Assembly: GCA_026391295.1 (NCBI GenBank)
Contig: JAPLDS010000052.1
Location: forward strand, 1-64,000
Reading direction: 5' to 3'
Source of the DNA: Bacteroidia bacterium
GTDB lineage: Bacteria > Bacteroidota > Bacteroidia > Bacteroidales > Prolixibacteraceae
Length of the DNA stretch: 64,000 nt
Shown here: positions 1 to 64,000 of the stretch, one piece after another
Layout of the letters: each line of letters starts with the position of its first letter
How positions within the stretch are numbered: position 1 is the first letter of the stretch
Program-made: the position numbers and the translations under genes
The notes under the pieces: model-generated
Told to the model about the DNA's origin: nothing
Database searches by the model: none
The model's input: the letters and a program-made list of their open reading frames with translations, nothing else

Positions 1-535
1 TTCAACACATAGGCACATAGTTCAAAATAGATAGCACATTAGAAACTATTGTGTCTACTGTGTTTTTCCTGCTGTGACCTATTGTGTTTCTTTTTCTTTT
101 CACCACATAGGCACATAGTTCACATTAGAAAGCACATTAGAATCTATCGTGTCTAATGTGTTTTTCCTACTGTGTCTATTGTGTTTCTTTTTCTTTTCAA
201 CACATAGGCACATAGTTCAAAATAGATAGCACATTAGAAACTATTGTGTCTACTGTGTTTTTCCTACTGTGCCCTATTGTGTTTCTTTTATTTTTTTCAC
301 CACACTAGGCACATAGTTCACAATAGATAGCACATTAGAAACTATTGTGTCTAATGTGTTTTTCCTACTGTGTCTATTGTGTTTCTTTTTTTCTTTCACC
401 ACACAGGCACATAGTTCACATTAGAAACCCTATTGTGTCTACTGTGTTTTTCCTACTGTGTCCTATTGTGTTTATTTTTTTTCTTTTCACCACATTAGGC
501 ACATAGTTCACAATAGATAGCACATTAGAACAATG
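1..535. repeat. Tandem array of about six degenerate ~97-bp palindromic units (CACA(N)TAG / CTA(N)TGTG type)
   Basis: CA(A/C)CACATAGGCACATAG-like starts at about 3, 101, 198, 298, 398 and 488. Each unit continues with ...GCACATTAGAAACTATTGTGTCTACTGTGTTTTTCCTACTGTGTC(C)TATTGTGTTTC plus a T/C-rich spacer. May extend beyond the left edge of the window. Confidence 0.95.
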
Positions 536-571
536 TTGATGTTGAGTGTCTTTCTCAAAGGTTCTATTTTT

Positions 572-1933
572 TTAGTTTTTATTCAAGTTTAGAATCCGAA
601 CAGCATTATCATGAAGGATAAGCTGCGCAATTTTCAGGGCTTCTTGTTCGGTGAAATAACCATCCCGAACTTTTTCTGTTAACACTTTTGTAACGATCTG
701 TTTGGCAAACAAGAGATGCCCATATACATTTTCTACATTCCGGAAGTCGCCACCGAAAGCCATAATCTTACTGGCTGGCACGGTTTCGAGCCACTCATGT
801 AGATAACGGATGCTATAAGATGGTGAGATAATATAAAGCCAACACATATCGATATATACATTTTTAAATCCTTTGGCGACAGCAGCTAACTCGCCTCCGA
901 AAGGATATCCTCCATGAAACAGAATAAATTTTACGTCTCGGTATTTTAAAAATAGATTGGTGAGGTGCGTTGGATTTGAGTTATCGATATAGTTCCCATC
1001 ACCCGCCTGAAGCCCAGTATGAAATTGAATCGGTGTTTTCGTTTCTCTTGCAAGATCTAAGATCCGATGGACCATATAATCTTGTAATGGTTTTATCTCC
1101 GGCCCATTGTATTTGAGTATTTGTCCTGCAGGTAATGCCATGATTTTACGAAATACCTCTTCGGCTTTCTCCTTGCTGACATCTTCGAAATAGAGGTCTC
1201 GTTCGTAGGCAACTCCAATCTTAATGGCAACATTATTATGCGCTAAAGCTTTGTGGAACGTCACCCCTAAAGCCGTTACAAAATCATCAAGATTACGAAT
1301 AGGGGTGTTTTGCTCTTTGGCTATTCCTTCAATTTTTTTGGCTGAGACGGCAAAGATAAACTCTCCTAAACGTTTTACATGTTTAAATGTTTTGGGATCT
1401 GCTAACATGGTGTCGTCTCCATCAACCAAAAAATAATCGATATTGCACTTTTCATTTAAGACCGTGTTATACCAATTTGTCTGATAGGCTTGCTTTATCT
1501 TCGCAGATAAGGGTTCAACTGTCGTCTCATTTAAATCTTTGATCCCAAATAGCTTATCGGCTGTCAGCAATGCCGCACGACAATAGGCTGTGTTAAATGT
1601 TTGTTCCCAATACGGTTTTAAGATATTCCATTTTTCCATCACGGTCAGTGAGTCGGTCAGCAAGGTGTTGAAGGTTTGTTTGGGCATCCCTGCTGAGCGG
1701 ATATCGTCGTAGGCGTAGTGCTGTAATAACAACATAAAGTCTAATTTGCCAGGTCTTATCCAGCCCGCCTGATCCTCAAGGTGCTCATGGGTATCGACGA
1801 TTTTCATCTTGTCGACATACGATTTTATTCGTTGCTCAAAACCAGTAGCTGGTGCAGCCTTGACTTGCACCTGCGCCTTCAAAGAAATTCCGAAAGCTGT
1901 ATAAAGTGCTATGAATAAGATTGTTTTTTTCAT
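572..1933 (-). CDS. Secreted amidohydrolase-family (amidohydrolase_2-like) metal-dependent hydrolase
   Basis: Signal peptide, IVDTHEHLED metal-binding motif, IQFHTGLQAGDG, FILFHGGYPFGGE, FGGDFRNVENVYG. Confidence 0.8.
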   Translation of the reverse strand: MKKTILFIALYTAFGISLKAQVQVKAAPATGFEQRIKSYVDKMKIVDTHEHLEDQAGWIRPGKLDFMLLLQHYAYDDIRSAGMPKQTFNTLLTDSLTVMEKWNILKPYWEQTFNTAYCRAALLTADKLFGIKDLNETTVEPLSAKIKQAYQTNWYNTVLNEKCNIDYFLVDGDDTMLADPKTFKHVKRLGEFIFAVSAKKIEGIAKEQNTPIRNLDDFVTALGVTFHKALAHNNVAIKIGVAYERDLYFEDVSKEKAEEVFRKIMALPAGQILKYNGPEIKPLQDYMVHRILDLARETKTPIQFHTGLQAGDGNYIDNSNPTHLTNLFLKYRDVKFILFHGGYPFGGELAAVAKGFKNVYIDMCWLYIISPSYSIRYLHEWLETVPASKIMAFGGDFRNVENVYGHLLFAKQIVTKVLTEKVRDGYFTEQEALKIAQLILHDNAVRILNLNKN

Positions 1934-1989
1934 AATAATTCGTTTAAGGCAAGTTTGTTTGGCTCAAAGTATAAAGCTAATAATTTAAA

Positions 1990-2197
1990 ATCCTATGTGT
2001 CCTATTATGCCTATTGTATTTCTTTTTTTCACCACATTAGGCACATAGGCCACATTAGAACCCACATTAGAATCTATTGTGTCTATTGTGTTTTTCCTAT
2101 TGTGTCCTATGTGTTTCTTTTTTTCACCACATTAGGCACATAGGCCACATTAGAACCCACATTAGAATCTATTGTGTCCTATGTGTTTCTTTTTTTA
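1990..2197. repeat. Two further units of the CACA(N)TAG palindromic repeat
   Basis: CACCACATTAGGCACATAGGCCACATTAGAACCCACATTAGAATCTATTGTGTC... occurs twice; same family as 1-535. Confidence 0.93.
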
Positions 2198-3152
2198 TAC
2201 TCAATTTATATACCGTACTTCTAATCTCTGCAAGGTTTCCTATGATCACATCATAATCATATTCATACACGCAGTTTTTCGTAAGCATAGCTTTTTTTGT
2301 TGGTGCAATATAGGATGTGGAAGAGCTTAAAGCCTCCCCGTCAATTTTTCCTGATAGTCCAGCATAAAACTTTTCGCACTTCGCATTGTAAATACCCATA
2401 CCCCAAAGATTATCATCAACAAAGGCCATCCAATGTTCAGAGACTGTTGGATACTTACCCCAGAAGCCACTTGCTAGATTGATAACCGTAGGGTTGTCCA
2501 GTTTATCATTTGTAAAAGGGGCTTTGCCCATATAGGCATAGAGATTTTTTAAAGCTGAAATGGGATAGACCGCAGGTAACTCCTGGTCACAAAGAATACT
2601 ATCGCGATAGATTTGATCCGTTCGGTGGCAGGTAATCTTATTGTGCACCCTTAAGATCGACCCTTCCAAGGTTGTCCATTGCTCCATCTCTGCCTCTGCT
2701 GGACGGTTATCCATATCCCAAAGCATTGGAACACATTTCACATATAGCTGATTTCCATTTTTTTTGTAGTCTAGTATCTGGGCTCGATGACGATTGTAGT
2801 CTCCAACTTGAATGGGGTTCCAAGGCCATGGTGACCAAGCTTTAGACTGTCCCTCAGCTTGCCTGTTTAGTCCATTTCCTGCATAATACGATTGCTGAAT
2901 ATATCTCCCTTCGTCTGAAATATTGACAATATTCCGCGTTGAGCCTGTTAACGAGAGATAGGATATGGCACCACCTCTGGTTAAGTCAAGCTTAAGTGTC
3001 AGAATCCCATTGTCGACAACTGCCACGGTATCTTGCATTTTAAATGCGGATGTCTGGCAATATGCTGTTTGCGAGATACTTGCGACTAAGACTAGACAAA
3101 GTTGAATAATCTTATTTATCGACTGTATATTTATACAATGATCTATTTTCAT
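2169..3152 (-). CDS. Secreted hypothetical protein, beta-sandwich-like; C-terminal tail encoded by repeat DNA
   Basis: ORF with signal-like N-terminus; ATGA overlap with the upstream gene; last residues KKETHRTQ* fall inside the repeat unit. Confidence 0.65.
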   Translation of the reverse strand: MKIDHCINIQSINKIIQLCLVLVASISQTAYCQTSAFKMQDTVAVVDNGILTLKLDLTRGGAISYLSLTGSTRNIVNISDEGRYIQQSYYAGNGLNRQAEGQSKAWSPWPWNPIQVGDYNRHRAQILDYKKNGNQLYVKCVPMLWDMDNRPAEAEMEQWTTLEGSILRVHNKITCHRTDQIYRDSILCDQELPAVYPISALKNLYAYMGKAPFTNDKLDNPTVINLASGFWGKYPTVSEHWMAFVDDNLWGMGIYNAKCEKFYAGLSGKIDGEALSSSTSYIAPTKKAMLTKNCVYEYDYDVIIGNLAEIRSTVYKLSIKKETHRTQ

Positions 3153-5728
3153 TCTTTGGCTGTTTCAACTGATTTATGAAATGCCTGTCTGTGAGGCTCT
3201 CCAGCTTCAGCATAATATGTCACCCCTTCTCGTTTAGCGATCTCGCAGAACTTCGCATAAGTGCCATCGTATTTAGCAAGGGCAGGAGTTCTTTTGCATT
3301 TTAAATATAAGATTGGCAGATAGGTTAATTCAACACGCTTTACCACCTCATCGTTATCCGCAACTTTTATCGCTCGATTAAATAGATCACATGACTGGCG
3401 GATAAATTCATCCGAGAATAGGGGATCTTCAGGAGTGGTGCCTAAGTGAATATGAGTATCCGGAGTTACACGATTTTGTACGAGATCGAAATATTCTCGA
3501 ATCAACTTTCCTGAGCGTCCATAATAGCCAAACATAAAGTCATTGATTACGCTTTCCGTATTGCATTTGGGGTTCCATAATAAGCGGGAGATAAGGTACG
3601 CTTTAAGCTCCGAAAATTCACCACCTCTAGCTTGGTAGGAGGCTTGTTCCATAATTCCAATGGCGTTATTCTCACTTAATGTTTGGATGTTCGGTTGCAG
3701 TACTCTAAAGTTTGGATAGGGCATTACATAATGACTAAAATTAACCACGTAGTCCCAGATGTATAGATGAGGAGCCAAAGCTGACCACTTTTTTAAGTCG
3801 TTGATAAATGATTTGTTCTCAGGACACGATTTAAAATCATGTGCAAAACAACATTCAATACTACAAAGTCGCACGACCACATTGTTGCGAGGATGGATGC
3901 TCGTTGGAGGCGTTCGAGTATATTGATAAGCCAGCGTACCGATAAACTTATCGGGAAACTCCTTCTCAACAGCTTGTGCTACTTGATTCACGAACCAGAT
4001 CATCAAACCAGATTCAGAGCCTTCTCTTTTAACAATCGCCTGACATTTATCACATTGACATGGGTTGTGCCAGTCGTTTTGTGACACATCGTAGATCAAG
4101 TATTCTGGACTTTCGCGCATCCGCTTTTTGATTCGCTCAATGATTATTTTTAGTACATCGGCATTGGTGATACACAATTGTGCCCGCTCAAAGATTCGTT
4201 TTCCATCTATTAGGCTGTAATATTCAGGGTGTTTTTTGTAAAATTCTTCTGGTGGCATAAGCGGATAAAAAGTGTGTACCGCCCAATAATTCTCGGTTCC
4301 ACCAATTTGTGGGTTTGACTTATCAAATCCCAAGGTGCCATTCATCCTATTTCTAGCGGCCCAAGTCGGATTGAAAGCTTCAAAATAAAAATCATTTCGG
4401 ACGCGTATACCTGGCTTTTCTGAATGGTCAATCCAGTCGAATGAAGATTCTGTTCTTTTGGGAATCACACTCACGGTAGGTGTATACCAGCGACAACCCA
4501 ACTCGTTTTCTAAGTAAGCCATTACGCCATACATGGTGCCCCGTGCTTTGCCACCATAGATTAGAATATCCGATCCTGAATTGAAATAACGGAACGATTC
4601 ATCTAGTTCTGCTGGTTTATTCACTCCTGTTTTTTGCTGAACAATCGCGTTAAAGCCAATCACAAATTGCGAGCCCTTGTGAGGGGCATCAAGTTGTTCT
4701 ATTGGAAGTTCTGCGCCACCAATCTCTTTGATCCAATGTTGAAGTTCTTTAGCTGCCCACTGCTCTGATGGCGATGCTTCCCGATCAAGTGCAATGCGAT
4801 AATCGGATTTTCCATTTGCAAACAAGGTATGAATTTGGCGCTTCCCAGCATAGAATGGAATAGCTTGTGTAAGCAGTTCTCCATTTTTTAAGCGCAATTT
4901 TATGGACGCAGAGTAGGCTTGATAATCGTTTGACTTAAGCTCTAAAGCTCTGGTAAATTCAGTTGAAAATTCGGTGCTTTGAACGACTGTTTTTTGACTG
5001 TTTTGAACTTCAATGCTTAGTTTGGCTAAAATTTGTTGCAGCACTGGAGTCATGAATTTAGAGGTTAGCTTAGCTTTCCCATCTTCTCCTGCCGAGATAT
5101 TGAATATATCCCCTTTTTTTAATAATTCAGCTGTTGAGAAGGGCTTGAATCGAACACAGTATCCCCATTGATTCGCTCGCTGTTCGATTTTAAATAAGAT
5201 GGTATTCTTCCCTTTATTTAGTGCTACAGGAATCATATCATCGTCAACAAACATGCCACGGCGAGGCGGATAGTCCCATACTTGCTTCCCATTGACCCAT
5301 AATGAGCCGCCATCATTGGTGCCAAAGCAGAGCAGCATAATTTTTGCTTCTGTCGACTCAACTTCGGTGTAGGCATACGCTACTAGATTCGGATCTCTAG
5401 ATAAAATCTTGTCTAAACGGATGGTCGAATCTGGAGCATTGTAAAGTTTCCACTTTACCGATCCCTTAGGCAGCTTGAGTTGGTCGCCTGACTTCGCATG
5501 CAGATTTCTCTCCCCGCCAGTTTTTAACAAATAGTCGAGGGTGTAATTGTTTAGATGACCCCATGAGTCTGCAACATCAGCTGGCTCTTTTAGGGGTATT
5601 GGCCCACAGATAAGCCACGATTTAATCCATTGATTAGGCAATGCTTGTTGAGGCGTTAACGACTGACCAAAACTCAACGAGTTCAGAAGGATTAGGCATA
5701 AAATAGACAGAATTGCAAATTTTTTCAT
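3149..5728 (-). CDS. Secreted DUF4838 domain-containing protein (alpha-glucuronidase-like N-domain organisation)
   Basis: ASPSEQWAAKELQHWIKEIGG, GSQFVIGFNA, RGTMYGVMAYLENELGCRWYTP, ECCFAHDF, DVSQNDWHNPCQCDKCQ. Confidence 0.8.
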   Translation of the reverse strand: MKKFAILSILCLILLNSLSFGQSLTPQQALPNQWIKSWLICGPIPLKEPADVADSWGHLNNYTLDYLLKTGGERNLHAKSGDQLKLPKGSVKWKLYNAPDSTIRLDKILSRDPNLVAYAYTEVESTEAKIMLLCFGTNDGGSLWVNGKQVWDYPPRRGMFVDDDMIPVALNKGKNTILFKIEQRANQWGYCVRFKPFSTAELLKKGDIFNISAGEDGKAKLTSKFMTPVLQQILAKLSIEVQNSQKTVVQSTEFSTEFTRALELKSNDYQAYSASIKLRLKNGELLTQAIPFYAGKRQIHTLFANGKSDYRIALDREASPSEQWAAKELQHWIKEIGGAELPIEQLDAPHKGSQFVIGFNAIVQQKTGVNKPAELDESFRYFNSGSDILIYGGKARGTMYGVMAYLENELGCRWYTPTVSVIPKRTESSFDWIDHSEKPGIRVRNDFYFEAFNPTWAARNRMNGTLGFDKSNPQIGGTENYWAVHTFYPLMPPEEFYKKHPEYYSLIDGKRIFERAQLCITNADVLKIIIERIKKRMRESPEYLIYDVSQNDWHNPCQCDKCQAIVKREGSESGLMIWFVNQVAQAVEKEFPDKFIGTLAYQYTRTPPTSIHPRNNVVVRLCSIECCFAHDFKSCPENKSFINDLKKWSALAPHLYIWDYVVNFSHYVMPYPNFRVLQPNIQTLSENNAIGIMEQASYQARGGEFSELKAYLISRLLWNPKCNTESVINDFMFGYYGRSGKLIREYFDLVQNRVTPDTHIHLGTTPEDPLFSDEFIRQSCDLFNRAIKVADNDEVVKRVELTYLPILYLKCKRTPALAKYDGTYAKFCEIAKREGVTYYAEAGEPHRQAFHKSVETAKE

Positions 5729-5739
5729 GGTTGTTTTAA

Positions 5740-8233
5740 TTAAGGTTTTTGTTCTTCAATGGCTCGGTGAAAGGATAACCGATGGGGTTCACCTGATTCG
5801 GAATAGTGTGTGATCTTTTCCCGTTCTGTAATCTTGCAAAATTTGGCATAAGTGCCATCGGCCTTCGCTAAGGCAGGTGTCTGTTTGCATTTTAGATAAA
5901 GAATAGGGACTGAGGCCATCTCAACATGGCGTAGGATCTCCGCATTATCGGCAACCAATTCAGCTTGAGCAAAAATCTCAAGGCAGCTGTGAATAAACGC
6001 ATCGGTGAAATGCTTCTCCTCTGTAGATAAGCAGTGTATATGCACATCTTTGGTTACTAAGCCTTGAAGTTGATCGAAATATTTTCGGATAATTTTGCCC
6101 GATCGACCATAATAGCCACTCATAAAATCATTGATGACAGCATCGGCATTGCAGTCGGGATTCCAAAGTAATTTTGAGATTAGATAAGATCTTAACTCTG
6201 CAAATTCGCCTCCTCTACTTTGGTAGGCAGCTTGCTCCATGATGCCAATGGTATGGTTGTCTCGGAAAGTTTGAATGTTCGGTTGTAAGACTGAAAAGTT
6301 AGGGTATGGCATTTGGTAGTGGTTGAAATTTACCACGTAATCCCAAATGTAAAGATGAGGTGCAAGAGATGACCATCCCTCCAGATCGGCCAAGAAGGTT
6401 TTATTCTCTTTGCAAGATTTAAAATCGTGCGAGAAACAACATTCAATGCTGCAGAATCGAACCACAACATTTTCCTTAGGTTTAATGTTTACTGGCGGTT
6501 TACGCGTATACTGATACGATAGTGTTCCAATATATTTTGTCGGAAATTCTTGTTTAACTGCATCGGCTACCTGATTGACAAACCAGATTAGAATACCTGA
6601 TTCACCACCGTATTGGTTCGCTATATGCAGACAATTATCACATTGACACGGGTTATGCCAGTCGTTTTGCGAAACATCATAAATCAAATATTCGGGGCTC
6701 TCTCGCATCCGTTTTTTGATCCGGTCGATCATCACCGCTAAAACTGCGGAGTTTGAAAGACACAGTTGTGCCTGGTCAGCCACACGTTTTCCTTCTATAT
6801 AACTATAGTATTCTGGATGTTTCGCGAATAGTTCTGCAGGAGGCATCAATTGAAAGAATGTGTGCACATTCCAATAACTCTCCACGCCACCAGGCTGAAC
6901 GCGATATCCCATGGCTCCATTGACCTTATTATGAGCAGCCCAAGTTGGATCGAATGCCTCATAGTAAAAATCATTTCTCACCCTTATCCCTGGACCTTCT
7001 GAATGACTCGTTCTCTAAAAAGCTAAGCACGCCATACATCGTTCCACGTTGCTTTCCTCCAGAAATATAGATGCTCTCTCCAATGTTGCAATAACGATAA
7101 GTTTCGTCAGCCTCTTCAGGGAAAGCAAGATTAGCCTGCTTGGCCATTGTCTCGTTGTATCCAATTACGATCTGAGCTCCACGATACATTGGATCGAAAT
7201 TCTGAATGTCAAAGGTGGCTTTTGAGATCTCTTTTAGCCAATGCTGCAATTCTTTGGCTGCCCACTGTTCTGATTCCGAGGCTTGTGGGTCAACAGATAT
7301 CCGGTAGTTTGTTTTGCCATTTGAGAAGAGCGAATACTCCACTCGTTTGCCAACCGTAAAATGTGTCTGCTGTGAGAATTTCTCGCCAGAGCTTAACTCA
7401 TACGCTATTTTGGCGGTGAAGGGTTTAAATGCACCAGCATCTAATTGAAAACTCTTTAGGTAATCAGTAGTTCTTTTCTCCTCCAAGACAGTCTTTTCTC
7501 TGTCGTTAACAACTGTTAGTTTTAGATTATTAATCAGCTGAGATAGGACTAAGTTCGAAAGTGAAGATCCAAGTCTGGTCTCCCCTTTTTCATTTGATGT
7601 GACTGTGAATAGATCTGCTTTTGCGGTTAGCTGACTTGGCTTAAATGGGAGAAATCTGAAGCAGTATCCCCAAGCATTGCCATGTTGTTCAACTTTTAGG
7701 AGGATTTTATTGATCCCTTTTTTGAGTACAATGGGTATTAGATCTTCATCCGGTAGGACGGGGCGTTTTACTTTATAGTCCCAGACCAATAGATTATTGA
7801 CCCATAATCGACATCCGTCATTGGTCCCCATCGCTACGGTCCACACTTTATCCTCATTGGCAATAACCTCTGTGTAGGCATAGGCGCAAAGCGGCGATTC
7901 ACGGGAGAGAATTTTCCGAAGGTCAACGATTGAATCGGGGGTACTATAGCTAGCCCATTTTAGAGTCTGTTTTTTAAGTTTGACTAAGGCGCCATCCTTC
8001 ACCTTTAAATTGGCTTCTCCTCCTAGGCTATTCAGATAGTCATCGGTAAAGCCTTGGATATGGCCCCATGCTTTGACTGGATCATTCCAAAACTTTAAAG
8101 GTATTGGTCCGCATAATAGCCACGATTTCACCCATTGACCAGCAACAACAGGCTGAGGGGCAAGGGGTGTTGCAAATGCAGTCGATTTTATAGCCAAGGC
8201 TAAAAATACGACTGCGAAAAATGATTTTCCCAT
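5740..8233 (-). pseudogene. DUF4838 paralogue split by an internal out-of-frame deletion (ORFs 6971-8266 and 5740-6981)
   Basis: N-part ends ...GVLSFLENE-SFRRSRDKGEK*; the shifted frame across the junction reads HSEGPGIRVRNDFYYEAF, matching HSEKPGIRVRNDFYFEAF of the intact neighbour. 25 intervening residues are missing. Likely start MGKSFFAVVF at 8233. Confidence 0.88.
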
Positions 8234-8316
8234 AGTCAAAAGTTTAAGGTTTAAACTTAGGCACATAAGTAGTTAGTGTCTTATGTGCCTAAGAATTAGA
8301 GGCAATAGTGGTGTTG

Positions 8317-10746
8317 TTAGTTTTTTATGATCCAGATCTCAGCAACTTGTGATCCTCGTTCGCCTTCGCCTTTATCGTCGTCGCCGCACGACCAAGTAAA
8401 GGTGACTTTCCCATCTTGAGTCACTGCTTTTGGAATTGGGAATTCAAACATTGGCTTAGTTCCCATCCGAATATAATCGTGAATCTTCACTCCGTCGGCA
8501 ACAAGTTTCATTTTAGAACGGAAACGACCAGTATAGGCAATGCGCAGGGTGTAGGTTGCATTTGGATCTAAATTATCATACTCCATTTGTAATGGCGTAT
8601 CGTAAAGTGTGTTGATCTGATTCATCCATGCCAGGGGGGTTGTCTGTCCTTCAAAGCCTTTTGCAACAATCTCATGCACCCAGTCGACACCTGATAATCC
8701 TACCCCGAAACTTACGCGAGGAGACTCTAAACTTCCTGGATCCTCGGCCCAAGTTTTCTTTGCTTTTACACGTTTCCATGCCGATAGTGATCCGAAATTA
8801 TCGTAAAAGCCACCTGGACCAGGATCAGTGCGGTGAAGCATTTTTTCAATCGCAGCAATCTTATCATTCTCTGTACTAATTTTTTCAATCCGCTTTAATT
8901 GATCAAGCATCCATAAGGCATCATTCAAGGGGATGTCGATGTTATCGATAAAATTTCCTCGTCCACTCATCGCATGATGTTTTATGATGGTTAGCTGCGA
9001 TCCAAAGCTCCGAAATAAAGAGTCTGCAAGAGCATAACATCTAGCTTTTAATTCTGGTGAGATTTGCTTCTCATTTGCTAAAGTTAAAGTGGCGCGTGCT
9101 TGAGAGATCGCCTCTTTTGAGCCAAGTTTCTTTGACTGTTCTAGGATGTTTCTGGCTTCGCGTTCAAGTGAGGCTTCATAGATAAGTCTTCGTTGCGTGT
9201 AACCATCAAAATAAGCTCTGATCAATCCACTTTGGAAACGAGGACTACTAAGTACGCTTTGAGGCGCAGTTTTTTCCATGGCTTGCCACTGCTGAAGGGT
9301 CAGCTGTACCTGGTCGTTAGATAATAATGGACCTCTTAGGTTTTTCTCTAATGATAGCAGTCCTTGAGCTACACCTTCCGAGTAGTCGTACCCGACGAAG
9401 AATCGTGCATATTCGCGAAGAGTTTCGAGCACAGGGGTAGACGGATTCCAGTCTTGATCGGTCCACACAAATTTATTCACGTCGTCATTGGTCCCTTCAG
9501 AATAGCTAATACTTCCGCTGGCATAGTTTGCATAGAAGTTATGGATATATTTCTCGTCTTCGGGTCTTGGATTGATGCATTCGCGACCTAAAGTCATGGC
9601 ATAGGCAATATCCCAATTTGGAACAGGGAACTGCGAGCTATAACTATGCGTAATATCAGGATATAAGCGTATCGGAATCGAAGGGTCGATTAATTTTTTT
9701 ACTTCAGGAAGCGGAGTTTTAATCCATGGACCATAAACAACGCCGCCAAACCAGTCATATTTCTTGTTCACATGACCATAAAACTTGCTATACCACTCTT
9801 TGCTCGGCTTGAATACTTGTGGCGACACCCAGATCTTCGCGTTTGGATGATATTTCTTTAAGACTACAGCCTCTTTTTGCAACCAGTTAAATAGGATGTC
9901 TGGTTCAAGGTCGCCTGGATCGCCAGCTGGGACGAATAACGCATCTAGTTTAGGCAGGCTACTAAAGACTTTTTCGCGCTCAGCGATCTCAACTTTTAGG
10001 GAGTCTTGATTGGTGTAATCAGACCCCATATTGGGATACCACATCCATACATCTAAACCATAAGACTGGCAAATGCGTGATTGCTCAACAATCATTTTGC
10101 TAGCCGGATATTTCATGTTTACACTTGTGGCATCGTCATCGGTACGAGGAGGCATAATCTCAATACTATTTACTCCAAAGATGGCAAGATCACGAATATA
10201 ACGGTCGTAATTTGCAATTGTCCAGGCATCATATGCATTGGTTTTTGGACGGTAGCCTAGTTGATGTCCACGTATTGGATATACTGGAGTTGAGGAGATA
10301 TTCAGGTTTTCAGGAATTAAGATCTTACCCTCTCTAAGCTCGATCTTACGTAGCAATTTACCTACACCAAATAGGGTGCCTCGCTCATCGTATCCAGCAA
10401 TGACAACGGTATTTTTATCGATCAATGAAATTTTAAATCCATCCTTGCCAGTTGCAGTAAGTTTATGGATCGCTGCTTTATATTTTGCGTCAAGCTTATC
10501 CATCTTCGATTCAACTCCGACTATGATTGTTGGTGTCGCTGGAGTAGCTTTAGAGATTGTTGGAAGCAAGATCTTGCTTCGTGTCTGAATCTCTTCGGTT
10601 AGGACCTGAACAGCCTTTTGAAGTTGCAGATTTTTTTTCTCAGAAAGCAAAACTTTTGCCTTCGAGAAATCCACGTTCTGGGCAATTCCTATCTGCGAAA
10701 TAAATAGGCAGATCAGGAGTAGTTGATAGAAATTTCTGTAGTTCAT
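8317..10746 (-). CDS. Secreted glycoside hydrolase-like protein with alpha-glucuronidase/GH20-type N-terminal domain
   Basis: Signal peptide; GTLFGVGKLLRKIEL, YPIRGHQLGYRPKTNAYDAW, LDALFVPAGDPGD; homologous to ORFs 58791 and 61162. Confidence 0.7.
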   Translation of the reverse strand: MNYRNFYQLLLICLFISQIGIAQNVDFSKAKVLLSEKKNLQLQKAVQVLTEEIQTRSKILLPTISKATPATPTIIVGVESKMDKLDAKYKAAIHKLTATGKDGFKISLIDKNTVVIAGYDERGTLFGVGKLLRKIELREGKILIPENLNISSTPVYPIRGHQLGYRPKTNAYDAWTIANYDRYIRDLAIFGVNSIEIMPPRTDDDATSVNMKYPASKMIVEQSRICQSYGLDVWMWYPNMGSDYTNQDSLKVEIAEREKVFSSLPKLDALFVPAGDPGDLEPDILFNWLQKEAVVLKKYHPNAKIWVSPQVFKPSKEWYSKFYGHVNKKYDWFGGVVYGPWIKTPLPEVKKLIDPSIPIRLYPDITHSYSSQFPVPNWDIAYAMTLGRECINPRPEDEKYIHNFYANYASGSISYSEGTNDDVNKFVWTDQDWNPSTPVLETLREYARFFVGYDYSEGVAQGLLSLEKNLRGPLLSNDQVQLTLQQWQAMEKTAPQSVLSSPRFQSGLIRAYFDGYTQRRLIYEASLEREARNILEQSKKLGSKEAISQARATLTLANEKQISPELKARCYALADSLFRSFGSQLTIIKHHAMSGRGNFIDNIDIPLNDALWMLDQLKRIEKISTENDKIAAIEKMLHRTDPGPGGFYDNFGSLSAWKRVKAKKTWAEDPGSLESPRVSFGVGLSGVDWVHEIVAKGFEGQTTPLAWMNQINTLYDTPLQMEYDNLDPNATYTLRIAYTGRFRSKMKLVADGVKIHDYIRMGTKPMFEFPIPKAVTQDGKVTFTWSCGDDDKGEGERGSQVAEIWIIKN

Positions 10747-10784
10747 TTTAGTTTGTATAAGTTATAGGGATGAGTGTTTTAGTT

Positions 10785-12683
10785 TTAATGAAAAAGCAGT
10801 TCAGATTTTAGGGGGTCCCAATCTTCAGCATCTCCCTTTTTTAGATATAGCCTCAAACGTTGAGGTCCAATCTTTTCTAGATATTCAATTTTCAGAACAT
10901 GAAATCCTTGTTGCAGAGCTGCAGTTCCAGTCTCGGTTCCTTTGGGGGAAGCATGATCGGTAACAACGACGCGGTTGTCTATTGTAATCCGACAGGCATC
11001 ATCGGCTTTTGACATAAACTGATAGAAACCATCCTCAGGAATTTTAATAAATCCGGTGTAAAGAACTCCCCAGTGGTCTTCTCTTTGAGCTAAATCCTGC
11101 ACGGCAAAATTCGTCGCTAGGCCTTTTGTTTTTGCAACAAGTGCAGGGAAATCAGGAATTGTATTCCATTCTCCTTCAAAATAGCTGTAATTTAAACCAG
11201 TTGTTAAGTTGGTTACTTGGGTTGCTTTCTGAAAATCCGTTTTTTCGAAATTTTCAGCTTCAACAGCCGAGTATTCTTCTTTGTCGTTTTTTAGGTAACC
11301 TGATACGTTAGAGCTTTCTTTTAACTCGATTGGTTTAAGATATGGTGCTTCTTGGTTATTAATTTTGGCGATCATTGAGAGTTTTTTTGAAAAAGGATGA
11401 GCTAATTCAATGGTCGTTTGATCGATAAATAGGGGAGACGTATGATTAATTATGGAAGGTCTGGTTGGGTTCACCTCAATTTGATGTTTCCCTTGAAGAG
11501 AGAATCCAGGATAATCAGGCCCGCTATATTTCATCTCCCAGAAAAATTGCAATAAATCGCTCGTCCCTTTGGTGATTGGTTTAATCGCATGAAATGGAAT
11601 CTCAATCGACTGACTTGCTCCAGCAGAAAGCTGAATCGCTATCTCTGGATTTTCAATCTGCAATTGATGGTGATGCAAGAAATTCAGTTTAATATCTAGC
11701 GGTGTATCGGATGGGTTTTTAAAGGTTAAATAGAGCGTGCCATGAGTTAATAATTCCCCTTTGTTGCATAGCACAAGATTTTTAAACATCGTGTTTTCAA
11801 GCAATGGCTTAGCCATCTTCGCTGTCTTTTCATTGCTGATATCGTGGGCTAAAATTCCATCTAACCTTAAGTTTGCGATTATTGGACCCTCGTCTGTCAT
11901 GGATACCCATGAGATATGATCAAATTCGCCGATATAGGTTCCTCTTAATGCGCTGCTTCCGCCAGTGGTCGATAAGATGTAATAATTCGAATTGTTTCGT
12001 TTTGAATAATTGTAGTTGTGTTCATGACCAGCTATTACAGTATACTTACGGCTTGCTAATTCTTGTTCGATTTTATCAAAACGACCGTTGGTTTTATACT
12101 TCCAAATTGGGTGGTGCATAAATATAAAGGTCCATCGGACATCTGAATTTTTCTTTAAGGTATTTATCACAAAATCTGTCTGTTCTGTGGTAAGGTTGTA
12201 ATTTTCGTCGTCGTTTGTGTCGAGGCTGATGAACAGTGTGTTTTTATAAACAAAGCTGTAGTAGCGTCTGCCATATAGCTTCTCCCACTCTGCTGCCATG
12301 GTTTTATTGGTGATGTCATGGTTTCCTGGCAGGTAGAAGAAAGGCATTTTTAATCCGGAGATTACGCCGTTTACTGTTGCCCAGTCTTTTTTAATTACTG
12401 CGGTGTCGGTGGTATATCCCGTTATTAAATCACCCACACACATCACAAATTCCGGCATCATCATATTCAGTTTCTTGACGCCATCCTCAAAGACTCCAGG
12501 TCTGTTTCCACCTGTACGATCACTAATAATTCCAAATTGAAAGTTCTTCGGGTCGTTGTAGAAATTAAGATTTGTCCAAGGCTTTTTCACCGTCTTAACG
12601 TCCGACTTAAACCGCGTAGGAGTTTTGCAGTCTGAAAAGAGAAGGATCAATAAGCTACTTAATAAGATCAATCGATATTTCAT
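10785..12683 (-). CDS. Metallophosphoesterase lipoprotein with C-terminal PA14-like domain
   Basis: GIISDRTGG, CVGDLITG, YLPGNHDI, FMHHPIW, AGHEHNY calcineurin-like motifs; C-terminal HWGVLYTGFIKIPEDGFYQFMSKADDACRITID. Likely start MKYRLILLSSLLILLFSDC at 12683. Confidence 0.82.
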   Translation of the reverse strand: MKYRLILLSSLLILLFSDCKTPTRFKSDVKTVKKPWTNLNFYNDPKNFQFGIISDRTGGNRPGVFEDGVKKLNMMMPEFVMCVGDLITGYTTDTAVIKKDWATVNGVISGLKMPFFYLPGNHDITNKTMAAEWEKLYGRRYYSFVYKNTLFISLDTNDDENYNLTTEQTDFVINTLKKNSDVRWTFIFMHHPIWKYKTNGRFDKIEQELASRKYTVIAGHEHNYNYSKRNNSNYYILSTTGGSSALRGTYIGEFDHISWVSMTDEGPIIANLRLDGILAHDISNEKTAKMAKPLLENTMFKNLVLCNKGELLTHGTLYLTFKNPSDTPLDIKLNFLHHHQLQIENPEIAIQLSAGASQSIEIPFHAIKPITKGTSDLLQFFWEMKYSGPDYPGFSLQGKHQIEVNPTRPSIINHTSPLFIDQTTIELAHPFSKKLSMIAKINNQEAPYLKPIELKESSNVSGYLKNDKEEYSAVEAENFEKTDFQKATQVTNLTTGLNYSYFEGEWNTIPDFPALVAKTKGLATNFAVQDLAQREDHWGVLYTGFIKIPEDGFYQFMSKADDACRITIDNRVVVTDHASPKGTETGTAALQQGFHVLKIEYLEKIGPQRLRLYLKKGDAEDWDPLKSELLFH

Positions 12684-12705
12684 AACAGTCAAGGAGTAAA
12701 TTCGT

Positions 12706-14136
12706 TTATGCTTTGGATTTATTTGCATTTCTAACTTCTGTTGTTCCTCCCCCTTTACGGGTTAGTTCAACTGGCGCATTTGTTTTCCAATTGCCATTCG
12801 TAAAGTCAGGTATGTCGACGGAGTTCGAACGGTTAGCAACAGATTTTTCACTTAATGGTGCAATAGAACTCCAGAGAGCAGCATCGTAAACATTTTCATC
12901 GAGCGGAAGCCCATTTCTTAGACAATCGATTAGACGCCAGTCCATCATAAAATCCATCCCCCCATGACCACCAATTCTTTTTGCCATTTCGCCAATACGT
13001 TTAACGATCTCAGGGGTGTATTTTTCTTCTACTGCTTTCATCTCGATCTCTGTGAGCCACCCATGGCCATTGGAGATGCGAGCTGGCTCAGGCCATTTGC
13101 TAGCCATCCCTTTTGTTCCACTGATTAGATGGATACGGGAATAGGGTCGAGGACTTGTGACATCGTGCTGAACCATAATGGTACGTCCTTTCATCGTTCG
13201 AATGGTCGTGGTGTTCATATTGCCGCGGAATTGCTTCCCGACAAATTCGCTGTAGAAATTATCCGTTGCAGCTAGCTCACTAGCTTTCGCACTCATTTGA
13301 AAATCTTTTGACGACACAGAAGTGAGAAAATCCATCTGATCCCCTCGGTTGATATTCATAATCTGACAAATCGGACCGAGGCCATGTGTCGGATAGATAT
13401 TACCCTCGCGGTAATTCTCTTTTAGTCGCCACATGTCTGAATATTTTGACTTGCTAAAATTCCCTTCCAAGAGGTCGTGGATGTAGGCACCTTCACCATG
13501 AATGATCTCGCCAAAGTATCCCTGTCGAGCCATGTTAAGGGTTAGCAGTTCAAAGAAATCGTAACAGCAATTCTCTAGCATCATAAAATGCTTTCTGGTT
13601 TTTTCAGATGTTTCGACTAATTGCCAGCACTCGTCAATAGTTTTGGCAGCTGGTACTTCAGATGCGGCATGTTTGCCACTCTCCATGGCATACACTGCCA
13701 TTGGCGTGTGCCAAGCCCATGGTGTGGTAATATAGATTAGGTCCAGATCTGCACTCTGGCACATCTCTTTCCAGATCTCTTTTGATCCACTATAGGATCT
13801 TGCTTTTGGCAGACCGTGTTTTTCAAGTATGGCTTGACATTTATCGACTCTTTCGCTTTGTATATCACACAGTGCAACAATCTCAACACCCTCAATATTC
13901 GACATCCGCTCAACAGCTCCTGGTCCACGATTCCCTAAGCCAATGAAGCCAATGCGCACTTTATCAAGCTTTGGTGCAGCGTATCCGCTCATGTTAAAGC
14001 GTGACTTAGTTGTCGTTCTATTTGTTTCTGCCGGGGAGGCATGGTCAACTTCGTTTGCACGAGTAGATAGTCCAGCGGCAAGTACACCAGTGCCTAGAAT
14101 TGTCTTTTTGAGAAAATTTCTGCGATCGGAAGTCAT
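12706..14136 (-). CDS. Gfo/Idh/MocA family protein, GH109-like (alpha-N-acetylgalactosaminidase family), Tat-type leader
   Basis: RRNFLKKTILGTGVLAAG leader; GFIGLGNRG Rossmann motif; MMLENCCYD, EGAYIHDL, YPTHGLGPICQIMNINRGD. Confidence 0.87.
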   Translation of the reverse strand: MTSDRRNFLKKTILGTGVLAAGLSTRANEVDHASPAETNRTTTKSRFNMSGYAAPKLDKVRIGFIGLGNRGPGAVERMSNIEGVEIVALCDIQSERVDKCQAILEKHGLPKARSYSGSKEIWKEMCQSADLDLIYITTPWAWHTPMAVYAMESGKHAASEVPAAKTIDECWQLVETSEKTRKHFMMLENCCYDFFELLTLNMARQGYFGEIIHGEGAYIHDLLEGNFSKSKYSDMWRLKENYREGNIYPTHGLGPICQIMNINRGDQMDFLTSVSSKDFQMSAKASELAATDNFYSEFVGKQFRGNMNTTTIRTMKGRTIMVQHDVTSPRPYSRIHLISGTKGMASKWPEPARISNGHGWLTEIEMKAVEEKYTPEIVKRIGEMAKRIGGHGGMDFMMDWRLIDCLRNGLPLDENVYDAALWSSIAPLSEKSVANRSNSVDIPDFTNGNWKTNAPVELTRKGGGTTEVRNANKSKA

Positions 14137-14146
14137 GGTTTACAGT

Positions 14147-15757
14147 TTAGTACTGAAATGTAAATTTAAAATTATCTGCGATCTTTGGTCCAGTTTTAAA
14201 AACCACAGCTTCAGAAAGATAAATAGTTGATCCTTCGGCTTCTGCTCGCTTTTCATTTTTGACCACAACTTTAAGAATGTGCTTACCTTGTGGAAGTTGA
14301 GTAATCATGAAAATACTGGTGTTCCCTGGTGATTGATGGGAGAAATTAAAGTAGCAGTCGATTGTCCTTTTGAATTGACCATCGACATAAATATCTGCCT
14401 TGCCAGCATTGCGATCCCAATTCCCAGCGATAGATACTCCTGTCCCTTCAAAGGTAAATGTAGCTTCATCGCCCGCATTGGCACTAAATCGAGATTGTGG
14501 AATTGTATCTGATTTGAATTTCGTTTCCCATTTTCCCTTAAATGCCCATCCTCCTTTTTCAAATGGAGTCACTCTGCGATCAAAAATAAGGTTCGGGAAG
14601 GAGGATTCTGCGATGCCAGCTTTAGGTGCTTGCGGATTGATGGTTATTAGCTGCTCAGTGGCCTGTCCACCCTCTTGTATTGTAATCTGTTTAACGTAAT
14701 CAATTGTTTTTGTAATGGTCTTTTTAAATGAGTAATCGGTATTGATAAAAAGTGAATCTCCCAAATATTCAACTTGTTTACGATACTCTTTTGGAAAGGC
14801 GCTAAATCCTTTTAATACGCCAAGTACACCTAAGGCGCTTGATGGATTACAATCTGAATCTTGACCACATCGAGTGGAGATCTCCATTGTTTTTAATGGA
14901 TCACCCTCTCCATAAAGCAATCCAAATACGATGTAGGCACCGTTAAGTTTTGCATCGATATTATAGCTTGAGCCTGCTCCACAAATGTCTATGCTTGCCC
15001 ATTTCTTTTCTAGCTCTTTCCAGGCAGCGCGCCAATCTTTGGGATAGTGGCCGTGAAGAAGGATGGCGTCACTAATAATTTTTGCGTATTCGCTCTCTTG
15101 CGGAAGAGATTTTAGGGCATGCTCAACGACTTTTAAGATGTCGTTTTCAAAATAGGCTTCTGAATAGAGTGCAGCGACAAAATTACCACCATAAACACCA
15201 TCGCCATAATTCATGATATGGCCAATCTTCTGTGCCATTTTAGTGGCTGTCTGTGGCATGCCTGGACACATCAATCCAATATAGTCAGCTTCGATTTGAA
15301 AATCAATATCGTCCGCATGAGCATTGTATTCAGGACTTCCCGATTGGGGCGGGAAGATGCTGTCGAAATAGTTTTTTCTTGCCTGCACATTGGCATGCCA
15401 AAGTTTATAGCCCGATTTTGCAAATAATTCTTGAAATTTCTTCGCCGGTGCATCCATGCCATATTGATCCATGGTCATCATAAAGGTTAACTGCACATAG
15501 ATATCGTCCTCTAAAAGGGCCAGATTAGTTTGCGAAGGAGTCCACTTAATCGAATCTTCTAAGGTAAATCCATGCGCCACAAATTCGGTCGGTACGCCAT
15601 AGCTTACACCAATCATTTTTCCTGCCCAGCCTCCTGCAATTTTATCTTTGAGCACCTCGATGGGGATAGTGCGCTGTATTTTATTCTTGTTTTCTTGGCA
15701 TGAAGTTAGGTTTAAGCAAAGAAGCAGGATCAGACTGGAGAAGAGGTTTAGTTTCAT
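14147..15757 (-). CDS. Lipoprotein ADP-ribosylglycohydrolase-family protein with C-terminal carbohydrate-binding-like beta-sandwich
   Basis: AGGWAGKMIGVSYG, LEDDIYVQ, HADDIDFQIEADYIG, TRCGQDSDCNPSSALGVLG; C-terminal FTFEGTGVSIAGNWDRNAGKADIYVDG. Confidence 0.85.
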   Translation of the reverse strand: MKLNLFSSLILLLCLNLTSCQENKNKIQRTIPIEVLKDKIAGGWAGKMIGVSYGVPTEFVAHGFTLEDSIKWTPSQTNLALLEDDIYVQLTFMMTMDQYGMDAPAKKFQELFAKSGYKLWHANVQARKNYFDSIFPPQSGSPEYNAHADDIDFQIEADYIGLMCPGMPQTATKMAQKIGHIMNYGDGVYGGNFVAALYSEAYFENDILKVVEHALKSLPQESEYAKIISDAILLHGHYPKDWRAAWKELEKKWASIDICGAGSSYNIDAKLNGAYIVFGLLYGEGDPLKTMEISTRCGQDSDCNPSSALGVLGVLKGFSAFPKEYRKQVEYLGDSLFINTDYSFKKTITKTIDYVKQITIQEGGQATEQLITINPQAPKAGIAESSFPNLIFDRRVTPFEKGGWAFKGKWETKFKSDTIPQSRFSANAGDEATFTFEGTGVSIAGNWDRNAGKADIYVDGQFKRTIDCYFNFSHQSPGNTSIFMITQLPQGKHILKVVVKNEKRAEAEGSTIYLSEAVVFKTGPKIADNFKFTFQY

Positions 15758-15812
15758 TATAGTTGTGAAGGATTTTTCTGGATTTAGCTTTTTTGGTCGT
15801 TTATTAGGTTAA

Positions 15813-15850
15813 AAAAGGCAGCCATTGATAATAGATGGCTGCCTTTAAAA
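15813..15850 (-). terminator. Rho-independent-type hairpin downstream of the PhoPQ-related gene
   Basis: GGCAGCCAT..ATGGCTGCC stem (15817-15825 / 15835-15843) with flanking A/T tracts. Confidence 0.75.
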
Positions 15851-15862
15851 TTTTATTTTGGA

Positions 15863-17221
15863 CTAGTTCCGAAGCAATAATTTTCGGTCATTGGTGACAA
15901 ACATACGAGTACTCTGTGTGTAGTCTGGTCCGAATGGCGCTTTGTATTTCAAGTCGATATAGAATGCTTTGTATCCCGATTCAGGTATTTGAACGGTTAC
16001 CGTAATGTCTTTCTGGTGTGCTGCATTTAAGCTCATCCCAGACCAATGTTCGTCTCTGAAATCTTGGTCTTTTGAATCGGCGCTCCAGATCAAGGCATCA
16101 ACAAGTATCTCAGGTGTTGACTTAATCTTAAGTGTTAATGTTTTATTATCTTGAGAGATAGTATAGTTACAAATTGCATATTTCCCGTTGGTTACTGTGG
16201 TGCCAACGAAGGCACTAAGTGTTGCAAAGGCTTTTTTCTTGTCGCCAAGGTCATGTGCTGCATTTGGAGTGTAACAGATATGGTTGTCGCCAGGTATGCT
16301 ATCGATGTAATTCTTAACTGCATCTGCTGGCCAATATGGGTCGTTGGTGCCCATAAAAATCATTTTTGGCATCGTCAATAATTTGCGATACGAATAAGGG
16401 TCAACCATTTTTACTAAATCGCTTCCACCTGGGGTATTAAACTGTTGAGCAATTCCAAGATTCACGTAGTCTTGGATTTCAACACTATAATCGCCCCATA
16501 CCTTTTTTTGGTAATCTACATTGACAGGCATATTAAGAACATCAATAACCATTGGTCCAATTGCTTTTACACGTTTATCATTTGCTCCAGTCAACCAAGT
16601 TGTCCATCCTCTTTTTGACGCCCCAGAAACAATAAAATGACCTACGTTTTTCTTGATCTCTTTAGTGGCAAATTTTTGAACTACATCCATCGCACGAACA
16701 GCACTCTTTGTCATAGCAAAAAGCAATGGCCAGGTGAAATCATGATCTTGAAGATAGCTATGAAGGGTAAATGAGATTAGTGCATCTTCCGTACGGTCGC
16801 CATAAAGTGGTTGGTTTGGAACCTGCCAGATCAAGGAAACTATCGATTTATTTGTTTTGGCTAGATTGCTTAAATTAACGACTAAGTCTTCATCCCATTT
16901 ATGTGTGCTTGGAACGGTTTTATCATTATGACCGCCAGTAATAAATAGAAGGGCATCGTTGTATTTTAGATCTTCAGGAACCATGATAAACATCTCATGT
17001 TTCCAAGTAATTCCGCGCCATACCTGCGAGGTGTATTCTAAACGATAAAGCATCACTCCATCACCCTTCATTTTCTCTTTGACCTCCCATTTAAAGGAGT
17101 TGTCGTTATTATGAAGATATGCCTGAAGAGCTGTCTCCGGGGTGATTGCCTTTGGTGTTGCTGCTGAGCCAGTTAAAAAAGAACAGCATAGAAATAATAG
17201 TCCAAAAATTAATTTTCTCAT
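15863..17221 (-). CDS. PhoPQ-activated pathogenicity-related family protein, secreted
   Basis: Signal peptide; FIVSGASKRGWTTWLTGANDKRVKAIGPMVIDVLNM, MGTNDPYWPADA. Confidence 0.87.
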   Translation of the reverse strand: MRKLIFGLLFLCCSFLTGSAATPKAITPETALQAYLHNNDNSFKWEVKEKMKGDGVMLYRLEYTSQVWRGITWKHEMFIMVPEDLKYNDALLFITGGHNDKTVPSTHKWDEDLVVNLSNLAKTNKSIVSLIWQVPNQPLYGDRTEDALISFTLHSYLQDHDFTWPLLFAMTKSAVRAMDVVQKFATKEIKKNVGHFIVSGASKRGWTTWLTGANDKRVKAIGPMVIDVLNMPVNVDYQKKVWGDYSVEIQDYVNLGIAQQFNTPGGSDLVKMVDPYSYRKLLTMPKMIFMGTNDPYWPADAVKNYIDSIPGDNHICYTPNAAHDLGDKKKAFATLSAFVGTTVTNGKYAICNYTISQDNKTLTLKIKSTPEILVDALIWSADSKDQDFRDEHWSGMSLNAAHQKDITVTVQIPESGYKAFYIDLKYKAPFGPDYTQSTRMFVTNDRKLLLRN

Positions 17222-17265
17222 TTTTAAAAATTTATATAATACATGGTTTAAAAGTAATTATTTTT

Positions 17266-18753
17266 TTAAATATCTTCAAGACGAAGAAGGATTAAGCTGC
17301 TTATTCCAATGGCAAATTGTGGCTTCAGAAGTGTGCTCCTATTTGGAGATGCTCCCTGACCTTTTAATTTAAATTTATGACTGCCAGACGAGAGGTTAAA
17401 GGTGCCAAAAACATATTCCGACCAGTCGCCTCCTTTGCTTAGCATATTCAACAGAACACCTGCTGGTTGATTGTCTATCATCGGCTGATATTGACTTCCG
17501 AAAAGGTCATCGACAAGAACGGCTGAGAATTTATATCGACCTGATTGTTTTAATTCAAAGGTAAACTCAATCTCGCCATCGGATGTCTCGGGTGCAAAGC
17601 GAATTCCTTCGGGTTCCTTCGTAAACTTATTGGGTGTTGCTATCATCGGCAATGCTGAGGCAAGCAAAATCTGGTATGGAGGTGTTCGCTGAGCCAAAGG
17701 TGCAATTTTAGAATCTGAATATACAGCTGGTGTCTGGTACCAAAAAGAAACAGAGCTGATCCAATCGGCTCGTTCATTGGAACTAGAATGTTTGGTGCCG
17801 TCATCATCAACTACGCTACCGCGATGCTCAATATCGAATTTTAGTGACTTGCTGAATCGAATAGGATCTTTCAAATGCCAGCGATAAGCCGATACTCGAT
17901 CTCCAACTAATGGTCCTTCATACAGTGATACGCCATGATAGGCGCTTGAAAACTCTCGAAATCCCCAAGCATCCCCAAAGTAATCTTCCGTTCCTGTGCC
18001 TTGTATAGAGGGGTGTTTTTCACCATCGATGTAAAAACGGTCGTCACCCTCACCGAACCATCCATTGACCACTTGAAGGACAGAGTAGACTGTTCCAACA
18101 TAATTTCCTTTGCCGGTTGTGTTGAGAATCGTATGATCGCCTGAAGCGGCTCTATTTTGTTGGTTGTATCTTGCGTGGAAATACAATATATCTTTTGGGA
18201 GAGATTCAACTTTTTCCCAGTCTACATAATAGTAAAGTTCAAATGGACCGAATCCTTGCATTTCATTGGTTAAGGTAATTTTGGCATGTTTCTTAAAGGG
18301 CATGTCCCAGAAGCAGCTGCGCGAACGGCCCAAAGATGACACACTTATTGGTAATGATTCAAGATCTTTGTTTTTGCCATGACCAACACCAAAGAAATCA
18401 CCAAGTGGGACTTCGATACTTGGTTTTTCAGCATTGTCCCAATAGACTCGAAGTATTACGGCATTCGAAGAGAATGGGTTTAGGGAGGCCGTGGTATTCC
18501 AGATATGCTTTATGATTCCGGGACCTTCAAGATCTGCAACGATCAATGTTTCACCAGGCATGATCTCTTTAGAGTCGCCATTCCCATTGAAATTGAGATC
18601 ACTACTCGACACTCTTCTGCTTTGTGCCGACGACGCATGTGTAAGTTGATCAAGAACCGAAAGATCAGCTGATCCAGCTTGTTGTGCTTTTAGAGCATTA
18701 AAAGACGCGATGGAAAAACAAATAATTAAAATTTTCGCGAAAAAAATCTTCAT
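17266..18753 (-). CDS. DUF2961 (GH172-like) secreted protein
   Basis: GETLIVADLEGPGIIKHIWNT, VPLGDFFGVGHG, GTGTEDYFGDAWGFREFSSAYHGVSLYEGPL. Confidence 0.87.
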   Translation of the reverse strand: MKIFFAKILIICFSIASFNALKAQQAGSADLSVLDQLTHASSAQSRRVSSSDLNFNGNGDSKEIMPGETLIVADLEGPGIIKHIWNTTASLNPFSSNAVILRVYWDNAEKPSIEVPLGDFFGVGHGKNKDLESLPISVSSLGRSRSCFWDMPFKKHAKITLTNEMQGFGPFELYYYVDWEKVESLPKDILYFHARYNQQNRAASGDHTILNTTGKGNYVGTVYSVLQVVNGWFGEGDDRFYIDGEKHPSIQGTGTEDYFGDAWGFREFSSAYHGVSLYEGPLVGDRVSAYRWHLKDPIRFSKSLKFDIEHRGSVVDDDGTKHSSSNERADWISSVSFWYQTPAVYSDSKIAPLAQRTPPYQILLASALPMIATPNKFTKEPEGIRFAPETSDGEIEFTFELKQSGRYKFSAVLVDDLFGSQYQPMIDNQPAGVLLNMLSKGGDWSEYVFGTFNLSSGSHKFKLKGQGASPNRSTLLKPQFAIGISSLILLRLEDI

Positions 18754-18784
18754 CTCAAGTTTTAGTTACAATTTCATTTAAAAA

Positions 18785-18823
18785 TTAAGCAGGGGTATTG
18801 TAAAAATACCACCTGCTTATTTT
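18785..18823 (-). terminator. Hairpin between susD-like gene and the downstream GH172-like gene (terminator or attenuator)
   Basis: AAGCAGG...CCTGCTT stem with inner GGTATT/AATACC. Confidence 0.6.
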
Positions 18824-18838
18824 TATACTTCGAAAGGT

Positions 18839-20491
18839 TTACCAGGGTTTCCCTGTCCCTTGTTGCAACCAGTTTTTCGACCAGTTGCTGTTTTGTCCAT
18901 CTGTGGAAAAGGCTGTAGATTGTAGTTTCCCGATTGCTGTATTTGAATTTTCGGGATTGTATAACTTCTCGTTATTTCCGTAAGTAAACCTTACAGGTAA
19001 TACTGATCTTTTTGCTGAAGGGCCAGATTGAATTGCCGGTAATCCTGTTCTGATATAATCCATCCAAGATTCAGTTGCTGCAGTCCAGCTAGCAATCCAT
19101 TTTTGTTCCATAATCCGCGCAAGCGTGCCGTTGTATGCAACACCAGAATTTGCAATATAGCTGTCGTAAGAACTACCTACACTCCATGTTTGCAAGGATG
19201 CTTGAACGCCTGCATTGTAATGAGCTGTTGCAGTCCCACCAGCATTCCATCCTTTAAGGGCAATTTCTGCAAGGCTAAAACGAATTTCTGCGGCAGATAG
19301 TAATCTAACCTTAAGCAAAGGGCCTGAGGCTGCTCTATAGATATCGTTGAGTTGAGAAGCATGTGGATTGGCGCTACCTTGTTGAAGTGATGGGTTTAAA
19401 TTATAGAAAAACTCAAATGTTGACCATGCTGGAGGGTATCCCACATAATCAGGATCAAGATTTAGCGTCACATGATAAGTTGACTGAAACTCATTCGCAA
19501 TTTCTTTTGAAATGATTCGCTTGCCGTCCACAATTTCATCATAATCGGCAGGTTTACTCTGGTCAACGACAAGAGGCGTTTTTACTTTTGCTGCCCAGAT
19601 GTTTAGACGAGGGTCATTTAATGCTTGCAATTTAGTAACCAATGTAGCACAAGGCTTAACTCGCGTGAAATTTGAGAGGTCGTTGCTAAACTGCGTAGCT
19701 GTTGGCCATGAATCGGATGGGCTTAATCCAATAAAGCTATAGCTAGCATCGTCTGCTGCATCAAGGATAAGCGGATATTTAATTGGATCACCTGTTATTT
19801 TCTCAATCCCGGCTTTCGCAATTGCAGGCTCTTTTGTTGAGATTCTTAAATAATATCTCAATGCTAATGAATTAGAGAATTTCTGCCATTGACGAACATT
19901 ACCGTTGTAAAGCACATCTTGAGCAGGGTCGATTTTGTAGGTGCTTTGCTCTTTTGAAAATAGGGTGTTCGCACTGTCAAGCATCGCAACTACGCCTAGA
20001 TAGATGCTTTTCTGAGCATCAAATGCAGGCTTAAAGTATGCTGAGCCTGCCTCTCCTTTAAGCGCTTGACTATAAGGAGCATCTCCCCATAAATCGGCGA
20101 TTATGCCAAAATTATAGGCTTTAAATAGCATGGCAACACCGGCCTGAAAGTCTAGATTTGCAGCTTTCGATTTTTTAAGCATCTCCTCTGCATTTCTAAG
20201 TATCCCATAATATCCGGCCCAGCTTTGGTCACTCCAGTCGTATCTGTTGTGGCCACCAGCCCATCCATCTTTTTGGGTGTGTTGCATAACTCCTGCGATA
20301 TCTCCGTAACCCATATTTATAACTGATCCGCCTGTTGCCGTGATAACAGTTGCCATCAGGAAGTTCGGCGAAGTATTTGCTGGGTCAACACCGTTCGGAT
20401 TAATATTCATTTCGGCCAAGTTTTTACATGAAAAAGTAAATATGGCGAGCAGCAACAAGGCTGCGTATGATGTGTTTTTTATAATATTCAT
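18839..20491 (-). CDS. SusD/RagB-family nutrient-binding outer-membrane lipoprotein (SusD_2 type)
   Basis: Lipobox FSCKNLAEMNINPNG; GIIADLWGDAPYSQA; WQKFSNSLALRYYLRIS; directly downstream of SusC. Confidence 0.92.
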   Translation of the reverse strand: MNIIKNTSYAALLLLAIFTFSCKNLAEMNINPNGVDPANTSPNFLMATVITATGGSVINMGYGDIAGVMQHTQKDGWAGGHNRYDWSDQSWAGYYGILRNAEEMLKKSKAANLDFQAGVAMLFKAYNFGIIADLWGDAPYSQALKGEAGSAYFKPAFDAQKSIYLGVVAMLDSANTLFSKEQSTYKIDPAQDVLYNGNVRQWQKFSNSLALRYYLRISTKEPAIAKAGIEKITGDPIKYPLILDAADDASYSFIGLSPSDSWPTATQFSNDLSNFTRVKPCATLVTKLQALNDPRLNIWAAKVKTPLVVDQSKPADYDEIVDGKRIISKEIANEFQSTYHVTLNLDPDYVGYPPAWSTFEFFYNLNPSLQQGSANPHASQLNDIYRAASGPLLKVRLLSAAEIRFSLAEIALKGWNAGGTATAHYNAGVQASLQTWSVGSSYDSYIANSGVAYNGTLARIMEQKWIASWTAATESWMDYIRTGLPAIQSGPSAKRSVLPVRFTYGNNEKLYNPENSNTAIGKLQSTAFSTDGQNSNWSKNWLQQGTGKPW

Positions 20492-20513
20492 AATATAGAT
20501 TTTTTAAAGGTTA

Positions 20514-23500
20514 CTAAAACGTAAGGTCGAATTTAACACCTACAGGGATTACCCATGGATCAAGGTTGTATCTTTCGATACCCTGCATAAATTGGACACC
20601 TCGTTTACCTCCTGTTGATTGTTCTGCTTGAAATGCCCTTTCCGGATCTACGCCAATCTTGGCTTTGGTCCAAAGCATGATATTCCGACTGTAAATTGAA
20701 ACCGATAATGCTTTAACTGCACCCATTCGGCTTATAATACTTGCAGGCAATTTGTAGCTAAGAGAAATTTCCCTTAGTTTAACAAAATCGGCATCGAACA
20801 TCGCATCTCTAGCAAAATCCCATCCATTACTAATGATGTAAGGTTGGAATAAGGTTCCAGTTTCACCTAGATTTTCTTTGTATGTAACTGTTCCACTTCC
20901 ATTGGTTACCGCGACAACACCTGGCACGAAAACTCCGTCATTTAAATAATTTCCACTTAAATTCTCACGGAAACCACCAAGCTCTTTTGTTGGTCCACCA
21001 ACGACATGGAAGCCGTTACGGATTAAATTGTCTTGATTCGCAACTAGCCAATCGCGAAGTTCTTTTCCAGTTCTTCCACCTGGATTAATCATGCTTTTTA
21101 ACCATGAGCCTGATAATCCATCATCACGTCCGTAACGCTCTGTTTGTGAAATAAATTGACCTCCGCATCTCCAGTCAAAAGTGAAATTCAAGGCAAATGA
21201 TTTATACGTAAGAGCTGAATTTACACCTAAGATAAATCTAGGGTTGTAGTTTCCAATCTTATTTCTAGAATCCTGAATCTCTTTATCTCTTATCCATTCA
21301 TAGTCAGGCTCCGGATTAATAATTGGGTAGCCATAGTATGGTGAACTTTTGTCGGTAACGGTTAGCATGGCAGCATCATAAATAGCGCCAACTTCATCGC
21401 CTACATATGACCATGCTCCACCATTTGCTTGTTCCCAGAATTTAATTGCTTCGATCCCTGGTGCAATTGATTTTACACGGGTTCTGTTGCGGGTAAGATT
21501 CGCGCTAATATCCCAACTCCAATCCTTCGTCTTAATTGGTGTGCCTCCTAAAGAGAGCTCCCATCCGCGACTTTCAAGTAAGCCAGCGTTGATATTGATT
21601 GCATCTGATCCTGTAGAACTAGCTATTGGGATGTTACGTAAGATCTGATTGCGATTGTCTGCCTTATAGAATGTTCCTTCAAATCTTAAGCGGTTTTGAA
21701 AGAATCCTAAATCAAGACCACCTTCCATCGAGGTTGCTTCTTCTGGTTTTAAGTTTGGCGCCAATAGTGTTCCTGATTTAGAAAGTCTAATTGCACTGCC
21801 CCATTGACCATCATTGCCATAGGTGTTGATAAGTTGATATGGATCAGTATCATTACCAACTTTGGCAATACCACCGCGCACTTTAAATAAAGATACATTC
21901 TCACCCATATTCGCCAGCTTGTCAACTAAGAAGCTTAATGATGCTGAAGGGTAGAAATAAGATTGGTTCGCTACTGGAAGTGTACTTGACCAGTCGTTAC
22001 GTGCAGTAAGATCAAGATAGATTCTGTCTTTCCATCCTAAATTCGCAACACTATATAGACTATAGATCCCTTTTTGAGAATATCCACTTCCATAAGAAAG
22101 TGTGCCATTCTTAATATTTCCAACTGTAAATACGTTAGGGACGATTAGACCAGCTGTTGATGAATTTGATATTCCTTGTCCCGTTGTATAAAGTGCGTTG
22201 CCCCCAACAGAGAAAGAAAGACTGAAGTCATTAACTTGTTTTGCATACGTGGCTAAAAAGTCAGTATTGCGTTGGTAACTCTTCGAGTCAGAAATTCCGT
22301 ATGCTCCATTGTTTGGCTCGTCAGTGTATCCTGGACCTATTTTAGATTCCCGAGTCTCACTAAATTGATCAAGTGCATAGCGAACAAATAGACTTAATTC
22401 TTTTGTGATTTGCCAGTCTGCTTTAAGATTGCCATAAATACGATCTCTAGTGTAACTGTTGTTCACTTCATTCGCTAGGAAGTATGGGTTGTTATAGTCT
22501 GGAACCGATGGTACATTTTGTACAACGCCTTCTTTTCCAGGTGCCCAATAGTTTCTGAGTTCACGAATGTCGGTATTTTGAGGTACGGCATAAGCCCATT
22601 GCATTGGATTCGTTCCTCTATTACTAGATGGTCTGTTGTTTGACCATGACTTATTAATATTGATATTTGAGCTTATCGTAATATTCTCACGTGCTTTAAT
22701 TGTAGCTGATGTTGTTAAGTTATTTCTAAACAAATCAGAGTTTGGTATAACTCCATGATTCGTCATATTGGAAACCCCAATACGATAATGAAAACCTTCC
22801 GTATTATTTGAGACTGCAACCTCATTTGAAGTGGTTACTCCGGTTCTCACAAAATTCTTAACGTTATTTGGATGCGACACCAATTCCGTTGGAACTTGAA
22901 CACCGTTCGCATCTTTAGGGCTATTCCACTGAACTGCGAAATAACCTTTGTCTAATGGATAACCACTTCCAGCCTTTGAAGTTGGATCAACAACCATTGT
23001 TGTCCCCGGAGGTAAATCAGCTGGCGTAAATGGCAAAATTCCATTTGCAAATTGTTTCGATATATCCCAGAATTTATAAGGATTGTCAAATACAGTATTC
23101 GACGTAACATCGATTTTAACTCCTTTGTTTTTCTTGCCTGATTTGGTTGTGATTAATACCACCCCATTTCCTGCACGAGAACCATATAGGGCCGCTGCAC
23201 TTGCACCCTTTAACACCGATACACTCTCAATGTCGTTTGAATTCACATCGGAGATTGCATTTCCGTAGTCAACTTTATTATCGTTACCAAATCCAGACAC
23301 GTTATTTAATGTATTTGAAATTGGAACTCCATCAACCACAAAGAGTGGCTGATTGTCGTTGCTTAGCGAGGTTGCACCTCTAATCACCATACTCACCGAA
23401 GAACCTGTTCCTCCAGTAGAGTTGATTTGAACTCCAGCAACTTTTCCTGATAAAGCGTTTACTGCATTCTCCTGAACAACTCTTGACATATCCTCGCCAC

Positions 23501-23960
23501 TAACTTTCGCTACGGCAAATCCAAGAGATTTTTCTTTTCTAGAGATGCCTAGCGCGGTAACAACCACTTCGTCAACGGTTAGAACACTTTCAGTTAATAC
23601 AACATTAATGACTTTTTGACCATTTACAGGCACTTCAAGAGTTTTGTAGCCAATAAACGAAAAGATTAAGATTGGATTATTCCCGGAAGCATCAACGGTA
23701 AATCCACCATCCATATTGGTGATTGTTCCTTTGGTGGTCCCTTTTAATTGGATACTTACCCCTGGCATCGTTGTTTTGTCAGATGCGGAAGTTACTTTTC
23801 CATTTACCGATACACTTTGCTGGGTTTCAGAATTCTCTAGCAACCCAGTCTGATCTGACTTTGCAGAACCTGTCAATGCAGTTCCGATAAGCAGGGAAGT
23901 GGCCAACATTGTCGGCAACAATTGCCTGGTTATACTTCTAAATACGTTTTTATATTTCAT
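20514..23960 (-). CDS. SusC/RagA-family TonB-dependent transporter
   Basis: CarboxypepD-reg-like domain, TVDEVVVTALGISRKEKSLGFA, VVIRGATSLSNDNQPLFVVDG, VLKGASAAALYGSRAGNGVVLITTKSG. Confidence 0.96.
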   Translation of the reverse strand: MKYKNVFRSITRQLLPTMLATSLLIGTALTGSAKSDQTGLLENSETQQSVSVNGKVTSASDKTTMPGVSIQLKGTTKGTITNMDGGFTVDASGNNPILIFSFIGYKTLEVPVNGQKVINVVLTESVLTVDEVVVTALGISRKEKSLGFAVAKVSGEDMSRVVQENAVNALSGKVAGVQINSTGGTGSSVSMVIRGATSLSNDNQPLFVVDGVPISNTLNNVSGFGNDNKVDYGNAISDVNSNDIESVSVLKGASAAALYGSRAGNGVVLITTKSGKKNKGVKIDVTSNTVFDNPYKFWDISKQFANGILPFTPADLPPGTTMVVDPTSKAGSGYPLDKGYFAVQWNSPKDANGVQVPTELVSHPNNVKNFVRTGVTTSNEVAVSNNTEGFHYRIGVSNMTNHGVIPNSDLFRNNLTTSATIKARENITISSNININKSWSNNRPSSNRGTNPMQWAYAVPQNTDIRELRNYWAPGKEGVVQNVPSVPDYNNPYFLANEVNNSYTRDRIYGNLKADWQITKELSLFVRYALDQFSETRESKIGPGYTDEPNNGAYGISDSKSYQRNTDFLATYAKQVNDFSLSFSVGGNALYTTGQGISNSSTAGLIVPNVFTVGNIKNGTLSYGSGYSQKGIYSLYSVANLGWKDRIYLDLTARNDWSSTLPVANQSYFYPSASLSFLVDKLANMGENVSLFKVRGGIAKVGNDTDPYQLINTYGNDGQWGSAIRLSKSGTLLAPNLKPEEATSMEGGLDLGFFQNRLRFEGTFYKADNRNQILRNIPIASSTGSDAININAGLLESRGWELSLGGTPIKTKDWSWDISANLTRNRTRVKSIAPGIEAIKFWEQANGGAWSYVGDEVGAIYDAAMLTVTDKSSPYYGYPIINPEPDYEWIRDKEIQDSRNKIGNYNPRFILGVNSALTYKSFALNFTFDWRCGGQFISQTERYGRDDGLSGSWLKSMINPGGRTGKELRDWLVANQDNLIRNGFHVVGGPTKELGGFRENLSGNYLNDGVFVPGVVAVTNGSGTVTYKENLGETGTLFQPYIISNGWDFARDAMFDADFVKLREISLSYKLPASIISRMGAVKALSVSIYSRNIMLWTKAKIGVDPERAFQAEQSTGGKRGVQFMQGIERYNLDPWVIPVGVKFDLTF

Positions 23961-24015
23961 AATGATTGAATATACTTGTTATAAATTTGTCCTTGTCATA
24001 CTTCCTTTATCGTAG

Positions 24016-24945
24016 TTACCTAACTACGTCAAAGGCAAGAATTATTGCATGGGTGTTTCTTGGAAAACTGCCTGGGTCAGCTGCCATAAACATAACTACC
24101 TTCATTGAACTATCGGTTATATCTCGCACAATTACTTTACGCTGGCGATCCATAAAGCCAATAAACTCTGTTCCTGTGAAATCTAGCGTGCTTACATTTG
24201 CATAGGTAACCGTGCCATTGCTTCCATATACCGATGGGATAGTTAAATTTTCTTTGTTAACAAGAGTAAATTTAGCTCCTACCTGAGGGGTGTATTTTGC
24301 AGTACATAGGCCATAGTCGCTACCATTAGAACTAACGATCCCTGAACCACCATTAGTTAAGTATTGATTTACAATACCTCCAAATGAGGCGTGGTCTGCT
24401 TTAACATCATGACTGTAACTCCCATTGTAGTTAAAAGTAAAAGTATCATCATAGATCTCGCCAAGACCAAGATTTCCAAAGATACCAGCTCCAAGAGGAT
24501 CCGCAGCAAGCGAAAAGTCAGCATCTGCATTTGCAAATAGACCTCCACTAGCCGTACTGCTAATTTTCCATGTCTTTCCTTTGTAGCCAACCATTGTATG
24601 ATCTCCAGTTAGCAGATCATATGGTGTTAACGCCACAGCAAGTTTTACCTTGTAAGATGCGGTGTCTCCTTGGGCATTTTTCCCAATTAGCTTAGCAACA
24701 TAGTAGCCTCCATCTTTGTAAACATGGACAGGATTTTTTTCTGTACTGGTAGTGCCATCGCCGAAATCCCACAACCAAGTCGTTGCACGTAAGGTAAGTG
24801 CAGTAAAGGCAGCTTGCTTATCTGCAATACTGAAAAATACCCCTACCTGGGGTGGCTCAGCTATTGTAGACTCCTTCTTGCACGATTGAAATGTGACCAT
24901 TCCAATGACAAGAGTAAGGCAAAATAACATTAATTTTCTTCTCAT
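24016..24945 (-). CDS. PKD-domain lipoprotein (possible surface glycan-binding protein)
   Basis: Lipobox TFQSCKKES; WLWDFGDGTTSTEKNPVHVYKDGGYYVAKLIG; located just upstream of susC. Confidence 0.82.
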   Translation of the reverse strand: MRRKLMLFCLTLVIGMVTFQSCKKESTIAEPPQVGVFFSIADKQAAFTALTLRATTWLWDFGDGTTSTEKNPVHVYKDGGYYVAKLIGKNAQGDTASYKVKLAVALTPYDLLTGDHTMVGYKGKTWKISSTASGGLFANADADFSLAADPLGAGIFGNLGLGEIYDDTFTFNYNGSYSHDVKADHASFGGIVNQYLTNGGSGIVSSNGSDYGLCTAKYTPQVGAKFTLVNKENLTIPSVYGSNGTVTYANVSTLDFTGTEFIGFMDRQRKVIVRDITDSSMKVVMFMAADPGSFPRNTHAIILAFDVVR

Positions 24946-25266
24946 AATCGTTAAATAATTGGTTATTAAATATTTGATTGTTGTTTGTTGTTTGTTGTTA
25001 GCATTGTTGTGCTACTGCGATTTTTATTAAAGTCTTATTAGATAGGTTGTTAATGGAAAAAAGTTGTTCGCAGTGTATTCTAAAAATTGGTTGTATTTTC
25101 ATTAAAAAACGACTAAACATTTTTTAACTTTTGATTAATAAAATTAACACGAGCGGTTTATCAAATATAATAGAAAATTGCTTGTAATACATTGTATTTT
25201 CACCTGTGTGGTTTGCGAATTAAAATTGGTTTAATTTTGATTCGCATTTTTAACATAATCGATGAA

Positions 25267-26448
25267 ATGAAAAATTCAAATGACCTATTAACTGAAATCA
25301 AAAGTGGTGCAATTGGGACTGCTTTTTTAACGATATTATTCATCCTGCAATTTGGTTCAGTTACTCCAATCGCCGATTTGGCTATTGCCCTTCCGTTCTT
25401 TATCGCACTCTATTTTATCTTTCTTAATTTAGGTAAACATGCAGTATCGGCTGGACTTACAGCTTGGATCCATGGACGAATTTTCAGAGTGTTACTATTC
25501 CCGATCATCTTAATGGCTATTTATGTACTCTATATTCTACTGAACGGACAAAATCCAATTAAAGGTGCTTTGGCTTTATCCCCGTATCTAATTGTTCTGC
25601 CAGCATTGATTTTTATCGCGAAGCGAAATAGAAATACAAACGTCGATTGGATTGATTTTACAGCCTTCCTTTTATATCTCTTGCCAACCGCATTTTTAAA
25701 AGTCGAGCCATCAGGAGAACTGCCGTTTAATGCCAATGGCTTTGATTCCGTTTATCATATTGTTTTAATGCTCTCTGCCGTCTATACTTTTGGTGTCGTT
25801 CGTAATCTAAAAGATGTTGGTTTTTATCCGGTGTTGAATTGGCGATATTTTGGCATTGCAGTCTTGTCATGGGCTGCATTCTACTCCTTTGTTATGCTGG
25901 TGGGCTCTTCTGTAAACTTTGTGAAATACATCGGTCATGATTCTATTGACCAAGATCTGATGCGCAAAATTGCGGTTACTCTATTAGCGACATTTTTACA
26001 TACGGCCATATTCGAAGAGCTCTTCTTTAGAGGATTATTATTAAATCTTTTCACAAAACGAATTGGACAAGCTAAAACTTGGAAGGTCTTTTGGATTTGT
26101 GGATTGGTCATAGCCATCCCTGCAGCAATATTAGTCGGTTATACTTTAAAAGGCGAACGTCAATGGTTCCCACTTTTGATGAGTTTACTGATTTTTGCAG
26201 CAGCCTATTATATTGAGAAAAAAGGGAAACATGATTCAGGCGTATATACTGGATTGGCGATTACCAGTGTCATCTTTGGATTGGTCCACTACCATTCACA
26301 CGCCATTATCTATATCGGCTTTGCTTGCGTTGCCGGTTGGGCCTATGGGTATACTTATTTGAAGACCAAGAACGTTTTTTATAGTGCAATTGTCCATACA
26401 CTAGTTAATAGTAGTGTTGTCATCTTTGGATTGGAGTTTATAAAATAA
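25267..26448 (+). CDS. CPBP-family intramembrane glutamic endopeptidase
   Basis: Multi-pass membrane protein with FEELFFRGLLLNLF and FGLVHYHSH motifs; most likely start MKNSNDLLTE at 25267. Confidence 0.85.
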   Translation: MKNSNDLLTEIKSGAIGTAFLTILFILQFGSVTPIADLAIALPFFIALYFIFLNLGKHAVSAGLTAWIHGRIFRVLLFPIILMAIYVLYILLNGQNPIKGALALSPYLIVLPALIFIAKRNRNTNVDWIDFTAFLLYLLPTAFLKVEPSGELPFNANGFDSVYHIVLMLSAVYTFGVVRNLKDVGFYPVLNWRYFGIAVLSWAAFYSFVMLVGSSVNFVKYIGHDSIDQDLMRKIAVTLLATFLHTAIFEELFFRGLLLNLFTKRIGQAKTWKVFWICGLVIAIPAAILVGYTLKGERQWFPLLMSLLIFAAAYYIEKKGKHDSGVYTGLAITSVIFGLVHYHSHAIIYIGFACVAGWAYGYTYLKTKNVFYSAIVHTLVNSSVVIFGLEFIK

Positions 26449-26461
26449 AACTTAGTGCAGT

Positions 26462-26532
26462 TTCGCGATCTTTGCAGTAAAAAAAGTTAAACCGCAATGG
26501 ACGCAAAGGTGGCGAAAGGCACGCAATTTTTT
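26462..26532. repeat. Single degenerate copy of a CTTTGCG / CGCAAAG inverted-type intergenic repeat
   Basis: TTTCGCGATCTTTGCAGT ... ACCGCAATGGACGCAAAGGTGGCGAAAGGCACGCAA. Confidence 0.55.
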
Positions 26533-26603
26533 CTGTTGAATCTCATTTAATTTATTAAGCATAATTTAGATCTAATCTACAATTTTTATAATTCCACATA
26601 GGT

Positions 26604-28388
26604 ATGAAATTACAGGCTGGCGGCAGGAAAATCTTAAAATATTTAGTAATCATACTATTTGTATTATCATTGTTCTACTATTTCCTTTTCGCTTTCCCAT
26701 TTCGTGGAGCACCATTTAATGCTCAGCGTCATGGAAATCCTCCCTTAACTCCTCCTTGGGCACTCGAATGTTGGTTGTGGGAAGATGATGAGAATACCTC
26801 GGCTCGTGTCGACACCTTGCTGCAAGGGTATGCAAAGTATGACGTTCCGGTGCGCACAGTAATCCTGGATAGTCCTTGGAGTTTGCGTTACAACGATTTC
26901 GAAATTGATACCCTATTATATCCGAAACCGAAAGAGTGGTTTAAGAAAATGCAGGATAACGGTTATCGCGTGGTGATGTGGATGACCACGATGGTGAATA
27001 GCGAAAGTCCGGATACCCGAGTAAAACATTCCGAACCTTGGTATTCAGAAGCCAAAGCCAAGGGGTATTTAGCCGCCGATGGCGATCAAATTAAATGGTG
27101 GAAAGGAAAGGGTGGTTTTATTGATTATACCAATCCAGAAGCGGTAAAATGGTGGAGAGGACTGCAGAAAACAGTCTACGATTATGGTATTGATGGATGG
27201 AAACTCGATGGTACTGCCACCTTATTCTCAACACGAATTGGCTCTTTCCCGCTGTTTTATAAGATGACCCATGACGGCCTTATGACGGCACGTACCTATA
27301 TGGATCACTACTACCGTGACGAATATAACTATGGCCTTTCACAGAATCCTGAGTTTGCAACCATGTCACGTGCCATCGATAATTGGTACCATCCCGAAGG
27401 ATTTGCTCCAATAGACGCTTCTCCAGTCAACTGGGTGGGTGATCAGAAACATACGTGGCAGTCGACTGGGGTGATTACGGAAGAAGATAAGAAGAACAAG
27501 GATATTGCGATGGATGGTATTGACGGCATAGAACAAGCCATGCAAAATATTCTGGCGAGTGCGAAGCTTGGTTACAACATCATTGGATCTGATGTGGCTG
27601 GTTTCTCAGGTGCCATTATTCCGCCTCGTTTGTATATGCGTTGGACTCAGTTCTCAACTTTTTGTGGATTATTTCTAAATGGCGGTCATGGCGAGAGGGC
27701 TTTATGGAAGCGAACTCCTCAAGAGCTTGAAGTGATTCGGAAATTCTCGTGGTTACACACTGAGCTGGTTCCTTATATGTATTCGTATGTTGTGAAAGCG
27801 CACAATGGTGGCAAACGACTTCAGACTCCAATAGAAGGAAAATATCAGTATATGTTCGGAGATAATTTACTTATTGCACCAATCTATAAGGATGAACTAA
27901 AAAATAAGGTGACTCTGCCTGCTGGCAAATGGCGTTATTTCTTCAACGACAAAGAGGTTCTTGAGGGACCAAAAACTTTTGAACGCGACTTTCCTCTGGA
28001 TGAATATCCGGTCTATGTTCGTGAAGGTTCAATTACACCGATGAACATTTCACGCGATTATACCCAAATTGGAGATAAAAGTTCAGCAGGCTTTTTGACT
28101 TATTTGATTTATCCATTCGACAAGAGTGAATTTACAGTTTCTCATCCAGATAAGAGTGGAAACACCACTGTGCAGGTTGAAAGTACCTCCGCTGCTATCC
28201 AAGTTTCTCTTAGTGGTCAACATAAAGCCCATATATTAGCTATACACCTCGACCGGAAGCCTTCGAGCGTGAAGCTTGATGATGCTCTTTTGGTTGACTC
28301 GTTGAATTATTCTTTTGATGAAAAGAGGCAGCGGTTAAATATTAAGACTGAAACTTACCAGTCGGGAAAGTATGTTATTGTGAAGTGA
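26604..28388 (+). CDS. Glycoside hydrolase family 31-like protein
   Basis: GYRVVMWMTTMVNSES, GGFIDYTNPEAVKWWRGLQ, GIDGWKLDGT, GSDVAGFSG, MYSYVVKAHNGG. Confidence 0.85.
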   Translation: MKLQAGGRKILKYLVIILFVLSLFYYFLFAFPFRGAPFNAQRHGNPPLTPPWALECWLWEDDENTSARVDTLLQGYAKYDVPVRTVILDSPWSLRYNDFEIDTLLYPKPKEWFKKMQDNGYRVVMWMTTMVNSESPDTRVKHSEPWYSEAKAKGYLAADGDQIKWWKGKGGFIDYTNPEAVKWWRGLQKTVYDYGIDGWKLDGTATLFSTRIGSFPLFYKMTHDGLMTARTYMDHYYRDEYNYGLSQNPEFATMSRAIDNWYHPEGFAPIDASPVNWVGDQKHTWQSTGVITEEDKKNKDIAMDGIDGIEQAMQNILASAKLGYNIIGSDVAGFSGAIIPPRLYMRWTQFSTFCGLFLNGGHGERALWKRTPQELEVIRKFSWLHTELVPYMYSYVVKAHNGGKRLQTPIEGKYQYMFGDNLLIAPIYKDELKNKVTLPAGKWRYFFNDKEVLEGPKTFERDFPLDEYPVYVREGSITPMNISRDYTQIGDKSSAGFLTYLIYPFDKSEFTVSHPDKSGNTTVQVESTSAAIQVSLSGQHKAHILAIHLDRKPSSVKLDDALLVDSLNYSFDEKRQRLNIKTETYQSGKYVIVK

Positions 28389-28462
28389 TCTGAGTGTGCC
28401 AATTGCTAGATTGCAGAAATGTTCTTTGTTCTAGCCAATTTAAAGTTGTAATTTGCCGCTCA

Positions 28463-28493
28463 ATTTAGTGCACTTTTGGAGTGCACATAAATA
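28463..28493 (+). promoter_or_regulatory. Inverted repeat ATTTAGTGCAC-TTTTGGA-GTGCACATAAAT spanning the GTG start of the permease gene
   Basis: Two palindromic GTGCAC half-elements at 28468-28473 and 28481-28486, with the ORF's GTG start inside the second. Confidence 0.4.
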
Positions 28494-29233
28494 TAAATTT
28501 TAGTGAAGTGCTAACTGTATTAACTGGATTTCTTGCGAGTGTTGCGCATGTCGCTACAGGTCCTGATCATCTTGCTGCTGTTACCCCCCTAGCGATTGAT
28601 AGTCGAAAGAAATCATGGGCCATCGGTTTTTCATGGGGCTTCGGTCATACCGTTGGAATGTTGCTAATTGGCGGTCTGTTTTTAGTCTTTAAGGAGTTTT
28701 TACCTGTCGAGAGCATATCTAAATATAGCGAAACAATCATTGGGATTCTTTTGATTGGCGTTGGGATTTGGGCACTAAAAAGAGGGTATTCAAAGCATTC
28801 GCATGGCGATCGTCCTCATGCTCATTTTCATACAACTCCAAATTTGTATGCTCATGTTCATTCTCATTCACATGCCACTCCTCTGCTTGAAAACGAACTA
28901 AATGAGCACGGTCATTCGCATGCCGTAAACATGAATCAGAATGTACTCTCTGCATTTTTTATTGGGACGGTTCATGGCTTAGCTGGATTTAGTCATTTGT
29001 TTGCTTTGCTTCCATCGTTAGCCTTCCCTAGTTTTTGGTCGTCTGTTGTTTATATTGTCGCATTTGCTGTCGGGACTATTTTTACGATGATGACGTTTGC
29101 TTTCTCATTAGGTCTTTTAGCTCATCGTGCTGAAGCAGGGGGCAAAGAGTTGTTTTTGAAACGGTTTTCTTTGACTGGGGCTATTTTAGCGATAGCAATT
29201 GGAATCTTGTGGATCATTCATCCCATAGGATAA
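28481..29233 (+). CDS. HoxN/UreH-like nickel/cobalt permease with His-rich loop
   Basis: GFLASVAHVATGPDHLAAVTPLAI; HSHGDRPHAHFHTTPNLYAHVHSHSHA; GTVHGLAGFSHLFAL; GTG start. Confidence 0.82.
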   Translation: MHININFSEVLTVLTGFLASVAHVATGPDHLAAVTPLAIDSRKKSWAIGFSWGFGHTVGMLLIGGLFLVFKEFLPVESISKYSETIIGILLIGVGIWALKRGYSKHSHGDRPHAHFHTTPNLYAHVHSHSHATPLLENELNEHGHSHAVNMNQNVLSAFFIGTVHGLAGFSHLFALLPSLAFPSFWSSVVYIVAFAVGTIFTMMTFAFSLGLLAHRAEAGGKELFLKRFSLTGAILAIAIGILWIIHPIG

Positions 29234-29239
29234 AAGCAT

Positions 29240-29590
29240 TTTCTTTTTCACCACATTAGGCACATAGGCCACATAGAAAGCACATTAGAATCTATTGAGT
29301 CTACTGTGTTTCTTTTCCTATTGTGTTCTATTGTGTTTCTTTTTTCTTTTTCACCAAATTAGAAACCTATGTGTCCTATGTGCCTACTGTGTTTCTCTTT
29401 TTCACCACATAGGCACATAGTTCACATAGAAGAGCATATTAGAAACTATTGTGTCTATTGTCTTCTTTTCCTATTATGTTCTATTGTGTTTCTTTTTTCT
29501 TTTTCACCACATTAGGCACATAGTTCACAATGGACAAGCAAATTAGAACCCTATGTGTCATATTGTGTTTCTTTTTTTCTATTTGATTCT
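29240..29590. repeat. CACA(N)TAG palindromic repeat array, left flank of the GxxExxY gene
   Basis: CACCACATTAGGCACATAGGCCACATAGAAAGCACATTAGAATCTATTGAGTCTACTGTGTTTC..., at least three units. Confidence 0.93.
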
Positions 29591-29632
29591 TTTTTTTCAA
29601 TATCACCATAGATTATCGTAAATTGTTAAGTC

Positions 29633-30046
29633 ATGACACAGAAATATCTAAATGATTTAACCCATGTTATTCTAGGAGCAGCTATTGAGGTGCATAAAGA
29701 ATTGGGCCCTGGACTGCTTGAGAGTATTTATGAAAGATGCTTGGGGCATTTGTTAATCGAAGAAGGGATACTTGTCTCATCCCAACAACGAGTTCCGCTG
29801 ATTTTCAGAGGTCTTAAACTAGATTGCGATCTGCGTTTTGATTTATTAGTCGATAACTTGATAATTGTTGAGGTAAAGGCAGTGGAGAGGTTAATGCCAA
29901 TTCATGAAGCCCAACTATTGACATACCTAAATCTTCTATCCAAACCCAAAGGAGTATTGATTAATTTTAATTGCACCAACATATTCAAGGAAGGACAAAA
30001 AACAATGGTGAATGAGCTTTATGCTTCTTTGCCTAGCGGATACTAA
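29633..30046 (+). CDS. GxxExxY protein (PDDEXK_3 nuclease-like fold)
   Basis: GLLESIY motif; acidic DLRFDLLVD followed by IIVEVKAVE (ExK) and HEAQLLTYL. Confidence 0.9.
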   Translation: MTQKYLNDLTHVILGAAIEVHKELGPGLLESIYERCLGHLLIEEGILVSSQQRVPLIFRGLKLDCDLRFDLLVDNLIIVEVKAVERLMPIHEAQLLTYLNLLSKPKGVLINFNCTNIFKEGQKTMVNELYASLPSGY

Positions 30047-30051
30047 CTTTT

Positions 30052-30290
30052 ACCTATGTGTCCTATTGTGTCTATTGTGTTTCTTTTCCTATTGTGTCCT
30101 ACTGTGTTTCTTTTTTTTCACCACATAGGCACATAGGCCACATAGAAAGCACATTAGAAACCTATTGTGTCTATTGTGTTTCTTTTCCTATTGTGTTCTA
30201 TTGTGTTTCTTTTTTTTCACCACATAGGCACATAGTTCACATTAGAAAGCACATTAGAATCTATTGTGTCTACTGTGTTTTCTTTTCCTT
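30052..30290. repeat. CACA(N)TAG palindromic repeat array, right flank of the GxxExxY gene
   Basis: CTATGTGTCCTATTGTGTCTATTGTGTTTC...CACCACATAGGCACATAGGCCACATAGAAAGCACATTAGAAACCTATTGTG..., over two units. Confidence 0.93.
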
Positions 30291-30345
30291 CTCACTTATT
30301 TAATTATTTTTGAGACTGATTAACAACTAACTAAACATTTTAAGG

Positions 30346-31608
30346 ATGAAAAAACAATGGATTAGTATTCTAATTGTCGGAATGTCGTTTGCTACTGCGT
30401 GGGCTATTCGCGGACAATTTGGACATGAGCCTGGAGCTTCTTGGGCTGCTGGTATTGGAGCCTTGGCATTAGTTTTAGTGTCGCAACGGAAAGATTGGTT
30501 TGCCAAAATCTTACCTGTCGCGTTAGCTTCGATGGTTGGCTGGGGCGGCTGTGGAATGATAAGCTACGGAATAGTTGTTGGCTATGGTCGAAATGTCGAC
30601 TTTGTAAATGCCGCTTATGGCTTAGTTATGCTATTTGTAATTGGAGGACTCTTTGGACTCCTTGGGGGTGGCCTTGTAGGACTAACCTTGGACTCCTCAA
30701 AGAAAAAGCCTGTGTACTGGAATAGCTTAATGGCTGAGATGGTTGCAGGTGGTATTGTAGGATATTATTTATTGATCCAAGCTTTTGGCTTTCTTATGAC
30801 TCCGCCTCGCTCCGAAGCCTGGGCCGTTTGCTTAGGTGCTGGACTGGCCATGATCTGGTATATGGTGCGCAACGAACACAAAGCACCACTTCGTGTCGCG
30901 TATTTTGCTGCAATGGGAGCAGGGTTTGGCTTTGGCTTTGGAAATGTACTCCAGATATTGGGAGATATTCTAGCCATTCAATTTAATATGTGGAACGTCA
31001 TGGAATATAGTATCGGCTTCTTTGGTGGCTCAGGTATGGCATATGGTGTATTTAGTTCTGTGTGGCCAGAAGAAACGACTGCGCCTCAGAAATGGCAAAA
31101 TAAATTCGCCTATTTTGTGGTGTTTCTCTTAATCCCATACTTGGTCTTCTCTAATTCTAATTTGATCCAGGTATTTTTTATTACCCCTAATGCCGAAAGT
31201 CTTCCAGCAGCTTCCTTGGTTGGAAGCTCGATAGCTGTTCTTATTCTTTTTGCTTTAGCACTCTTGGGATGGACTAAAACCATTCAGTCAAATGGTGAAA
31301 TTAGTAGAAGCTTAATCTTACAATTGTTTTTAGGTTATTGGGCGACCTATATTTTCCTTAGCTATGGTCTTACAGGTGGCTTTAGAGGTAATTTTATGCT
31401 CAATCATCACCTATATGTGCTAAATTTTATCGTTGTTATACTGTTATTGCGCCAAAATAGTCCATCTTTCTTTGAAATCCCTACCGCAAATGTTGACTCG
31501 AAAAATTGGCTGAAGTATACCCTATGTATAGTAGCCGTATTGGTGCTGCTTGCTTTTGTTTTGATCCACTTGCATGGTGACATAGGTGGTAAAAACGCTA
31601 GATTCTAG
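30346..31608 (+). CDS. Conserved multi-pass membrane protein of unknown function
   Basis: About 10-12 hydrophobic segments; AWAIRGQFGHEPGASWAAGIGALAL. Confidence 0.75.
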   Translation: MKKQWISILIVGMSFATAWAIRGQFGHEPGASWAAGIGALALVLVSQRKDWFAKILPVALASMVGWGGCGMISYGIVVGYGRNVDFVNAAYGLVMLFVIGGLFGLLGGGLVGLTLDSSKKKPVYWNSLMAEMVAGGIVGYYLLIQAFGFLMTPPRSEAWAVCLGAGLAMIWYMVRNEHKAPLRVAYFAAMGAGFGFGFGNVLQILGDILAIQFNMWNVMEYSIGFFGGSGMAYGVFSSVWPEETTAPQKWQNKFAYFVVFLLIPYLVFSNSNLIQVFFITPNAESLPAASLVGSSIAVLILFALALLGWTKTIQSNGEISRSLILQLFLGYWATYIFLSYGLTGGFRGNFMLNHHLYVLNFIVVILLLRQNSPSFFEIPTANVDSKNWLKYTLCIVAVLVLLAFVLIHLHGDIGGKNARF

Positions 31609-32130
31609 GTATTTAAAGCTTTGTTGCTTGTTTTATATTCTTTAAAGGATCTCTTTGAAATTTAGTGTTCAGAGAGATCCTTCCTATTCGTTTTATTTTG
31701 TGCTTCCTTCTGGTTTGTGATCCAGATGGCAATTCTTTTTTTATCGTCTTTAGCTGCCTTCTTAGCTCTTCAATAGCTCCTGTTTATCATAGTATTTTCG
31801 CACTATCTCCTATTTTTAAACATTTTAAAGGGTTAAATTTAAAGCAAGTATGTTAATATTCTATGTTTATCTGTTAAAATAGCGTAAGTGAATCTTGGGC
31901 GAATCGCTTAATTTTGATTCCAATTATTTATTTTAGTTAAAAATATAGCTCAAAACATTAACGAATGTTAATTTATGCCTATATTTGCTCACTGATTAAA
32001 TAAGTTTATAGTCTAGAAACGTTTTATTTGGCGCAACTATTGAACTGCTTAAACTAAGGAATACAGTCAATTAGAGTTGTTTTAAGGGCTATAAATAAAA
32101 TTTTATTATTAATAAATTAATTAATTAACT

Positions 32131-35100
32131 ATGAAAAGAAAAATCTTTCAAATGCTCCTACTCGGGATGTGTGTTCTTTTTACGAGCAACACATTTGCCC
32201 AAGTTAAGGTGAGCGGTGTTGTTAAGGGAACCTCGGGAGAAGTACTTCCAGGGGCGACTATCGTTGTCAAAGGAACAACGAATGGTGTAGTTACCGATTT
32301 CGATGGTAAATACAACATCTCAGTTCCAAGTGCACAGTCTACTTTGGTAGTTTCATTCGTTGGAATGGAAAGCCAGTCTGTAGCTGTTAATGGCAAATCT
32401 TCTGTTAATGTTACTTTAGCTTCATCTTCAGTTGCTGTTGATGAGGTAGTTGTAACAGCTTTGGGTATTACAAGACAGCAAAAATCTCTGGGTTATGCTG
32501 TTGCGGAAGTCAAAGGTGAAGAGATGCAGAGATCAGCAAATGCGAATGCTTTGAACTCATTAGCCGGTAAGGTTACTGGTGTTCAGATCAGTTCTACAGG
32601 TGCTGCTGGTTCTTCTGTAAACGTTGTTATTCGTGGTGCTTCGTCACTTACTTCTGACAACCAACCTCTTTATGTTGTTGATGGTATCCCAATGAACAAC
32701 TCATTAAGTAACATGTCTGCTCTTGGATCAGGTAACACGGTCGATTTCGGTAGTGCTATTTCTGATGTGAACGCGGATGATATCGAATCTGTTTCTATTC
32801 TTAAGGGACCTAGTGCTGCGGCTCTTTATGGTTCACGTGCAGGTAACGGAGTTGTCTTGATTACTACTAAATCAGGTAAAGGTGGTCGTAAAGGTCTTGG
32901 AGTTACTGTAACTTCAAATACTGAGATCGAAAGCCCTTACAAATACCTTGATTATTTAAATAACGGTTGGGGTTACGGACCACGTCCATACTCTCAAGAT
33001 ATGCGTCCAAACAATGGCAGACCTTATATGGATATCAATCCAACACAAGCTGCTTGGAATGGTCCTGCGTTAGATGGAAAGACTTTGGCTTACCAATGGC
33101 CTTATCCAACTGATCAAGGAGGTAACTATATTGCTACTCCTATGATTAACCATCCAAACAATGTTAAAAACTTCTTCCAGACAGGTTTTACGTCTACCAA
33201 TAACATTGAAATCGCGGATGCTAATGAAAAAGCAAATTATAGAGTATCGTTCAACGATATGGAGAATAAAGGTTTGATCCCTAACTCTGATTTGCATCGT
33301 AAAACAATCTCTTTCAACACTTCTGTTAAGTTAAATTCAAAACTTAGCGTTAGCGCAGTTCTTAACTATGCTCGTTCAAATGCGAAGAATCGTCCAGCGA
33401 TTGGCAATGGTACTAACCCAATGCAATCGATTTACGAATTAAACAATGAAATCGATGGTAATGACTTAAAGAACTATTGGAAACCAGGTATGACTGGAAT
33501 TCAACAAAACAGTCCTTATGCTCTTGGAAGTAGCTCTGCAAGTAGTGGTGTTAACAACCCTTACTTTGTGGCGAATGAAGTAAACAACGGATTCACTAGA
33601 GATCGTGTTTATGGTGATGCTAGACTTGATTATAAGATCACTTCAAATTTAAGCTTCTTTGCTCGTTACTCAATTGATACTTACAGTGAGTTTAGAGATG
33701 GTAAGATTGCGAAGAGTTATACTGGTGCTCGTAATGGTTACTATGGTCTAGTAAACTCAAGATTGACTGAGAACAACTCAGACTTCTTGTTTACTTACGA
33801 GAAAAAAATCTCTGACTTTAGTCTTACTGCTTCTGCAGGGGGAAATGCACGTTACTACACTGGTCTTTCTAACAGTATGCAGTCATCTGGTGCTGGTTTG
33901 ATTGTTCCTGGAATTTTTGCAATTACTAATATGTTGCAATCAAGTTTACAAGTTAGCTCAGGTTCATCACAGAAAGCTGTTTATTCTCTTTATGCACTAG
34001 GTTCATTAGGATATAAAGATTTAGCTTACCTTGATGTGACTGCACGTAACGACTGGTCAAGTACACTTCCAGCAGCCAACCGTTCATATTTCTACCCATC
34101 AGCTTCTTTAAGTTTATTGGTAAATAAAATGGTAGACTTAGGTTCTAATGTTTCTTTGGCTAAACTACGTGGTGGTATTGCACAAGTAGGTAATGATACA
34201 TCTCCTTATCAGCTTCTTGCTGGTCTAGGTGCAGGTTCATGGAATGGTTTAACAACGTTCTCTGTACCTGGAAACTTATTGAATCCAACACTTAAACCTG
34301 AGATCAAGACTTCGAAAGAGATTGGGTTTAACTTAAACTTATACGATAGCCGTTTACGTTTAGAAGGAACTTATTATACTGCTGACAACAAAAATCAGAT
34401 CTTGAATAATACACTTTCTCCTTCTTCTTCTTATGGATCACAAAAATTCAATGCAGGATTGGTAACTAGTGAAGGTATGGAGTTTGCCCTTGGTGGAACA
34501 CCTATCAAAACGAAAGACCTTACTTGGGATGTTAACATGAACTGGTCAACAAACTCGTTAACATTGAAATCTCTTGCTCCTGGTGTTACTCGTATCATTC
34601 TTTGGACAAATGCTAAAGGTGGTGCAATGTCTTGGGTTGGTGAGAAAATCGGAAATATCGTTGATGCTGAGTTAAAACGTGTAACTGACAAAACTTCTCC
34701 TTATTATGGCTGGCCACTTTTGGATAGCGACGGTTATGAGCAAATTAAAGGTGTAAACGAGGTTAATGGGAAACGTAATTCTCCAATCATTGGTAACTTC
34801 TTCCCTGACTATATGATGGGCTTCCAAACTTCGGTTAAATACAAAAAATGGAGATTAAGTGCAAGTCTTGACTATCGTAAAGGTGGACAGTTTGTATCTC
34901 AGACGCTTCGTTACAACGAATCTGACTTACATGGTTCTCGTATCTTAGGTACATTCATCCACCCTCCAAAAGGTGCTGATGTAGCTACTTGGTTGAAAGC
35001 TCACGCTAGTCTATTCGGTCCTAACGGAACTGCCTTCCCAGTTGTCGGTGGTCCTACAGCTGATTACGGCGGTCAGCCATATTCAGATGGTGGAATTACA

Positions 35101-35517
35101 GCTAACGATGGTGTGTTCATGCCTGGTGTTAGCGGTAGTGTTGATGCTGCTGGAAAATTCACTTTGGGAGAAGAGTTCTTAAGTCAACCTGTAGATTACT
35201 ATGGTGACTATTATGGATGGGGTTTAACAAAAACTGCAACTTTCGATGCTGACTTTGTGAAACTAAGAGATCTTTCAATTTCTTACCAACTGCCAGGCCT
35301 AAAATCATTGGGTATTCAGAATGCAACAATTTCGATCTATACCAGCAATGTTATCGTTTGGACTAAAGCAAAAATTGGTATCGATCCTGAGCAAGCATTT
35401 AACAACAGTCTTGGAAGTGCAAACGTTGGTGTTGGCCAGTTTGCTCAAGGTATTGAGCGTGATAACGTAACACCTTGGACCATTCCAGTTGGATTTAAAC
35501 TGAATGTAAGTTTCTGA
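32131..35517 (+). CDS. SusC/RagA-family TonB-dependent transporter (second system)
   Basis: VDEVVVTALGITRQQKSLGYAVAEV, VVIRGASSLTSDNQPLYVVDGIPM, ILKGPSAAALYGSRAGNGVVLITTKSG. Confidence 0.96.
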   Translation: MKRKIFQMLLLGMCVLFTSNTFAQVKVSGVVKGTSGEVLPGATIVVKGTTNGVVTDFDGKYNISVPSAQSTLVVSFVGMESQSVAVNGKSSVNVTLASSSVAVDEVVVTALGITRQQKSLGYAVAEVKGEEMQRSANANALNSLAGKVTGVQISSTGAAGSSVNVVIRGASSLTSDNQPLYVVDGIPMNNSLSNMSALGSGNTVDFGSAISDVNADDIESVSILKGPSAAALYGSRAGNGVVLITTKSGKGGRKGLGVTVTSNTEIESPYKYLDYLNNGWGYGPRPYSQDMRPNNGRPYMDINPTQAAWNGPALDGKTLAYQWPYPTDQGGNYIATPMINHPNNVKNFFQTGFTSTNNIEIADANEKANYRVSFNDMENKGLIPNSDLHRKTISFNTSVKLNSKLSVSAVLNYARSNAKNRPAIGNGTNPMQSIYELNNEIDGNDLKNYWKPGMTGIQQNSPYALGSSSASSGVNNPYFVANEVNNGFTRDRVYGDARLDYKITSNLSFFARYSIDTYSEFRDGKIAKSYTGARNGYYGLVNSRLTENNSDFLFTYEKKISDFSLTASAGGNARYYTGLSNSMQSSGAGLIVPGIFAITNMLQSSLQVSSGSSQKAVYSLYALGSLGYKDLAYLDVTARNDWSSTLPAANRSYFYPSASLSLLVNKMVDLGSNVSLAKLRGGIAQVGNDTSPYQLLAGLGAGSWNGLTTFSVPGNLLNPTLKPEIKTSKEIGFNLNLYDSRLRLEGTYYTADNKNQILNNTLSPSSSYGSQKFNAGLVTSEGMEFALGGTPIKTKDLTWDVNMNWSTNSLTLKSLAPGVTRIILWTNAKGGAMSWVGEKIGNIVDAELKRVTDKTSPYYGWPLLDSDGYEQIKGVNEVNGKRNSPIIGNFFPDYMMGFQTSVKYKKWRLSASLDYRKGGQFVSQTLRYNESDLHGSRILGTFIHPPKGADVATWLKAHASLFGPNGTAFPVVGGPTADYGGQPYSDGGITANDGVFMPGVSGSVDAAGKFTLGEEFLSQPVDYYGDYYGWGLTKTATFDADFVKLRDLSISYQLPGLKSLGIQNATISIYTSNVIVWTKAKIGIDPEQAFNNSLGSANVGVGQFAQGIERDNVTPWTIPVGFKLNVSF

Positions 35518-35536
35518 TCTTGAACTTTAAAAAAAT

Positions 35537-37180
35537 ATGAAATATATGAAAACAATTTTTAAATTAACTCTCGTTTTAATGGTAGTCGTTTTTGCCTCGT
35601 GCAGGGACCTTACCAAAACAAACGTGGATCCTAATACGATCAGTCAGATCACTGTTGATCCAAACTACGTGATGACAACATCGATTGTAAATACGGTTAG
35701 ACCTTATCAGGATGAGAACTACAACGGTGATTGCGCTGGTATTATGTCCTATGTACAGAAGAGTGGATGGGGATCTGGATTACAGTATTTTAACTGGACT
35801 GATAACCGTTCATGGGCTGGTAATTATGGTACTCTAAGAGATATCTACCTTTTACGTGACCGTGCTACTGATTCAAAATCTGATTTCCACCTTGGAGTCG
35901 CTTTGATCTTAAAAAGTTTCACATTTGCGCAGATTACCTCTCTTTGGGGTGATGCTCCTTATAGTGATGCTGGTTTAGGTGCATTAAACACTAAGCCTAA
36001 GTTTGATGCGCAGGAAGATATTTTCAAAGGTATACTTGCTGATCTTAAAACAGCAAACACTCTTTTATCTAAACCTGCGACAGCTTACGGCAATATCAAT
36101 CCAAGTGCTGATGTTATTTATGCTGGTAACCCTGCTAAATGGCAGAAATTGGCTAACTCGTTGAGATTACGTTATTTAATGCGTCTTTCGGTTAAAAGTC
36201 CTGCAGTTGCAAAGGCTGGTATCGAAGAGATCATGGGTAACCCAACGACCTATCCAATTTTCAGTTCTACGGCTGATGATGCTCTTATGTCTTATCCAGG
36301 ATTGTCTTCAGCTGACTCTTGGAATACTGCAATTGCTTGGGATGGTACACCTGCACAAGGTAACTTTACCAGACTTCAATTGTGTGCTTACTTCAGAGAT
36401 GTTCTAGTTGGTGTGAATGACCCTCGTCTTCCAGTATGGTTTAAACCAGTAGCTTCAAAAGTTACTGTAGCAAGCATACCTGCAAATACATCAACTACTA
36501 CTTATCGGATTTATACTCCAAGTAACTGGATCTCTGCTACGCCAACCTCTACTACAGGTGTTGTGCTTGTGGATACCGCAAATTATGTTGGTATTCCATT
36601 GGCGATTGCGAAAAATGAGCCATTTACTTATAATCTAAATCCTAGTCCAGTTCAGGGTGGTGCGAACATTCACGTTTCTGGTATGACCGATATGTTTAAA
36701 GCTAATGCTAATGCATTGCTTAAAGCTAGAGCGATTACTTATGCTGAAGTTTGTTTTATCCTTGCAGAGGCAGCTCAAAGGGGTTACGCCACTGGTGGTA
36801 CTCAACAAACATTCTACAATTCTGGTATTCAGGCTTCTTTAACAACTTGGGGTGTTGGAAGTTCATATGCTACATACATCGCGAAAGCTGGTGTTGCTTA
36901 TGACGGAACTCTATCTCAGTTGATGACTCAGAAATATATCTCTGGTTTCTTGAATGCTCAGGAAACTTGGTTCGACTGGAGAAGAACTGGCTTACCAGTT
37001 ATTCCAATCGGTAATGCAGGTTACAAAAACACCTTGCCACTTCGTTGGAGATATGATATGACTGAGTTGAACATTAACGTTGTAAATTCAACTGCTGCGA
37101 TCTCTAAACTAGTTCCAACTGCCAACACTGGTCAGACTGGTAACGATGATTCTTGGTCAAAAATGTGGTTATTACAATAA
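35537..37180 (+). CDS. SusD/RagB-family lipoprotein (SusD_2 type; second system)
   Basis: Lipobox FASCRDLTKTNVDPNT; FAQITSLWGDAPYSDAG; WQKLANSLRLRYLMRLS. Confidence 0.92.
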   Translation: MKYMKTIFKLTLVLMVVVFASCRDLTKTNVDPNTISQITVDPNYVMTTSIVNTVRPYQDENYNGDCAGIMSYVQKSGWGSGLQYFNWTDNRSWAGNYGTLRDIYLLRDRATDSKSDFHLGVALILKSFTFAQITSLWGDAPYSDAGLGALNTKPKFDAQEDIFKGILADLKTANTLLSKPATAYGNINPSADVIYAGNPAKWQKLANSLRLRYLMRLSVKSPAVAKAGIEEIMGNPTTYPIFSSTADDALMSYPGLSSADSWNTAIAWDGTPAQGNFTRLQLCAYFRDVLVGVNDPRLPVWFKPVASKVTVASIPANTSTTTYRIYTPSNWISATPTSTTGVVLVDTANYVGIPLAIAKNEPFTYNLNPSPVQGGANIHVSGMTDMFKANANALLKARAITYAEVCFILAEAAQRGYATGGTQQTFYNSGIQASLTTWGVGSSYATYIAKAGVAYDGTLSQLMTQKYISGFLNAQETWFDWRRTGLPVIPIGNAGYKNTLPLRWRYDMTELNINVVNSTAAISKLVPTANTGQTGNDDSWSKMWLLQ

Positions 37181-37207
37181 TCAGATTTAGATTTTAATCT
37201 AGCATAT

Positions 37208-37248
37208 AAAAAGGTGCTGTCGGAAACGACAGCACCTTTTTTGTTTTT
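37208..37248 (+). terminator. Strong Rho-independent terminator after susD
   Basis: AAAAAGGTGCTGTCG-GAAA-CGACAGCACCTTTTTT, 10-bp perfect stem with GAAA loop. Confidence 0.95.
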
Positions 37249-37531
37249 GCAATGCCTCAGTTGTCATTGTTTGAGCACTGGTCAAATGTAGATTATATGA
37301 CATTTTTCTTCTCGTTTTCTTTCATCCATAATTTAAAAAAAATTATCCTCGTCTTACTGTTTAGGAATCGAGCTCAAGATGCTAATTTCCAGCTGCTTAA
37401 ATGCCTAATTTTGCAAGTGTTAAAACCGTAAAAATCAAGAAATATTATACGAAATTGCAAACAGGATAGCTTAAGTTTTCTTATATTAGTACCCTTGTTG
37501 TTTTGTTTTTCTATTCATAAAATCTAATACT

Positions 37532-39778
37532 TTGATGAAAAAAATCGTCGCATTTTTTACCCTAGCTTATTCTCTTTCTAGTTTTGCTGTATTGGCTCAG
37601 CCTGGAAGTGCAGTTAAACCTGTTTTCAAGGATATTCCATTTTCTCAGAACTACAGTATAAAATATAAGCTTAAGGAAGAGGGACTAAAACTTGAAAAAG
37701 TCTTCGCCGATCGAAATGGGGCCATTCAAATTCTTTCATCTGCGGGCTTGTTAAAAACCTATGCTGGTGCATTCTTATATCCCGGAACCCTTGTCCCAGA
37801 TTTGGCCTACCGTCCAATGGGTGATAAGAAAATATCTAATCTTGGTGTGTTGCAAAATCAATTTATCTACTTAGATGATAAGGCTGTTTTAAGTAATGCT
37901 TGGGCTGGAAAATTCTATTCAAAACATGAAACTCCTGAAGCCAAAATCTTTGCTGTCTCTCCAGATTTTACCTCCCTTATTTCTGATGGCACATCATTAA
38001 AACTGGTGCAGGAATCTAAAAATACTTGGTCAGGAAAGCTAACTAATGATAACATTTTAGCGATAAAATATAACTCTGAAAATGGTCTATTTTGGATTTT
38101 AGGGACTAAGTCATTGAGCTCATATTCTTTAAAAGATCAGAAACTAAAATTGGTTTATGAAGGTGTCAATTTTACAGATTTTGACTTGACTGATGCGGGT
38201 AAAAAAGCTGTCATTGGCACATCAAACGGCTTTCTTGAAGTGAATATTCAAACGGGAAAACAGGTCGGTGATGTTTATCGTAAAATTCCTGTTACAGATA
38301 TTACCTGTGTTACCACTATCAATGGGAAAGTATGGTTGGGCACATCGGATGGAGCTTTCATGATTCGCGGCGATGGTAAATATGATTATTACAACGGAGA
38401 ACGTTGGATCATTGGTGATGCGGTCAAACATATTGCAGCTGGACCAGATCACTCGGTGCTTATCCTTACCGATAAAGGTCTTGGACAGATCTGTTTTCAG
38501 CAAATGACCCTGGAAGAGAAAGCATTGTTTTACGAAAAACAAGTCCGTCAACGCCATATCCGAAATGGCTTTAACTCTTCTCTTGAAGGGATGAAAGATG
38601 GAGACATCTCTACTGGACTATTGAAAGATTCAGATAATGATGGTCTATGGACTGCGATGTATTTGGGTGGTCAGATATTCAGATATGCGGCAACGAAGTC
38701 AGACGAAGCACTGCAAAACTGCTACGAATCGTTGGATGCTCTAGAGCGCTTGTATTCTATTAATTCAAATGCTGTTGGATTCCCCGCTCGATCATTTGAG
38801 CGCCGTGGCGATATAAACAGGTTGTCGGATCACGATCGTTGGAGGCACGCTGAGGACCCTGAATGGGATTGGAAAGCAACCACTAGTAGCGATGAGGCAA
38901 TTGGTCATATTTTTGCTTTAGGTGCCATGGCCGAACTTATCAATGTGGAGCCGATGAAATCTCGAGCTATCCACTTAATTGATATTTTAATGCAACATAT
39001 TGTTGACCATAATTATTACTTGATTGACTGGGATGGCAAGCCAACGACATGGGGACGCTGGAATCCTGAATATGTGAATGCACGTCCAGTCATGGTTGGC
39101 GATCGGAAAATCTGCTCTTCGAATATTACTTCGATGTTGCAAACTGCCTACCACTTTACCCATAAAGAGATTTACAAGCAAAAAGCGCTTGAGCTTTTGT
39201 ATAAGAATGGTTATCTCGAGAACCTAATGCGCCCTATGAAATCAATTGGAGAGGCTCCTGCAAATTCAGATGAGTTGAGTAAAGATCTCTCAAATGGTTG
39301 GAATCACTCGGATGATGAGATGTATTTTATTGGCTATTGGGGTCTTTATCGTTATGCGCTAAATGCAGATCTGAAAACGCAGTATAAAGCTTCTATTATT
39401 GACCACTGGGAGATCGAACGGCCGGAGAAAGAGGCCGCTTGGAATATCTTCACCGCATTGGCTAGTAATGAGTTTGACCTAAAGGAATCAGTGTGGTGGC
39501 TTCAACGCTATCCACTTGATATGATTCACTGGTCTATTCAAAATAGTCATCGGAAAGATATTGAAATGGTTGCTCCGAATTTCAGACAGCAAACAATAAC
39601 AGAGGTTTTACCTCCAGACGAACGACCTGTTCATCGCCACAATGGCAACATGTTTAGCTTGGATAATAAACGTAAACGAGGTGATGGAAATGGCGAAGAG
39701 AGTGCTGGCGATATCTGGCTGCTCCCTTATTGGATGGGGAGATACTTGGGCGTTATTAGCGCTCCGGTGAAAAAATAA
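37532..39778 (+). CDS. Secreted propeller plus predicted alpha-helical toroid protein, paralogue 1
   Basis: Signal peptide; VWLGTSDGAFMIRGDGKYDYYNGERWI; MTLEEKALFYEKQVRQRHIRNGF; DSDNDGLWTAMYLGGQ; SSDEAIGHIFA; NHSDDEMY; LPYWMGRYLG. Confidence 0.75.
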   Translation: MMKKIVAFFTLAYSLSSFAVLAQPGSAVKPVFKDIPFSQNYSIKYKLKEEGLKLEKVFADRNGAIQILSSAGLLKTYAGAFLYPGTLVPDLAYRPMGDKKISNLGVLQNQFIYLDDKAVLSNAWAGKFYSKHETPEAKIFAVSPDFTSLISDGTSLKLVQESKNTWSGKLTNDNILAIKYNSENGLFWILGTKSLSSYSLKDQKLKLVYEGVNFTDFDLTDAGKKAVIGTSNGFLEVNIQTGKQVGDVYRKIPVTDITCVTTINGKVWLGTSDGAFMIRGDGKYDYYNGERWIIGDAVKHIAAGPDHSVLILTDKGLGQICFQQMTLEEKALFYEKQVRQRHIRNGFNSSLEGMKDGDISTGLLKDSDNDGLWTAMYLGGQIFRYAATKSDEALQNCYESLDALERLYSINSNAVGFPARSFERRGDINRLSDHDRWRHAEDPEWDWKATTSSDEAIGHIFALGAMAELINVEPMKSRAIHLIDILMQHIVDHNYYLIDWDGKPTTWGRWNPEYVNARPVMVGDRKICSSNITSMLQTAYHFTHKEIYKQKALELLYKNGYLENLMRPMKSIGEAPANSDELSKDLSNGWNHSDDEMYFIGYWGLYRYALNADLKTQYKASIIDHWEIERPEKEAAWNIFTALASNEFDLKESVWWLQRYPLDMIHWSIQNSHRKDIEMVAPNFRQQTITEVLPPDERPVHRHNGNMFSLDNKRKRGDGNGEESAGDIWLLPYWMGRYLGVISAPVKK

Positions 39779-39827
39779 AGTTCAATCCGTTAGCGGACGG
39801 ATTAAACTTTGAATTATTTTTTTTTTA
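39777..39827 (+). terminator. Terminator-like hairpin after propeller paralogue 1
   Basis: AAAGTTCAATCCGT-TAGCGG-ACGGATTAAACTTT followed by a T-tract. Confidence 0.8.
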
Positions 39828-39851
39828 AAGTCTTATAAATTAAACCATAAA

Positions 39852-41955
39852 ATGAAAAAAGTTACTCTATTGGGTTTTATAGTAGCCCTACTATTTTGTT
39901 CGAAAATCAGTTTTGCTCAGACAACTGAGAAACACCTTGATAAGCCATTTATACAGGATTTTAGCGTTAAATATACACTTGAAGATCAGACTGTAATTTT
40001 AAAAAATGCAGCTGCTGATCACAATGGATATATTCAGATTCTCTCCTCAAAAGGGTTGCTTAGACCACGTAATGGTCAGTTTCTTTTTCCTGGAACGTTA
40101 GTCACAGACCGTCAAGATCGTCCAACATCTGACAAGCATATTTCTAGCATTGCAACATTCCAAGACCAGTTGGTTTATCTTGATGATAAGGCTGTCTTTA
40201 GTAATGCTTGGGCTGGAAAATTATTTGTTAAACATGCTTTGCCAGGTGCTAACATTTTAACTGTTGGCAAGGATTTTGGATTTCTAATCTCAGATGGAAA
40301 AGTTTTAAAACTGATCTCTAATTCTACCGTTGCGTGGGAAGGATCGTTAGCTGGCGAATCTGTAAAAGAGATCAAGTTTGATGCGAAATCTAATCTTTAC
40401 TGGATTTTAGGAGCCGCTTCGATACAGGTTTTCTCTCCAGACAAGAAACAACTTACAAAGGTTATGGATGGAACTACTTTTACTTGCTTAGCACCAGTTG
40501 CAGGAAAGGTTTTCGTAGGAACGAAAGATGGTTATTTAGAGCTAGATGCTAAGACTCAAAAACAACTAGGTGGAATCCATCAAAAAATGCCTTGGACTGA
40601 GATTACCTCTGCAAATGAGGTAAATGGAGAACTTTGGTTTGGGTCTACCTATGGTGCGATGATGCTTCGAGCAGATGGAAAATTTAACTATTTCGCCTCT
40701 AAACGTTGGCTCCCTTCCGACACGATCGTGAGTATCACCAAAGGTCCTGAGCATTCAGTTTTGGTCTTGACAAATGGTGGTATGGCACAGATCTCATTCA
40801 AGTCGATGACTTTGGAAGAGAAGGCGATGTATTACGAAAAACAAGTACGTGACCGTCATATCCGACTCGGTTTTAATGCTACTATTTCGGGTATGACCAA
40901 TGGTGATGTGACCACTGGAAGTCTTGAAAATTCAGATAATGATGGGTTGTGGACAACCATGTATTTAGCTGGAGAGACCTTCCGCTATGCAGTCACTAAA
41001 TCAGACGAGGCGCTTCAGTATGTGCGCGAATCACTTGATGCTATTGAACGTTTATACACCATCAATCCATTGCACAATGGTTTCCCATCACGGTCTTTTG
41101 AAAGAGCGGGATATAACAAGACCAGTGAGCCTTGGCGGGCTACTGAAGATCCTGAATGGGATTGGAAATCAACAACAAGTAGTGATGAAGCCATTGGTCA
41201 TATTTTTGCTTGTGGAGCCATTGCAGAGCTTGTGCCTGATCCAGCATTGAAGAAACAGGCGATTACGATTATTGACACCTTGATGTCGCATGTCGTGACA
41301 AACGATTTCTATATGATCGATTGGAATGGTCAGCCAACATAAGGATGCTGCATTCTTGCTTATGAAAAAGCACGGTTACCTCGAAAACCTGATGCAGCCA
41401 ATGAAAGGAATAGGAATGGCTCCCAAAGATGCTGATGGCCTAAGTCAGAGATTATCGAGCGAATGGAATCACTCCGACGATGAGATGTATTATTGCGGAT
41501 ATTGGGGGCTTTACCGATATGCCCTTAATGATACCCTTAAGGCAAAATATAAAGAGGCAATAATCGATCATTGGGAAATTGAACGACCTGAAAAAGAGGG
41601 GCTTTGGAATATCATGACCGCAATTGCAGGAGCGAAGAAAATTGATTTAAATGAAGCCATTTGGTACCTACAGCGCTATCCTCTTGATATGATTAACTGG
41701 ACTGTTGTAGCGAGTCATCGAAAAGATATCGAGAAGATTGCCCCAAACTTCAGAAATCAAACAATTACAGAAGTCCTTCCTCCCGATGAGCTGCCGCTAT
41801 TTAGACATAACGAGAACCGTTTTAATCTAGAGGGTCATGACAATGGCAGTTCAGAACAAAGCGCAGGCGATATCTGGCTACTCCCTTATTGGATCGGTCG
41901 TTATCTAAATGTGATTGGTGCTCCTGAAAAAGCAGCTGCTGTAGTAAAAAAATAA
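39852..41955 (+). pseudogene. Propeller/toroid paralogue 2, split by an internal deletion (ORFs 39852-41342 and 41326-41955)
   Basis: First ORF ends YMIDWNGQPT*; the overlapping frame resumes HKDAAFLLMKKHGYLENLMQPM. Paralogue 1 has about 40 extra residues (TWGRWNPEYVNARPVMVGDRK...) at this point. Confidence 0.87.
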
Positions 41956-41967
41956 GTGTTTTTGTAT

Positions 41968-42017
41968 AGAGGAATAGGCGAAAGAATTTTCTTATCCCTG
42001 TTCCTCTATTTTTTTAA
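41968..42017 (+). terminator. Terminator-like hairpin after the broken propeller gene
   Basis: ATAGAGGAATAGG...CCTGTTCCTCTAT followed by TTTTTTT. Confidence 0.65.
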
Positions 42018-42073
42018 GTTAGATTCAATTCTATTGGTCTTGTTCTATTAAAACTAACTCAAAGCCATCCCTT

Positions 42074-43843
42074 ATGGTTCCATTCTCAAAAGTTTCTATT
42101 TTTCTGGTTTGTGCTGCATTTATTATACTATCATGTAGTCATCCTACTTCAACCCTTTCGGTAAAAGAGGTCATGGATAAGACCTTTACAAACATCTATC
42201 ATACGATGCGTGCGGATGAATTGTCTGCATTGAATGAGCAGAAAGTTTTGAGCTTATTTACGCCAGACGAACATGAGGTATTGTCAACACGCCATTGGTC
42301 TTTCGACGTGAATACGCCTGTTGTCGTTTCTATTTTCCGAAGTATCGAACAAAAAACAGTCCCATTTTGGTTACCTGAGCAGGGTTTCACAAAAACAACT
42401 TTAACAGCAAAAAATGAAAATACAACCTATGAGGTATGGCAGAAAAAAATTCCTGCTGGTCATGTAGGACTTGGTGTCAATGGATTTGAAAATTACACCT
42501 TGCATTACTTCGTTTCCGTTGCCCCACAGAGTAAAAGTGCTAAGCTAATATTAAGCAATCTCTTCCCCGCAAATCAAACTGTCGATTCGCTACGAGTTGG
42601 TGTTCCTATTTATCACGATTGGGAAGAGTTAGTGTTAACTGAAATTCCTGCTGATTTGAAGGGAGAACAGCTACTTACAACAATCAGAGGTCGTGGTGTT
42701 GAAAGTCATCTGATTGGTGCTTTTCGGAAGACTACCCATCCTTCGTCTGCGAAACCCGACCAAGTGATGCTCACCTGGAGTTCAGACCCTTCGACTGGAA
42801 TTGATGTGCAGTGGCGCACTGACACCACAATTGCCACTGGAACTGTTAAGTATCGAATCAAAGGAACGAACGAAGAATTTGCTGCTTCAGCTACAAGCTA
42901 TCGCATGGAAGATCGGGTGCTGATGAACGATCGGTATATCAATCGATTTACGGCGTCACTTCGAAATCTAAAACCAGCTACGACCTATGAATATTTAGTG
43001 GCGCCGCAATCGCAGTGGAACGATCTTCAGTCCTTTTCTACACCAGCTCCTGATAACAAATTTGCATTTACTTGGTTTGGCGACACCCATTATTCGCCTA
43101 AATTCGGAGATATATTTGTTAAATCAGCGAAGACTTATCCGGATGCTGCCTTTTATTCCATCGCAGGTGATCAGGTTAGTGATGGGCTTTACCGTAATCA
43201 GTGGGATGATCTATTTGAGTATTCGAAAGATGTTATCTCTCGTAAACCTTTCATGTCGGTATTGGGTAATCACGACGCTCGTTATGGTCTCGGAGCCTCG
43301 ATGTATCGCGAGCTATTTAGTTATCCGAAAGATAGCCCAGTAGGTGTTGAACCTGAACGCACCTACGCTTTTGAATATAAGAACGCCCTATTTTTAATGA
43401 TTGATTGTGTATCACCAATTGAGACGCAAAGTGCTTGGATTGAAAATCAACTGGCAAAATCAAAAGCAACTTGGAAATTTGCGATGTTCCATTTCCCTCC
43501 ATATAACTGGGAAGAGCCCTATTTAGATATCCAAAAAGCATGGGTTCCAATTTTCGACAAGTATCATGTCGATATGGTGATGGGTGGGCATATTCATTAT
43601 TACATGCGCTCAAACCCCATGAAAGCTGGCAAGGTTGTCTCTTCCTATAATGATGGAACGGCTTACATTATCTCAATTGGAATCGAGGCTCATGCCAGGG
43701 AGATGTCGCCTGAGCCTTATGCGGCTGTTCGAAATAACGAAGGTCCATTATTCCAAAATGTACGTATCAATGGTAATAAATTATCGTATGTCTCAGTGAA
43801 TGCTGAAAACAAGATTATTGACTCATTTGAAATAAAAAAATAA
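42074..43843 (+). CDS. Metallophosphoesterase, purple-acid-phosphatase-like, lipoprotein
   Basis: Lipobox LSCSHPT; WFGDTHYSPKFGD, IAGDQVSDG, VLGNHDARYG, MFHFPPYNW, MGGHIHYYMR. Confidence 0.87.
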   Translation: MVPFSKVSIFLVCAAFIILSCSHPTSTLSVKEVMDKTFTNIYHTMRADELSALNEQKVLSLFTPDEHEVLSTRHWSFDVNTPVVVSIFRSIEQKTVPFWLPEQGFTKTTLTAKNENTTYEVWQKKIPAGHVGLGVNGFENYTLHYFVSVAPQSKSAKLILSNLFPANQTVDSLRVGVPIYHDWEELVLTEIPADLKGEQLLTTIRGRGVESHLIGAFRKTTHPSSAKPDQVMLTWSSDPSTGIDVQWRTDTTIATGTVKYRIKGTNEEFAASATSYRMEDRVLMNDRYINRFTASLRNLKPATTYEYLVAPQSQWNDLQSFSTPAPDNKFAFTWFGDTHYSPKFGDIFVKSAKTYPDAAFYSIAGDQVSDGLYRNQWDDLFEYSKDVISRKPFMSVLGNHDARYGLGASMYRELFSYPKDSPVGVEPERTYAFEYKNALFLMIDCVSPIETQSAWIENQLAKSKATWKFAMFHFPPYNWEEPYLDIQKAWVPIFDKYHVDMVMGGHIHYYMRSNPMKAGKVVSSYNDGTAYIISIGIEAHAREMSPEPYAAVRNNEGPLFQNVRINGNKLSYVSVNAENKIIDSFEIKK

Positions 43844-43912
43844 GTTGAAGAGTAATTATAGTGCCATGCAATCGAAGTGTGACAGAATGGTTAATTTGGT
43901 TCGTTTTAAACG

Positions 43913-45745
43913 TTGTTGTTTATGAGAATAATATTCATATCGTTTATATTCATACTCTTTACGCAGGGATTATTCGCTCAGCCTTCGGTTGATAGGCTAA
44001 TTCCAGTACCCTTAAGCTCTGTTAAGGTAGAGGGTGAAATGGGGCGGCGTATTGATATTACCATTCTATCAAATTTGCTGGAACTCGACGTTGACAAAGA
44101 TTTTTTGGCTCCATTTTTAGTAAAAGAGACGAAAAAGTCAAACTACATTGGTCTTGGCAAGTTAATCGATGCGACTGCGAAGTTTGCTGCTTATAGTGGA
44201 GACTCAAAGGTTATTGCTTTAAAAAATAAGTTAACTTCTTCGATTATTAAAGCGCAAGAAACAGATGGTTATCTGGGGAATATGGCACCTTCAAATCGAA
44301 TGTGGAAGCTTTGGGATGTGCATGAAGTGGGTTATATTATATATGGACTAATCACCGACTATACTCTTTTTGGTTCTGAGTCGTCTCTTGCTGCGGCAAA
44401 AAAGGGTGGCGATTATCTTCTTCGAAATTGGTCGTCAATGCCCATTGGATGGCAGGATAGTACTGGGGTAGGACTACATGTTGCAGGTATCGGAATCGAT
44501 CGCACCATGATTGCTTTATTTAAGGCAACGAAGGATCGACGTTACCTAGATTTCTGTGATAAGGTGTTGCATTTACACCAGTGGAACCCTGGAATAGTGC
44601 TTGGTCGTCGTAAATTAGTCGAAGGTCATATCTATAGTTATATGGCTGCTTCCCTAGCTCAATTGGAACTCTATCGTCTTGAGCAGGATAAGAATCTTTT
44701 GATCCCTACCATGAACGCGATAGACTTTTTATTTAATCAAAATGGGGTGGCCATCAGTGGTGGCGCAGGTCAAGTGGAGATCTGGACCAACGATCAAGAT
44801 GGAGGCCGGGATCTGGGTGAGACATGTGCAACAGCTTATCAACTCCGTGTCTACGATAATCTCCTGCGGATGAAAGAGGATTCTAGATATGGCGATATCA
44901 TGGAACGCACCATCTTCAATGCCTTGTTTGGTGCGCAATCAACAGATGGTCGCAAAGTTCGTTATTTTACCCCATTAGAAGGCGATCGATCCTATCACGA
45001 TGCAGACACCTATTGTTGTCCAAATAATTACAGACGAATACTCGCAGAACTTCCAAGCATGGTTTATTATAAATCGGGTAATGGAGTAGCAGTGAATCTT
45101 TATACATCCTCTAAAGCAACGATTCAGCTTGGAGCGAATCGGAAAGTTGGTTTGACTCAGCAGACTGATTATCCTAATTCTGGTCAGGTTATTTTGAAGA
45201 TTGATCCATTAACTACAGCCGTCTTTCCGGTCAAACTTCGGATCCCATTGTGGTGTAAAAATGCTTCTGTTGCTATCAATGGGGTGATAGCTAAGGTTAA
45301 CTGTAAACCAGGATTTTTTGCTATTCTTGAACGAGAGTGGAAGCGTGGAGACCAGATCACGTTGCAATTACCTATGGAGTGGCGTCTTGTAAAAGGTCGT
45401 GAGCGTCAAGCAGGTCGTGTTGCGATTATGCGCGGTCCATTACTTTTTGGTCTCAATCCGACTCAAGAAAAATCGCTTGCGAATAGATCGGCTGCGGATT
45501 TAGGTCGATTAATCGTTTCTAAGAAAATGTTAGATCCCCTGGCTGTTCATGCGGATGGATTTTATCCCACAGCCATCGGATGTCAGTTAAAAGCAGGATC
45601 GAAAATGTGGGCGATGGATAACCCTGGAGATCTTGATCTTTTATTTTCTGAGTTTGCCGATCCTGGGATTCGGTGCACCTATTTTAAGACCCCTAATCTT
45701 ACTGAAGCAGTAGAGGATGAATTAATAGGTTTGAATTTTAATTAA
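43913..45745 (+). CDS. GH127-like (beta-L-arabinofuranosidase family) secreted protein
   Basis: QETDGYLGNM, WDVHEVGYIIYGLI, GETCATAYQLRVYDNLLRM, ERTIFNALFGAQ, DTYCCPNNYRRILAELP. Confidence 0.85.
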   Translation: MLFMRIIFISFIFILFTQGLFAQPSVDRLIPVPLSSVKVEGEMGRRIDITILSNLLELDVDKDFLAPFLVKETKKSNYIGLGKLIDATAKFAAYSGDSKVIALKNKLTSSIIKAQETDGYLGNMAPSNRMWKLWDVHEVGYIIYGLITDYTLFGSESSLAAAKKGGDYLLRNWSSMPIGWQDSTGVGLHVAGIGIDRTMIALFKATKDRRYLDFCDKVLHLHQWNPGIVLGRRKLVEGHIYSYMAASLAQLELYRLEQDKNLLIPTMNAIDFLFNQNGVAISGGAGQVEIWTNDQDGGRDLGETCATAYQLRVYDNLLRMKEDSRYGDIMERTIFNALFGAQSTDGRKVRYFTPLEGDRSYHDADTYCCPNNYRRILAELPSMVYYKSGNGVAVNLYTSSKATIQLGANRKVGLTQQTDYPNSGQVILKIDPLTTAVFPVKLRIPLWCKNASVAINGVIAKVNCKPGFFAILEREWKRGDQITLQLPMEWRLVKGRERQAGRVAIMRGPLLFGLNPTQEKSLANRSAADLGRLIVSKKMLDPLAVHADGFYPTAIGCQLKAGSKMWAMDNPGDLDLLFSEFADPGIRCTYFKTPNLTEAVEDELIGLNFN

Positions 45746-45766
45746 TTACATATAAACTAATACACT

Positions 45767-48076
45767 ATGAAATCTTTTCTTCAAACAATGGCCATCGCAC
45801 TGATGTTCTTGAGCCTTAACGCAGGTTTCTCAAATGCTCAGGTTTCGAAGGTTCAAAAAACAGTCAAAGGTTCACCCGATGAGGTGTATCTTCAAGAAGT
45901 TGCAAAACGGATCGTAACCGCACATCCGGTGGAAGGTATTGCCGTTTTCAAGGACGATTGTTTCGCTGTTATTCAAGGGCAGATTAATCTGTTGCAGAAA
46001 GATGTCTTTGTTCCAGAGGCAGCTTCACCATCAAACGTTAAAAGAATTATTGTTATTGGCGGCGATCTTTGGGCGCTTGCATTAGATGGGCTTTATCGGT
46101 ATAACGCTCATTCGTGGCAGAAGATAGATAGCCAAGAGTATGTCGATCTTTGTATCCATCAAGGAAAGCTTCATGGTGCAACAAAAGAGGAGATTTTCAG
46201 ACTTGAGAACGATCATTTTGTTTCAACAAAACCTAAAGGTGGATATAACTCAAGCGACATTACCATGTTGATGGAAGATGGATCACAGGTTCATGCTGAT
46301 CCCGTGCGGATTGGTCCGATCATGCGCATTGCTTCGTATAGCGGAACGTTATATGTGCTGCAGCCAGGTAAGCTTATACTTTTTGATGGCCTTGTGGTAA
46401 ATGAAGATTTTATCGACTGGGGTAGACTGCCATCCAAAACAACCACGGGCATGCTCTCTGATGGAAGCAAATTGTTTGTAAGCACCAATAAGGGTCTGGG
46501 TGTTTTTCGTGGGGGTGCAATGACTGCCCTTCAAGGTAAAGATGGATTGCCAATTGAGAATACCACCTGTCTGGCCAAAGGATTTGAGGATGACATCTGG
46601 ATTGGTACAGCTCGTGGAGCTGTTCGAAAAGTCAAGAATGAATGGCATTATTTTGGTTCTGATCAGTGGCTTCCTGGATTGCAGGTAAGTGAAATTGCTG
46701 TTGGGAAAAGTGAAGTTTATGTGGCTACTGACAAAGGTGTTGGAATCATAAGCTATGTGCCTTATACGCTTCAGAAAAAAGCTGCTTTTTACGAGCAACA
46801 TATACTTAACTGGGGTCATAAGCGTTTAGGATTTGTCCATACGTTGTATAAAAAAGATGGGGAATGGATTCGTGAAGTAAGTGATAACGATGGCGGTAAC
46901 ACCGCTACCTATCTTGCGGCGATGAGTTATAAGTATGCCGTAACGGGCGATCTTGCGGCTCGCAAAGAGGCTGTTGAAGCTTTCAAAGCTTTAGTATGGC
47001 TTGAGCGAATCTCTACTGTCAGAGGATTTTTTGCACGCGCTATCTGGTCGCCAACTGGAGATCAGTGTGAACGTGCGACTCAAGGGTCAGGGGGGTTGCC
47101 GGCTCGTTGGTATCCTACTAAAGACGGCAAATGGTTTTGGAAAGGTGATACCTCCAGTGATGAGGTGACCTCTCATTTCTATGCCGTTTCTCTATTCTAT
47201 GATATCGTTGCTCAGGGTCCCGAAAAGGAGATGGCTCGTGAGCACATGAATCGTATCGCTGGGTATATTCTTAAAAACGGGTATGTCTTCAACGATTTAG
47301 ATGGCAAGCCAACACGCTGGGGTCGCTGGAATCCCGAATATCTATTGCGTCCATATGGCTACAACGACAGAGGTGTTAATGGTCTTGAGGTGTTAGCCTA
47401 TATGCAGTCGGCCTATGCAGTTACCGGTGATCAGAAATTTGAGAAGGGGATGAAACAATTAGTTGGCTATGGTTATGCCGAAAATACCATTCGTCAAAAA
47501 AACACCTTCCCACCATCTACACTTGCTCCATGGGATGATAACCTGGCTTTTGAAAGTTACAATACCTTGCTCCGTTATACTACCGATCCACAATTGCGAT
47601 CGATCTATTTGAGGAGTCTTGAACGATCATGGGAGGTCAAACGTATGGAGCATATCCCTTGGTTTAATTTCTCCTATGGGGCTCTTTCTGGTAATGAGTG
47701 TGAAATTGAACAGTCTGTTAAGCATCTGCGCGAGTGGACACTTGATTGTGGTGAATATAATTATCGCAACTCTCTTCGTGACGATTTATTTGTGGAGGCT
47801 GGATATACCTCGTATGAGGGTGGATTAAAAGCGATGTCGCCTCGTGAGACTTCGGTGAAATCAGGTAGTCGAAGAGCCATTGATCTTGATGGGGGTAACA
47901 ATGGCAATGTAATCAAAGAACCGACGGGATTTCTAAGAGACTATTGGATGGGTCGTTATCATGGCTTTATTCAATCCCCGTCAACAACTGATCCAGCTTT
48001 ACTGACCGTTCCTAAAGATAACTCAGGCCCTCATGGAGCTAAACCGTATGATGGACCTGGACGGCCGGAGTTTTGA
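45767..48076 (+). CDS. Secreted propeller plus predicted toroid protein, paralogue 3
   Basis: VSDNDGGNTATYLAAMSYKYAVTGD, GDTSSDEVTSHFYAV, DLDGKPTRWGRWNPEY, DYWMGRYHGFI. Confidence 0.75.
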   Translation: MKSFLQTMAIALMFLSLNAGFSNAQVSKVQKTVKGSPDEVYLQEVAKRIVTAHPVEGIAVFKDDCFAVIQGQINLLQKDVFVPEAASPSNVKRIIVIGGDLWALALDGLYRYNAHSWQKIDSQEYVDLCIHQGKLHGATKEEIFRLENDHFVSTKPKGGYNSSDITMLMEDGSQVHADPVRIGPIMRIASYSGTLYVLQPGKLILFDGLVVNEDFIDWGRLPSKTTTGMLSDGSKLFVSTNKGLGVFRGGAMTALQGKDGLPIENTTCLAKGFEDDIWIGTARGAVRKVKNEWHYFGSDQWLPGLQVSEIAVGKSEVYVATDKGVGIISYVPYTLQKKAAFYEQHILNWGHKRLGFVHTLYKKDGEWIREVSDNDGGNTATYLAAMSYKYAVTGDLAARKEAVEAFKALVWLERISTVRGFFARAIWSPTGDQCERATQGSGGLPARWYPTKDGKWFWKGDTSSDEVTSHFYAVSLFYDIVAQGPEKEMAREHMNRIAGYILKNGYVFNDLDGKPTRWGRWNPEYLLRPYGYNDRGVNGLEVLAYMQSAYAVTGDQKFEKGMKQLVGYGYAENTIRQKNTFPPSTLAPWDDNLAFESYNTLLRYTTDPQLRSIYLRSLERSWEVKRMEHIPWFNFSYGALSGNECEIEQSVKHLREWTLDCGEYNYRNSLRDDLFVEAGYTSYEGGLKAMSPRETSVKSGSRRAIDLDGGNNGNVIKEPTGFLRDYWMGRYHGFIQSPSTTDPALLTVPKDNSGPHGAKPYDGPGRPEF

Positions 48077-48109
48077 GTGTATTGGATGAGCGTCTATTTT
48101 TAGATTTGT

Positions 48110-48355
48110 CAGAGTTGAACCCACTTCGGGGTTCCTGCCCCAGATTAGCACCTGGGGTTATTGAAATTACAGTCCTTCGGACTTTTTACTGCGCTGAAGG
48201 GGTTTCCATCAGGTGACGGATGAATAACCGTGGGTGTAACTATAGAAGCAGGAATAAATCCTAAAATAACCCTGAAAGGGTGAAATCATAATAACTGTGG
48301 GTGCAGCCCACGGAAGAAAAACATCAACAACAGCCCTGAAGGGGTTGAATATCTA
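48110..48355. repeat. Cluster of short palindromes (REP/BIME-like)
   Basis: AACCCACTTCGGGGTT, CCCCAGATTAGCACCTGGGG, AGTCCTTCGGACT, ACCCTGAAAGGGT, CTGTGGGTGCAGCCCACGG, GCCCTGAAGGGGTTG. Confidence 0.85.
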
Positions 48356-48553
48356 AAAAATAACTAACTTCAACTAATAATTAAGCAGATAAACCTAAGA
48401 CATATTATGACGAAAAGTCCAAATTTCAAATAGCAAAATTCAAATGTGCAATAATTTATATTTATTTTCACTTTGCCTTTTGATATTTGAATCTTGCATT
48501 TTGATTTTTTATCTGCAGACTTTGTACCTTGAATTTCTTTCTAAACTAAACAT

Positions 48554-50932
48554 ATGAAAACTTTTCTTTCTCGCTTATTCCTCCTAATTTTTTTGCTGGC
48601 CGCAGGAATTCAATATTCTGCCCAGGCTCAGTCCGATAAAGCGACTGACCATGTCAATCCATTGTTAGGGACCGACTTTTTCGGACATACTTATCCAGGT
48701 GCTGCCTTGCCTTTTGCAATGGTTCATCTCAGTCCAGATATGAATACTCAGGGCTGGACCTACTGCGCTGGATATATCTATTCCGACAACTCCATTATGG
48801 GCTTTAGTCATACCCACTGGAGCGGTGTGGGGATGGTGAATGGGGGCGAAGTCTTGCTAATGCCTAATGTTGGCGATAAGTTGCATACGACACCAGGTGC
48901 TCCTGAGAATCCAGGCGAAGGATATCGTTCGCGCTTTGATCATGCGGATGAAGTGGCTTCTCCGGGGTATTACTCCGTTGTGCTTAAAGATTACAAGGTC
49001 AAGGTTGAGCTAACAGCCACTAAGCGAGCTGGATTTCATCGGTATACTTTCCCAAAAGCTAATAATGCGCGGGTGATCTTAGATTTAGGTCATCAGATAG
49101 GGGAGAATAAATCGGAGCAATTATCTGAGTTGCGAATTATTGAAAATAAACGAATCGAAGGGGTGAAAAGCGCTGGACTAGGAAAAGTTTATTTTGTTGC
49201 TGAGTTTAGTAAGCCATTTGCCTATTATGGAACATTTGATAATGATCTAAAAACACCAGAATCTGGCGGTAGCATCTGGCCATATAAAAATGGGGAAGTG
49301 GGTAAAAATATTGGAGCCTTCGTAAATTTCAAGACTACTGAAAACGAACAGATTTTAGTGAAAGTTGGAATTAGCTATACTAGTCTTGAGGGTGCTCGTA
49401 ACAACCTACATACTGAGATTCCAAATTGCGATTTTGATGGGATCCGTGGCGCTGCGCAAAAAACGTGGGAGAGTGAGCTGTCACGCGTTAAGATTGATGG
49501 TGCAACAGACGATCAAAAGGAGATATTCTATTCCGCACTTTATCACTCTTTGTTAGCTGAATATATTTCGCAAGATGTGGATGGTAAGTATTATGGTTCC
49601 GATAAAAAAATTCATGAGGCAAAAGGGTATGATTTCTATGGCTCATTCTCTTGCTGGGATACCTATCGTTCGCAGCATCCTTTGTTGACCGTTATCGCTC
49701 CCGACCACGTGAATGATATTGTGAAGTCGATCGTTGCCAAGACGAAAGACTACGGCTGGTTGCCTGCTCAGCATTTTATGAATTTATTTGGAGAGACTAT
49801 GGTTGGCGATCATCTTATTCCAATTATTGTAGATGCTTATATCAAAGGTTTCCACGATTTTGATGTTGAATTTATTTATAAAGCGATGCGCACCAAGGCC
49901 TTAGAAGAACCAAAGCCTCCTGTGCCTCATCATGCGGGTCGTTCAGGCTTGAAATATTATATTGAGCTTGGCTACACGCCGGTGGATAAAGTTACGGAGT
50001 CGGTGCCGAATACCTTGGAGCTTGCTTACGACGATTGGTGTATTGCTCAGTTAGCGCAGGCCTTGGGTAAAAAAGAAGACTATGCGTTGTTTATGAAACG
50101 GGCCTCTAACTATCAAAATCTTTGGGAGCCAAAATCAAAGTTTATGCGCCCTAAGCTTACCGATGGAAATTGGTTGGAACCATTAAATGGTCGCGAGCAG
50201 GAGATTGTTAAAGTTGGCGAGCATTCATATTATAAATATTTTGATCCATTGTTGGTTGGAAAACGACCAAGTCGCCACTATACCGAATCAAATGCATGGC
50301 AATATATCTGGTCAGTACAGCATGATGTAAAAGGTTTGATAAATTTATTTGGAGGTAACAAAGCATTTACCGCGAAGCTCGATACCTTCTTTCAGATGAG
50401 TCCGAATATTTCTGCTCCGAAATATGTTGGTGTGGTAGGTACGATTGGTCAATATGTTCATGGCAATCAGCCATCTCATCATGTCTCCTATCTGTATGAT
50501 TTTGCTGGTGAGCCTTGGAAGACACAGAAATGGGCTCGGGAAGTCACTGTTGAGCTATACCGCAGTGGCCCTGGCGGAATTTGTGGTAATGAAGATATGG
50601 GCTCACTTTCGTCGTGGTATGTTTTAAGTGCGATGGGTATTTATCCGGTTACGCCGGGTAGTCCGTATTATGCCATTGGTAGTCCATTGTTTGGCAGCGC
50701 CACTATAAAGGTTGGTAATGGAAAGACCTTTGTGATCGAAACGCATAATAATTCAGCAGAGAATAAATATATCCAGTCGGCGAAACTTAATGGCAAGCCC
50801 TTAAACAAAACATGGCTGTCATACAAAGAAATTACCGACGGTGGAAAAGTCCAATTTGAGATGGGACCAACACCGAATAAAAACTGGGGAAGCAAACCGC
50901 AAGATGCTCCTCCTTCGATGAGTGTACGTTAA
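48554..50932 (+). CDS. GH92-like alpha-mannosidase, secreted
   Basis: DHVNPLLGTDFFGHTYPGAALPFAMVHLSPD, GFSHTHWSGVG, FSCWDTYRSQHPLLTV, GNEDMGSLSSWYVLSAMGIYPVTPG. Confidence 0.95.
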   Translation: MKTFLSRLFLLIFLLAAGIQYSAQAQSDKATDHVNPLLGTDFFGHTYPGAALPFAMVHLSPDMNTQGWTYCAGYIYSDNSIMGFSHTHWSGVGMVNGGEVLLMPNVGDKLHTTPGAPENPGEGYRSRFDHADEVASPGYYSVVLKDYKVKVELTATKRAGFHRYTFPKANNARVILDLGHQIGENKSEQLSELRIIENKRIEGVKSAGLGKVYFVAEFSKPFAYYGTFDNDLKTPESGGSIWPYKNGEVGKNIGAFVNFKTTENEQILVKVGISYTSLEGARNNLHTEIPNCDFDGIRGAAQKTWESELSRVKIDGATDDQKEIFYSALYHSLLAEYISQDVDGKYYGSDKKIHEAKGYDFYGSFSCWDTYRSQHPLLTVIAPDHVNDIVKSIVAKTKDYGWLPAQHFMNLFGETMVGDHLIPIIVDAYIKGFHDFDVEFIYKAMRTKALEEPKPPVPHHAGRSGLKYYIELGYTPVDKVTESVPNTLELAYDDWCIAQLAQALGKKEDYALFMKRASNYQNLWEPKSKFMRPKLTDGNWLEPLNGREQEIVKVGEHSYYKYFDPLLVGKRPSRHYTESNAWQYIWSVQHDVKGLINLFGGNKAFTAKLDTFFQMSPNISAPKYVGVVGTIGQYVHGNQPSHHVSYLYDFAGEPWKTQKWAREVTVELYRSGPGGICGNEDMGSLSSWYVLSAMGIYPVTPGSPYYAIGSPLFGSATIKVGNGKTFVIETHNNSAENKYIQSAKLNGKPLNKTWLSYKEITDGGKVQFEMGPTPNKNWGSKPQDAPPSMSVR

Positions 50933-50942
50933 TCTCATTCAT

Positions 50943-50971
50943 AAAAAAAGCCCCAGTCAGGGGCTTTTTTT
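50943..50971. terminator. Bidirectional terminator between convergent genes
   Basis: AAAAAAAGCCCC-AGTCA-GGGGCTTTTTTT. Confidence 0.93.
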
Positions 50972-50994
50972 ATGAAGTGAATTCTGGTTAAACC

Positions 50995-52032
50995 TTATTT
51001 TACAATTGGAGTTAACACAAGATTCCGATATGATACCTTACCGTGATCTCCTTGAAGATAGATAGGACCAGGGGTAAATACATCTGATTTCATCGCACCT
51101 CCAGTTGGGCCGAAGATAGGTTGGTTATCGATGATTTTTACTCCATTCAAGATCACCGTGGCATGACGGTCGCATAGGGTGATATCCATCGATTGCCATT
51201 CGCCTGCAGGCTTCTCAGCTGCTGAAGTTGGTGTGATCCGACTATATACAGCGCCCATATTATGCGGGTCAAGCTCGTGTTTGTATGAATCGACTACTTG
51301 GACTTCATACATACCACGAAGGTAAACACCACTGTTGCTTCCGGCAGGAACATTGACCTCTAATTTTAAATTGAAATCTTCAAACTCTTGCTCTGTCCGA
51401 AGGTTGCCATAGCTTACATGAGCCCCTTCAACTTGAACAGGATCATTGGAAAGCAAACCGTTTGAAACAGAGAAGCCATTTTTCTGCTTGTCATTGATCA
51501 GTTTCCAGCCACTAAGATCTTTCCCATTAAACAAGGTTGTTGGAGTTCCAAACTTCACTTTTGATAAGTCAGGAGCAGGAGGTGGCGCTGGTAATTTTGT
51601 TCCACTAAATGCCGTAGAATCAACTCCAGTTCCATCACGATGAGGGTTGTAGATATACCCAACAATCTTATCGCCTTGTCTTTTTACTTCAAGCCAATTG
51701 GTAACTTGATGCGAGCGTAAAGCTTCGTTCTTCTCGTTTTTTGTCCGAATAACTTTGTCTCCTCTCTCGACAATCAGCGAATTATTATGCAAGTAAACAT
51801 TAGCCACTGGCACGACACTTCCTCCACCCCAAAGTAGGTCGGCATCGATATAGCCCTTCTCTTGACGGACTTCCAGCCATCCCACAGAGCCTCCTTTGAT
51901 GTCGATCGTCCACTGACCAAAGAACTCATTTACTTCAATTTTTTTTGCTGCTGCAACTTTCGGTTTGAAATTGCAAGAAGTCAAAGACAATGCTGCCAAC
52001 ACGACTCCTAGATAGATAAATTTAGCTTTCAT
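50995..52032 (-). CDS. DUF1080 (3-keto-disaccharide hydrolase-like) lipoprotein
   Basis: Lipobox LTSCNFKPK; TTLFNGKDLSGWKL, NSGVYLRGMYEVQVVDS, HATVILNGVKIIDN. Likely start MKAKFIYLG at 52032 rather than 52137. Confidence 0.88.
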   Translation of the reverse strand: MKAKFIYLGVVLAALSLTSCNFKPKVAAAKKIEVNEFFGQWTIDIKGGSVGWLEVRQEKGYIDADLLWGGGSVVPVANVYLHNNSLIVERGDKVIRTKNEKNEALRSHQVTNWLEVKRQGDKIVGYIYNPHRDGTGVDSTAFSGTKLPAPPPAPDLSKVKFGTPTTLFNGKDLSGWKLINDKQKNGFSVSNGLLSNDPVQVEGAHVSYGNLRTEQEFEDFNLKLEVNVPAGSNSGVYLRGMYEVQVVDSYKHELDPHNMGAVYSRITPTSAAEKPAGEWQSMDITLCDRHATVILNGVKIIDNQPIFGPTGGAMKSDVFTPGPIYLQGDHGKVSYRNLVLTPIVK

Positions 52033-52249
52033 TGATTTAAAAATTAGTTTGTAAAATTTAAACTGACAGGATAAATAATTAGTTTTGAGGCAGGTTATTC
52101 GGCTATTCAATAATACCACATATTTGTAATATATCAAACTTCTTAATGATAATTCCTTCGCTGTTTTTTCGTTCGAAATCTATTAAATTTGGAGTGCTTA
52201 AACTTCAGGAAAAATAAATAGGTTAAACATTTTACCTATCCTTGTTGTA

Positions 52250-53473
52250 GTGATTACAGAAGATAAGGTTCCCTCGTCTTTTAAAGAATATTGCAGTTTA
52301 ATTATGGAACAAAATATCGATTATATAGCCCTTAGTGAAAACGGAAACAAAAAGTTTACCGACGAAGATTACCCAGGAGCTATCTTAGATTACACTCAAG
52401 CTATCGCGCTAAATTCGAATGATGCTGAGCTTTACTATAACCGTGGCAACGCGAAATACAATTTAAATGATTTTTTCGGTGCTATTGCCGACTATAATGT
52501 GGCACTCGAGATTGACTCTGGCTACGACATGGTATACAATAATAGGGGAAATGCAAAGAATGCTTTGAACGATTATCGAGGAGCTATTGCTGATTATTCT
52601 GCTGCTATAACCGCCGATGCAGAGGATGCCACTGCGCTTTATAATAGAGGTTTTGCGAAGAATAGCATTGAAGATTTTAGAGGGGCAGTCATTGATTTTA
52701 CTGCAGCTATTGCAATCGATCCGATGCATATTGAGGCTTATTACAATCGAGGGGTAAGCAATTTTTTCTTGCGGAATTATAAAAGTGCCATCACCGATTA
52801 TTCAAAAGTCATCTCCTTGGAGCCATACGATTCAATGGCATTTTGTAGTAGGGGATTGGCCCGAAAAGGGTTAGATGATTTCGATGGATCGATCCGTGAT
52901 TTTACGATGGCTATTGATCTTAATGGAGAGGATGTTGTTTCGTATTACAATAGAGCGTTAGCAAAAAATGCCCTATTTGACTATCGAGGTGCAATTGATG
53001 ATTTCTCTATGGTCCTTGTTCTTAGTCCAAAATATACCTTGATCTATAATCTTCGTGGTCATGCCAAAGGTAATCTTCAAGATTATGCAGGAGCCATAGC
53101 CGATTATACCAAAGTTATAGAGGCGGAGCCAAACGACGTTCTGGCTTGGTCTAGCCGAGGATTTGCGAAAAATGCCATACAAGATTTTAGGGGAGCTGTA
53201 GCCGATTATACCAAAGTCATCGAGCTAAATTCAACCTATCCCTCCATTTACACCCATCGCGGGAATGCGAAATGCAACCTTAAACTTTATGGTGGAGCAG
53301 TAGCTGATTTCACTTCTGCTATCCAACTTAATCCTGATGATGCTGAATCGATCTATGCTCGTGGATTAACACGCCTCGATCTGGGACAACAGCATGAGGC
53401 AGCGTTAGATTTCCAACGAGCTGCTGAGTTGGGTTCTGCGGATGCCATAGAAGCTATTGCGAAATACTGCTAA
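52250..53473 (+). CDS. TPR protein with 11 gapless 34-aa repeats
   Basis: Repeated YYNRGNAKxxLxDYxGAIADYxxAIxxxPxD; GTG start at 52250 or ATG at 52304. Confidence 0.9.
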   Translation: MITEDKVPSSFKEYCSLIMEQNIDYIALSENGNKKFTDEDYPGAILDYTQAIALNSNDAELYYNRGNAKYNLNDFFGAIADYNVALEIDSGYDMVYNNRGNAKNALNDYRGAIADYSAAITADAEDATALYNRGFAKNSIEDFRGAVIDFTAAIAIDPMHIEAYYNRGVSNFFLRNYKSAITDYSKVISLEPYDSMAFCSRGLARKGLDDFDGSIRDFTMAIDLNGEDVVSYYNRALAKNALFDYRGAIDDFSMVLVLSPKYTLIYNLRGHAKGNLQDYAGAIADYTKVIEAEPNDVLAWSSRGFAKNAIQDFRGAVADYTKVIELNSTYPSIYTHRGNAKCNLKLYGGAVADFTSAIQLNPDDAESIYARGLTRLDLGQQHEAALDFQRAAELGSADAIEAIAKYC

Positions 53474-53497
53474 ATAGCATCAAATCATTCGTCTGTC

Positions 53498-55663
53498 TTA
53501 TTTCTGGAAGTAACCATGATACCTCCCCATCCAATAGGGAAGTAGGAAATAGGCCCCATCATCTTCATGAGTTCCATTTGAACCTATTATAAACTCTCGT
53601 GGATTTGAATTCGCCTTCACAATACCTGCCTCTGGCGTAGGAATAATTCGTGTAGCTTGCGCTTTTCTAGAGCGGTCAATAAGCTGGTCGGCTTGCAGAT
53701 CCCAGCGGTGACTATTATCCATAGTCCAGGTGATCATATCCATGGGGATAAGCTGAAGTTCCTCTTTGGCAATTGCTATATCACAATCTTTCTTGAGTGC
53801 TACACTTGCGATTATGTTCCATAGCGGAGTTCGATCGGGCTTCGCTGCGTTCCATGCTCGTTGAATACTTGTGGTATAAGTGGGAAGATGTTTAGTGTCT
53901 TTTGAATAAGCAAACAGTGAATAATAAGGAAGGTAGGTTAAGATATCATCTGAGTGGCTATTCTCATATGGAACGGCTCTCTTGGCCTCCAGTGTATTCT
54001 CTGCATAGTGATGCTTTTGAATCAGCATCTGATAAGCCTTTTCAAATTTTTGATCTCCAGTAATGTATACGGCAACTTTTAGGAAGGAGAGTATCTGCAG
54101 GGAATTAGTGCCTCGCTCATACCACCGACCTGGAACATTGTTCAGCGAATCGGGATTCCAAATGGCCCATTGTGTAGGCTTTCCATCGAAGTCAATAAAT
54201 TGGAAGTTATTCGTGATAATATGAGTCATTTCACGGTCAACGAGCCCTTTTATTCGCTTTTTTGTTGGAGCATCTGCAACTAGATCATAAAAAAGTGGAA
54301 TGGCAAATAGATGTCCGGCAAGCTCATCCGAGCTCGCATCATCGAGCCATTGCCACTTCCCATCGGCTGAAGGATGCCATTTTTTTGGATAGGGCGAACG
54401 CGACTGGATCACGGTATCAGAAGCGGCTGCAAAAGATCGTCCAGGCAACCCGCTGATTCCAGTTGCTGTTTCTAGTCGTTCTAGAGCTTCGTAGCTGTTA
54501 ATTGCATTTTTTTTCGCTTCTGGATCTTTAGTGACTGCATATCTAAAGCACTCAGCTGCCAAATAGATTGCCGTCCAGAGTCCATCGTTATCGTTGGTGG
54601 TTTTTTTACTCGTCGACAAGTCTCCTGGGGTAGTTAATAGCGATTGACTAATTAACCCATATCGGTTGTGGCGCAGGCTGATTCGTTCTTCAAAGACCGA
54701 AGCTTTCTGCTCCAAGGTCATGGGTGTTTGTTTAATCTGACTGATTCCTGAGGGTGTTGCAATCCATACGGTATGCTCGTCCAGTGGAAGTATGTCATTG
54801 ATTTTATTGTTTGGCAACCATCTCTTTCCATTGTAATAATGCCATGTTGAATCTTTCTTGATGGCTCCTTTATCGGTTCCAAGCCAGATAGTTTTATTGA
54901 AGGAGTGAATGGATGTGATTGGACCATAAGGGAGTCCGTCGGCACCTCTTAAAAGCCAATGGTCGCCATCTTTAGCTATACATCCGAGGGCAAAAAGTCC
55001 ACCAAACACCACGTCATTTTTAGCTGTTGTCTCAAGGGCAAAATACTGTCTCTTTAGCCCTTTTGCCATCAGATGGGCATCCATATTAAACCACCCTGCC
55101 GCAATTCGGAGCAAAAGTCCATTATTGGTCGCAACCCATAAATCGCCTTTTTGATCGGCGGCTATAGCATGTACCCTTGACCCCGCTGCAATTGAGACTG
55201 AATGCCACGAACCATCATAGGTTAAAAGACCATTATTGGTGCCAACATGTAGCACCTTTTCATTCTCCCAGGCTAGACAACTAATGGTATCGTTTTGCGA
55301 ATTCTCGGGAAGTTTAAGAAGAACGGTACTATCTCCATTTTGAATAAAATTCTTAGATGCCAGCCATATCTCATTTTTCTTGTCGAGCGTTGCCGTTTCC
55401 CAAACAGAATGGTTTGGTTTACCTGTCCAACTATTGTTTTGGAAGGAATAAATCCCATTTGACGTAACACAAGTAACTTTTTCCTTTGTTTTGAAAAGCT
55501 TTAAAATATTCGAAGATGCTAAATCGGGTAATTTTATATCGCTCTTTATCTCTTGTAGATAGGTTTCGTGAACGAGCTTTAAACCCACAGAGGGTTGAGA
55601 TTTCGTGTTGAACTGTATTGAAAATACAAGAAGAATACTGCAGATTAATCGATCGATTTTCAT
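53498..55663 (-). CDS. Secreted propeller plus predicted toroid protein, paralogue 4
   Basis: WLGTDKGAIKKDSTWHYYNGKRWLPNNKINDILPLDEHTVWIATPSG; TNDNDGLWTAIYLAAECFRYAVTK; ASSDELAGHLFA; LPYWMGRYHGYFQK. Confidence 0.75.
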   Translation of the reverse strand: MKIDRLICSILLVFSIQFNTKSQPSVGLKLVHETYLQEIKSDIKLPDLASSNILKLFKTKEKVTCVTSNGIYSFQNNSWTGKPNHSVWETATLDKKNEIWLASKNFIQNGDSTVLLKLPENSQNDTISCLAWENEKVLHVGTNNGLLTYDGSWHSVSIAAGSRVHAIAADQKGDLWVATNNGLLLRIAAGWFNMDAHLMAKGLKRQYFALETTAKNDVVFGGLFALGCIAKDGDHWLLRGADGLPYGPITSIHSFNKTIWLGTDKGAIKKDSTWHYYNGKRWLPNNKINDILPLDEHTVWIATPSGISQIKQTPMTLEQKASVFEERISLRHNRYGLISQSLLTTPGDLSTSKKTTNDNDGLWTAIYLAAECFRYAVTKDPEAKKNAINSYEALERLETATGISGLPGRSFAAASDTVIQSRSPYPKKWHPSADGKWQWLDDASSDELAGHLFAIPLFYDLVADAPTKKRIKGLVDREMTHIITNNFQFIDFDGKPTQWAIWNPDSLNNVPGRWYERGTNSLQILSFLKVAVYITGDQKFEKAYQMLIQKHHYAENTLEAKRAVPYENSHSDDILTYLPYYSLFAYSKDTKHLPTYTTSIQRAWNAAKPDRTPLWNIIASVALKKDCDIAIAKEELQLIPMDMITWTMDNSHRWDLQADQLIDRSRKAQATRIIPTPEAGIVKANSNPREFIIGSNGTHEDDGAYFLLPYWMGRYHGYFQK

Positions 55664-55684
55664 CCTGAAAATTTCTTATTAAAC

Positions 55685-57838
55685 CTATTTCTCAATGATC
55701 AATCCATGATACCTTCCCATCCAATAGGGAAGTAAGAAAAATGCGCCGTCGTCCTCGCCATGGCCATCCGAGCCTGAATCATAGAGATAGGTGTTACTGT
55801 TCCATTTTGATATGCCTCGCTCTGGAGTTGGAATGGGCCTAATTGCTTGTGCCTTGCCAAAACGATCGTTTAACTGGTCTCGGGGTAAATCCCAACGATG
55901 ACTATTCTCCATTCGCCAGGTGATTAGATCCATAGGGATTTGTTGAAGCTCCTCAAGGGCAATCTTAAGATCGCAATCTTTTTTGAGCCCAATACTCGAA
56001 ATGATGTTCCAGATTGGAATCCGATCGGGTTGCTCAACACGCCAACTGCGTTCGGTACTTTTTATAAATTTTGGCATTAGCTGAGCATCATTGGCATACC
56101 GCAGTAAGGTGTAGTTTGGTAAGAAGGCCAGTTCGTCATCCGAATGGTTGATATCGAAAGGTCCATACATCTTTTGCGGTATCATATTTTCGACATAGTG
56201 GTGTTTTTGTGTCAAGGTCTGATAGGCTTTTTCGAATTTCTGATCCCCGGTAACATGAAGACTCGCCTTTAGGAAGGCCAGTATCTGCATCGAGTTAATC
56301 CCTTTTTCGTACCACCAATTATTTGAGAAGTTTAAGGAGTCAGGAGTCCATACGGCCCAGCGTGTCGCTTTCCCATCGAGGTCTACGAGTTGGAAATTGT
56401 GATCAACGATGGTTCTCATCAATCTATGGACCAAGCTTTTAACCCGCTCTTTCATCTCAACTTCTGCCACTAAATCAAAAAATAGGGGATAGGCAAACAT
56501 ATGACCAACAATCTCGTCGGAGCTGGTATCACCCTTCCATTTCCATTTTTGATCAGGGGTTAAATGCCACTCCCCACCTTTGCCCGTATCTTCATCCGCT
56601 GCGGTGATTGATCGTGCCGGAAAGCCAGGCATTCCTGTCAGCTTCTCCAGTCGTTCGAGTGCTTCAAATGCTTTATTGGCATTTTTTTTCGCTTCGGGCT
56701 CTTTGGTAACTGCATATCGGTAGCTCTCTGCCGCTAGATAAATAGCTGTCCACAGTCCATCGTTATCATCTGTTCCAGTCCGACTTGTTGAAAGATCACC
56801 TGAAATACTTAAGCTAGATCCGCTAACCAATCCATAGCGGTCGTGACGCAGCCTGATTCGCTCTTCAAAGGCTTGTGCTTTTTGCACTAAGGTCATGCTA
56901 ACCTCTTGAATCTGATTGATCCCTTTCGAAGTAGCCACCCAGGTGGTATGTTCGTCGAATGGGAGAATATCGTTGGTCTTATTGTCAGAAAGCCATCGTT
57001 TTCCATTGTAGTAATGCCAGGTTTTGTCTCTCTTGATAACACCTTTGTCGGTACCCAGCCAGGTGGCCTCTTTTATTGTTTTAATCACGGTGATTGGTCC
57101 ATAAGGCAATCCATCGGCGCCTCTTAAGAGCCAGTGATTACCATCCGCAGCAATGCATCCAAAAGAGAATAGCCCACCGAATAAAACATCTCCAGCAGTT
57201 TTCCCATTTTGTAAGGCTGAATAATAACGTTTCAGACCGTTGGCCATTAAATCTTCATCTAAGTTAACCCATTGGTTATTCATCCGACGCAAGAGTCCTC
57301 CAGTTGAGGCTGCCCATAAATCACCTTTGGAATCTCTTAAAATTGAGTTTACTCGTTTTCCTGTTGAGCATGGGATCTCTGTCCAGCTGCCATTCCACGA
57401 GAGTAATCGATTTGTTGTTCCAATCCAAAGCGTTTCATTTTCTAGATAGAGACTTACAATGGTGTCTTGAGATGCTGTTTCCGGCAGGGTTAATTTTTTA
57501 TCCTCACCCTCTTTTTGAATTGTATTCTGATTGGCAAGCCACACTTTGCCCAGCTTATCTATGGTGGCAGTAAGCCAGCCGGTTCCAGATGGTTTTCCTA
57601 TCCAAGCTCCCTTTTCATAGCGAAAAACACCATTGGAGGCAACCGCAATAACCTTGTTCTCCTCCTTGAAGAGCTTAATAATTGTTGATTCAGCTGATTG
57701 AGGTAAGGCAATCTTAGTGCTTATCTCTTGGTAATACTTTCCGCTAATTACTGGCTTAATGGATTGTGCTGCAGCGGTCAAGCAGATTGCAGAAAATAAG
57801 ATGCTAATTAGGCTGGATAAGATGATTCTTCGTTTCAT
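55685..57838 (-). CDS. Secreted propeller plus predicted toroid protein, paralogue 5 (tandem duplicate of paralogue 4)
   Basis: WLGTDKGVIKRDKTWHYYNGKRWLSDNKTNDILPFDEHTTWVATSKG; TDDNDGLWTAIYLAAESYRYAVTK; NHSDDELA; LPYWMGRYHGLI. Confidence 0.75.
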   Translation of the reverse strand: MKRRIILSSLISILFSAICLTAAAQSIKPVISGKYYQEISTKIALPQSAESTIIKLFKEENKVIAVASNGVFRYEKGAWIGKPSGTGWLTATIDKLGKVWLANQNTIQKEGEDKKLTLPETASQDTIVSLYLENETLWIGTTNRLLSWNGSWTEIPCSTGKRVNSILRDSKGDLWAASTGGLLRRMNNQWVNLDEDLMANGLKRYYSALQNGKTAGDVLFGGLFSFGCIAADGNHWLLRGADGLPYGPITVIKTIKEATWLGTDKGVIKRDKTWHYYNGKRWLSDNKTNDILPFDEHTTWVATSKGINQIQEVSMTLVQKAQAFEERIRLRHDRYGLVSGSSLSISGDLSTSRTGTDDNDGLWTAIYLAAESYRYAVTKEPEAKKNANKAFEALERLEKLTGMPGFPARSITAADEDTGKGGEWHLTPDQKWKWKGDTSSDEIVGHMFAYPLFFDLVAEVEMKERVKSLVHRLMRTIVDHNFQLVDLDGKATRWAVWTPDSLNFSNNWWYEKGINSMQILAFLKASLHVTGDQKFEKAYQTLTQKHHYVENMIPQKMYGPFDINHSDDELAFLPNYTLLRYANDAQLMPKFIKSTERSWRVEQPDRIPIWNIISSIGLKKDCDLKIALEELQQIPMDLITWRMENSHRWDLPRDQLNDRFGKAQAIRPIPTPERGISKWNSNTYLYDSGSDGHGEDDGAFFLLPYWMGRYHGLIIEK

Positions 57839-57858
57839 GGTGTTATTCTTTAGGATTA

Positions 57859-58730
57859 TTAAGTTCGTTTTATCTCTTGTTCAAGATTGATGATGATTTT
57901 TATCAAGGAGTCAGCTAACTCTTTATGGATTTGGTCGAAAGGAAGTATGGGCTCGCGCACTTGATCTGTTGGATAGATCTGTTGCTGATAAAGCAATCGT
58001 TTAAAGAAGTGGATCGAGATATCGAGGTGTTGATTTGAGAAGGCAAGAACGGGTAAGATCTTTCGAAATAAATCGGTCGCTTCCGCCTCTTTACCTTCCG
58101 TCCAAAGTTTATATATTTTGGCATATATCCAATGCATTCCCGTGGGCATAAACGCGTGAACACCTCTTTTCAAACCCTCAATCATTTGTGTGACTGCCCA
58201 TCCTCCACTGATATTTAATCTCCCCTGCGTAAGGTTTAAGATCCGAGAGTATTTCACCCCAGCAGGTACTGTCTCCACTTTTAGGCATCTGAATGCGGGA
58301 ATCCATCGCTTGTGGCATTCCAATCTTGAAGCATAATCATCTCAAGATCGATCTCTGCCAGTTGCATAAAATGACTTTTAAACTGTTCGTCATTCTGATA
58401 AGGGATCTGAAATAACATATTTCGACAACCTAATTCGGCATAAGCTCGTAGAAGCTTTTTGCTTTTTATAAGATCGGGTTCTCCTGCCCCGGCAATAACA
58501 GGCACTTGGCCATTGACCTCTTGAAGAACCGATTCGACCATTTGTATTCGTTCGGTTTCCGTAAGTTTGGACACTTCGGAAGCCATGGCAGGAACTAGAA
58601 ACCCTGACACCCCAGCATTGATTGCCTCTCTGACATTTAATTTCAATGCCTGAAGATCAACCGAATTATCGGTCTTAAATGGAGTATTTAAAACCGTTAC
58701 AATGCCAAAAAGGGGATAAAGTTCCTTCAT
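57859..58730 (-). pseudogene. Dihydrodipicolinate synthase/NAL-family gene split by an internal deletion (ORFs 58281-58730 and 57859-58323)
   Basis: LYPLFGIVTVLNTPFKTDNSVDLQALKLNVREAINAGVSGFLVPA...EMIMLQDWNATSDGF, then a frame change to IPAFRCLKVETVPAGVKYS...SGGWAVTQMIEGLKRGVHAFMPTGMH. Confidence 0.82.
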
Positions 58731-58790
58731 GAGAAATTGAACAGTCCTGACTGCCTCGAAAGGTGTCAGGACTATTTTAATTAGTTAGCT

Positions 58791-61133
58791 TTATTTTTTC
58801 AATAACCAGATATCGCAAATTTTAGATTGATCGCGCCAGTTCATTTTTGATTCCTCTGGAATGTCAAACGTAACTTGAATCTTTCCATCGCTTACATATT
58901 TCGGTGAAAGTTGGAATTCTTTAAATTTCTCTAACTCCTTGCTGTAAACAGTTGGTGAAATACGTTCTCCGTCTACGCGGATTAAGGCATCGCCGTAACC
59001 AGCAATTCGTATGGTATAGTGTCCATTAGGATCAAGATCGGCATAGTCTAACTTTGGAAAGTTTTGATAAAGCTGCGTTGAAAGACGCTTGCGGCTTTTA
59101 CCATCTTCCCACCAAGCTACATCAGTAGCATCTTCGGTGCGGGTTTTTACGCGTGGTCCTTTAGAGATATCTGAGATGTTATCGTAATAACTTCCTGGAC
59201 CTGGATTTTCCCAGGTGCGAATGACATCAAGACGATCAAGCTTCTCCTTTTCAGTGGCCATCTTACTTACCTTCGCAAACTCATCAGTAAGCCACCATCT
59301 GTTGTTTAATGGGTAATCAAGGAAATCAAGGATTGCTCCACGTTCAGACCCGCTGGCGTGGTATTTTGCCACACTAGTCTGCATTCCAATAGACTTGTTT
59401 AAAGCTTCACAGTAATAGACAATCCGTTCTCTTAGAGAAGGCGAGATCTTTTCGTTATCTCCTTTATTTACGACGGCTAAAGCTTCAGTCATGGCTTTTT
59501 CAGACCCAATTTTGGTTGCTGTGCCTAGAATTTGATTTGCCTCTTTCTCAAGCTCTTGCTCATAGACTTTTCTTCTTTTTACATAGGTGTCGTAATATGA
59601 ACGCATCACCAACTGTTGCCAGCGCCAGTTTCCTTTTAGCTCAGGATGTTTCGCTTCGAGATTTTGCCAGAATGCAAAAGTCGTTTCAATACCTCCATTT
59701 TCCTCTACAGGTCCAACCCAGTTGCGCTCCAATGCTAATATCCCATCGGCACCAGCCTCAGCTACTGTAGAGCCGAAAAAGAAACGCGAATATTCGACCA
59801 TAACCTGACGGACATCTTTTTCAGGATTCCAACCCATCTGGCTCCAGGTGACCTTGTTGACATCATCATGAACACCATCAGAATAGGTAAGAAAACCATC
59901 AGTTAAAGGGGCAAAGCGATTGTGAACCTTTGCATAATAATACGGTTGAGGATTGCAAATTTCACGTCCTTCTGTTAGAGCATAAGCCTGATCCCAGTTT
60001 TCAGTAGGGTATTGACAGCGTATGGTATGGGTTACGTCAGGATAATGGCGGTGTTTGTATTGTTTCGGTAACCGGAAACGTGATTCTGCTAAATCCGGAC
60101 TACTTGGGCCATTCGCCACACCAGTAAGCCAGTCGGGTTTATTAGCCTCTAGATATTCATAGAAATAATTTACTTGTTGATCATTAAATCCTTGTAATGA
60201 AATCCACATACCAGCTTTAGGATGAACTTTTTTAAGTTCTGCAGCAATGGCTTTTAGGAAGGGCATAACGAATTTAGGATCGTTGCTACCTGGATCGCCT
60301 CCAGGGAAGAAAATACCATCTAAACGAGCGCAACTTTTATAGAAATTGATATGCTTTTGGACTTCTGCTTTGAAAAGTGCATCATTAGAAAGATCGACAT
60401 CAGCAGGTGTCCATGCCCAATAGTCAAGTCCATAATTGTTACAGATCTCCGACATTTTTGCATTAATCATATCGCGCGGGAAACGCATCACTGGCCCAAG
60501 AGGTCCGTCATGAAAAGGGATATTCTCAATGCTATTGGTACCAAATAGCGCCAGTTCACGGAAGTAAGTCTCAAACTGTGAAGCATCCCATGAATCCCAT
60601 GAATTAGCCGTATTGCGATACCCAATTTGATGACCACGAAGTGGGTAAGCAGGTGAAGTAGCGATTTCAATGTTCTTTGTGACTAGAATCTTGCCTTTTG
60701 TAAGTTCTGCTGTTCTAAGAAATTGACCAATAGCAAATACAACAGCTCTTTCATCAGCACCAATCAACCAAAGTACATCTTGACTACCTGCTTTCCCAAG
60801 CACAAGTCGCAACCCTTCTGGTTTATTCTCCGCTAGGTTGTCGCCTGACCTTTTAGGGACATCTAATCCATTAACTTGAGTATCGCTTGATTTGGCTAAG
60901 ATAATTAAAGAGCTAGCTCCAGACTTTGAAACCAATGGCAATTTAATAGCTGTGTGTTTGGCGACTTCTTCCTGTAAGACGCGAATGGCAGTTTCTCGAA
61001 CCGGCGAGTTTATCCCCGTCGATGCGACAATAGATGCTTTTGATAAATCGATATTTTGCGCAAATACGTTTACTCCAAGGAGCAGAATCGTTGCAGCAAA
61101 TAGCGATCGGATAATAAGAAATTTAGTTTTCAT
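58791..61133 (-). CDS. Secreted alpha-glucuronidase/GH20-like N-domain glycoside hydrolase-like protein
   Basis: ASTGINSPVRETAIRVLQEEVAKHT, AYPLRGHQIGYRNTANSWDSWD, LDGIFFPGGDPGSNDP, WENPGPGSYYDN. Confidence 0.7.
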   Translation of the reverse strand: MKTKFLIIRSLFAATILLLGVNVFAQNIDLSKASIVASTGINSPVRETAIRVLQEEVAKHTAIKLPLVSKSGASSLIILAKSSDTQVNGLDVPKRSGDNLAENKPEGLRLVLGKAGSQDVLWLIGADERAVVFAIGQFLRTAELTKGKILVTKNIEIATSPAYPLRGHQIGYRNTANSWDSWDASQFETYFRELALFGTNSIENIPFHDGPLGPVMRFPRDMINAKMSEICNNYGLDYWAWTPADVDLSNDALFKAEVQKHINFYKSCARLDGIFFPGGDPGSNDPKFVMPFLKAIAAELKKVHPKAGMWISLQGFNDQQVNYFYEYLEANKPDWLTGVANGPSSPDLAESRFRLPKQYKHRHYPDVTHTIRCQYPTENWDQAYALTEGREICNPQPYYYAKVHNRFAPLTDGFLTYSDGVHDDVNKVTWSQMGWNPEKDVRQVMVEYSRFFFGSTVAEAGADGILALERNWVGPVEENGGIETTFAFWQNLEAKHPELKGNWRWQQLVMRSYYDTYVKRRKVYEQELEKEANQILGTATKIGSEKAMTEALAVVNKGDNEKISPSLRERIVYYCEALNKSIGMQTSVAKYHASGSERGAILDFLDYPLNNRWWLTDEFAKVSKMATEKEKLDRLDVIRTWENPGPGSYYDNISDISKGPRVKTRTEDATDVAWWEDGKSRKRLSTQLYQNFPKLDYADLDPNGHYTIRIAGYGDALIRVDGERISPTVYSKELEKFKEFQLSPKYVSDGKIQVTFDIPEESKMNWRDQSKICDIWLLKK

Positions 61134-61161
61134 GGTTTTGAAATTAGTATTTAGAGTTGAT

Positions 61162-63501
61162 TTATTTTTTGATCAGCCAAACATCGGAGATATGCGAATA
61201 TTTCGACCAGCGAAGATGCGACTCTTCAGGACGGTCGAAAGTTACTCTCATCTTTCCATCTTGGGTTATTGCTCTTGGGATAACAAATGCTTTAAACTCC
61301 CCAATCCCTTTATTGTAAACGGTTGGCTCAAGTCGCTCACCATCTACGCGAATTAGGGCATCGCCTAATCCACTTACCCGGATTATATATTTGCTTGTAA
61401 AATCAAGATCGTTGTATTCTAAGATTGGCTCAATTTGGAATAGCTGAGAAGATAAACGCTCACGCGTATTTCCTCCATTCCACCAGGCCACATCTGTGCC
61501 ATCATAGGAAGTCGTTTTTACATGTGGACTCGACTCAATATTAGAGACATCATCATAAAAACTGCCAGGTCCTGGATTCTCCCAATCTCGAATAATGGTA
61601 AGACGATCTAATTTTTGTGCTTCGTTACTCATGAGCTTAATCTTCTTAAACTCATCGGCAAGCCACCATCTGTTATTGAGGGGATAGTTTACAAATTGCA
61701 GAATACAGCCTCGTTGCGAGTTGGCAGCATGATAGTGCTCAACATCGGTTTGCAAGCCAATGGTTTTGAATAAATCATCACAGTATTTTACAATCTTTTG
61801 ATGGATATCGGTATTGATTGGCTTCGTTTCGGCTTGATTAACTAGTTCCAACGCTAATGACATTGCTTTTTCTGATCCAATCTCAGCTGCTGTTCTTAGA
61901 ATTTTATTGGCTTGTCTTTCAAGTTTCTGCTCATAAATTTTGCGTCTATGCTGATAGGTGTCATAATATGAACGTAAGACGAGCATTTTCCACCTCCAAT
62001 TTGTGAGTAGTTGCGGATTCTCAGACTCTAGTTTCTTCCAGAACTCAAAAGTTGTTTCAATACTTCCGTTTGTGGTAATTGGTCCTGACCAGTCGTGCTC
62101 TAAGGCATTAATTCCATCAGCCCCTTTTTTTGCCAGTGAAGATCCAAAGAAATAACGACAGTAGTCGGTAAGGATCTCGTTGACATCTAATTCGGTGTCC
62201 CACCCTTTCATACTCCAGGTTACTTTGTTCACGTCGTCATGACAGCCGTCTGAATAAGAAACAAATCCGTCAGTTAATTTTGCACTGGCAGCATGGATTT
62301 TGGCATACTGATTCGGTCGTGGATTGATTCCCTCTCGTCCGATCGTTAACATATAAGCCTGATCCCAATTTTGCATCGGATAGTCGCATCTTACATTATG
62401 GGTAATGTCAGGATAGTTGCGGTGCATATATTGCTTGGGTAGACGAAAGCGTGTCTCCGCAATTGGCGGACTGCCTGGGCCAGTAACAACTCCTTTTAGC
62501 CAAGCGGGACTGTTTTTTTCAAGGTATGAATAGAAATAATCAATCTTTTCGGCATTAAATCCTTGCAATGAAATCCATACCCCAGCTCCTGGATGGTATT
62601 TATGCAGTCGATCGTTTAACTTCTGCAAGAAAGGAAGTACATCACGTGGGTGGTTCTCACCTGGATCACCTCCAGGGAAAAATACGTTGTCAAGTTTCGG
62701 ACAGCTTTTGTAAAACGCTTCAGCTCTATTTAATTCTGCTTCTTGTTTTGAGGCAAGCGACAAGTCTGCAGATACAGGTGTCCAAACCCAATAGTCAATC
62801 CCATACAAAGCACATAATTCACTGATTCGAATATTCATCTCTTCAGGAGAGATCGTGAATAATACGCTGTCGTCTCGGTCGCCTAAAGGAATCGTCTCAA
62901 CGGCATTGGTGCCAAAAACGACTAAGTCACGAATGTATTGTTCGTATTTTTTTACGTCCCATGCATCGTATGAATTGGCATGATTGCGGTAACCTAATTG
63001 ATGACCCCGAATAGGCTGCATGGGTGAAGTTGCAAAGTCAAGAGGTTCCTCTAAATTGATTTTATGATTTGTCATCGTGGCGGTGCGCAATAACTTGCCA
63101 ATCCCAAATAGGACACCACGGGTGTCAGCACCGATGATCCAAACAATCGTTTTGTCTTTACTTTTCTCACTGACAATCCGATATCCCTCGCTTTTATCTT
63201 CGGGTAGATTGGTGCCAGCTCTTTTGGGCACTTTTACCCCATCGAGATTTTCATCTTTTGAGATGGCCAAGGCGATAATGGTTGACTTGTCCCAATGCTT
63301 TGAGAGTGGAAATGTTATTGAAGTTCTCTTTGCAACCTCTTCCTGCAATACCCGAATAGCCGTCTCCTTAACAGGGGAAACTAGTGACGGTGAAGCTAGT
63401 ATGGTTGACTTCGACAGGTCGATTGGTTGTCCAAATAGCAGTGCATGACTCGATAGCAGAAAGCTTACGATCAGCGCTTTAAAAAGATATGTCTTTTTCA
63501 T
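61162..63501 (-). CDS. Secreted alpha-glucuronidase/GH20-like N-domain glycoside hydrolase-like protein (tandem paralogue)
   Basis: Very similar throughout to ORF 58791: MQPIRGHQLGYRNHANSYDAWD, LDNVFFPGGDPGENHP, WENPGPGSFYDD. Confidence 0.7.
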   Translation of the reverse strand: MKKTYLFKALIVSFLLSSHALLFGQPIDLSKSTILASPSLVSPVKETAIRVLQEEVAKRTSITFPLSKHWDKSTIIALAISKDENLDGVKVPKRAGTNLPEDKSEGYRIVSEKSKDKTIVWIIGADTRGVLFGIGKLLRTATMTNHKINLEEPLDFATSPMQPIRGHQLGYRNHANSYDAWDVKKYEQYIRDLVVFGTNAVETIPLGDRDDSVLFTISPEEMNIRISELCALYGIDYWVWTPVSADLSLASKQEAELNRAEAFYKSCPKLDNVFFPGGDPGENHPRDVLPFLQKLNDRLHKYHPGAGVWISLQGFNAEKIDYFYSYLEKNSPAWLKGVVTGPGSPPIAETRFRLPKQYMHRNYPDITHNVRCDYPMQNWDQAYMLTIGREGINPRPNQYAKIHAASAKLTDGFVSYSDGCHDDVNKVTWSMKGWDTELDVNEILTDYCRYFFGSSLAKKGADGINALEHDWSGPITTNGSIETTFEFWKKLESENPQLLTNWRWKMLVLRSYYDTYQHRRKIYEQKLERQANKILRTAAEIGSEKAMSLALELVNQAETKPINTDIHQKIVKYCDDLFKTIGLQTDVEHYHAANSQRGCILQFVNYPLNNRWWLADEFKKIKLMSNEAQKLDRLTIIRDWENPGPGSFYDDVSNIESSPHVKTTSYDGTDVAWWNGGNTRERLSSQLFQIEPILEYNDLDFTSKYIIRVSGLGDALIRVDGERLEPTVYNKGIGEFKAFVIPRAITQDGKMRVTFDRPEESHLRWSKYSHISDVWLIKK

Positions 63502-64000
63502 TTGTGATTTATTAATGGCATGGCTGTCCTTATCATTCCTTCTGCGATAACATCTCCAAGGTCTGGTCCGTAAAAGCTAACACTAGACTCATAACCTTCA
63601 CCATAAAGATATTGTTCGCGACTGAGGATATAACTAATCCATTCGTTGGCTAGACCCCCGATGGCTACATATTTTGATCCGTTTGCTCGTAATGCTTTTT
63701 TTACCCGCTGTCCTAAAACAGCAGTCATCTCACCCGGTGCACCAGCTATCACTAGATCGCCGATCCTTATGGCACCAATGCCAACCTCCTTGGGTCCTAA
63801 TACATCCATCACCACTTTGACCGTTTGAGCATTAAGTCCATATTCTTCCCCTCCAGTTTTCATGAATGAGGGGTGAGCTGCATGTTGAGGTAATTTGGAG
63901 GTTGTATAACTAGATTTGAATTGCTGAACTTTATTTGGGGTGATCGTTTGATACAATCCAAATGCTTTTTCAGCAATGATTTTTCCGTAGATCTCAATTT
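63498..64000 (-). CDS. Neutral/alkaline ceramidase-family protein, C-terminal part (5' end outside the window)
   Basis: GIGAIRIGDLVIAGAPGEMTAVLGQRVKKAL, YVAIGGLANEWISYILSREQYLYGEGYESSVSFYGPDLG. The frame stays open to the window edge (..IEIYGKIIAEKAFGLYQT), so the listed 63956 start is not the true start. Confidence 0.8.
   Translation of the reverse strand, partial: IEIYGKIIAEKAFGLYQTITPNKVQQFKSSYTTSKLPQHAAHPSFMKTGGEEYGLNAQTVKVVMDVLGPKEVGIGAIRIGDLVIAGAPGEMTAVLGQRVKKALRANGSKYVAIGGLANEWISYILSREQYLYGEGYESSVSFYGPDLGDVIAEGMIRTAMPLINHK

Follow-up and report, generated by a model that had tools for sequence, protein, structure and literature searches.

Gene copies in the window

What do the proteins do that are encoded five times over in one window of 64,000 nucleotides (the whole stretch of DNA that was analysed) from the genome of a lake bacterium? 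A sequence-only reading had described them as paralogues with a sensor-like propeller in the N-terminal half and a helical C-terminal half, and had suggested an undescribed hydrolase, lyase or epimerase. The open reading frames were confirmed, as four intact copies and one broken copy (Table 1). The intact copies share 28–60% pairwise identity, well above chance, and a search of the genome with the protein of paralogue 5 retrieved the other intact copies with E = 9.5e-273, 2.1e-89 and 5.1e-83 and the halves of the broken copy with E = 1.8e-47 and 2.1e-22, so that the five paralogues at one locus stand. Two more copies lie in the genome outside the window, on contig C51, making seven in all. 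Purifying selection on the intact copies is strong (dN/dS 0.05–0.12). The motifs quoted earlier are present in the copies, but they are not all invariant: paralogue 3 deviates, with DNDGGNT for DNDGLWT, TSSDEVTSH for SSDExxGH and PWDD for HSDD.

The lesion of paralogue 2, as judged against an intact orthologue from a sister species (intact orthologues were found in such species), is a 128-bp deletion at about window position 41339-41342, with 4 bp shared at the junction. The 5' part still has a dN/dS of 0.06 (the row of the 3' remnant, computed in a wrong frame, was left out), so the break either happened recently or is an artefact of the assembly or the strain.

Table 1. Features of the propeller-barrel locus, in window positions
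Feature	Position	Strand	Basis
SusC/SusD-like pair (32131-35517, 35537-37180), just upstream of paralogue 1	32131..37180	+	
Paralogue 1, 748 aa: signal peptide, propeller, (alpha/alpha)6 domain ~38504-39757	37532..39778	+	
Paralogue 2, broken, 5' part; frame stops early at TAA	39852..41342	+	
Paralogue 2, broken, 3' remnant beyond the 128-bp frameshifting deletion	41326..41955	+	
GH127-like beta-L-arabinofuranosidase-family gene, between copies 2 and 3	43913..45745	+	
Paralogue 3, 769 aa, most divergent; (alpha/alpha)6 domain ~46766-47971	45767..48076	+	
GH92 alpha-mannosidase-family gene	48554..50932	+	
3-keto-disaccharide hydrolase family (DUF1080) gene	50995..52137	-	
Paralogue 4, 721 aa; (alpha/alpha)6 domain ~53510-54721	53498..55663	-	
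Paralogue 5, 717 aa; copy used for structure modelling	55685..57838	-	
Paralogue 5, (alpha/alpha)6 domain, residues 316-717	55688..56893	-	
Paralogue 5, near-invariant D358/D360, R409, D441/E442/H446, W494, Y548, D567/D568	within 55688..56893	-	71-sequence alignment
Paralogue 5, near-invariant N645/R648/D650, E673, N680, Y705/W706, R709	within 55688..56893	-	
Paralogue 5, seven-bladed beta-propeller, residues 30-315, closed by N-terminal strand 35-43	56894..57751	-	secondary structure, Foldseek
Paralogue 5, blade 6-7 loop, ~residues 275-293, YYNGKRWLSDN...	56960..57016	-	

Predicted structure of the two halves

In the full-length model of paralogue 5 (pLDDT 91.9, pTM 0.90; best Foldseek matches 4a2m, 3va6 and 3ott), the N-terminal half is predicted to be a seven-bladed propeller of the BT4663/BT4673 sensor type, and one copy, paralogue 4, as well as several relatives, matches Reg_prop (PF07494; E = 1.8e-09 for paralogue 4). 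The likeness to hybrid two-component sensors seen earlier is thus supported, the structurally nearest propellers being those of BT4663, BT4673 and BT3049, with which, as with PorZ, the family shares seven blades closed by an N-terminal strand. Unlike these sensors, which have two propellers, the family has one; it also lacks the Y_Y_Y domain, membrane helix, kinase and response regulator, the protein ending after the barrel, and, as already remarked from the sequence, no histidine kinase lies downstream of any window copy. The best conserved part of the N-terminal half is the loop between blades 6 and 7, with the family motif Y..GKRWLPDD.

For the C-terminal half, the (alpha/alpha)n fold anticipated earlier is given by AlphaFold2 and structural search as an (alpha/alpha)6 barrel, modelled with confidence (pLDDT 93.8, paralogue 5). 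Its Foldseek neighbours are all distant (TM about 0.5): AGE-type epimerases, which fill nearly all the best places, GH76, GH88, GH146 and GH9. A terpene cyclase, a squalene-hopene cyclase and complement C4 fragments come lower in the list. The C-terminal ~400 amino acids matched nothing in Pfam, NCBIfam or the PDB sequences, whether single copies, a four-row profile or the 71-member family was used, and in particular PF07221 (at E <= 0.01), PF03663, PF07470 and PF07944 matched none of the 71 members. That the domain is distinct from the families described in these databases, as the sequence-only reading supposed, therefore agrees with the searches; in the literature, too, no description of a propeller joined to an (alpha/alpha)6 barrel was found.

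Membership in the AGE, GH76, GH88 or GH127 families was rejected on profile-profile comparison with hhalign, which gave probabilities of 46% and 40% for AGE and GH76, each over 92 columns only, 1% for GH88 and 0.3% for GH127. The GH76 alpha-mannanases (BT2949, BT3792) have in common with the family the barrel, a Foldseek match and a conserved acidic pair, here D567-D/E568, the positions of the pair not being matched between the two families; the catalytic residues of GH76 are DD. The GH88/GH105 unsaturated glucuronyl/rhamnogalacturonyl hydrolases and the GH127/GH146 beta-L-arabinofuranosidases likewise have an (alpha/alpha)6 barrel, catalytic in the latter, but the beta-sandwich domains that follow it in GH127/GH146 are missing here.

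Spread and architecture of the family

More than 560 relatives were found across many phyla, including Bacteroidota, Acidobacteriota, Armatimonadota, Poribacteria, Verrucomicrobiota, KSB1 and Planctomycetota, and the carriers include the cultivable Dyadobacter jejuensis, Runella defluvii and Lunatimonas salinarum; searches of viral predicted structures and of plasmids yielded nothing useful. The tree does not keep the window copies together as a single lineage. Paralogue 1 groups with a Planctomycetota sequence in a clade of three rows that includes one of the C51 copies (C51:1003), paralogues 4 and 5 lie inside a Bacteroidota clade, and paralogue 3 stands apart on a long branch. Since they fall in such different places, a recent tandem expansion was rejected, and by this tree the window copies represent no fewer than three old subfamilies.

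The division into a propeller half and a helical half holds for the intact window copies but not for the family, because about one-third of the relatives examined retain only the last one or two blades, together with the blade 6-7 loop. The full propeller is thus an optional part of the architecture; a short form occurs, for example, in a Bryobacteraceae member. Ten changes between long and short N-terminus were counted on the tree, six of them forced by starred branches, but these figures are only rough because the short label was assigned by ORF length and four labels are miscoded (L078, at a contig edge, and L060, L080 and L086, short forms read through upstream). Secretion, too, is not uniform: paralogue 1 carries a signal peptide, but none is seen in the Poribacterial forms.

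Gene neighbourhood

Besides the genes of Table 1, the window contains GH31, GH67-N-like and DUF4838-like genes. The C51 copies have GH92, GH78 and DUF1080 genes nearby and a GH38 gene about 14 kb off, and GH92 lies within about 11 kb of 18 of the 28 family loci tabulated in the genus. Outside the genus most members are solitary, without conserved glycan-gene partners; among 72 neighbour proteins and 20 more, no operon partner recurred outside Bacteroidota, with the exception of relatives of window genes 58791/61162 in two loci.

A conserved rim and the readings it allows

Conservation is higher in the barrel than in the propeller. The alignment of 71 sequences, drawn from many phyla, has 52 columns with a conservation of >=93%, and 38 of them, acids, His, Arg and Trp included, fall on the long-loop rim, which has 216 of the 403 residues (p = 0.0018); the conserved acidic clusters pointed out earlier are therefore indeed concentrated on one rim of the modelled barrel. 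All 71 sequences have D441, D567 and D650, 70 have D or E at position 568, and H332 and H446 are each conserved in 70; four arginines (R334, R409, R648 and R709) are near-invariant. In the model, such clustering on one rim resembles that of an active site.

With a ring-shaped binding domain joined to a helix barrel that has an enzyme-like pocket, the family very probably comprises carbohydrate-processing enzymes, undescribed as far as Pfam, NCBIfam and PDB go. The structural neighbours are almost all sugar enzymes, and SusC/SusD, GH92, GH127, GH31 and DUF1080 genes surround the window copies. Our best guess, to which we give a probability of about 0.5, is a glycoside hydrolase of a family undescribed in these databases. 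Several observations speak against this reading: a catalytic pair corresponding to that of a known glycoside hydrolase could not be identified, the profile comparisons reach only 40-46% (GH76, AGE) over some 90 columns, the conserved histidines would also suit an epimerase or a metal site, and there are solitary genes outside the genus and relatives apparently without a signal peptide. The earlier suggestion of an undescribed hydrolase, lyase or epimerase survives in that no described family matches; no one chemistry is singled out.

One rather unlikely alternative is a sugar epimerase or isomerase akin to N-acetylglucosamine 2-epimerase and cellobiose 2-epimerase, with a rim His, Arg or Glu/Gln as acid/base. 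The predominance of AGE-type enzymes (best matches 3vw5 and 4z4l) in the Foldseek list, the similar length, the near-invariant H332, H446 and R334, and the pairing by hhalign of G-H446 with the GHxxE motif of AGEs would all fit. Nevertheless, while the general fold is the same, TM is only about 0.5 with an rmsd of 8-9 A, and the 92 aligned columns are out of register (domain residues ~130-239 against AGE 250-353). Of the catalytic GHxxE motif the family has GH at 445-446 but not the E at +3, and it lacks the C-terminal WKxPYHNxR motif, and the 46% obtained with AGE compares with 86% for the control, AGE against GH76. Furthermore, AGEs (a superfamily to which YihS belongs) are usually cytoplasmic, and the present family is mostly exported and fused to a propeller. 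We judge equally unlikely a polysaccharide lyase or an enzyme like the unsaturated-uronyl hydrolases, acting on a uronic-acid glycan whose carboxylates the four arginines would bind. Many lyases, like GH88, have such a barrel, the Foldseek matches include GH88 from Bacteroides vulgatus (4q88), the propeller resembles a heparin/heparan-sulphate sensor and the window has the GH67-N-like and DUF4838-like genes; but PF07470 matches no member, hhalign with GH88 stays at 1%, and the neighbourhoods show no recurring cluster for a lyase, a sulfatase or uronate catabolism.

A non-catalytic protein for glycan binding or sensing, in which an orphan sensor propeller has been joined to a degenerate enzyme barrel, would explain the type of the propeller, but it seems still less probable: conservation is strongest in the barrel and it is the propeller that is often missing, acids, His and Arg that stay invariant over many phyla typically mark a catalytic protein, and no kinase, anti-sigma or transport partner recurs. 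Finally, a non-sugar substrate is improbable. Terpene cyclases and complement-type proteins, both present lower in the Foldseek list, do have (alpha/alpha)6 or (alpha/alpha)7 barrels as well, and the gene lacks glycan neighbours in many phyla; but most of the structural matches and of the window neighbours are sugar enzymes, and the aromatic- and acid-rich rim fits sugars.

Proposed function

For a glycoside hydrolase, we infer catalysis itself, hydrolysis over other reactions, and the substrate, starting from a strongly predicted fold, the invariant residues of the rim, purifying selection and the wide distribution of the family. In the intact window copies, the polypeptide would be exported by Sec, its last blade continuing straight into the barrel. 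The substrate, probably an oligosaccharide, would lie in a groove at the open rim, whose walls carry conserved Trp, Tyr and Arg and over which the blade 6-7 loop may form a cap, and the glycosidic bond may be cleaved by D360 with D358, D441/E442, D567/D568, D650 and E673. The complete propeller, as an optional extra, would assist in glycan binding or positioning, much as propellers of this type do in sensors: those of BT4663 bind disaccharides (PMC5121618). In the genus, the copies would act within polysaccharide-utilisation loci, where their GH92 neighbours suggest mannose-containing or other heteroglycans as the probable substrates.

More tentatively, the closing blade or blades could form a structural part of the barrel active site in a new carbohydrate-active family spanning many phyla, since these blades and their loop are retained in nearly all members. 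If so, this would be a new way to build the site of a sugar enzyme, and the reaction might be new as well.

Hundreds of genomes from many phyla thus encode a protein for which Pfam, NCBIfam and PDB give neither a name nor a domain model nor a function. As its invariant residues are listed and its fold is confidently predicted, one expression-and-assay campaign could assign an activity family-wide, and members with and without the full propeller offer a natural experiment on what a sensor-type propeller contributes to an enzyme.

Fold of the C-terminal domain

All the ORFs of the sequence-only reading were found at the places described, and the four intact copies, named by window coordinate (37532, 45767, 53498 and 55685), are indeed paralogous with the broken copy 39852/41326, aligning over their whole length at 28-60% identity with very low E-values. 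For 55685 (717 aa), a separate structure model of the C-terminal ~400 aa (C-domain) is all-helical (pLDDT 93.8, pTM 0.94) and forms, much as had been predicted, an (alpha/alpha)6 barrel of six inner and six outer helices, this assignment being our reading of helix order. The full-length model (pLDDT 91.9, pTM 0.90) has seven blades, closed by strand 35-43, and its last propeller strand (306-315) leads directly into the first barrel helix (317-332). Its best structural matches are the hybrid two-component sensor propellers BT4663, BT4673 and BT3049, in keeping with the resemblance suggested earlier.

The acidic and aromatic residues pointed out in the C-terminal half show an enzyme-like clustering: an alignment of 71 sequences has 52 columns with conservation of 93% or more, and 38 of these map to the barrel rim, which consists of the long loops plus the beginnings of the helices after them (p = 0.0018). 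In 55685 numbering, these include D358, D360, R409, D441, E442, H446, W494, Y548, D567, N645, R648, D650, E673, N680 and Y705/W706; the conserved R709 is just outside. D441, D567 and D650 are invariant, and 70 of the 71 sequences have D or E at position 568. Judging from secondary structure and barrel geometry, the rim residues would form one pocket.

Foldseek ranked AGE (N-acetylglucosamine 2-epimerase superfamily)/cellobiose-epimerase structures first (E 7.5e-06, TM 0.51), followed by GH76, GH146, GH88 and GH9, none of them close. No Pfam match of the C-domain and no PDB sequence match were found in the 71 members searched. Profile-profile comparison gave 46% with AGE, 40% with GH76, 1% with GH88 and 0.3% with GH127; in control comparisons, AGE scored 86% with GH76 over most of the length and only 3% with GH88. 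The C-domain alignments were always partial; it has the same general fold as these families but belongs to none of the four tested.

A variable N-terminal half

The association of a propeller half with the C-terminal half holds for long forms, where a conserved closing-strand Q lies about 280 residues ahead of the barrel, but not for many members from Acidobacteriota, Verrucomicrobiota and Lentisphaerota, where the distance is only about 95-150 residues, enough for one or two blades. Both forms retain the final two blades together with the loop Y276-x-x-G279-x-R281-W-L283-P-D-D (Y276 in 87, R281 in 91 and L283 in 87 of 93 sequences). Most simply read, the last blade and this loop would belong to the catalytic unit, with the remaining propeller as an accessory. 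Secretion, assumed to be general, is not universal, because no signal peptide was seen in the Poribacterial and Gemmatimonadota long forms, which begin with a propeller strand. Two Planctomycetota ORFs (see the table) are either gene fusions or read-throughs of adjacent genes.

Distribution and evolution of the copies

One scan of genome contigs revealed at least 560 confirmed relatives, and the best 80 of these span Bacteroidota, KSB1, Poribacteria, Acidobacteriota, Armatimonadota, Verrucomicrobiota, Lentisphaerota, Planctomycetota, Gemmatimonadota, Calditrichota and a few further groups. Binning error may explain isolated MAG records such as those labelled 'Thermoproteales archaeon' and 'Bacillota'. 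Among the matches listed, the closest named loci are from Prolixibacteraceae/Bacteroidia lake MAGs. Within the class Bacteroidia the family is rare, occurring in 3 of 295 genomes sampled, but in the window's genus it is close to fixation (15 of 18 genomes), typically with 6-8 copies.

The window's genome, a 2.93 Mb draft in 81 contigs, carries two additional copies on contig C51. A quick maximum-likelihood tree built from 87 C-domains places 55685 and 53498 in the Bacteroidota clade and groups 37532, with full support, in a three-row clade with the C51 copy C51:1003 and a Planctomycetota sequence; 45767 is a long, separate branch of uncertain position. Given these separate positions, the copies are old subfamilies kept together in one locus, the order of which is common to the sister genome G311. 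The dN/dS of intact copies is 0.05-0.12.

Against its G311 orthologue (locus L119), 39852/41326 shows a 128-bp deletion whose junction has 4 bp of shared sequence; the loss causes a frame shift and an early TAA. Intact orthologues are found in sister species of the genus. Since dN/dS of the 5' part is still 0.06, the break is either very young or an assembly or strain artefact.

Genomic neighbourhood

The copies in the window are part of, or adjacent to, loci that contain SusC/SusD, and have GH92, GH127-like, GH31, purple-acid-phosphatase-like and DUF1080 genes as neighbours; those on C51 are near GH92, GH78, DUF1080 and one AGE-family gene, with GH38 about 14 kb off. GH92 is found within about 11 kb of at least 18 of 28 loci in seven genomes of the genus, and contig ends may have affected several of the other loci. 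In the window's genome it is near all three loci (chance about 0.002 for uniform placement of 15 GH92 genes, a rough value as these cluster). Lunatimonas and a related Cytophagales MAG likewise have GH92 close to the family gene; beyond these groups the gene is mostly solitary.

Other features at or near family loci
Location	Coordinates (strand)	Feature
Window	3149-6981 (-), 8317-10746 (-)	Pair of adjacent DUF4838 proteins plus a GH67-N-like protein, one neighbourhood; second group of putative glycoside hydrolases that are poorly described
Window	52250-53473 (+)	TPR-repeat protein, alone on opposite strand between DUF1080 gene and 53498; also in G311
Window	57859-58730 (-)	Gene of the dihydrodipicolinate-synthase family, split over two overlapping ORFs
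Window	58791-61133, 61162-63501 (-)	Two ~780-aa exported proteins, 55% identical to each other; no Pfam match, and no PDB sequence match for the first
C51	L116: 8314-10209; L120: 2954-6196	PfkB/HAD two-domain kinase resembling HldE, and SIS-domain protein, near GH38/GH92 alpha-mannosidases and AGE-family epimerase
L080, L086 (two Planctomycetota MAGs)	L080: 6288-9200; L086: 667-3582	Short form with DegT/DnrJ/EryC1 aminotransferase domain ahead in same ORF (Pfam match shown for L080)

The ~780-aa proteins look like a GH67/GH20-type N-domain plus TIM-barrel and may be a partner enzyme of the family; their relatives lie in the neighbourhood of the family gene in window relatives and in Acidobacteriia (L070) and Caldithrix (L075) loci. 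The split gene is broken or misassembled, because relatives L010, L011 and L012 have it as one ORF. The C51 stretch with the HldE-like kinase may be a locus for the breakdown of heptose- or mannose-type glycans.

The fold and the enzyme-like conservation are strongly supported; the family likely acts on carbohydrate, and our best guess is a hydrolase. The family is unnamed and widespread, its domain combination is new and its members are probably carbohydrate-active enzymes; for the substrate in the window's genus we lean, weakly, to mannose-containing glycans.
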